Origin: Candidatus Hydrogenedens sp.
GTDB lineage: Bacteria; Hydrogenedentota; Hydrogenedentia; Hydrogenedentales; CAITNO01
Assembly (NCBI GenBank): GCA_012522755.1
Contig: JAAYJV010000073.1
Span: forward strand, 1 to 32,127
Direction of reading: 5' to 3'
DNA length: 32,127 nt
Shown: piece after piece, positions 1-32,127 of the stretch
Layout of the letters: every line of letters begins with the position of its first letter
Numbering within the stretch: position 1 is the first letter of the stretch
Position numbers and translations under genes: made by a program
Notes under the pieces: generated by a model
Told to the model about the DNA's origin: nothing
The model's database searches: none
Seen by the model: the letters and a program-made list of their open reading frames with translations, nothing else

Positions 1-63
1 CCGTTCCTTCGAACCAAGGGGACCCTGTTTCTTAGAGGTCGCTTTCTTCAATTCATTGCTCAT
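1..63 (-). CDS. 5' end of an unidentified gene, cut by the window edge
   Basis: Only 21 codons are visible. The peptide starts MSNELKKATSKKQG and is strongly basic. The ATG at 63-61 is preceded by a good ribosome binding site (AAAGGAG, about 8 bases upstream) and, further up, by a convincing promoter at 154-182, so this is probably a real gene with its own transcription start, separate from the secretion operon. Too little is present to assign a family. A Lys-rich, Ser/Thr-rich N-terminus like this is seen in many unrelated cytoplasmic and DNA-binding proteins. Confidence 0.6.
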   Translation of the reverse strand, partial: MSNELKKATSKKQGPLGSKER

Positions 64-77
64 ATCTGATCTCCTTT

Positions 78-105
78 GACACATAGATTATCATAAATCT
101 GTGTC
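78..105. promoter_or_regulatory. Imperfect inverted repeat in the leader of the gene at 1-63
   Basis: The arms GACACATAGATT and AATCTGTGTC pair around a short ATCATA centre, with a two-base bulge. The repeat lies between the promoter at 154-182 and the ribosome binding site at about 70-76. It could be an operator or a hairpin in the 5' leader. It is not followed by a T-run in the direction of transcription, so an intrinsic terminator is unlikely. Confidence 0.35.
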
Positions 106-153
106 CAAGAAAATCGGGGCCAGGTCAACCAGAGAAGTTACTTTTCTATCGTC

Positions 154-182
154 AGTATAACAGGAGGTTGAATATATGGCAA
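154..182 (-). promoter_or_regulatory. Sigma-70-like promoter for the gene at 1-63
   Basis: Read on the minus strand there is a -35 box TTGCCA (182-177), a 17-base spacer and a -10 box TATACT (159-154). Both hexamers match the consensus at 5 of 6 positions and the spacing is optimal. It lies about 90 bases upstream of the start codon at 63, leaving a 5' leader that contains an inverted repeat (78-105). This is the clearest promoter I see in the window. Confidence 0.6.
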
Positions 183-360
183 GAAGTAATTTGGGATTTG
201 AATGTGTTTTTTGGTTCAGAAAAATACGCTCAGGGCTGGAAAAGAGAGCTGAGGTTGGCACGGTGTATTGATAAAGAGTCAGTGGTCAGAGTGGACAGAG
301 CAGACATGTCATGACAATTGATCTTTTCTAAACGGTCACCTTCTTCCAGAAAGCACAGGA

Positions 361-2475
361 TTATTTAAACTCTTCAATGACAAGTTTTTCCAGCAGATTG
401 GCTGTGAGTTCCTCATCATCACGCAGTATGGGTTCGTCAATAAAGGGAGTGATGACGAGCATCAGCTGGCGGTCTGTTTTGTCTCTGTCTATATTCCGGA
501 AAGGGAGTCCGAGAATGGGAATATCCTTGAGGATAGGCACACCGTCTCGGACATGTTTTGTCTGTTTCAACTGCAGGCCGCCCAGGAGAACGGCCTGTCC
601 GTTTTTCGTGCGGCTCGTGGCTTTTGCCATGGTCGTGTCCACAACGGGATAACCATCTCTGATCTGAACCAGATGGCTGAGTTTGAGCATGATATCAAGC
701 TTCACGTCATCGTACTCATTGATATGGGGAAGCACTTCCAGTGTCACACCCACATCAAGAAAACGCACATCCTGAAGGACTGTATTGGTCTGACCGTCTT
801 TGGTGACAACGGTATAAGGCTCCTGTCGTGCATCGGAGAACATGGCCGGTTTGTTGTTCAAAGTATTGATGCGTGGTTCCGTAATGATACGGGTCTTGCT
901 GTCTGTGGAAATAGCCCGGATGATGGCATTGTAATCTGTCGTGTCCAGGCTTCCCAGCGACAGCTCTGAGAAAGGGGCTCCGGGCACGATGACGGGTGCC
1001 AGACTCATGATGCCTTCATTTTTAAGAAGCTGATTCCCGCCGAAAAGCGTCTTGTTGTCCTGGGCAACGAAATCAATGCCCAGTTTTTTGATGGTGTCAT
1101 CACTGACAGAAAGGAGTTTTGCCGCAATGGTAACCTGTTGCGGTACTTTGTCCCAGGCTTGCAGCATATCCAGAATGAGCGGTGCCCGGTTGGGTGTTGA
1201 GAAGAAGGAAACGGCTCTGTTTTCCATATCAATCTGATACTGCTCAGCACGATTGTTCAGAAGGGTGGTCAGCTTTTCTTCAAGGTCCAGGCTTTCAAGT
1301 TCCGCAAAGGCGAAAGTGTAGCGATAGGGTTTGCGCTCGCTGTCCATGGCGGCGATAATCTCGCGGATCCTGTCGATCCACATTTCCTCGGCTGTGACGA
1401 TGATGGCGTTGTTCCGGGAATCTATGACAACCATTCCCCGATGTCCCACGGTAAAGGCGGTTTTGTCATAAGCGGCCCGGGCGCCGGGTACGGCTCCTGT
1501 GGCCTGACCGCCTGGCGGGTCTCCGGCGGGCTGTCCTTGTGGATCAGCAGCAGCATAACCCTGATTCTGCTGTCTGCCCATGGGTGCTCCACCGGCACCC
1601 TGATCATAGTATCCCCCACCTCCGCCATAAGACTGGCTGCCGTAGCCTCCGCTCATCCCGTAGCGGCGGCGGCTGTCTTCGGAGAAGAGCTCTTCCAAGG
1701 TACGCCCCACCTCTTCACAGGAGGCGAAATTCAGTTCAAAAATCTCGGTGCGCACATCATCAGCGATATCAATCTCATTCAGTGCCTTGCGGATCTTTGC
1801 AATATTACCAGGGGTATCCGTCACTGTGAGAAACCGGCCTGTCTCATCGCCTGACAGGTGACCCGGCGGCTGGACGATTCCTTGCAAAAGGCTCATGGCA
1901 TCTTTGGAGCTCACCTGCTGCAATTCAAAGACCTCCGTGAGGAGGGTTTTGTCCATGGTATGGATACTGACAGCCAACTGTTCGAGAATCTCTTCTTTAT
2001 CACTGACCACGAGCTGGTTGGTTTCTTTGTTGGCATGGACCTCGCCCGTGTCACTCAGTTGTGTCCGCACAATATCCACCAGAGAGTCAGCGCGCACATT
2101 CTGGAGTGTAAAAGTAACGACATTGGCGGGAACACTTCGGCTGGTCGTGAATTCCCGGGCCGTCATAATGACAACGGTACCATCGTCCTGCTCCAGCAGC
2201 CGGAAGTCATAGGCCAGGGCAAGATGGCGCAATACATCCATGGCGGGCAGGTTTCTGGCATTGACCAGCACATTCATCTTGGCCACTTCCTGGGTCACGA
2301 TGATGTTCAATCCGGACATGTCGGAGATCATGGAGATCACCGCCGGCATGGGCAATGCGGCCGTGGCTTTGATGGTGACCGGATGTTCAGGCTGGGCGCT
2401 TGCCGTTACAGCCAGAATCATCAGAAGAAAGCCTCTGAACAAGGTATCAATAGGGTATTTCAACAAGGTTTCCAT
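361..2475 (-). CDS. gspD: Type II secretion outer-membrane secretin GspD
   Basis: 704 residues. It forms the outer-membrane ring through which folded substrates leave the periplasm. A hydrophobic signal peptide (about 1-27, ending TASA) is followed by an N0-type domain (about 32-108) and a series of N1-type ring domains (about 118-178, 181-240, 243-380). The secretin core runs from about 445 to 680 and includes the signature VPILKDIPILGLPF (646-659) followed by LMLVITP. Residues 273-335, inside an N domain, are a Gly/Tyr/Gln/Pro-rich low-complexity insert (1471-1659). The start overlaps the end of the upstream GspC-like gene by 29 bases, so translation is probably coupled. An AAAGG motif abuts this ATG, so the start could shift slightly; the signal peptide supports this region. 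Last gene of the operon. Confidence 0.95.
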   Translation of the reverse strand: METLLKYPIDTLFRGFLLMILAVTASAQPEHPVTIKATAALPMPAVISMISDMSGLNIIVTQEVAKMNVLVNARNLPAMDVLRHLALAYDFRLLEQDDGTVVIMTAREFTTSRSVPANVVTFTLQNVRADSLVDIVRTQLSDTGEVHANKETNQLVVSDKEEILEQLAVSIHTMDKTLLTEVFELQQVSSKDAMSLLQGIVQPPGHLSGDETGRFLTVTDTPGNIAKIRKALNEIDIADDVRTEIFELNFASCEEVGRTLEELFSEDSRRRYGMSGGYGSQSYGGGGGYYDQGAGGAPMGRQQNQGYAAADPQGQPAGDPPGGQATGAVPGARAAYDKTAFTVGHRGMVVIDSRNNAIIVTAEEMWIDRIREIIAAMDSERKPYRYTFAFAELESLDLEEKLTTLLNNRAEQYQIDMENRAVSFFSTPNRAPLILDMLQAWDKVPQQVTIAAKLLSVSDDTIKKLGIDFVAQDNKTLFGGNQLLKNEGIMSLAPVIVPGAPFSELSLGSLDTTDYNAIIRAISTDSKTRIITEPRINTLNNKPAMFSDARQEPYTVVTKDGQTNTVLQDVRFLDVGVTLEVLPHINEYDDVKLDIMLKLSHLVQIRDGYPVVDTTMAKATSRTKNGQAVLLGGLQLKQTKHVRDGVPILKDIPILGLPFRNIDRDKTDRQLMLVITPFIDEPILRDDEELTANLLEKLVIEEFK

Positions 2476-2878
2476 CCTTTTCCAGTTCGACGAGATTATC
2501 CGTTATGGCGACGACTTTATATCCTTCGATTTCCTCACCAATGGCATGAACACTGAGCGCATTGGTCTGCTTATGCAGAAAATAGGCCTTTCCGTTTCCG
2601 GCACCGCTCAAGACATAATCGCCCAGAGCACTGGAAGACTGACGCACCCGCGAGGCGGCCCGGCGTGTCTGAAAGATCTGTTTTCTTTCCAGACGATTGG
2701 CCTTGGCCTCGTCCGCCGTAGCCTCAAGACGTTTTACGACTTCCTGCCATTCTCGGCCTGGTTCAGGCAGTGCATTCTTGGTACGCCAGGGCGTTATACC
2801 GGCCAGAACCACACCGACTGAGATGGCCAGCAGAATATCAAGGGCGAAGAAAACTTTGATTGCAGAAGACAGCTTCAT
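2447..2878 (-). CDS. Short GspC/PilP-like inner-membrane clamp protein
   Basis: 143 residues. One N-terminal transmembrane helix (about 7-27) is followed by a charged helical stretch (about 40-75) and a small C-terminal beta domain (about 84-143, from SALGDYVLSG to LVEIPY) that resembles the HR domain of GspC and the equivalent part of PilP. That domain normally touches the N0 domain of the secretin, and gspD follows directly. Canonical GspC is about 270 residues and ends in a PDZ or coiled-coil domain; no such domain is present here. Its ATG overlaps the gspM stop as ATGA. The assignment rests on position, topology and the beta-domain pattern; sequence similarity is weak by eye. Confidence 0.75.
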   Translation of the reverse strand: MKLSSAIKVFFALDILLAISVGVVLAGITPWRTKNALPEPGREWQEVVKRLEATADEAKANRLERKQIFQTRRAASRVRQSSSALGDYVLSGAGNGKAYFLHKQTNALSVHAIGEEIEGYKVVAITDNLVELEKDGNLVEIPY

Positions 2879-3420
2879 GAGGCGCCTCCTGTGGTTTGAA
2901 TGACGGTAAGGGAAAACTGTATGTCAGAATCTTTGCGGGGAATGGTCATGGAGAACTTTTCAATATGCAGGGTCTCTTCTGATTTCACGAGGTAGATCAG
3001 GTAGCCTTCCAGCGCATCCATGGTCCCTTCGCCGAAAATGACGGCACCCCGTCCCCCGCCGCCCCGGCCTGTCACGCCATGATAGCCCAAGGGGCGGATA
3101 TCCTTGATGCGCAGGGCGTCACCGTCGCCTTTGGACGGGATGAGTGCGCGATACAGACGGGTGCTGGCCGTACCTCCTGTTTCCCGATCCTTATCGCTCT
3201 CCGGGGTGATGAGGGCATAACGGTCCCGGATGATCTTGTCATTCTGCACCAGGAGCGACAGTTTCCTATAGGTATCCGCCGCATTCTGCTGATCTTCCAG
3301 CAATTCCTGCCAGGCGAGTATGCGTGGCTCGATAAGGAACAAATAGAGGGCAGCGGCGAGGAGGACTACCGCTGTCCACCGTGCCAACCTGAGTTCCCGT
3401 TCTGTTATGCGATTGAGCAT
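2875..3420 (-). CDS. gspM: Type II secretion GspM/PilO-like assembly protein
   Basis: About 181 residues. A short cytoplasmic N-terminus precedes one transmembrane helix (about 15-31), a periplasmic coiled-coil-like segment, and a C-terminal ferredoxin-like region (from about 130) typical of GspM/PilO. It pairs with GspL in the inner-membrane platform. A Gly/Arg-rich run (GRGGGGRG) sits before the C-terminal domain. I chose ATG at 3420, which has AAGG at good spacing; an in-frame GTG at 3426 overlaps that ribosome binding site and is less likely. It lies 13 bases after gspL. Confidence 0.85.
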   Translation of the reverse strand: MLNRITERELRLARWTAVVLLAAALYLFLIEPRILAWQELLEDQQNAADTYRKLSLLVQNDKIIRDRYALITPESDKDRETGGTASTRLYRALIPSKGDGDALRIKDIRPLGYHGVTGRGGGGRGAVIFGEGTMDALEGYLIYLVKSEETLHIEKFSMTIPRKDSDIQFSLTVIQTTGGAS

Positions 3421-3433
3421 GGGCACCTTTCTT

Positions 3434-4708
3434 CTATTCCGTTTCCCAAAGGGCTAATTCTATCTGATAATCAATCAGTTCGGAGACATCCATGGTAACG
3501 AGAGGCATGGCAATGGGCCGTACCTGCTTGACTGTTTTAAGTTTTCCCAGCGCCTCCAGAAATCCGAAGAGATCGCGCCTGTTCTCCGCCTGGCCACCGA
3601 GACGGATACTGTGGGTACCGCCGTCAAAACTCACATAGTCCACGAGGATGCCATCAGGTGCCGCTGCGGCGATATCACTGAGGGCATTGAGCACCCGTGT
3701 TCTGGCCCGTCCCGCTTTCTGAGAGGCGAGAATGGCATCCATCATTTCCGAGAGACTTGTGGCCTGGGAGCCCAGGGCATCCGTTTCCATATGCACATAG
3801 TCGAGATACCGCTTTTCATGGCGATATACCACATCATTGAGCACAACCAGAAGTCCCACAAAAAGACTGAGAGAAAGGATGTAGAGCGCCCAGATGCGGA
3901 TGCGCCGCTGGATCAATTCATGGCGGCGAAAACTTTCAGGACGCAAGTCCACACTCTTATGAACATCGGCTGCTGCGGCTTCACTGAGAAGAAAAGCGAG
4001 TCCGTCGCCCAGAGGCCTGAGCGGAATCTCCAACGCTGCGGACAGGGCATCCCAGGCTCCTGACTCTTCCGAGGCGAGAAGAAAGATCTCTTCCGGGACA
4101 GGATGGCCTTGCTGCTCGAGATATTCCAAAAAGCGCCGGGTTTCCTCTCCCAGACCTTCCTTTGCAGTGTCGTAAAGATAAACACTGCGCTGTGCCACGA
4201 TACGCTCTTTATCGAGAAGAAGAAAATCCACCGCTTCACCGACCTGCAAAATCCACAGAGCCACAGTGTTAGTCGCCTGTTTCAGGGCGCCCTGATAGAG
4301 AAGGGCGGAACTGGGTTGCATGCGTGTGAAGGAGGAGGGCTTCAGTCCGTCGGTGAGTTCGTTATGAAGCAATGCTTTGGGAGCGGCAAAAAGCCACAGA
4401 TGCTGTCGCTGTTCATGGGCTTGGAGCAGCTGAAAATCACACTGTAATTCATCGGCGAGAAAGGGAAGCCGTTTCCTGGCTTCAAAGCCCGCCATCTGAC
4501 GCATCTCCTCGTCCTTCGCCTGAGGCAGATCGATAAGATAGCTGAAGAGGGCGGCCGACGGGAGGATCAGGGCGGCCGGACGCCTGGGAGAAAGAACTGT
4601 CAGCAATTCCTCCGTTGTCAGCGAGACGGTCTCCCCCTCTTCGTTCTTCCGCCAGCCGTGGCTTCCGTCAAAATAGAGGGTTATTTCTTCAGGGCGAAAC
4701 AAAGCCAT
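3434..4708 (-). CDS. gspL: Type II secretion GspL (PilM-PilN-like) platform protein
   Basis: 424 residues. The cytoplasmic N-terminal domain (about 1-260) has the layout of the actin-like GspL/PilM fold, which docks the GspE ATPase. A single transmembrane helix follows (about 271-291), then a periplasmic coiled coil and a PilN/GspL-type ferredoxin-like domain (about 330-424). The gene lies between gspK and gspM as in other T2SS operons. The ATG at 4708 has GGAGAAAG upstream. A 49-base gap separates it from gspK, the largest gap inside the operon. Confidence 0.88.
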   Translation of the reverse strand: MALFRPEEITLYFDGSHGWRKNEEGETVSLTTEELLTVLSPRRPAALILPSAALFSYLIDLPQAKDEEMRQMAGFEARKRLPFLADELQCDFQLLQAHEQRQHLWLFAAPKALLHNELTDGLKPSSFTRMQPSSALLYQGALKQATNTVALWILQVGEAVDFLLLDKERIVAQRSVYLYDTAKEGLGEETRRFLEYLEQQGHPVPEEIFLLASEESGAWDALSAALEIPLRPLGDGLAFLLSEAAAADVHKSVDLRPESFRRHELIQRRIRIWALYILSLSLFVGLLVVLNDVVYRHEKRYLDYVHMETDALGSQATSLSEMMDAILASQKAGRARTRVLNALSDIAAAAPDGILVDYVSFDGGTHSIRLGGQAENRRDLFGFLEALGKLKTVKQVRPIAMPLVTMDVSELIDYQIELALWETE

Positions 4709-4757
4709 TAAGCTTTCTCCGATGCTGGATTATTTTCCATGGTAATAACAGCTGTAT

Positions 4758-5813
4758 TCATATGATTGAACTGAATGAACTCACAGTCAGATTGCCTGCT
4801 CTGTCACGGAGCAGGGTTGCACGAAATTCACGAAGCATCGCCTCTTTTCTCAAGGCGACACGGATATATACCTCATAGCCCTGGGCCTCCCAGGCGATAC
4901 CCAGCCAGGATTCCAGACGCTGAACCACCATCTCTCCGTTGTTTCCCAGCAGCTGGGCCAGATCATTCACCGACTCAAAGGGCTTGTCGTCTTCCGTACC
5001 GAAGACACCGTCGGGCCCGCTTCGATGCTGGACGATGCGCTTTGCCATCTCTTCGGCGGTGCCGCGCGTATCAAAAAGCAAGGTCTCCATCAGGGGCCGC
5101 CACAGATGAGGACGGATGCCGTTGATATGGAGTTTTTCAAAGTTGTGAGCATGAAAATATTCACGCAGTCCCAGTTGCAGGATACCATCAGCATTATCAG
5201 CGGGAGAGGAAAATATCGCATCATCTTCATTGGGATCCAGAATACCGTTTCGGTTGCTGTCTTCCCCATGAAAGAGCTCCGGGCTGATCCCTTCCACATA
5301 GAGCAGCTCTTCAATGCGCCGGAAAGGAGCCGACCGTGCTTCATAGGGAGGCTTTTTACCGGCATAAGAAAAGTTGTACACCCCATGCTGGGCCGTACCG
5401 CGCCAGTCTTCAATGGCATTGACCAGAGTCTCTATTTCACTTTCGGAACAGGCAAGATCCTTGAGCACCGCCTGCAGCAGGAAACGGTTCGCCTTGTTCA
5501 ATGAAAATTTCGCATTGATGGGTACAATAGCCAGTTCCGTTTTGATGGCTTCACTGTCAAACCAGTCCGCTTCCACTTCCTCATAAAAACCGGAGTATCC
5601 CGTTGCAGGTTCCGCATCCAGCTTCCAGGCTGTCCAGAGAAGCAGGTCTTCGGCCAGACGGCGGAGCTGTCCGTCGCCATGACGGTAATTTTCTTCGGCA
5701 ATGTGAAGACGCACCCACCAGGCAACGCCAAGACAGATGGTGGACATGATGGACAGGGCGAGAGTCGCTGTAATAAGCATGAATCCGCTGTTTTTATTGT
5801 CCGGCCTGATCAT
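4758..5813 (-). CDS. gspK: Type II secretion minor pseudopilin GspK
   Basis: 351 residues, the large tip pseudopilin. The leader ends NSG/F (cleavage after Gly10) and mature position 5 is Thr instead of Glu, as is usual for GspK. Residues about 105-185 contain the helical GspK region (NAIEDWRG, then PFRRIEELL.VEGIS). Two acidic, Asp/Asn-rich loops stand out: EDSNRNGILDPNED (184-197), which looks like an EF-hand/dockerin-type calcium loop, and GPDGVFGTEDD (266-276). The ATG overlaps the gspJ stop as ATGA. GspI, GspJ and GspK together form the complex that starts the pseudopilus. Confidence 0.92.
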   Translation of the reverse strand: MIRPDNKNSGFMLITATLALSIMSTICLGVAWWVRLHIAEENYRHGDGQLRRLAEDLLLWTAWKLDAEPATGYSGFYEEVEADWFDSEAIKTELAIVPINAKFSLNKANRFLLQAVLKDLACSESEIETLVNAIEDWRGTAQHGVYNFSYAGKKPPYEARSAPFRRIEELLYVEGISPELFHGEDSNRNGILDPNEDDAIFSSPADNADGILQLGLREYFHAHNFEKLHINGIRPHLWRPLMETLLFDTRGTAEEMAKRIVQHRSGPDGVFGTEDDKPFESVNDLAQLLGNNGEMVVQRLESWLGIAWEAQGYEVYIRVALRKEAMLREFRATLLRDRAGNLTVSSFSSII

Positions 5814-6427
5814 GATGCGAACTCTCCCTGTATGGCCGGTGCGCTCACCAGTGCGACGACCCGTCCCGCTCCGCGCACATTACGGGTGAGCTTCAATTGA
5901 ATGGCTGCGGGCACAGCAGTCCGGGGCTCTTTCACCTCTCTCCAGGTGCTTCCATCGAGCCAGAGCAGTTCGGCATTCACCACTTCTTCCAGGAGTGTGG
6001 TGCTTTTATGTTTGCCAACAGGCAGGGAGAGGATGACGGGCGCACTTTTCCGTTGCAGGTCATAGGCGCCTGTCTCCTTGTTTTCCACGAGCAGATATTG
6101 AATATGTTCCAGCCCCTCTCCTGATGTGTCCCAGGCATGAAACTCCAGCAGAGTCTGAACATCTTTCTTCATGTTGAAAGGGAAATAGTCGCGGCCATCA
6201 CCCCGGTAAAGAGAGGTGATATCCGCTGTAAAGCGTCCCTGCACAGTCATGGCTTCCTGAGACGCTTCCGTGGCCCGCTGGATACGCTGCGCCGTTTCAA
6301 AGGAAACCCACAGACCTGTGAGCAATACGGTAAGCAAAATACCGAAAATGCTCATGGTCACAAGAATCTCGATGAGGGTGAATCCCTGCTCTCGTGATTT
6401 ATATGTGGGGCTCAGGGTCTGCGACAC
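5810..6427 (-). CDS. gspJ: Type II secretion minor pseudopilin GspJ
   Basis: 205 residues. The prepilin motif QG/FTLIE gives cleavage after Gly15 and the conserved Glu at mature position 5 (Glu20), followed by a hydrophobic helix to about residue 42. The length and the place between gspI and gspK fit GspJ. The start codon is GTG at 6427, with AGGTGA about six bases upstream; it overlaps the end of gspI by 16 bases. No ATG lies closer to the motif. Processing would need a prepilin peptidase (GspO/PilD), which is not encoded in this window. Confidence 0.92.
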   Translation of the reverse strand: MSQTLSPTYKSREQGFTLIEILVTMSIFGILLTVLLTGLWVSFETAQRIQRATEASQEAMTVQGRFTADITSLYRGDGRDYFPFNMKKDVQTLLEFHAWDTSGEGLEHIQYLLVENKETGAYDLQRKSAPVILSLPVGKHKSTTLLEEVVNAELLWLDGSTWREVKEPRTAVPAAIQLKLTRNVRGAGRVVALVSAPAIQGEFAS

Positions 6428-6810
6428 AATCTTTCACCTGTCAATGTTTTCACTTTATTTCTCCGTGTCCATTCCACAGAAGCGGTCACCTGCAGAAAGG
6501 GCGTATCTTTCACGGCGTTATAGTTCACCTTCCAGCGGAAACGATCCCAGGGCTCTTCAAACTGACCGGAATCGTTATGGCCCGGACTGTGCATGCCCTG
6601 TAACAGGGTCTCTTCCAGAAGACGCGAGGCCAGGGCATGGTCAATACTGAAGTAGCTGCTGTACAGACATACGTCAATGGCCTGCACCACCACAGCCATA
6701 CCCGCGCTGATAAGAGTGATGGTCACCAGCAGTTCCACGAGCGCGAAGCCCGGGGCATGTTTCCCGAGGCGTTTATGTGCATGATGAAACTGATTGGTTC
6801 TTCTAGGCAT
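6412..6810 (-). CDS. gspI: Type II secretion minor pseudopilin GspI
   Basis: 132 residues from ATG 6810, the usual size for GspI. A long basic, His-rich leader (21 residues) ends PG/FALVE, giving Glu at mature position 5 and a hydrophobic helix behind it. The C-terminal half (WDRFRWKVNY...VEW) fits the GspI beta domain. The start overlaps gspH by 8 bases; an ATG five codons upstream (6825) is possible but has a poorly spaced ribosome binding site. The open frame continues much further upstream inside gspH, and I regard that extension as a shadow. Confidence 0.88.
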   Translation of the reverse strand: MPRRTNQFHHAHKRLGKHAPGFALVELLVTITLISAGMAVVVQAIDVCLYSSYFSIDHALASRLLEETLLQGMHSPGHNDSGQFEEPWDRFRWKVNYNAVKDTPFLQVTASVEWTRRNKVKTLTGERLCRRP

Positions 6811-7285
6811 TTTTTTCTTCGTCATCCTTTTCAGCTTCAGGAATCTGCATGCGTCTTCCGGTCTTGTCTTCCAGGAGCACTCCCCCACCCTGAATTTCTC
6901 CATCAGGCATGAAACGCCACAGCAGCTGCATCTCATCGGCACCCAGAGCCTTCGCCTGCACACTCAGAATGACCGGTCGGCCCAAAGGCCCGTGATCCAC
7001 CTGCATGAAGTCCCCCGGTCTGTTCACGGGATCATACATCTCTTCAAAATAGACCCGCTGCTCCTCTTCATCCAGACGTGCACGTACTTCCCGCTTCTCC
7101 ATCCTGGCTTTAAGCGATGCCAGATCCATGGCACGGCGCAGGGTTTCCGATTCAAAACTCAACGCTGTCTTTTCCTGACGCTGGTGCATGCGCGGCAACT
7201 GGACGGCCACAAGCACACTCAGCAGCAGAAGCACCAGTGTGAGCTCAATGAGGGTGAATCCATTTTTTTCGTGGTTACAGGTCAT
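6803..7285 (-). CDS. gspH: Type II secretion pseudopilin GspH
   Basis: 160 residues. The leader MTCNHEKNG is cleaved before FTLIE (Gly9/Phe10), with Glu at mature position 5 and a hydrophobic helix to about residue 31. The remainder is very charged (many Glu, Arg and Lys), ends in an acidic tail (EAEKDDEEKNA) and is not strongly conserved, as expected for GspH. Assignment rests on the prepilin motif and on position between gspG and gspI. The start overlaps the gspG stop as ATGA. Confidence 0.85.
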   Translation of the reverse strand: MTCNHEKNGFTLIELTLVLLLLSVLVAVQLPRMHQRQEKTALSFESETLRRAMDLASLKARMEKREVRARLDEEEQRVYFEEMYDPVNRPGDFMQVDHGPLGRPVILSVQAKALGADEMQLLWRFMPDGEIQGGGVLLEDKTGRRMQIPEAEKDDEEKNA

Positions 7286-7707
7286 AAATCGAAATTGGTG
7301 ATATCGTCGGCTGTACCGATCTGTCCATCTTTTCCGGAACTGATGAGATCAAAATCAACGCCTTGTTCGGGCGGACAACGGTAATAGTATTCACGGCCCC
7401 AGGGGTCCATGAGCCGTTTACGTGTATAAGGTCCGTCCCAGCTCTGCTGGTTTTCCAGGTTCGCCGGAGCACGGTACAAAGCTTCAAGCCCCTCCTCCGT
7501 TGTGGGGAAACGACCCACATCAATATGAAAGCTGTCGAGCATGGTGGTGATGCTCTGAATCTCTGCCGTAGCCGCACGGGCCCGGGCCTTGTCCGGATTC
7601 CGCACCAGACGGGGCACAGCCACAGCCGCCAGCACGCCTATGATCAGCACGACGAGCATCAATTCAATCAGTGTGAATCCTTTTTGCGAACAGGACCGGC
7701 ATTTCAT
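7282..7707 (-). CDS. gspG: Type II secretion major pseudopilin GspG
   Basis: 141 residues, the repeating subunit of the pseudopilus. The leader MKCRSCSQKG is cleaved before FTLIE (Gly10/Phe11; Glu15 is mature position 5). The classical GspG features follow: FPTTEEGLEALYRAP, DPWGREYYYRCPP, and the calcium-site region SSGKDGQIGTADDI (about 123-136). The start forms ATGA with the gspF stop. The match to the family is full length and very clear. Confidence 0.97.
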   Translation of the reverse strand: MKCRSCSQKGFTLIELMLVVLIIGVLAAVAVPRLVRNPDKARARAATAEIQSITTMLDSFHIDVGRFPTTEEGLEALYRAPANLENQQSWDGPYTRKRLMDPWGREYYYRCPPEQGVDFDLISSGKDGQIGTADDITNFDL

Positions 7708-8909
7708 TGAAGCATCTCCTCCAGATTAAAAATGGGCAAGAGCATGGCAATGACCAATGCGCCCACGACAGCACCAACCAATACAATCAACAAGGGTTCC
7801 ATGAGTGTCAGAACAGCGGCGATGCGGCGGGCCGATTCACGGGTGGCATCGTCGGCAATATCCAGCAGCGCCTTGGGCAATTCGCCACCCTGTTCCGCCA
7901 CAACAATGAGACTGGCGGCGGAAGGCGGGAACAGACCACTGCGCCGGATCTCTTCGCTCAGCTTCCCGCCTTTTCGTACACTTTCCATGGCCACGGAAAC
8001 GGCCTCACGGAATATCACATTCTGCGTGGTTTTGCGGGATACATCCAGAGCTGCGAGAATGGGCAGGCCCGCTTCCAGCTGTGCTCCCAGCGTCCGGGAA
8101 AAGTGGGCCACTTCCAGCTCGCGCACCACAGAGCCGATGAAAGGCAGTTTCAGCATGAAGCGATCCCGAAAACGGCGGCCCTTTTCTTTTTTCAACGCCT
8201 GACGGAGCACCAGAACCAGCACGAGAGCGGCAAGGACAAAAAACCACCACCATTGGCCGAAGAAGGTGCTCAGAGCCACAAGAACCTGCGTTGCCACAGG
8301 AAGCTCACCGCCCAGATGCTCGAAAACCATGGTGAAACGGGGTAATACGAAAGAAGTGAAGGCAAAAACGGTCACCATGCCGATGAGCACAACAGACAAG
8401 GGATAGGCCAATGCCTGGGTCATGGCGGAGCGGTTTCCCTGTTCTTCTTCCAGCAGCTCGGCCAGGCGGTTGAATCCCGACTCAAGATGGCCGCTCGATT
8501 CGGCCGAACGGATGAGACTCACATAGAGAGGCGAGAAAACACCGGGATGGGCACCCAGGGCCAGATGCAGCGCATCGCCCCGGAGAATGCGGGAGAGCAC
8601 ATCGCCCAGCACAGGATTCATAACGGGAATCTGATCACGGAGGGTGGACAATACCTCTGTGAGAGGCAGCCCGGAATGGAGGAGCCGTCCCGCCTGTCTG
8701 GAAAACTGCATGAGGCTTTTGCCTGTAATCACCTTCCAGAAAGGCAGCCGGGCCATGCCCGTGGGCTCGCTGTCCTTCTCATCAACACGGACGACATGCC
8801 AACCCCGCGCGAAAAGAGCGGCTACGGCTCCGTCGCGGGATTCAGCGGTCATCTCGCCCTCCTGGACGGTGCCCGTGTCATCGAAACATTTATATGAAAA
8901 ACTTTTCAT
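7704..8909 (-). CDS. gspF: Type II secretion inner-membrane platform protein GspF
   Basis: 401 residues from ATG 8909 (a TTG codon directly before it is in frame). It is the polytopic platform protein that couples GspE to pseudopilus growth. Two homologous F domains (about 66-190 and 269-393) each end in a hydrophobic segment; the likely membrane helices are 170-190, 217-237 and 371-393. Family motifs include FSRQAGRLLHSGLPL and FSRTLGAQLEAGLPI at the heads of the two repeats, and AEQGGELPKAL. Starts about 22 bases after gspE and overlaps gspG by four bases. Confidence 0.95.
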   Translation of the reverse strand: MKSFSYKCFDDTGTVQEGEMTAESRDGAVAALFARGWHVVRVDEKDSEPTGMARLPFWKVITGKSLMQFSRQAGRLLHSGLPLTEVLSTLRDQIPVMNPVLGDVLSRILRGDALHLALGAHPGVFSPLYVSLIRSAESSGHLESGFNRLAELLEEEQGNRSAMTQALAYPLSVVLIGMVTVFAFTSFVLPRFTMVFEHLGGELPVATQVLVALSTFFGQWWWFFVLAALVLVLVLRQALKKEKGRRFRDRFMLKLPFIGSVVRELEVAHFSRTLGAQLEAGLPILAALDVSRKTTQNVIFREAVSVAMESVRKGGKLSEEIRRSGLFPPSAASLIVVAEQGGELPKALLDIADDATRESARRIAAVLTLMEPLLIVLVGAVVGALVIAMLLPIFNLEEMLQ

Positions 8910-8931
8910 CAAGCCACCCGAATCATCACGC

Positions 8932-10428
8932 TTAACTCTGGGTTACCCGCAGGAGTTCTTCCAAGGTCGTTTCACCTGTAGAAACCTTTTGCAGACCATC
9001 CTCCCACAGTCCTGTCATCCCTTGCAGCACAGCACGATCACGCAATATATTGGCTGGAGCACCGTCCATGATCAAACGGCGCATCTCTTCATCCATGGCG
9101 AAGGCTTCAGCAATAGCCTGTCTGCCCAGATATCCCGCATTGCGGCACTCAGCGCAGCCTGCACCTTTGTAAAAATGAAAGGTTGACAGCGTCTCTTCAG
9201 ACAAGCCGGACCGGCCAATCAGTTCACTGTCAATGGGCTGTTCTTCCCGGCAATGGGGACAGATGCGCCGCACAAGCCGCTGGGCGATGACACATTCCAC
9301 TGATGAGCAGATCAGATAGGAATCGATGCCCAAGTCCTGCAAACGGGTGATGCTGCTGGGCGCATCGTTGGTATGGAGGGTCGAAAAGACCAGATGCCCC
9401 GTCAATGCTGAGCGCATGGCCAGTTCAGCCGTCTCAAGATCGCGAATCTCACCCACGAGAATCACATCAGGATCATGGCGCAGAATGGAGCGCAGACCCG
9501 TGGAGAAGGTAAAGCCTATATGCGTTTTCACCTGCATCTGGCAGATACCTTCCATCTCATATTCCACAGGGTCTTCAATGGTGATAATCTTGCGTGTCGC
9601 ATCATTGATACGATCCAGCGCCGCATAGAGGGTCGTTGTCTTGCCGCTGCCCGTGGGCCCTGTAACCAGCACAATACCATGGGTCTTCAAAGTCTGGCGC
9701 TCAAAAAGATCACGATCCTTCTGGGAAAAACCCAGGGCTTCCAGAGAAAGGAGAGATTGCCGGGCCTGAAGAATACGGATGTTCACACTCTCCCCATGCT
9801 GAATGGGCACAATGGAAACACGGAGGTCAATCTCGTTACCGCCGATGCGGATGGGAATGCGTCCGTCCTGGGGAAGGCGTGTCTCGGCAATATTCAGACC
9901 CGCCATGATCTTGATGCGGGATACAATCTCACTCTGAAACTGGGACAGTGTCGCCGGGGCGGGAAGCTCATACAGAATACCGTCCACGCGGGTACGCACC
10001 CGGCAACGATCAGCGAAAGGCTCAATATGAATATCCGTGGCACGACTGTGAACGGCTTCCGTCAAGAGCTGATTGACAAATTTGATGATGGAAGGAGGCA
10101 GCCCCGCATCGCCCACTTCTTCCGCCACAGCACCCGCCGAAATGAAATCCGCCTCTTCCCGGGAGGAACTCAATTGCTCCATCGTATCTGCGCCGATGCC
10201 GTACCACTTTTTCTGGGCCGACTCTATGTCTTCTTCCGTCGCATAGCTCAGCGCAACAGGCATCCCCAGAAGACGGGACAACTCATCACGCATGACGAGG
10301 TCATCGGGCGTAGGCGAAGCAATCTGGCAACAGCTGTCCTCAACAGCCAGAGGCATCACGCCATAGTGATGGGCAAGACGCGCCGTCACCACAGTCAACA
10401 GATGCTCGTCCGTCACTTGAATTGCCAT
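8932..10428 (-). CDS. gspE: Type II secretion motor ATPase GspE
   Basis: 498 residues. This cytoplasmic hexameric ATPase drives pseudopilus assembly. An N-terminal GspE/MshE-type domain (about 1-105) precedes the catalytic core, which has Walker A GPTGSGKTT (257-265), the Asp box IEDPVEYE (284-291), Walker B DVILVGEIRD (321-330) and the His box TGHLVFSTLHTND (343-355). Four cysteines (Cys390, Cys393, Cys425, Cys428) form the zinc-binding CM domain typical of GspE. All catalytic elements are intact. First gene of the secretion block; GGAGAG lies about nine bases before the ATG. 114 bases separate it from the last paralog of the array. Confidence 0.97.
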   Translation of the reverse strand: MAIQVTDEHLLTVVTARLAHHYGVMPLAVEDSCCQIASPTPDDLVMRDELSRLLGMPVALSYATEEDIESAQKKWYGIGADTMEQLSSSREEADFISAGAVAEEVGDAGLPPSIIKFVNQLLTEAVHSRATDIHIEPFADRCRVRTRVDGILYELPAPATLSQFQSEIVSRIKIMAGLNIAETRLPQDGRIPIRIGGNEIDLRVSIVPIQHGESVNIRILQARQSLLSLEALGFSQKDRDLFERQTLKTHGIVLVTGPTGSGKTTTLYAALDRINDATRKIITIEDPVEYEMEGICQMQVKTHIGFTFSTGLRSILRHDPDVILVGEIRDLETAELAMRSALTGHLVFSTLHTNDAPSSITRLQDLGIDSYLICSSVECVIAQRLVRRICPHCREEQPIDSELIGRSGLSEETLSTFHFYKGAGCAECRNAGYLGRQAIAEAFAMDEEMRRLIMDGAPANILRDRAVLQGMTGLWEDGLQKVSTGETTLEELLRVTQS

Positions 10429-10477
10429 CGCTTACGCTCTCCTCTCATGTGTCAACAACCACATCATAAGCTTCTCC

Positions 10478-10507
10478 ATTGTAGCACCATGACACTGAAA
10501 ATGGTAA
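10478..10507 (-). promoter_or_regulatory. Weak candidate promoter ahead of gspE
   Basis: In the 114-base gap before gspE the minus strand reads TTACCA (10507-10502), an 18-base spacer, then TACAAT (10483-10478), which matches a -10 box at 5 of 6 positions; the -35 match is poor. It would place a transcription start about 40 bases upstream of the gspE ATG. If real, the secretion operon could be transcribed independently of the paralog array. If not, the array and the operon may form one very long transcript. Confidence 0.3.
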
Positions 10508-10542
10508 TAAATACCGCTTTCATTGCTCTTTTTAACAGTCAT

Positions 10543-11799
10543 CTACCGACCCTTCCGTGAAACATACAAAGCCAATGCGCCGCCACAGGCCAAAACAAAG
10601 AGGACAGCTGCAACCCGGACAAAAACGCTGGATTGTGACCGCTTTGAAGTATCCTGTTCTGTGCTCTTTCTCAACTGGAGTGTAACAGCAGCAGATGTTT
10701 CGCTTTCTTCAGCATCTTTGTCCCTTGTCAGCTGAGCCATGCCCCTCAGCAGATAATCCTCCAGAGCATCAACATCCATACGTGGCAGAAATTTTCCATC
10801 TTTCCACGTGAAACCGCTAGCCAAGGTCCCATCTTTCTTCCGAAAATACACAAATACATTTTCTGAAAAATCAGTAACAAAAGCATCCAGTGCATCAAAA
10901 TTCGGGTTCAAGTCAAAATGCTCTACGGTGTAAGTATTTTTTAAAAAGACGGGATCCGAGTTTTCGTATTCGTACACCTCAGTCGATTCAAGATGAAGGG
11001 GAAGATAGTGTCCATCCTGTTCTTTGTACTCTGAAACATACACTTCCCACCGCTTTTCCTTAAGGATGATTCCATCTGATCTATCGGCTGCAAAAAGTTT
11101 ACCATCTATATCAACATGCTTCCCGGCTGCTTTTGTCATCATACACTTTGTCATGACATGGTTTTTATCCGGATCAAGCCAAAGCTCTATATCACCTTCC
11201 GGAAGAGATGCTGTCACAATACAATGTCGGATCCCTTCAATTGCTTCTTCCCTGATGGCCACATTGTCCTTTGTAAGAAGATCAGGGATTCTCTTTGTGC
11301 TGAACGTACGTCCATACCCCAGAAGAGGTCCTGCACTGACAATTCCAATAGCCAGGTCCCTGTGAAAAGCTTTCTCACCATCTTCGTGAATATACAAAAA
11401 ATTTTCAAAGCTCTCACCGTCTTCCTGGCGCACTTGGAGTTCTCTGAATGAAAAATTATTCAGATCTTTAGAATACAGTCGGTGAAAACGCTCACCGGGA
11501 AGATTGCCGTACTCTTCAGCAGGTGTGACATGAATCACCCCTTTTTCACACATGCGATTTCCGCTGTCATTATAAAACTTGTACACGCAGGAGAACTCTG
11601 GTTTACTGTCGGGCATGCTACTTGAGCCATCATACATTTTTATATTTAGCGCAACGCTGTTTGTCCATTCGTAGGAGTCTCGAAAAGCCTGGAGAATTGA
11701 TTCCGGATCAATAGCCTCGGCAAAAAGCACTTGCTGGGACAACGTACAAAGAATAAGTAGCTTCACTGCTCTTATATTTTTAAAATATTTGATAAACAC
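10543..11799 (-). CDS. Array paralog P17, last copy before the secretion operon; start uncertain
   Basis: About 418 residues from GTG 11799. This start gives MFIKYFKNIRAVKLL..., closely parallel to the P8 leader MMIKRYFKTAF, and a signal peptide ending LFAEA. Core motifs: DPESILQAFRDSYEW, LWLDPDKNHVMTKC (His replaces the usual Tyr), NPNFDALDAF (Asn for the Asp of NPDF), KKDGTLASGFTWKDGKF. The membrane module SSVFVRVAAVLFVLACGGAL with tail YVSRKGR belongs to the P15/P16 type. Unlike P13-P16, the P17 body does not begin at the upstream gene's ATGA junction; that ATG opens a 27-codon dead-end frame. A longer frame reaches ATG 11919, but its extra residues do not look like a signal peptide. Expression may be weak. 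Confidence 0.82.
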   Translation of the reverse strand: MFIKYFKNIRAVKLLILCTLSQQVLFAEAIDPESILQAFRDSYEWTNSVALNIKMYDGSSSMPDSKPEFSCVYKFYNDSGNRMCEKGVIHVTPAEEYGNLPGERFHRLYSKDLNNFSFRELQVRQEDGESFENFLYIHEDGEKAFHRDLAIGIVSAGPLLGYGRTFSTKRIPDLLTKDNVAIREEAIEGIRHCIVTASLPEGDIELWLDPDKNHVMTKCMMTKAAGKHVDIDGKLFAADRSDGIILKEKRWEVYVSEYKEQDGHYLPLHLESTEVYEYENSDPVFLKNTYTVEHFDLNPNFDALDAFVTDFSENVFVYFRKKDGTLASGFTWKDGKFLPRMDVDALEDYLLRGMAQLTRDKDAEESETSAAVTLQLRKSTEQDTSKRSQSSVFVRVAAVLFVLACGGALALYVSRKGR

Positions 11800-11828
11800 A
11801 AATATTTTCGATTTGGTAATACATGGGA

Positions 11829-11912
11829 TCACTGGACATACCCTTTCGGATATCTTTCTTTTTGACACACCCGGAGCATGGCGATGAGTTGAGGGAACCA
11901 GGTCTTTTTCAT
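11829..11912 (-). other. 27-codon frame at the P16/P17 junction, probably the decayed start of P17
   Basis: The ATG at 11912-11910 overlaps the P16 stop as ATGA and has AGGGAG about eight bases upstream, the same arrangement that starts P14, P15 and P16. The peptide begins MKKTWFPQLIAML, which resembles the P14 start MNQSWLTKSIPLF, then runs into a stop codon. The P17 signal peptide appears shortly afterwards in another frame. This looks like an ancestral start cut off from its gene by an indel; it could also be a translated leader peptide. Confidence 0.35.
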
Positions 11913-13186
11913 GACTCATCTCCCTGTGCTGAACTGCGTCTCTTCTTTCCTGTCCTATAGACAACAAAGCCCAAGGCTCCGCAAATCAGTACCAACACAA
12001 CGCCTCCAACCCAGACATAAACGCTGGATTGACAATGATTTGAAGTTTCCTGTCCTGCACTGTCTCCCAGCTGAAGCGCAACAGCTGCGGCTGACTCCAT
12101 CTCTTTGGAATCTTTGTTTCCTTCCAGCTGGGCAATGGCTGTGTGCAGACGCTCTTCATTCACCTTGTGACTCGCATCAGCCACCAGTTCTCTATCTTCC
12201 CATCTGAAGCCGGATATACCTTGACCACCTGCTTTCCTCAGCTGGGCGGGGCCTGTCACTTCCGGCAGTTCAAAAGCCTTCAGTGCGTCAAAATCCGGGT
12301 CGAAATCTATCTCCGATAAGCTGTGGACAGCGGAATGTTCATGAATTACCCGTCCTTCTTCAGATTCCTGCCTCTCCAGCCTTTCCAGACTGACGGGAAT
12401 ATGGTGCCCGTCCGTGTATTCTGTTGCATGTACATTCAATTCCGTGACAAATCTTTTCCTGGAAACCAAGGTGCCTGAAGAATCCGGAAAAGACTCCTCC
12501 ACCAGGGGAGTCCCGTCAAAGAGGTCCCTCCCAGCCTCTTTTGTGAGAATACACTTTTGCATTACATAGTCTTTATCAGGCGAAACCCAGAGTTTTATCT
12601 GTCCTTCGGGAACGGTGGCTTCCAGAACCAGGCTTCTGTCTTCATTGAGCATATCTTCGCGAATGATCACATTATCAGAGCTGAGCAACTCAGGAATACT
12701 TTTGTCGCTGAACAGCAGATCAAATCCGAAGAAAGGAGCAATGGACAGCTCTCTTGGCAGGTTATAGTTATAAGCCTCTGGACCGTCTTCGTAGACCGTC
12801 ACAAAGGCCAGGTCACCCGACTCATCGGGCGGCCCTATCTGAAAATCATAAAAATGGTTCTCGCCTTTTTCCTTTAACAGTACTTTCACAAAAGACAGGG
12901 TATCTTCAACAGCTTCTCCTGTGACGGTGCTCCTGACTTCCACTGTGCTCTTTATGCTGATTGCCTCGCCATTATTGTTATGGAAGTCGCTATTTTTAAT
13001 GTACTGTTCGCGCAAATCAGCGTCGACACTTGTACAGGTCGCATGAAAAGCAACGTGCTCATGCCAGTTGAAAGCCTTCTTCACAGCGTCCAGAATGTCC
13101 TGCGCTTCATCAGCATGGACAAAAGAGGATGCAGTGACGGTCAGGACAAAAGCGGCGATCAGGTGAGCACAACAGTTTCTTTTCAT
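11909..13186 (-). CDS. Array paralog P16
   Basis: 425 residues from ATG 13186, which overlaps the P15 stop as ATGA and has GGGAGG upstream; the longer open frame to 13306 lies inside P15 and is a shadow. Signal peptide MKRNCCAHLIAAFVLTV, ending VHADE. The N-terminal motif is diverged (DILDAVKKAFNW). Core LWVSPDKDYVMQKC and DPDFDALKAF. The final segment of the usual KKDGT stretch is altered to KAGGQGISGFRWEDREL. The membrane module SSVYVWVGGVVLVLICGALG with tail KKRRSSAQGDES is shared with P15 and, in its last residues, with P13. The first half resembles P7 in part (FFGFDLLFSD.S.PELL against FFGIDVLFSD.A.CDLL). Confidence 0.93.
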   Translation of the reverse strand: MKRNCCAHLIAAFVLTVTASSFVHADEAQDILDAVKKAFNWHEHVAFHATCTSVDADLREQYIKNSDFHNNNGEAISIKSTVEVRSTVTGEAVEDTLSFVKVLLKEKGENHFYDFQIGPPDESGDLAFVTVYEDGPEAYNYNLPRELSIAPFFGFDLLFSDKSIPELLSSDNVIIREDMLNEDRSLVLEATVPEGQIKLWVSPDKDYVMQKCILTKEAGRDLFDGTPLVEESFPDSSGTLVSRKRFVTELNVHATEYTDGHHIPVSLERLERQESEEGRVIHEHSAVHSLSEIDFDPDFDALKAFELPEVTGPAQLRKAGGQGISGFRWEDRELVADASHKVNEERLHTAIAQLEGNKDSKEMESAAAVALQLGDSAGQETSNHCQSSVYVWVGGVVLVLICGALGFVVYRTGKKRRSSAQGDES

Positions 13187-14439
13187 GCCTCGCCTCCCGG
13201 TGTTACACTCCGCCTTTTTTTCATCATAAAGACAAAAGAGCCAAAGGCACCACAAGCCAGGACCAACGCAACAGCTCCAATCCAGACAAAAACGCTGCTT
13301 TGGCACTGCTTTGAAGTTTCCTGTTCTGCACTGTCTCCCAGCTGAAGTGTGACAGCCGGGGCTGCTTGATTTTCATTTGAAGCTTGCTCTGTTTGTAAGC
13401 GAGTAATGGTCTCTTGCATTGAATCTTCACGAAGAGTTTTGTCCACATCAGGGACAAGCTTTCCCTCTTCCCACTGAAATGTGGTAAACAAAGTCCCTTC
13501 TTTTTTCGCCAGGGTGGTAGAAATGCCCGGGGGTGGCGAAAATTCAAAGGCATTCAATGCCTCAAAATCCGGATTCAGATCAATATCCAGAAGGCTGATG
13601 TCTGTGTTCCATTCGAAGTGCTCATCATTCTCATACTCTTCCATTTGACGATAGTGCATTCTGGAAGGAAGATATTGATCATCCATGCTGGTGCTTTCCA
13701 GCACTTCTATTTCCCTGGTTACACGAATCACATCCAGAGGCGGGTCATGAAGCACGTTGCTGTGGCTGTAAAGTTCTCCGTCATAATCCAGGTCCTTTCC
13801 TGCTTCCTTGACGAGCACACACTTTTTCAGCGTATACCCTTTATCTGGTGAAAGCCAGATTTTTATCCGCCCTTCAGGGACCTCTCCTTCCAGCAGTGTA
13901 TAAAGCCCCCCTTCCAGGCGATCCTCCTTTACACTCAGCGTATCTGCGGTTAAAAGCTCCGGTAAAGACGCTTTGCTGAAGGGGAAGGAAGCGCCCAGGA
14001 TATGGCTTCCGAAGAAAAGATGCCTTTCAAAGAATGATCTCCCCGCTTCCGCCCCTTTTTCATCCACACGCAGACGACCCAGAGTCTCTCCCCCTTCTTC
14101 CCCAAGATCTAAAATACAAAAATAATCTGAAGTAGCTTGTGGTGAAAAGATATATTGTGTTGCATATTCGTTCTTCCGCCCCCGGATTGCTGCATGCATG
14201 TTCATTTGATCATGATCATCGTTATAAAAACGATATTCTTCGTGAAACTTTTTATCTTCCGCATTACTGAAAGTAGAAACAGAAGTGGCGTGTATGGCAA
14301 CCTTTCGCGTCCAATTATAAGAGTCCCGAAAGGCCTGAAGAATGCTTTCCGTATCGGGATCTTGAGCACAAAGAAAGGGTTGCAGCAGAAACAGAGCCAG
14401 GATAAATATAGAGGATATGTTGTAAAGGCAATTTCTCAT
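13183..14439 (-). CDS. Array paralog P15
   Basis: 418 residues from ATG 14439 (GGGAGA upstream, ATGA overlap with P14). Leader MRNCLYNISSIFILALFLLQ is the same leader type as P13 and P11. Motifs: DTESILQAFRDSYNW, IWLSPDKGYTLKKC, NPDFEALNAF, KKEGTLFTTFQWEEGKL. The conserved Cys before the LWL strand is absent (GGLYTLLEGEV), so only the Cys of the KKC motif remains there. Membrane module SSVFVWIGAVALVLACGAFG, tail MKKRRSVTPGGEA. A Cys lies just before the helix (KQCQSS), as in P16. Confidence 0.94.
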   Translation of the reverse strand: MRNCLYNISSIFILALFLLQPFLCAQDPDTESILQAFRDSYNWTRKVAIHATSVSTFSNAEDKKFHEEYRFYNDDHDQMNMHAAIRGRKNEYATQYIFSPQATSDYFCILDLGEEGGETLGRLRVDEKGAEAGRSFFERHLFFGSHILGASFPFSKASLPELLTADTLSVKEDRLEGGLYTLLEGEVPEGRIKIWLSPDKGYTLKKCVLVKEAGKDLDYDGELYSHSNVLHDPPLDVIRVTREIEVLESTSMDDQYLPSRMHYRQMEEYENDEHFEWNTDISLLDIDLNPDFEALNAFEFSPPPGISTTLAKKEGTLFTTFQWEEGKLVPDVDKTLREDSMQETITRLQTEQASNENQAAPAVTLQLGDSAEQETSKQCQSSVFVWIGAVALVLACGAFGSFVFMMKKRRSVTPGGEA

Positions 14440-14700
14440 TGACTCTCCCTTCTTCTTTTCACAATGCGATAAGCAATCCATGCGCCAATCAGCACAATCA
14501 GTCCCGCTGCCATGAGGATGTAGAGCCACATTTCTTCTTTCATCTGGGCGGCTGCGTCGGAGTCCAGTTTATTGACCAGAAGAGAAAGTTTTGCTGGCGC
14601 CTTTGTATTATCGGAGGGAGTAGTGTGGATGGCCGCAAGCCCTTCCTGCAGCTTTGTATCCACAGACTGCTCATCCATGGGGGCAATAAGCTTTCCATCT
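14421..14700. repeat. Junction repeat, copy a (end of P14 and start of P15)
   Basis: This block runs from the P15 signal peptide, through the ATGA stop/start overlap, into the linker of P14. It matches 16981-17260 (end of P12, start of P13) over most of 280 bases at about 2.56 kb spacing, and matches 19461-19640 (end of P10, start of P11) over its first part. The conserved unit therefore crosses gene boundaries. Confidence 0.8.
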
Positions 14701-15722
14701 TCCCATTTGAATCCGCTAAGCTCGGTTCCATCTTTTTTGATGAAATCAACAGAAGTATCTTCCGGGACGACAAAATGAAAGGCTCCCAGCGCTTCAAAGT
14801 CCGGGCTGAGATCTACTTCAGAGATAACAGCGTTTCTGAACATTTCGAATACACCATCATCAACCAAGTCTTCACGATAAAGATACTCTATATGACGAGG
14901 AATAAAGCGCCCATCTACAGATTGGGTCTCGCTGACAGTTATTTCGATAATATTTCTCTTTATAGTCTCCTCCGAAAAGAAATCAACCCCTCCATATATT
15001 TCAGATCCTTTTGCGTCAAAATCTTTACCAGCCTCTTTAATCAAAATGCACTTTTGAAGGGTGTAATTCTGATCAGGTGAAAGCCAAATCTCCACAGATC
15101 CCTGGGCTATGGTCGCCTCAAGCACACAACTCCGGACACCGTCATTGATTTCCTCACGCATTGTGACAGCATCGGGCGTCAACAGGTCATAGAGAGGCTG
15201 TGTGCTGAAGCCGGTAGCATAGCCTGAAAATATTGCAAAAGGGTGCCCAAGTGTCTGTTCAAGGCGGACCCGATCTTCACCGGCCTCCCAGACTTTCAAG
15301 TAATCCTCCCTCCCACGATCATCGCTTATAGCGCTATGTTGCAGATAAAGACCGCCAGTATTCTCTCTGGAAAAGAATTTTTGAAACTGCTCATCCAGAA
15401 CGCCCCCATGAGAAAACACAGTAAGTTCTCCGGTACGGAGATTGCGATCCTGTCTTGTGCCGACCGTCCTGAAGTTGCGATCTCCATCAATATAACAATC
15501 AAAGTCAAAGACCTCGGCCTCATCCGGAGAACTGCCCACACGAGTAAAAGATTCAATGTGCATGGCCACATCATTCATCCAATTGAAAGAATCACGAAAG
15601 GAATTAAGGATACTTTCAGGGTCAGGCTCCCCGGCGGAGAGGGCTGCGGGCATGATAAAGAACCCCGCCAGAGCTGCCAGGATGAACAGGGGAATAGATT
15701 TGGTTAGCCAGCTTTGATTCAT
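14436..15722 (-). CDS. Array paralog P14, a mosaic of P13-type body and P12-type membrane module
   Basis: 428 residues. Signal peptide MNQSWLTKSIPLFILAALAG, ending ALSAGE. ATG overlaps the P13 stop as ATGA, with AGGAG upstream. From the signal peptide to NPDF-type SPDFEALGAF the protein closely follows P13 (both have LYDLLTPDAVT, EIWLSPDQNY, KDFDA.GSEIYGGVDFF and KRNIIEITVSE). From KKDGT onward it switches to the P12 type: APMDEQ.VDTKLQEGLA, KLSLLVNKLD, then the helix and the tail KRRRESQ. The Cys pair (RSCVLEA and LQKC) is present. Confidence 0.95.
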   Translation of the reverse strand: MNQSWLTKSIPLFILAALAGFFIMPAALSAGEPDPESILNSFRDSFNWMNDVAMHIESFTRVGSSPDEAEVFDFDCYIDGDRNFRTVGTRQDRNLRTGELTVFSHGGVLDEQFQKFFSRENTGGLYLQHSAISDDRGREDYLKVWEAGEDRVRLEQTLGHPFAIFSGYATGFSTQPLYDLLTPDAVTMREEINDGVRSCVLEATIAQGSVEIWLSPDQNYTLQKCILIKEAGKDFDAKGSEIYGGVDFFSEETIKRNIIEITVSETQSVDGRFIPRHIEYLYREDLVDDGVFEMFRNAVISEVDLSPDFEALGAFHFVVPEDTSVDFIKKDGTELSGFKWEDGKLIAPMDEQSVDTKLQEGLAAIHTTPSDNTKAPAKLSLLVNKLDSDAAAQMKEEMWLYILMAAGLIVLIGAWIAYRIVKRRRESQ

Positions 15723-17002
15723 GATTCGTCTCCTGATGTTGTGTTTTTCCTCGTCTTTCTTTTAAGACAGACAACAGCAACCACGGCTGTAGAGGCGAAC
15801 AACAATAGCACACCTGCCGCCCACACAAGCACAGTAGAAGGTTTTCGCAGGAAAGCTTCCTGTTCTTTGGAATCTCTCAGCTGGAGTACAGTTCCGGCAG
15901 CGCTTTCAGGCTCCTTTGAGCCCTCCTCTGTTTTCAGCTGAGCAATGGTTGTTCGTATGTTATCGTCCAGATCATCAGCATCCATATCAACCACAAGTTT
16001 GCCGTCTTCCCACGTGAATCCGCTAAGAACGGTTCCATCTTTTTTTCTAAAATATGCAGAGGTGCCAGCAGGTACAACAAAGTTAAAGGCTCCCAAAGCT
16101 TCAAAGTCCGGGCTGAGATCTACTTCAGAGATAACAAGGTTGTGATAATGTTCGTATATACTATCATCAGCCAAGTCTTCACGATAAAGATATTTCATAT
16201 GACGAGGAACAAAGCGCCCATCTACAGATTGGATCTCACTGACAGTTATTTCGATAATATTTCTCTTTATAGTCTCTCCCGAAAAGAAATCAACCCCTCC
16301 GTATATTTCAGATCCTCTTGCGTCAAAATCTTTGCCGGCCTCTTTAGTCAGAATGCACTTTTGAAGGACGTAATTTTGATCAGGCGAAAGCCAAATCTCT
16401 ATAGACCCCTGATCTGTAATTGCTTCAAGTACACAACTCCGGACTCCCTCATTGATTTCCTCGCGTATTGTGACAGCATCGGGCGTCAACAGGTCATAAA
16501 GAGCCTGTCTACTGAAGCCGATAGCATAGCCTGAAATCACTGCTAAAGACTGTTCAAGAGGGATCCCCTCGTCCCCAACCTCCCAAACTCTCAAGTCATC
16601 CATCCGACCATCATCACGGCTGATAGCGGTATGTAGCAGATAAAGATTGCCGCTGTCCTCCGTGGACAAGAATGTTTGATACTGCTCATCCACAACTCCC
16701 CCATTGGGTTGAATACTGAGTTTTCCTGTGTGAGGATTGACTCTCTGTCTCGTACCGGTAGTTCTGAAGTTGTGATCTCCATCAATATAACAATCAAAAT
16801 CGTAGACCTCGGCTTTATCCGGAGAAGCGCCACCCAAGGTGGAGAATTCAATGTGCATGGCTGCAGTGTCGATCCAATTAAAAGAATTTCGAAATTCTTC
16901 CAAAATACTTTCGGGGTCAGCACTTTGAGCAAAAAGCACTGGTAAGGGCAAAAGCAAAACCTGAAGACATAGAGCAGATATGCTGTAAAGGCAATTTCTC
17001 AT
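15719..17002 (-). CDS. Array paralog P13
   Basis: 427 residues from an ATG that overlaps the P12 stop as ATGA. Leader MRNCLYSISALCLQVLLLPL, ending LFAQS; motif DPESILEEFRNSFNW (about 29-43). Core EEINEGVRSCVLEA (181-194), EIWLSPDQNYVLQKC (202-216), SPDFEALGAFNF (297-308), RKKDGTVLSGFTWEDGKL (319-336). The linker and helix (STVLVWAAGVLLLFASTAVV, about 389-408) are of the P15-P17 type, with the tail KRKTRKNTTSGDES. The body is the closest relative of P14 although the C-termini differ, which shows that the two modules move separately. Confidence 0.95.
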   Translation of the reverse strand: MRNCLYSISALCLQVLLLPLPVLFAQSADPESILEEFRNSFNWIDTAAMHIEFSTLGGASPDKAEVYDFDCYIDGDHNFRTTGTRQRVNPHTGKLSIQPNGGVVDEQYQTFLSTEDSGNLYLLHTAISRDDGRMDDLRVWEVGDEGIPLEQSLAVISGYAIGFSRQALYDLLTPDAVTIREEINEGVRSCVLEAITDQGSIEIWLSPDQNYVLQKCILTKEAGKDFDARGSEIYGGVDFFSGETIKRNIIEITVSEIQSVDGRFVPRHMKYLYREDLADDSIYEHYHNLVISEVDLSPDFEALGAFNFVVPAGTSAYFRKKDGTVLSGFTWEDGKLVVDMDADDLDDNIRTTIAQLKTEEGSKEPESAAGTVLQLRDSKEQEAFLRKPSTVLVWAAGVLLLFASTAVVAVVCLKRKTRKNTTSGDES

Positions 17003-17260
17003 TTACTCTCCCTTCTTCTTTTCACCATGCGATAAGCAATCCATGCGCCGATCAGCACAATCACTCCGGCTGCCGTGAGGATATAGAGCCACATTTCTTT
17101 TTTCATCTGGGCGGCTGCATCAGGGTCCAGTTTGTTAACCAGAAGAGAAAGTTTCTCCGGCGCCTTTGTATTTTCTGAGGGAGTAGTGTGGATGCCAGCA
17201 AGCCCTTCCTGCAGCTTTGTATCCACAAACTGCTCATCCATGGGAGCAATGAGTTTTCCG
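16981..17260. repeat. Junction repeat, copy b (end of P12 and start of P13)
   Basis: Best match is 14421-14700. In this copy the stop and start are AAATGAGA on the minus strand, the intact form that shows what was lost at 19481-19484. Confidence 0.8.
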
Positions 17261-18216
17261 TCTTGCAAGGAAAAACCAGAAAGCCAAGTTCCATCTTTTT
17301 TTTGAAAACTCACTATAGAATCATCGGAAAAAGTGGCTTCAAAGGCCTGCAACGCTTCAAAATCAGGGTTCAGATCCATGGTTGTAATCCGGCATACTGT
17401 TTCCGTAGTAAAATCTTCGCCCCCTTTATATTGCACAACACTGGAGCTTTCCATTTCTACAGGAAGAAAATGTCCGTCTTGATAATAATGTTGCGAAACA
17501 GTCGTTTCAATTATTCTTCTTTGGAGCGACGCCCCTTGAGAATTCGTAAAAGAATAGGTATTCCCTCTGTAATCCTGATGCTTCCCGGCCTCCTTTGTTA
17601 TTACGCACTTTTTCATAACATAGTCTTTATCGGGTATGAGCCACAGTTGTATGTCTCCTTCAGGAATGGACGCATTCAGAACACAGCACCGGATGCCTTC
17701 TACTTCTTCCATTTGAAGGGTGGTATTCTTAGGTGTCAGAAGATCGGGAAGAGGCGTATTACTGAAAAGAGGTCCATATCCGATAAACGAACCAATATCC
17801 GGCATATGCGTTATCATCGTAGTAGAGAAGCGATCTCTCCCGGACTCGTAAATATCCAAACTCGGTTTGTAGGTCTCAGGTACAACATCACCGTCCAATC
17901 CCCACAATATCTCGTGAAAAAAGAAACCTTCCAAGTCCTCGGAAAAAAGTGTTTTAATCTTTGCTCCGGATATATCTGGAGATTGAGGCACAAATAATGT
18001 CTCTTGTAATTCCATACGCTTGCCATGGTCAATAAAAAAATGACCTTTCCTCACGGGATTGGTATCTTCTGAGCGTTCGAAGATTTCGAAATCAAACGCT
18101 ACATTGTGCGACCAGGCAAATGACTCCCTGTAGCCCTTGAGAACAGTATCCAGATCATAAGGCCCTTCAGATTGGATTGATCCTGATAAACTCAAAAGAA
18201 TAAAGAATATTGCCAT
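16999..18216 (-). CDS. Array paralog P12
   Basis: 405 residues. The apparent signal peptide MAIFFILLSLSGSIQS is short and has no basic residue. The same frame upstream reads SALRKGFLI without an ATG, so a non-standard start could restore a normal signal peptide. ATG 18216 has AGGAAAGG about ten bases upstream and starts two bases after the P11 stop. Motifs: DLDTVLKGYRESFAW (21-35), EVEGIRCCVLNA (171-182), LWLIPDKDYVMKKC (191-204), NPDFEALQAF, KKDGTWLSGFSLQDGKL. Helix LYILTAAGVIVLIGAWIAY, tail RMVKRRRESK. Nearly a full-length duplicate of P10. Confidence 0.93.
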   Translation of the reverse strand: MAIFFILLSLSGSIQSEGPYDLDTVLKGYRESFAWSHNVAFDFEIFERSEDTNPVRKGHFFIDHGKRMELQETLFVPQSPDISGAKIKTLFSEDLEGFFFHEILWGLDGDVVPETYKPSLDIYESGRDRFSTTMITHMPDIGSFIGYGPLFSNTPLPDLLTPKNTTLQMEEVEGIRCCVLNASIPEGDIQLWLIPDKDYVMKKCVITKEAGKHQDYRGNTYSFTNSQGASLQRRIIETTVSQHYYQDGHFLPVEMESSSVVQYKGGEDFTTETVCRITTMDLNPDFEALQAFEATFSDDSIVSFQKKDGTWLSGFSLQDGKLIAPMDEQFVDTKLQEGLAGIHTTPSENTKAPEKLSLLVNKLDPDAAAQMKKEMWLYILTAAGVIVLIGAWIAYRMVKRRRESK

Positions 18217-18310
18217 GATTAAGAAGCCTTTCCTGAGTGCTGAGATTTCTTTTTGATGATTTTATAAACAACCCAGCCACTGGTCAGCACAATCACTCCG
18301 GCTGCCGTGA
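18090..18310. repeat. Second junction repeat type, copy a (end of P11 and start of P12)
   Basis: Matches 20570-20790 at about 2.48 kb spacing, covering the P11 tail, the two-base gap and the P12 N-terminus. Together with the whole-length similarity of P12 and P10 it indicates a duplication of about 2.5 kb that carried two genes. Confidence 0.8.
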
Positions 18311-19439
18311 GGATATAAAGCCACGCTTCTTCTTTCATTTGAATGACTGCCTCAGGATCCAGTTTGTTAACCAGGAGAGAAAGTTTTGCTGGCGCCTTTG
18401 TGTTATCGGAGGGAGCGGTGTGGATAGCAGCAAGGCCTTCCAGCAGCTTTGTATCCACAAGCTGCTCATCCATGGGGGCAACAAGATGTCCACCTTCCCA
18501 TTTGAAGCCGGAAATAGATGTGTTGTCTTTTCGGATAAAATCGGTAAATTTGACTCTGGAATAGTCGGGGAGTTCAAAAGCGCCTGAAGCATCGAAGTCA
18601 GGAAACAAATCCACTTTTGTCAACTCAACGGTCTCTTCTTTCATGATTTTCTGTACATCGCCTGCTTCTGCTTGTAATCTCCTTTCCATCTTCATTGGAA
18701 TGAAGTGTCCTTCGATGTTTTGATGTTCAGAAAAAGTACATTCCAGAATGTCTCTTTCAGCTTTGACAACACCTTGAACAGGATCAGAAATCTCAGTCAC
18801 TTCGTATCCAGCCATGTGGGTTTCATAATAGCTGACCACCCGCCATTTTTGCATGGCATATCCCATATCCGGGGCGAGCCACAACGTCAAAGAGCCCACT
18901 TCAAGCTCTGCTTCAATCCTGTAACTGGACTGGCCATCCAGATCAACTTTTTCAATATTTTTAATAGTCTCGGAGGTCAGGAGTTCTTGTAAAGGTCTTT
19001 CCCGTCCATAGAACAAGCCTGTAAATTCTCGGGTCGCAAGTATGTCAGCGAGGCTTTGATAGCGCTGAGCCCCTGCTTCATAGACTCGTAAAGAATCAAT
19101 CCCATCATGCAGGCCCTCTCCCCGAAGAAAAAAACCTTGTGTTTCAGGGGTATATAGACCGTCCTTATAATACTGCCGCGGGCCATCGGCATCATGTGTC
19201 AGTTGGTCTGTTTCCGCATTGACTACTTGGGTTTTCTGTACGAACCTTCGCCGTTCTCCACTGTCGTTATGTATGGTGATTTCTTCTTTCCACAGCTCAT
19301 TGGGATCGTATTCATCCCAGAAAACAGCGGAGGCTGACAAAGAACAATTATCCAACCAGACAAAAGAATTGCGAAACTCTTCCAGAATGCTTTCAGGATC
19401 AGGACTTTGAGCAGAGAGCACTGGTAAGGGCAAAAGCAA
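18219..19439 (-). CDS. Array paralog P11, start codon apparently mutated
   Basis: KW-type member (TLWLAPDMGYAMQKW). The first standard start codon in frame is TTG 19439, which would leave only MLLPLPVLSAQ, half a signal peptide. Alignment with P13 and P15 shows the original start 15 codons upstream at 19484, where ATG has become ATA; from there the leader reads (I)RSCFYNISALSLLVLLLPL. The change is a single G to A that also turns the P10 stop TGA into TAA. Other motifs are intact: DPESILEEFRNSFVW, FPDFDASGAFELPDYS, RKDNTSISGFKWEGGHL. The C-terminus combines the P14-type linker (MDEQLVDTKLLEGLAAIH) with the P9-type tail KKKSQHSGKAS. Translation may be reduced or lost. Confidence 0.85.
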   Translation of the reverse strand: MLLPLPVLSAQSPDPESILEEFRNSFVWLDNCSLSASAVFWDEYDPNELWKEEITIHNDSGERRRFVQKTQVVNAETDQLTHDADGPRQYYKDGLYTPETQGFFLRGEGLHDGIDSLRVYEAGAQRYQSLADILATREFTGLFYGRERPLQELLTSETIKNIEKVDLDGQSSYRIEAELEVGSLTLWLAPDMGYAMQKWRVVSYYETHMAGYEVTEISDPVQGVVKAERDILECTFSEHQNIEGHFIPMKMERRLQAEAGDVQKIMKEETVELTKVDLFPDFDASGAFELPDYSRVKFTDFIRKDNTSISGFKWEGGHLVAPMDEQLVDTKLLEGLAAIHTAPSDNTKAPAKLSLLVNKLDPEAVIQMKEEAWLYILTAAGVIVLTSGWVVYKIIKKKSQHSGKAS

Positions 19440-19460
19440 AACCAGAAGAGATAGAGCAGA

Positions 19461-19640
19461 TATGTTGTAAAAGCAACTTCTTATTTACTCTCCCTCCGTC
19501 TTTTCACCATGCGATAAGCAATCCAGCCGATGATCAATACAATCACTCCCGCTGCCGTGAGGATGTAGAGCCATAGCTCTGCTTTTATCTGGGCGGCTGC
19601 ATCAGGATCCAGTTTGTCGACGAGGAGAGAAAGTTTTGCC
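19461..19640. repeat. Junction repeat, copy c (end of P10 and start of P11), with start lost
   Basis: Same unit as 14421-14700 and 16981-17260, but the minus strand reads AAATAAGA in place of AAATGAGA. The single change keeps a stop codon for P10 (TGA to TAA) and removes the ATG of P11. Confidence 0.8.
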
Positions 19641-20695
19641 GGTGCTTTCTTCTCCGAGGGAGTTGCATCCAGCGCACTCAGTGTTTCTCCAAGTTTTATT
19701 TCGAAAGAGTGCCCATCCATGGGAGCAATAAGTTTTCCGTCTTCCCAGGAAAACCCATAAAATCTTGATCCATCTTTTTTATGAAAAGTCACTTCAGAAT
19801 CTTCGGAAAAAGTGGCTTCAAAGGCATGCAACGCTTCAAAATCAGGATCCAGATCTATGGTTGTAATCCGGCATATTACTTCCGTAGGAAGATCCTCACC
19901 CCCTTCAAATTGCTGAACGTGGGAGAATTCCACTTCTACAGGAAAAAAATGTCCGTCTTGATAACGATATTGCGAAAAAGTTATTTCACCTATGCTCCTT
20001 TGGAGAGACTCCCCTTGATCATTCGTAAAAGAATAGGTACCCCCACTTAAACCCTGATGCTTCCCGGCTTCCTTTGTTAAAACGCACTTTTTCATAATAT
20101 AGTCTTTATCGGGCATGAGCCACAGTTGTATTTCTCCTTCAGGAGTGGACGCATTCAGAACACAATACCGAGTACCTTCTACTTCTTCCATTTGAAGCGT
20201 GGTATTCCTGGGTGTTAAAACATCGGGAAGAGGCGTATAACTGAACCAAGGCCCATATCCGAGGAACGAAGCAACAGTCGGCTTTTTCACTACCATCGCA
20301 AAAGAAGAAAAGCGGTCTCTCCCGGACTCATAAATATCCAATGTCGGTCCGAGGTCCTCAGGTACAACATCACCTTCCAATCCCCAAATAGTCTCGTCAA
20401 AAAACAAACCATCCAAGTCCTCGGAAAAAAGTGTTTTTGCCCTTACTCCTGACACTTCTGGAGATACTTGCCAAACGCCTGTCTCTTGTATTTCCATACG
20501 CTTGCCATGGTCATTAAAAAAATGACCTTCGCTCTGGGAATCTCCTGAGGACTCGGAGATTTCGACGAAATCAAACGCTACATTGTGCGACCAGGCAAAT
20601 GACTCCCTGTAGCCCTTGAGAACAGTATCCAGATCATAAGGCTCTTCAGATTGGAGTGATCCTGACAAACTCAAAAGAAAAACCATGATTGCCAT
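19481..20695 (-). CDS. Array paralog P10
   Basis: 404 residues, a close duplicate of P12 along almost its whole length (DLDTVLKGYRESFAWSHNVA is identical). As in P12, the signal peptide MAIMVFLLSLSGSLQS lacks a basic start, and the same frame upstream reads RKGFLN without an ATG. It begins two bases after the P9 stop. Core VEGTRYCVLNA, LWLMPDKDYIMKKC, DPDFEALHAF, KKDGSRFYGFSWEDGKL. Helix LYILTAAGVIVLIIGWIAY, tail RMVKRRRESK. It ends TAA where its relatives P12 and P14 end TGA. Confidence 0.93.
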   Translation of the reverse strand: MAIMVFLLSLSGSLQSEEPYDLDTVLKGYRESFAWSHNVAFDFVEISESSGDSQSEGHFFNDHGKRMEIQETGVWQVSPEVSGVRAKTLFSEDLDGLFFDETIWGLEGDVVPEDLGPTLDIYESGRDRFSSFAMVVKKPTVASFLGYGPWFSYTPLPDVLTPRNTTLQMEEVEGTRYCVLNASTPEGEIQLWLMPDKDYIMKKCVLTKEAGKHQGLSGGTYSFTNDQGESLQRSIGEITFSQYRYQDGHFFPVEVEFSHVQQFEGGEDLPTEVICRITTIDLDPDFEALHAFEATFSEDSEVTFHKKDGSRFYGFSWEDGKLIAPMDGHSFEIKLGETLSALDATPSEKKAPAKLSLLVDKLDPDAAAQIKAELWLYILTAAGVIVLIIGWIAYRMVKRRRESK

Positions 20696-20790
20696 GTTTA
20701 AGAAGCCTTTCCTGAGTGCTGAGATTTCTTTTTGATGACTTTATAAACGACCCAGCCGCTGGTCAACACAATCAATCCCGCAACGGTGAG
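20570..20790. repeat. Second junction repeat type, copy b (end of P9 and start of P10)
   Basis: Partner of 18090-18310. The coding sequence for the tail KKKSQHSGKAS, the two-base gap and the short leader are all conserved. Small differences change the codon before the start (ATC in one copy, AAC in the other). Confidence 0.8.
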
Positions 20791-21975
20791 GATAAGGAGC
20801 CTCTTTTCTTTTTCGATCCGGACGCTTGCACCGGTGTCAAGATTATCAACATGGAGCGAGAGTTTTGCTGGCTCTTTTGTTTCATCAGAGGGACCTGTGG
20901 TTATGAGATTAAAACGCTCCTGCAACTTACTATCAACAAAATCCTCGTCCATGGGAGCAACCAGCTTTCCATCTTCCCATTTGAAACCGGACAATCCGGT
21001 TCCGTCTTTTTTGATGAATCTTGGACTGCTGACCTGAGAATAATCGGGGAAATCAAAGGCGCCCAGGGCATCAAAGTCAGGCGACAATTCCACGGATGTA
21101 ATCTTTGCCGTTTCCTCCCTCTCCAGTTCTTTCTTATCTCCAACTTCGTTCCAAGCCGTATATTTGATCTCTCCCGGCACGTGGAAGTTGTCAACTTTTT
21201 GGAAATTGGTATAGCTGCATTCAAAAACATGTTTCTCTGTATTTTCGTCCATTGCATCAGGATCCAGTGCTTGGAGCACCTTAATGCCTTCCGGATCTTC
21301 CCCCATTCCACTGACGAGGCGCCATTTTTGCATGGCATAGCCCTCTTCCGGAGAAAGCCAGACGCTCAAGCTGCCTTCTGGAAGATCAACTTCCACACGG
21401 TAGCTGGGCCGTCCGTCCATTTCTTCCATCTCTATACTGCCAACGCTGTCAGCAGTCAGAAAATTTTGAACAAATCCCGGGGTGCCTGGAAGACGTCCCA
21501 GAACAAGTCCTATGGCTGAGAACCTTCTGATGGAACGGTCGGCGCAATCCGCTCCGTCTTCGTGTATGTACAATGTTTCAATTACTTTGCTGTTACCGTC
21601 CCCCATCCCCGAAAAGCAAAATCCCTCAGCTTCATCCACACACAGACCATCACTAAAAAGCTTTCGCGGTTGGCCATCGTCACCCCTCACTATTTCTCCA
21701 GTATCTTTATGAACATGATGCCAATCGTATATTTTCCTGAGTCGCCCCTTTCCATCGTGATGATATACATATTCTGCATGCCTGACCGTATCAGAGGTTA
21801 AGAAATACCACTCGGTACCTGTAAGGCGTAATGACACATCATCCTGCCACTTCAGGGAGTCGTTAAAGGCCTGGAGAATAGTTTCCACATCAGGACTTTC
21901 AGCCGCCAGCAGAGGCGACAGCGCAAGGATAAGCGCCAAAAAAGAAAGCCGTGCTTTGTTGTTCTTCTGTTGCAT
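20698..21975 (-). CDS. Array paralog P9
   Basis: 425 residues, KW type. Signal peptide MQQKNNKARLSFLALILALS, ending LLAAES. Motifs: DVETILQAFNDSLKW, MDGRPSYRVEVDLPEG, VWLSPEEGYAMQKW, SPDFDALGAFDFPDYS, KKDGTGLSGFKWEDGKL. The LWL-proximal Cys pair is absent, as in all KW-type members. Helix LLILTVAGLIVLTSGWVVY, tail KVIKKKSQHSGKAS, nearly identical to the P11 tail. AAGGAA lies about nine bases upstream of the ATG; four bases separate it from the P8 stop. Confidence 0.94.
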   Translation of the reverse strand: MQQKNNKARLSFLALILALSPLLAAESPDVETILQAFNDSLKWQDDVSLRLTGTEWYFLTSDTVRHAEYVYHHDGKGRLRKIYDWHHVHKDTGEIVRGDDGQPRKLFSDGLCVDEAEGFCFSGMGDGNSKVIETLYIHEDGADCADRSIRRFSAIGLVLGRLPGTPGFVQNFLTADSVGSIEMEEMDGRPSYRVEVDLPEGSLSVWLSPEEGYAMQKWRLVSGMGEDPEGIKVLQALDPDAMDENTEKHVFECSYTNFQKVDNFHVPGEIKYTAWNEVGDKKELEREETAKITSVELSPDFDALGAFDFPDYSQVSSPRFIKKDGTGLSGFKWEDGKLVAPMDEDFVDSKLQERFNLITTGPSDETKEPAKLSLHVDNLDTGASVRIEKEKRLLILTVAGLIVLTSGWVVYKVIKKKSQHSGKAS

Positions 21976-21979
21976 CCCA

Positions 21980-23257
21980 TTATTCCTTTCCAGGACTTTG
22001 CTTTTTCTTTATTATACGCCTGTAGAGGATCCAGCCAGTGATCAGGAGGATCAATCCGGCAGGAATAAGAAAATACAGAAGGATGAACTTGTTTTCCTCA
22101 ATGCCTTTGTCGCTCTCTGTCCCAGCCAGATTCAAGCGTAAAGTTGACGGCTCCTCCGCTTCAGACATGTGCTCTGCATTTTCCTGGCCTGCGACCTCCT
22201 CTATATTTTCGTGAATCCTCGTCTCACCCAGGTCCGCCACAAGTTTGCCCTCTTCCCACTTGAAGTCTGTTAAAATTTTGCCATCTTTTGTCCGGAATCG
22301 TGTATGCACTTCTTCCGGAACAATAAATTCAAAGTCTCTCAGGACTTCTTCATCGGGATTCATGATTATTTCCGATAAAGTGATGTTGTGGGTAGCCTCG
22401 GTGGTAACACCGCCTTCCCACTCGCTGACTGTGTTTGTTTCCATTTGAACAGGTACATATTTCCCCTCTATCAACTTATGTTCAATAACATTGATTTCCT
22501 CAATTGTCTTTTCAGTTTGAATAGGCTTGTCGACAAGAGCAAAAGAATGCGCATATACTTGTCCATCATATCCCAAATCTTTTCCAGCTACTTTAGTGAG
22601 GCGACATTTCTCCATGGCATAGCCTTTTTCGGGGGATAACCATAGTTCAATGTGACCTTCGGGAATCGTGGCTTCCACAACAACGGTGGACAGACCGTTC
22701 ACCCCTTCTTCGCGCATCGTGACAATATCGGGCGATAGAAGATCCGGCAGACATTCTTTGCTGAAAAGAAGTACATATCCCAGAACCGGGCCTAGCATTC
22801 CTGGAAAGATCAGGTGTATCCGGTTTCTTTCTTCTCCTGCTTCATAGATATCAAAGGATTCAGGAACATCGTCGATAGCTCTGTGTTCATGCAGAAAATA
22901 CCCACCTGTTTCTGGAGAATACAGGGTTTGAAATTGCCTCCCTTTATCAGGTCCATAGTCGTAGCGATAGACCTCTCCAGTGACAGAATCAAGCTCTTGC
23001 GTGGTGCCGTAAGTTTGTTGATGCGTTCCATGGTCATTATAAAAATAGAAATTATTATAACTGCCTGATTCAGGTTTCCAGGTTGAAGACCCGTGACTCT
23101 GAACACGCATGGAAACATGATCTGTCCAGTCAAAGGAATCACGGAAAGCCTGGAGAATGCTTTCGGCATCGTGGCTTTCAGCCAGAAGAGCAGGCGATAC
23201 CAGCAGCAGGATCAAACAATATCTGAAAGCTGTTTTAAAATATCTCTTTATCATCAT
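21980..23257 (-). CDS. Array paralog P8
   Basis: 425 residues. Leader MMIKRYFKTAFRYCLILLLV is shared with P7. Either of two adjacent ATGs may start it; the second is better spaced from GAGGA. Motifs: DAESILQAFRDSFDW, LLSPDIVTMREEGVNGL, LWLSPEKGYAMEKC, then MNPDEEVLRDFEF, where the usual NPDF is replaced by NPDE. The Cys before the LWL strand is missing (LSTVVVEA). RTKDGKILTDFKWEEGKL follows. Helix FILLYFLIPAGLILLITGWI, tail RRIIKKKQSPGKE. Three bases separate it from P7. Confidence 0.94.
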   Translation of the reverse strand: MMIKRYFKTAFRYCLILLLVSPALLAESHDAESILQAFRDSFDWTDHVSMRVQSHGSSTWKPESGSYNNFYFYNDHGTHQQTYGTTQELDSVTGEVYRYDYGPDKGRQFQTLYSPETGGYFLHEHRAIDDVPESFDIYEAGEERNRIHLIFPGMLGPVLGYVLLFSKECLPDLLSPDIVTMREEGVNGLSTVVVEATIPEGHIELWLSPEKGYAMEKCRLTKVAGKDLGYDGQVYAHSFALVDKPIQTEKTIEEINVIEHKLIEGKYVPVQMETNTVSEWEGGVTTEATHNITLSEIIMNPDEEVLRDFEFIVPEEVHTRFRTKDGKILTDFKWEEGKLVADLGETRIHENIEEVAGQENAEHMSEAEEPSTLRLNLAGTESDKGIEENKFILLYFLIPAGLILLITGWILYRRIIKKKQSPGKE

Positions 23258-23260
23258 TCC

Positions 23261-24538
23261 TCAGTCCTTTTCCATTCTTCGATTCTTAATCCTCTTTGCA
23301 AGGTAAAGGCACACGATGCCGCCCATGAGGACACCAAGCATTGCCACAACCACAGCGATCGGAGAAAAATGTCTTTTCAATACAGGCTGGCTGTTTTGCT
23401 GTTGCTCCAGCTGCAAAGACAGTATTTCTGAACTCTCTTCTCTCAGATCACTGTCGTCATTCAACTGATCAACAGCTTCACTTATCATCTCTTCATAAAA
23501 CTCAGTATCTGTATCAACTACAAGTTGTCCATCGTACCATTTCAATGGTCCCCCACGCCGTCCATCTTTTTTCCTCAGGAAAGTACAGGTCCCATTGGGT
23601 ACTGGAAAATCAAAGGCTTTCAAAGCCTCAAAATCAGGGTTGAAGTCTATCTTTGATAATGTATTCACGATGATTTCTTCACGGTCAACTGCACCCTCTT
23701 CATTTTCAAATCTGCTAATTCTTTTTATCTGTGTTGGAATGACATATCCTGAAAGCGGATTCTCCTGCTCTTCTTCTACAGTACCCTCAATGATCAGTCT
23801 TTTCAGTGGAACAGAGTTTTCAGGAATATTACTGAAATATGTTTCGGGCTGGAAAATGCTTCCGTCACTTTCCAGGTCTTCTCCGGCAACCTTGGTAAGC
23901 CTGTATTTCTGCATGGCATAGCCCTTGTCAGGTGCTACCCAGAGTTCTATATGCCCTTCAGGAATCTGCGCTTCTATAACAACAGCTCTTGTTTCATTCA
24001 GTGTATCTTCCCGCATTTGCACCACATCAGGCGTAAGAAGATCACAGAGGGCTTCATCGCTGAACAGGACATCGATTCCGAAAAAGGGTCTGAGGCTTGG
24101 TTGTCTTGCCAGATAATAACGGTAAGCAGCCGGACCGTCCTCATAAGAATATAAAGTTCCCTCGAAGTCTTCAGTGTAACCTTCAGGCGCCACAGAAAGC
24201 CTGTGAAAAAAACCATCCATTTGTTCTGAAAATATGGACCTGTAAGAGCGGCCTGAGTCCAATGCCTCGCCTGTAATCCTGTCTTCTGCTCGTTCCGTGA
24301 CTGTAAAGCTGATTTGACGGCCATGATCATTGTAGTAACTGCTCTTTTCAGAACGGTGGATTGTGGCGCTGGTGCCGGATGATTCAGCGTGAAAGGCAAC
24401 ACAATCCGTCCAGTTGTAGGACTCGCGGAAAGCCTGGAGGATGGTTTCGGGATCGTGGCTTTCAGCCAGGCGAGCAGGCGATACCAGCAGCAGGATCAAA
24501 GAACATCTGAATGCTGTTTTAAAAACTGGTGTTTTCAT
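23261..24538 (-). CDS. Array paralog P7
   Basis: 425 residues. Leader MKTPVFKTAFRCSLILLLVS, a duplicate of the P8 leader. Motifs: DPETILQAFRESYNW, LLTPDVVQMREDTLNE, LWVAPDKGYAMQKY (Tyr where relatives have Cys or Trp), NPDFEALKAFDFPVPNG, RKKDGRRGGPLKWYDGQL. The region FFGIDVLFSDEALCDLL matches P16 more closely than P8, so the first half may have been exchanged. Helix SPIAVVVAMLGVLMGGIVCL, tail AKRIKNRRMEKD. GAGGA lies three to four bases before the ATG; six bases separate it from P6. Confidence 0.94.
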   Translation of the reverse strand: MKTPVFKTAFRCSLILLLVSPARLAESHDPETILQAFRESYNWTDCVAFHAESSGTSATIHRSEKSSYYNDHGRQISFTVTERAEDRITGEALDSGRSYRSIFSEQMDGFFHRLSVAPEGYTEDFEGTLYSYEDGPAAYRYYLARQPSLRPFFGIDVLFSDEALCDLLTPDVVQMREDTLNETRAVVIEAQIPEGHIELWVAPDKGYAMQKYRLTKVAGEDLESDGSIFQPETYFSNIPENSVPLKRLIIEGTVEEEQENPLSGYVIPTQIKRISRFENEEGAVDREEIIVNTLSKIDFNPDFEALKAFDFPVPNGTCTFLRKKDGRRGGPLKWYDGQLVVDTDTEFYEEMISEAVDQLNDDSDLREESSEILSLQLEQQQNSQPVLKRHFSPIAVVVAMLGVLMGGIVCLYLAKRIKNRRMEKD

Positions 24539-24544
24539 TATTCC

Positions 24545-25819
24545 TCAGTTCTTTTTCGCTCTTGGATTCTTAACCCTCATTACATAGTAAAACGACAACG
24601 CTCCACCAGCCACGACAACTGCCAGCACAACAAGCAAAGCTACAGGTCTTTTCGACAAAATTTCCTCCTCTTGTCCATCCTCCTGCTTTAGGATGATGCG
24701 CGCATCTTCATCATTCTCTTTTGAGTCCTCCCCAATGTCCAAAGAAGCCAGCGCCTCTCGCATCGTTTCGTCGAGCTTATCGTCTTCCATGTCAGCAATG
24801 AGCCGTCCATTTTCCCATTGCAGTCCGCCGATTATGCTACGGTCTCTCTTGAAGAGGGTGGTGGTGGTATTTTCGGGAACAGAAAATTCAAAGGCATTCA
24901 AAGCGTCAAAATCGGGATTGGTATCCACTTCAGAGATCACACAGCTATTCGTGAATCCCCACTCCCCGCCACCTTCCACTTCATGGTGATACTGGGTCTC
25001 TATTTGAACAGGAATATAGTTTCCATCAATATATTCAACTTCTTTGACTGTTATTTCTGTGACACTTTTTTTCTTGAGACTGTCAAGAAATTCGCATGTC
25101 TCGTTGTAGGGGGCAGTGCCTTCGCTGTTCAGATCTTTATCAGCCTCTTTGGTCAGAATACATTTTTTCATCAGATAATTCTGATCAGGAGCCACCCAGA
25201 TTTTCACCAGCCCCTGATCCGTCCGGGCTTCGAGAATATAATGGCGCAGACCGTCATGATCTTCTTCCCTGATCGTCATGGTCTCTGGCGTAAGAAGCTC
25301 ATAAAGGGGCTTTTCACTGAATCTCCCAGCAAAGCCGACCATAGAAGAAAGAGGCGGGTTTATATTTTTTTCAATCTGCCATCGCTTCTCACCAGCCTCC
25401 CAAATAGTCAGATCGTCTTCACGCAGGTCGTCACGGTCTACATAGAGATGATTCAAGTAAAAGCCATGCATCTCTTCCTTGAGAAAAATCGACTGAAAAC
25501 TCTGATCCCTCACATGGCCCCCTTCATATCTGAAAAGTTTTCCCGTGTGACGATTCTGAATCTTCTCATTTCCGACAATTTTCACCTTGTCATTGCCCTC
25601 CTTGTACAAATGCAGGTCTTCTACGGCGACTGCATCGGGCTGATGACTAAACTCTTCCGATGAATGAATGTGCATGGCCGCCCGGTCTGTCCAGTTGAAA
25701 GAATCACGGAAGGCCTGTAGGATGGTTTCGGGATCGGGGCTTTCAGAAGACAATCCGGGTGGCTGGAGAAGCACGCTGAGCGTAAGCAGAAGCAATAGCC
25801 TGCAGCTGCGATATTTCAT
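24545..25819 (-). CDS. Array paralog P6, first copy after the 479-base gap
   Basis: 424 residues. Signal peptide MKYRSCRLLLLLTLSVLLQP, ending LSSES. Motifs: DPETILQAFRDSFNW, LLTPETMTIREEDHDGL, IWVAPDQNYLMKKC followed by TKEADKD, NPDFDALNAFEFSVPEN, KRDRSIIGGLQWENGRL. The body resembles P4 (both have APYx(D/E)T and end the core EFSVPENT). Helix VALLVVLAVVVAGGALSFYY, tail MRVKNPRAKKN. AGAGGA is about ten bases upstream of the ATG. As the first gene after a long gap it would need its own promoter if transcription stops in the gap; I could not find a convincing one. Confidence 0.94.
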   Translation of the reverse strand: MKYRSCRLLLLLTLSVLLQPPGLSSESPDPETILQAFRDSFNWTDRAAMHIHSSEEFSHQPDAVAVEDLHLYKEGNDKVKIVGNEKIQNRHTGKLFRYEGGHVRDQSFQSIFLKEEMHGFYLNHLYVDRDDLREDDLTIWEAGEKRWQIEKNINPPLSSMVGFAGRFSEKPLYELLTPETMTIREEDHDGLRHYILEARTDQGLVKIWVAPDQNYLMKKCILTKEADKDLNSEGTAPYNETCEFLDSLKKKSVTEITVKEVEYIDGNYIPVQIETQYHHEVEGGGEWGFTNSCVISEVDTNPDFDALNAFEFSVPENTTTTLFKRDRSIIGGLQWENGRLIADMEDDKLDETMREALASLDIGEDSKENDEDARIILKQEDGQEEEILSKRPVALLVVLAVVVAGGALSFYYVMRVKNPRAKKN

Positions 25820-25902
25820 GGTGTTAATTGTCCTCTCTGAGTCAGTTTTCTTTTCAGCAAATCACTGGTGTCCAAATTAAGGCTATCATCAAATCCACAT
25901 AG

Positions 25903-25942
25903 TTGAATTCATTGGTATTTTGGCCAGCTTTTGTCTTCATTT
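25903..25942. repeat. 40-base direct repeat, copy 1
   Basis: Starts TTGAATTCATTGGTATTTTG and matches 26251-26290 with about three mismatches. The two copies frame the GxxExxY remnant and its inverted repeat, 348 bases apart. They could be a duplication from insertion or the traces of repeat-mediated recombination. They are longer than the target-site duplications of most insertion sequences. Confidence 0.75.
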
Positions 25943-26057
25943 TTCCGGTTCCCTGGATCAGGTTGACTGACCGTTGCATTGGCCTGTCCAAGAAAAGCTG
26001 ATTTGGACAAGGATGAAGAATTTTTATAGTTTGCTTTTTTTCTTCCCTTCGTGTTTC

Positions 26058-26081
26058 TTAGTGTGACTTCGTGGAAGAAAA
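26058..26081. repeat. Left arm of an inverted repeat around the GxxExxY remnant
   Basis: Contains TTAGTGTGACTTCGTGGAAG. Its reverse complement matches 26167-26202 except for a 10-base extra unit (TTACACGAAG) in the right arm, so the arms are 24 and about 35 bases. The loop of about 85 bases carries the conserved ELKA core. CTTCGTG-type repeats next to GxxExxY genes are common in environmental bacterial genomes as I recall them. Confidence 0.7.
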
Positions 26082-26166
26082 AACAATTCAACAATTGCGC
26101 TTCCGTCTTGCTGCTTAAACTGTCCAAGGCTTTCAGTTCCACGATGACCTGATCATAACAGATCAA

Positions 26167-26202
26167 ATTTTCTTCCACGAAGTTACACGAAGTCACACTA
26201 AA
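26167..26202. repeat. Right arm of the inverted repeat around the GxxExxY remnant
   Basis: Contains TTTTCTTCCACGAAG, then a 10-base unit TTACACGAAG, then TCACACTAA. The 10-base unit is an internal tandem copy absent from the left arm. The paired arms could fold into a long hairpin on either strand. Confidence 0.7.
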
Positions 26203-26250
26203 GGAAAGACGATGCAAATATAATGGCATGACGCCTGTTCAAGTCATTTG

Positions 26251-26290
26251 TTGAATTCATTGGTATTTTGGCCGGATTTTATCTTCATTT
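26251..26290. repeat. 40-base direct repeat, copy 2
   Basis: Starts TTGAATTCATTGGTATTTTG, in the same orientation as the copy at 25903-25942. It ends eight bases from the P5 stop codon, so the repeat boundary nearly coincides with the end of an array gene. Confidence 0.75.
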
Positions 26291-26298
26291 CTCTCTCT

Positions 26299-27498
26299 TC
26301 ACAGGCTTTTCCTTTTCAGAAAATAGTGAATACCCAGGGCGGCGACCAGCAGAAAAAGGGCAAGCGTAAGGAGCATCACAATACGGGCCTGATTCCATCC
26401 CTCATTCACAGCGGCTTCTGGTGCTCCTGTGGACAGGCTGAGCACTGTTGTAACCTCTTCCGGGTCATATTCTTTCTGTTGATCGGAGTCCTCCCAGGCA
26501 TCATAGATCTCATCTTCTTCAAATAACAATTCCAGATCACCGTCTTTCCATCTGTAGCCGGGAATGATCATTCCGTTGGGTTTGAAGAGGGCTGATCTGT
26601 GAATATGCGAAACATCAGGCAATTTAAAGGCCTGGAAGGAATCAAAGTCCGGGGAAATCTGCACATTCGAAAAGACAGATTTCTTTTCAAAGGTGATTTC
26701 TCTTCGGCCGTCCACTTCATTGCAGTAGATGCTCTCTATTGTCATAGGCACTATATGGCCCTGAATATTTTGCCTGTCAGAAAAAGTAAATTCTTCAACC
26801 TTTCTTTGGACCTTTTTCTCGGGCGGAGCGGTTTCGCCGGCTGTCTCCACATCAATCTCCACTTCCCGGACACGTTGCCATTTCTGCATGGCATAGCCAT
26901 CCTGTGGAGAGAGCCAGAAGGTCAGAGATCTGTCAAAATGTGTGGTTTCCAGAATCACACTGGGTTCACCGTCCAAATCTCCTTCCCTGACACTTATGAT
27001 GTTCTCAAGTTTCAGGGCTCCTTCGAGAAACTTTCCGTTATAAAAATAGGCATGGGCCAATGTCTGCATGAGATGTTCCAGTTCCTGAGGTCCATCTTCA
27101 TGGACATTCAACTCGCAAGGATCTTCGCCCAGAATCTCCAACATGAAACCCTTTGTTTCCGGGGAATAAATCCGGTCCCGATAGTCAGTAATGTCGGACT
27201 CACGGGACAAAGGCTCGCCTGTGATGCGGTCAAAACCACTTGCTTTATCAATCAGGCGTGCCCGGCGATTCCCGTCCTGATAATAGATACTGTCCACTTT
27301 CACTGTTTCATCGGGATTCCAGGGGGTCACATAGGTAACAGACACCTCAAAAGACACATTGTCAAACCAGGTAAAAGAATGACGCAGGGCTTCGACTATG
27401 GCCTCCGTGTCGAGTTGTTCAGCAGAAAGAAAAGGGTTGAGCAGGAAAATACCCGCCAGGAAGAGTAGGGTAATTTTAAAAGAAGTTTTCCTCGTCAT
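26299..27498 (-). CDS. Array paralog P5
   Basis: 399 residues, the shortest complete copy, KW type. Signal peptide MTRKTSFKITLLFLAGIFLL, ending FLSAEQ. Motifs: DTEAIVEALRHSFTW, LDGEPSVILETTH, TFWLSPQDGYAMQKW, SPDFDSFQAFKLPD. The usual KKDGTxLSGF stretch is diverged to KPNGMIIPGYRWKDGDL. Helix IVMLLTLALFLLVAALGIHY, tail FLKRKSL. AAAGGA lies about nine bases upstream of the ATG and three bases separate it from P4. It is the last copy before the 479-base gap. Confidence 0.93.
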   Translation of the reverse strand: MTRKTSFKITLLFLAGIFLLNPFLSAEQLDTEAIVEALRHSFTWFDNVSFEVSVTYVTPWNPDETVKVDSIYYQDGNRRARLIDKASGFDRITGEPLSRESDITDYRDRIYSPETKGFMLEILGEDPCELNVHEDGPQELEHLMQTLAHAYFYNGKFLEGALKLENIISVREGDLDGEPSVILETTHFDRSLTFWLSPQDGYAMQKWQRVREVEIDVETAGETAPPEKKVQRKVEEFTFSDRQNIQGHIVPMTIESIYCNEVDGRREITFEKKSVFSNVQISPDFDSFQAFKLPDVSHIHRSALFKPNGMIIPGYRWKDGDLELLFEEDEIYDAWEDSDQQKEYDPEEVTTVLSLSTGAPEAAVNEGWNQARIVMLLTLALFLLVAALGIHYFLKRKSL

Positions 27499-27501
27499 TC
27501 C

Positions 27502-28773
27502 TCAATCCTTTCTGCTTTTCTTTTTCATCTTGCCATAGACAAGCCAGCCGCATATCAGCAGAACCAGTGCAGCCAGGGACAGACCATAAACAAAAATATC
27601 TTTTTTGATCTGCTCCGAAACATCTTTATCAATGCTGATCGGCCGCAAGGATAGTTTTCCTTCCGTGCTTTTTCCAGAGGGAGTTGTCTGAATGGACCCC
27701 ACTGCTTTCTTGACCTTTTCTTCAAGTTCATGCTCTTCCATATCAGCAATAAGCTGTTCGTCTTTCCATTGAAAATCTGTGAGCAATGTTCCGTCTTTTT
27801 TCCACAGACGCGGGCGAGTATTTTCAGGCACAGAAAATTCAAAAGCCTTCAATGCAACGAAATCAGGATTGAAATCCACTTTTGAAAGCTCACAGTGAAA
27901 ATCCATGGAGATGGCTTCGTCATTTTCCAGCTCATGGCGATAATGATGCTCTATCTGTAGCGGCACATAGTGGCCATCTACATAAGCGCTTTCTTTCACT
28001 GTAATTTCTGTGACACACTTGGTTTGCCGGGCGTGCCAGATGGGATCTGTATCGCCGTAGGGTGCTGTTCCGTCGGCGGACAGATGCTTACCAGCCTCCT
28101 TGGTAAGTACGCATGTTTGCAGAGAGAAGCCTTGCTCCGGGTCCAGCCACAGCTCCACATACCCCTCGTCCACTTCCACTTCCAACACATAACTTCTCAG
28201 CCCTTCCTGGCTCTCTTCACGGATGGTCATATTGTCGGGCGAAAGAAGATCATAAAGTGCTTTCTTGCTGAATTGGGGCGCATAGCCCAGGAAAGCTGAG
28301 AGAGGCAATATTTTCGTCTTTTCAATATGCCACCGCTCCTCCCCGGCCTCCCACAGATTCAGGGTGCTGTATTCTTTTGACCCTTCATATGATTGTGAAT
28401 GATGGAAATACAAGCCCTCGGCTCCTTGGCCGCCGAACAAGGTCTGGAAAGTTTTGTCCCAGACACTCCCATCGTTAAACTTGCTGAGTTCTCCTGTTCT
28501 GCTATCCAGCTCACGATTGGTACCCACAGCTCTGAACTTTTCGTCTCTGTCATTGAAGAGATCAAAGTCCCAGACCGTGGTCACCTCCGGTGCAAAGTTG
28601 GACACTTGTGTCCCATGAATATGCATGGCTCCATGCTTTGTCCAGTTATAGGAATCTCGAAAGGCTTGCAGCACAGTTTCAGGATCAGGGCTTTGGGCTG
28701 CCAAGGCTGAAGTCAACACAGTCATATTCAACACGATGAGCAGACATTTTTTGAATGAATAAGGCATTATCAT
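27502..28773 (-). CDS. Array paralog P4
   Basis: 423 residues. Starts MIMPYSFKKCLLIVLNMTVL, with two possible ATGs; the first overlaps the P3 stop as ATGA. Signal peptide ends ALAAQS. Motifs: DPETVLQAFRDSYNW, LLSPDNMTIREESQEGL, LWLDPEQGFSLQTC (Thr for the Lys before Cys), NPDFVALKAFEFSVPEN, KKDGTLLTDFQWKDEQL. It sits between KW-type copies P3 and P5 but is clearly of the Cys type, with P6 as its nearest relative. Helix FVYGLSLAALVLLICGWLVY, tail GKMKKKSRKD. Confidence 0.94.
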   Translation of the reverse strand: MIMPYSFKKCLLIVLNMTVLTSALAAQSPDPETVLQAFRDSYNWTKHGAMHIHGTQVSNFAPEVTTVWDFDLFNDRDEKFRAVGTNRELDSRTGELSKFNDGSVWDKTFQTLFGGQGAEGLYFHHSQSYEGSKEYSTLNLWEAGEERWHIEKTKILPLSAFLGYAPQFSKKALYDLLSPDNMTIREESQEGLRSYVLEVEVDEGYVELWLDPEQGFSLQTCVLTKEAGKHLSADGTAPYGDTDPIWHARQTKCVTEITVKESAYVDGHYVPLQIEHHYRHELENDEAISMDFHCELSKVDFNPDFVALKAFEFSVPENTRPRLWKKDGTLLTDFQWKDEQLIADMEEHELEEKVKKAVGSIQTTPSGKSTEGKLSLRPISIDKDVSEQIKKDIFVYGLSLAALVLLICGWLVYGKMKKKSRKD

Positions 28774-30068
28774 TCCCGGCTTTCTCCTTCCCTTGTTGTT
28801 TTCTTCCGAAAGTGCCAGACCAGAGCTGCAAGGGCAAGAAGAAGAAAGAAAGCCGCCAGAGCAGCAATAACGGGAAGTTGAGCTGTACCGGATATTTTAA
28901 AGCCATCACCCTGTTGTTTTTCTCCCAGATTCAGGGATAACCTGTCCGGAGTCTTCTCCTCCTCCGTTGTCCTGGTGCCCTTGAGACTTTCGGTCCCTTC
29001 GTCAAGTTGTCGTTCAACATCCACCACCTCAGGTAGCACATAAAAATCACCGTTATTCCACACCAGATTCTTGATGACAGTGAGGTCTGGTTTTATCAAG
29101 CTGATCTCACTGACATTCGAATAGTCCGGCATGGCAAAGACACCCAGAGCATCAAAATCAGGATTGAATTGAAGGTTGGTCAAACGGCTCGTTTCATCTG
29201 ACATTATTTCCTTTTCATCGCCGTATTCAATCCAACTGAGCTTTTTCAGTTCCATAGGTACATTAAAGCCTTCAATATCCTGGCGATCGTAAAAAGTGTA
29301 TTCCACCACTCTTCTCTCTGTGGCTGCTCCACTCTTTTCTGCATGGGAGGGTTGTTCGACTTCTGAGGGTGTACGATGAACTCCCACCTCACTGACGAGG
29401 CGCCATTTTTGCATGGTATAACCCTCTTCGGGAGAAAGCCACAGGGTCAGATAGCCATCAGGCAGTTCGGCCTCTATAATCACACTGGCCTGCCCTTCCA
29501 ACTCACCAGCCTCCACTTTGGAGATGCGATCCACTGTCAGATCATTCTGCAGGTATTGCCCTGAGATGGAATACAAGCCTTGGAAAAAATTGCTGGAATA
29601 GTGGTTATAAGACCGACGGTCAATTTCCGTTCCGTAGTCAACAAGGCGCACCCTATCCGGCCCGGTAGCCCCCATTGCAAGAATATAAACCCCTTCCATT
29701 TCCGGAATCCAAAAGGAGTCCTTCCAAAATTCCTGGGGGTCAGAATCCTCCACATGTATCTCCCCTGTATCCGGGTCCACTACCCGGCTTTGCGTGGACA
29801 CTCGGAATCGATCAGCACTGTCGTACCAGGATTTGTATGTTTCAGTCATCAATTTCCCGGGGTAGTGGCGGGTCATATAAGAGCTCGTTCTCTCTGCGGC
29901 AACTTTCTCGGGCCAGTCCAAAGATTCACGGAAAGCTTTGAGAACACTTTCTACATCGGGAGTTTCTGCTGCACTGGAAACCTGGAAAATGGCGAGGAAG
30001 CAAACAAGGAAAGAAAAGCTTGTCATGAATGAGAGCAGGCAAGTCTTAAAGTTGCGGTGAGTATTCAT
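28770..30068 (-). CDS. Array paralog P3
   Basis: 432 residues, KW type. Leader MNTHRNFKTCLLSFMTSFSF is nearly identical to that of P2. Motifs: DVESVLKAFRESLDW, LEGQASVIIEAELPDG, LWLSPEEGYTMQKW, NPDFDALGVFAMPDYS. The KKDGT stretch is replaced by KPDLTVIKNLVWNNGDF. The C-terminus departs from P2: helix LPVIAALAAFFLLLALAALV, tail WHFRKKTTREGESRE. The ribosome binding site GAAGAGG lies in the 19-base gap after the P2 stop. Confidence 0.94.
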   Translation of the reverse strand: MNTHRNFKTCLLSFMTSFSFLVCFLAIFQVSSAAETPDVESVLKAFRESLDWPEKVAAERTSSYMTRHYPGKLMTETYKSWYDSADRFRVSTQSRVVDPDTGEIHVEDSDPQEFWKDSFWIPEMEGVYILAMGATGPDRVRLVDYGTEIDRRSYNHYSSNFFQGLYSISGQYLQNDLTVDRISKVEAGELEGQASVIIEAELPDGYLTLWLSPEEGYTMQKWRLVSEVGVHRTPSEVEQPSHAEKSGAATERRVVEYTFYDRQDIEGFNVPMELKKLSWIEYGDEKEIMSDETSRLTNLQFNPDFDALGVFAMPDYSNVSEISLIKPDLTVIKNLVWNNGDFYVLPEVVDVERQLDEGTESLKGTRTTEEEKTPDRLSLNLGEKQQGDGFKISGTAQLPVIAALAAFFLLLALAALVWHFRKKTTREGESRE

Positions 30069-30087
30069 TTTTTGGAAACCTCTTCAG

Positions 30088-31338
30088 TTATTTTTTCCTG
30101 CGGACTCGCCACAAGAGGACCAGAACAATAAAGAGGAGCGATACAGATGCTGCGCCAGCGATAGCCATGGAGCGAGTAAGACCGGGAATGATAAAGGCAT
30201 CACTCTCTTCACTTGCACCCAAATTAAGAGAAATTCTTTCCGGAATCTTCTCTTCCTCTTTTGTCTTTTCAGACTTGTGCGCATCGGCACCTTCAGCAAG
30301 TTTTTTCTCTATATTCACCTCCGGTACCTTGACACGGAAGCTGCCTTCATTCCACTCCAGATTGCTTAAGTGACCACGGTCTTTTCTAAACAAAGTGATG
30401 TCTTCAATATGGGAATAATCCGGCACTTCAAAGACGCTCAGGGCATCGAAGTCAGGGTTGAATTGAATGTCGGATAAACGGCTCGTTACCTCGGAGGTCA
30501 TTTCCTTTTCGTCACCATATTCAATCCAACGCAACTTTTTCATTTCCATGGGCACATTGAAACCATCGACGATTTGCCTGTCATAAAAAATATATTCCGT
30601 AATACTTCTCTCTGTGGCTGCTCCGGTCTTTTCGGCCTGGGAAGGTTGTGTTACTCTGTCTGGTTCAACATGCTTACCCACTTCCTTAACCAGACGCCAT
30701 TTTTGCATGGTATAGCCCTCCTCAGGAGAAAGCCAGAGGGTCAGATGGCCATCGGGCAGTTCCGCTTCGATAATGACACTGGCCTGTCCTTCAAGTTCAC
30801 CTCTTGCCACTTCATTGACACGATCCATGGTGAGATCGTTCTGCAGGTATTTTCCCCGGACGTTGTACAGGCCTTGATAAAATCTGCTGGAACCCGAATT
30901 GTAGAGAATCTGAGACCGTTCCTCGGAGTCATCATACAGCTGTAGCGATTCGATCTCCGTACTACCGGAACCAAGAATATAAACGCCCTTCATTTCAGGA
31001 ATCCAGATTCCATCGTGATAATATTCGTCGGGTACGCCTGTCTCCTGGTTCATCTCCCAGGATTTATGGATGAATCTTAACCGCTCATTCTTTTCATGAT
31101 AGAGCATCGTTGCGTTGGAAATATTATCAGGTTGATAGATACCCCCATAAGAAGTAGTTTGCTTTACGGCCATGTTTTCGGGCCAATCTACGGATTCACG
31201 GAAGGCTTTGAGAACACTTTCCGTATCGATAGTTTCTGCTGCACTGGAAACCTGGAAAATGGCGAGGCAGCAAACAAGCAAAGAAAAGCTTGTTGTGAAT
31301 GATAGCAGGCAAGTCTTAAAGTTACGGTGAGTATTCAT
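30088..31338 (-). CDS. Array paralog P2
   Basis: 416 residues, KW type. Leader MNTHRNFKTCLLSFTTSFSL; the signal peptide is long (about 34 residues, ending SSAAE). Motifs: DTESVLKAFRESVDW (38-52), LEGQASVIIEAELPDG (182-197), LWLSPEEGYTMQKW (201-214), NPDFDALSVF (294-303). An Ala/Lys/Glu-rich linker precedes SLNLGASEESDAFIIPG, the helix at about 389-410 and the tail RVRRKK. From residue 161 on it is very close to P1, which indicates a recent duplication. A 15-base gap separates it from P1. Confidence 0.95.
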   Translation of the reverse strand: MNTHRNFKTCLLSFTTSFSLLVCCLAIFQVSSAAETIDTESVLKAFRESVDWPENMAVKQTTSYGGIYQPDNISNATMLYHEKNERLRFIHKSWEMNQETGVPDEYYHDGIWIPEMKGVYILGSGSTEIESLQLYDDSEERSQILYNSGSSRFYQGLYNVRGKYLQNDLTMDRVNEVARGELEGQASVIIEAELPDGHLTLWLSPEEGYTMQKWRLVKEVGKHVEPDRVTQPSQAEKTGAATERSITEYIFYDRQIVDGFNVPMEMKKLRWIEYGDEKEMTSEVTSRLSDIQFNPDFDALSVFEVPDYSHIEDITLFRKDRGHLSNLEWNEGSFRVKVPEVNIEKKLAEGADAHKSEKTKEEEKIPERISLNLGASEESDAFIIPGLTRSMAIAGAASVSLLFIVLVLLWRVRRKK

Positions 31339-31570
31339 TTTTTGGAAACCTCTTCAGTTATTTTTTCTGCGGACCCGCCACAAGAGTGCGAGAAGAACAA
31401 GGAGGAGCGATACAGACGCTGCGCCCACAATAACCATGGTGCGCGTAACACCGGGGATGATAAAGGCATCACTCTCTTCGCTTGCACCCAAATTAAGGGA
31501 AATTCTTTCCGGAATCTTCTCTTCCTCTTTTGTCTTTTCAGACTTGTGCGCATCGGCACCTTCAGCAAGC
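31185..31570. repeat. P1/P2 junction repeat, close copy of 29920-30300
   Basis: Covers the end of P1, a 15-base spacer and the start of P2; the partner covers the end of P2, a 19-base spacer and the start of P3. Both spacers carry the same ribosome binding region (GAAGAGGTTTCC). Identity is very high, so this is the most recent duplication in the array. Confidence 0.8.
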
Positions 31571-32127
31571 TCTTTTTCTATATCCACCTCGGGTACCATG
31601 ACACGCAAGTTGCCTTCATCCCACTCCAGATTTCTTATGGAGCCACGGCCTCTTCTGTACAAAGAGATATCTTGAATATGGGAATAATCGGGCATTTCAA
31701 AGACGCCCAGGGCATCGAAATCAGGGTTGAATTCAATATCGGACAAACGGCTCGTGCTCTCAAAGGTCACTTCTTTTTCATCGCCATATTCAATCCAACA
31801 CGACTCTTTCATTTCCAGGGGCACATTGAAACCCTCGACGATTTGCCGATCGTGAAAAGTATATTCCGTAATACTTCTCTCTGTGGCTGCTCCGGTCTTT
31901 TCGGCCTGGGAGGGCGGCGTTACCCCATCCGGTTCAACATGCTTCCCCACTTCCTTAACCAGACGCCATTTTTGCATGGTATAGCCCTCCTCAGGAGAAA
32001 GCCAGAGGGTCAGATGGCCATCGGGCAGGTTCGCATCGATTATGACGATGACCTGACCTTCAAATTCACCTCTCTCCACCCCCTTGATACGATCCATGGT
32101 GAGATCGTTCTGCTGGTATTTCCCCCG
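31354..32127 (-). CDS. Array paralog P1, N-terminal part outside the window
   Basis: 258 codons are visible; the frame is open to the window edge. The first visible residues RGKYQQNDLT align with residues 161-170 of P2, so about 160 N-terminal residues, including the signal peptide, lie outside. KW type: LWLSPEEGYTMQKW, NPDFDALGVFEMPDYS, linker KSEKTKEEEKIPERISLNLG (identical to P2), helix TMVIVGAASVSLLLVLLALL, tail WRVRRKNN. An internal ATG at 32097 is not a likely start because homology continues upstream. Confidence 0.93.
   Translation of the reverse strand, partial: RGKYQQNDLTMDRIKGVERGEFEGQVIVIIDANLPDGHLTLWLSPEEGYTMQKWRLVKEVGKHVEPDGVTPPSQAEKTGAATERSITEYTFHDRQIVEGFNVPLEMKESCWIEYGDEKEVTFESTSRLSDIEFNPDFDALGVFEMPDYSHIQDISLYRRGRGSIRNLEWDEGNLRVMVPEVDIEKELAEGADAHKSEKTKEEEKIPERISLNLGASEESDAFIIPGVTRTMVIVGAASVSLLLVLLALLWRVRRKNN

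Follow-up and report, generated by a model that had tools for sequence, protein, structure and literature searches.

The window analysed here, 32,127 nucleotides in length, corresponds to an entire contig (C36) from the 199-contig assembly of an uncultured bacterium's 4.0 Mb genome (G000). It carries an operon for type II secretion (T2SS), in which gspE, F, G and K occur together with the secretin gene D (gspE to gspD, 10428 to 361), and a row of genes that all belong to one family, 16 of them complete and one cut, arranged head to tail on the minus strand over 21.6 kb (10543 to 32127). The features are as follows.

361 to 2475, minus strand: gspD, secretin (Secretin, E 4e-33)
2447 to 3426, minus strand: two genes, of gspM type (183 aa) and gspC type (143 aa), assigned by position and by eye only, no Pfam match
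3434 to 4708, minus strand: gspL-type gene, weak PilN-like C-terminus (E 0.003)
4758 to 5813, minus strand: gspK (T2SSK, E 2e-9)
5810 to 7285, minus strand: three minor pseudopilin genes of gspH, I and J type (N_methyl matches, one just below the cut-off)
7282 to 7707, minus strand: gspG (T2SSG, E 6e-31)
7704 to 8912, minus strand: gspF (T2SSF, E 1.5e-50)
8932 to 10428, minus strand: gspE, 498 aa (T2SSE, E 7e-129, plus MshEN)
10543 to 11772, minus strand: family copy 1, the one closest to gspE, with an uncertain start at about 11772 (the listed ORF extends to 11967)
11909 to 13186, minus strand: family copy 2, probably starting near 13186
13183 to 14439, minus strand: family copy 3, likely start 14439
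14436 to 15722, minus strand: family copy 4, 428 aa, a mosaic of copy 5 body and copy 6 tail
15719 to 17002, minus strand: family copy 5, 427 aa
16999 to 18216, minus strand: family copy 6, 405 aa
18219 to 19439, minus strand: family copy 7, 406 aa, resembling copy 4 in its tail but not in its body
19481 to 20695, minus strand: family copy 8, 404 aa, which duplicates copy 6 at the two-gene period
20698 to 21975, minus strand: family copy 9, 425 aa
21980 to 23257, minus strand: family copy 10, 425 aa
23261 to 24538, minus strand: family copy 11, 425 aa
24545 to 25819, minus strand: family copy 12, 424 aa
25820 to 26298: spacer of 479 bp, the sole long gap, with direct repeats of 44 bp at 25902 and 26250
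26299 to 27498, minus strand: family copy 13, 399 aa
27502 to 28773, minus strand: family copy 14, 423 aa, AlphaFold model 1
28770 to 30068, minus strand: family copy 15, 432 aa
30088 to 31338, minus strand: family copy 16, 416 aa, AlphaFold model 2
31354 to 32127, minus strand: family copy 17, truncated at its 5' end where the contig stops

An initial annotation of this DNA had described a tandem family of 17 head-to-tail copies with almost no spacing, on the same strand as a T2SS operon 114 bases away, and both points were borne out: the last copy ends 114 bp from the start of gspE, and ORFs overlap or nearly touch through the array up to that gene. Gaps between copies range from -4 to +41 bp, with the 479 bp spacer as the single exception; in the ORF list the three copies closest to gspE show larger overlaps, but these are the product of over-long ORF starts, and once the likely starts are taken the complete copies measure 399-432 aa. 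Between its direct repeats the spacer holds a 39 bp inverted repeat and an ORF of 106 aa weakly matching PDDEXK_3, and thus looks like an inserted element. No matches were found in Rfam and tRNA scans of the window, and promoter and terminator scans did no better than on shuffled sequence.

The array is cut by the end of the contig, where the 5' end of copy 17 is lost. A second contig of the same genome, C140, carries genes for a TPR lipoprotein and a solute-binding protein (SBP), two complete family copies and a third that the contig end interrupts; all of these genes point outward. As the ends of C140 and C36 have 159 bp in common at 95%, we infer that C140 probably precedes C36 and that a single array, of at least 18 complete copies and one or two cut ones, was broken in assembly. 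A draft in 199 contigs, with a contig ending inside a repeat, could raise the suspicion of an assembly artefact or of decaying repeats. However, the copies are too diverged for misassembly (mostly 20-40% amino acid identity), all frames are open, and dN/dS is well below 1 for most pairs, so that we consider this explanation very improbable.

A search seeded with one copy recovers every other complete copy with an E value of 7e-22 or better. Identity to a central copy is 21-40%, and W, P and F positions are invariant in the alignment, a resemblance well above what chance would give. The proposal of a variable N-terminal half joined to a conserved core agrees with the mean pairwise identities, 21% at residues 56-160, the lowest, versus 39% in the core (residues 161-232), which together with the first helix is the most conserved part. 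Hydropathy analysis likewise gave the architecture first described, since the complete array copies show an N-terminal signal peptide (weak, as called, in the copies at 16999, 18219 and 19481), one C-terminal helix and, behind it, a short basic tail with 3-7 K/R. Most complete copies have no further strong hydrophobic segment, and there is no cytoplasmic domain past the tail. By prediction, the array proteins are exported and membrane-anchored, and the positive-inside rule, applied to the basic tail, places the main domain in the periplasm.

The same combination of signal peptide, C-terminal helix and short basic tail at the terminus, together with a T2SS link, characterizes the MYXO-CTERM and GlyGly-CTERM proteins exported by T2SSs (PMC3237569, PMC11980579), and such systems have many substrates per genome. 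The array, which adjoins a T2SS, could then encode T2SS cargo: an intramembrane protease would remove the C-terminal helix, and the proteins would leave the inner membrane for display at the surface. Unlike the MYXO-, GlyGly- and PEP-CTERM substrates, however, the array family has no signature motif, and neither the alignment nor a listing of the residues before the helix revealed a common one. Moreover, a profile of the tail matches only family members in the genome and no unrelated proteins, showing that it is not a portable tag. The search for a cognate sortase covered exosortase, for which the match in G000 scores 20.8 bits, below the cut-off of 25.7. On these tests, which cover part of the cargo model, we regard the array proteins as unlikely to be cargo of this kind.

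No Pfam or NCBIfam family matched the family members above cut-off, and a PDB sequence search returned no match. The one recurrent sub-threshold Pfam match was to DUF2092 (PF09865), in two members (E 0.016-0.018, below the gathering score), but not in most; DUF2092 has already been linked to LolA (PMC4520260). AlphaFold models of two divergent copies, 14 and 16 (pLDDT 81.3 and 78.8), both show an open beta-clam with a helical lid, as in the LolA/LolB superfamily, and both match LolA, LolB, LprF and DUF1329 structures in the PDB, the best hits to LolA, LolB and LprF having a probability of 1.00. The best matches across the models were LolA3, DUF1329, LolB, LolA, LprF, RseB and MucB, the last two being matched in addition by model 2 (copy 16). 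TM-scores for the LolA-type matches are modest, 0.4-0.54 by target length. Thus, the initial guess of a relation to LolA, LolB or RseB was right at the level of the predicted fold. A hydrophobic pocket is the unifying feature of the LolA-type superfamily (PMC6363788).

The copies had also been suspected of diversifying, and this is supported. The body of copy 4 tracks copy 5, whereas its tail tracks copy 6; the chi-square for this break is 307 versus a permutation maximum of 22, and five other triplets also surpass all 2000 permutations. Because the copies are such strong mosaics, the row must have grown by recombination, and a shared period of 2479 bp points to duplication of a two-gene unit. 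For most pairs dN/dS is about 0.3-0.4, which shows purifying selection and means that most copies have been kept functional; among the array pairs most alike, the ratio rises in the N-terminal half. Positive selection was considered and set aside, as the sole value above 1 (1.72, N-terminal half of copies 6 and 8) rests on a dS of 0.12.

We then compared 68 genomes of the phylum, which in our collection come from one order and 11 families. Strong family matches were found in four of them, G000 (at least 22), its sister genome G001 (three), G047 (two) and G058 (two), and the large array in G000 only. No SSU rRNA turned up in G000 or G001. A scan of genome contigs yielded just two remote loci, from records of Sedimentisphaerales and Phycisphaerales. 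Relatives of gspE, at the strict cut-off used, are present in 55 of 60 genomes. Those closest to the gspE of the window belong to G008 (71%), G058 (57%) and G047 (53%); in a tree they group with the gspE of G000, with weak support (60/72). As to co-occurrence with gspE-type operons, which the initial annotation proposed to test, nearly all genomes have a T2SS-type gspE and very few have the family, yet the family is present in three of the four genomes with the nearest type (hypergeometric p 3e-4). SBP is strong in exactly these four genomes (p 1e-6) and A3, our label for a protein with no Pfam match, in G008, G047 and G058; the profiles were built from members of this set, so that presence there is not independent, whereas absence from the other 64 is.

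The genes around the family copies give a similar picture. In G000 the order is TPR, SBP and array; G047 has a family copy followed by SBP; and in G058 a family copy is followed by a gene for a C39 peptidase with a rhodanese domain, then MauE, SBP, TPR and A3 (C39 gene to A3, L064 3233-9247). G000 and G058 have homologous TPR proteins. In G008, SBP and A3 lie directly before gspE, and this genome has the closest T2SS, yet no family member. Direct linkage to the T2SS was seen only in G000, for the array, and in G008, for SBP and A3, whereas in G047 and G058 gspE is on a contig other than that of the family and SBP. The family copies found among SBP, TPR and A3 genes belong to another bacterial family than G000, and it is the position of these single copies that points to an ancestral accessory, later amplified. 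The family thus appears to be a long-established but optional accessory in the surroundings of one rare T2SS type, amplified in one genome. Two genes were rejected as constant partners: the C39/rhodanese gene occurs only in G047 and G058 of ten genomes tested, and A3 was not found in G000. Separately, on contigs without a family member (L102/L103), G015 has a diverged SBP, TPR, TPR, A3 set and G012 the SBP, TPR part of it.

Other members lie elsewhere. In both genomes of the genus, copies are found beside uvrC (L026 4103-7980, L061 9186-10496), three in G000, on contig C91 and with no clear C-terminal membrane helix, and one in G001; in a tree, these cluster together and apart from the array copies. 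G001 has a further pair that adjoins two other genes, one of which seems to encode a signal peptide (L060 3181-4998). The uvrC-side member of G001 lies on a contig of 143 kb that has no gspE at all, and that genome lacks the gspE type of the window. Homologous arrays lying routinely far from any T2SS had been named as what would count against the association, and this was found in part. Because there are uvrC-side members far from any gspE, a genome (G001) with members and without this gspE type, and a genome (G008) with this T2SS and without members, the family is not tied to the T2SS. The family does belong near one T2SS type, whereas its description as cargo, partner or client of this T2SS is not supported in that form and stays a conjecture.

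It also seems possible that the expansion is unrelated to the T2SS, the proteins being RseB-like sensors or lipid binders amplified upstream of the T2SS operon by chance. The members beside uvrC in G000 and G001 and the pair in G001 fit this explanation, as do the match of model 2 to RseB and MucB and the rarity of the family in a phylum where T2SS genes are nearly universal; the fusion of related LolA-like domains to ECF sigma factors in G020, G042 and G054 lends some weight to a sensor role. On the other hand, single copies in another bacterial family share the SBP, TPR and A3 neighbourhood, the largest array sits at this T2SS, and in the array proteins the short tail is all that would reach into the cytoplasm. 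A chance association is in our view somewhat unlikely. The reading we tentatively prefer, and which is quite possibly correct, is that the array encodes inner-membrane-anchored binders of hydrophobic clients, a lineage-specific, recombining expansion of an accessory from the T2SS neighbourhood, and that the clients are perhaps handed to the T2SS.

According to this preferred reading, a single-copy accessory gene near a rare T2SS type would have undergone recombining tandem expansion in one lineage. Its product would be a periplasmic domain of LolA fold, held in the inner membrane by the C-terminal helix with the basic tail in the cytoplasm. The clam would most likely bind a hydrophobic group, be it a lipid, the acyl chain of a lipoprotein or a hydrophobic peptide, and the variable N-terminal half, with the first strands and the lid region, may set the client while the conserved core keeps the fold. 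The array and the downstream T2SS are probably on one transcript, and the array proteins might present their clients to the T2SS for transfer to the cell surface, this hand-over being the least secure step. A bolder version, which we think improbable, is that the client range of the T2SS is set by these recombining LolA-fold receptors of the inner membrane; each would load a lipidated or hydrophobic client of its own, so that the array would generate diversity for secretion or surface display. How T2SSs recognize cargo is a long-standing open question; if the array proteins do select cargo, it would become testable through natural domain swaps. Even with no role in the T2SS, this is a protein family lacking a Pfam or NCBIfam model and a clear bacterial tandem array that exchanges modules.

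In the literature we found no LolA-type array described. The array proteins share with the LolA, LolB, LprF and RseB superfamily the predicted fold, the periplasmic location and the N-terminal signal peptide, but differ in their length of about 420 aa and their C-terminal membrane helix, in their at least 18 complete tandem copies and, relative to LolA, LolB and RseB, in having no significant sequence match to the Pfam and NCBIfam models of these proteins. LolA proper is a soluble carrier with no anchor, in contrast to the complete array copies with their C-terminal helix. Membrane-associated T2SS chaperones of the LipB/CpaB class, for which a role before T2SS export has been proposed, are, as predicted for the array, single-pass inner-membrane proteins of the periplasm (PMC4713064); their helix, however, is N-terminal, with the periplasmic domain at the C-terminus, and they lie beside their effector, whereas the array proteins have a C-terminal helix and no recognised effector adjacent. 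The Borrelia BBJ23-29 cluster resembles the array in coding for a LolA-like protein, BBJ28, at a putative export locus, but there the gene is single-copy and accompanied by an ABC transporter and Omp85, with no T2SS (PMC13078400).

Weaker LolA-like relatives occur in some other genomes of the phylum. We also noted ECF sigma factors in which a hydrophobic segment is followed by a LolA-like domain at the C-terminus (L068 9279-11252, L069 7745-9841, L036 1276-2736 and L088 169-2025), two of them in G042 and one each in G020 and G054. These fusions look like one-protein transmembrane sigma sensors.
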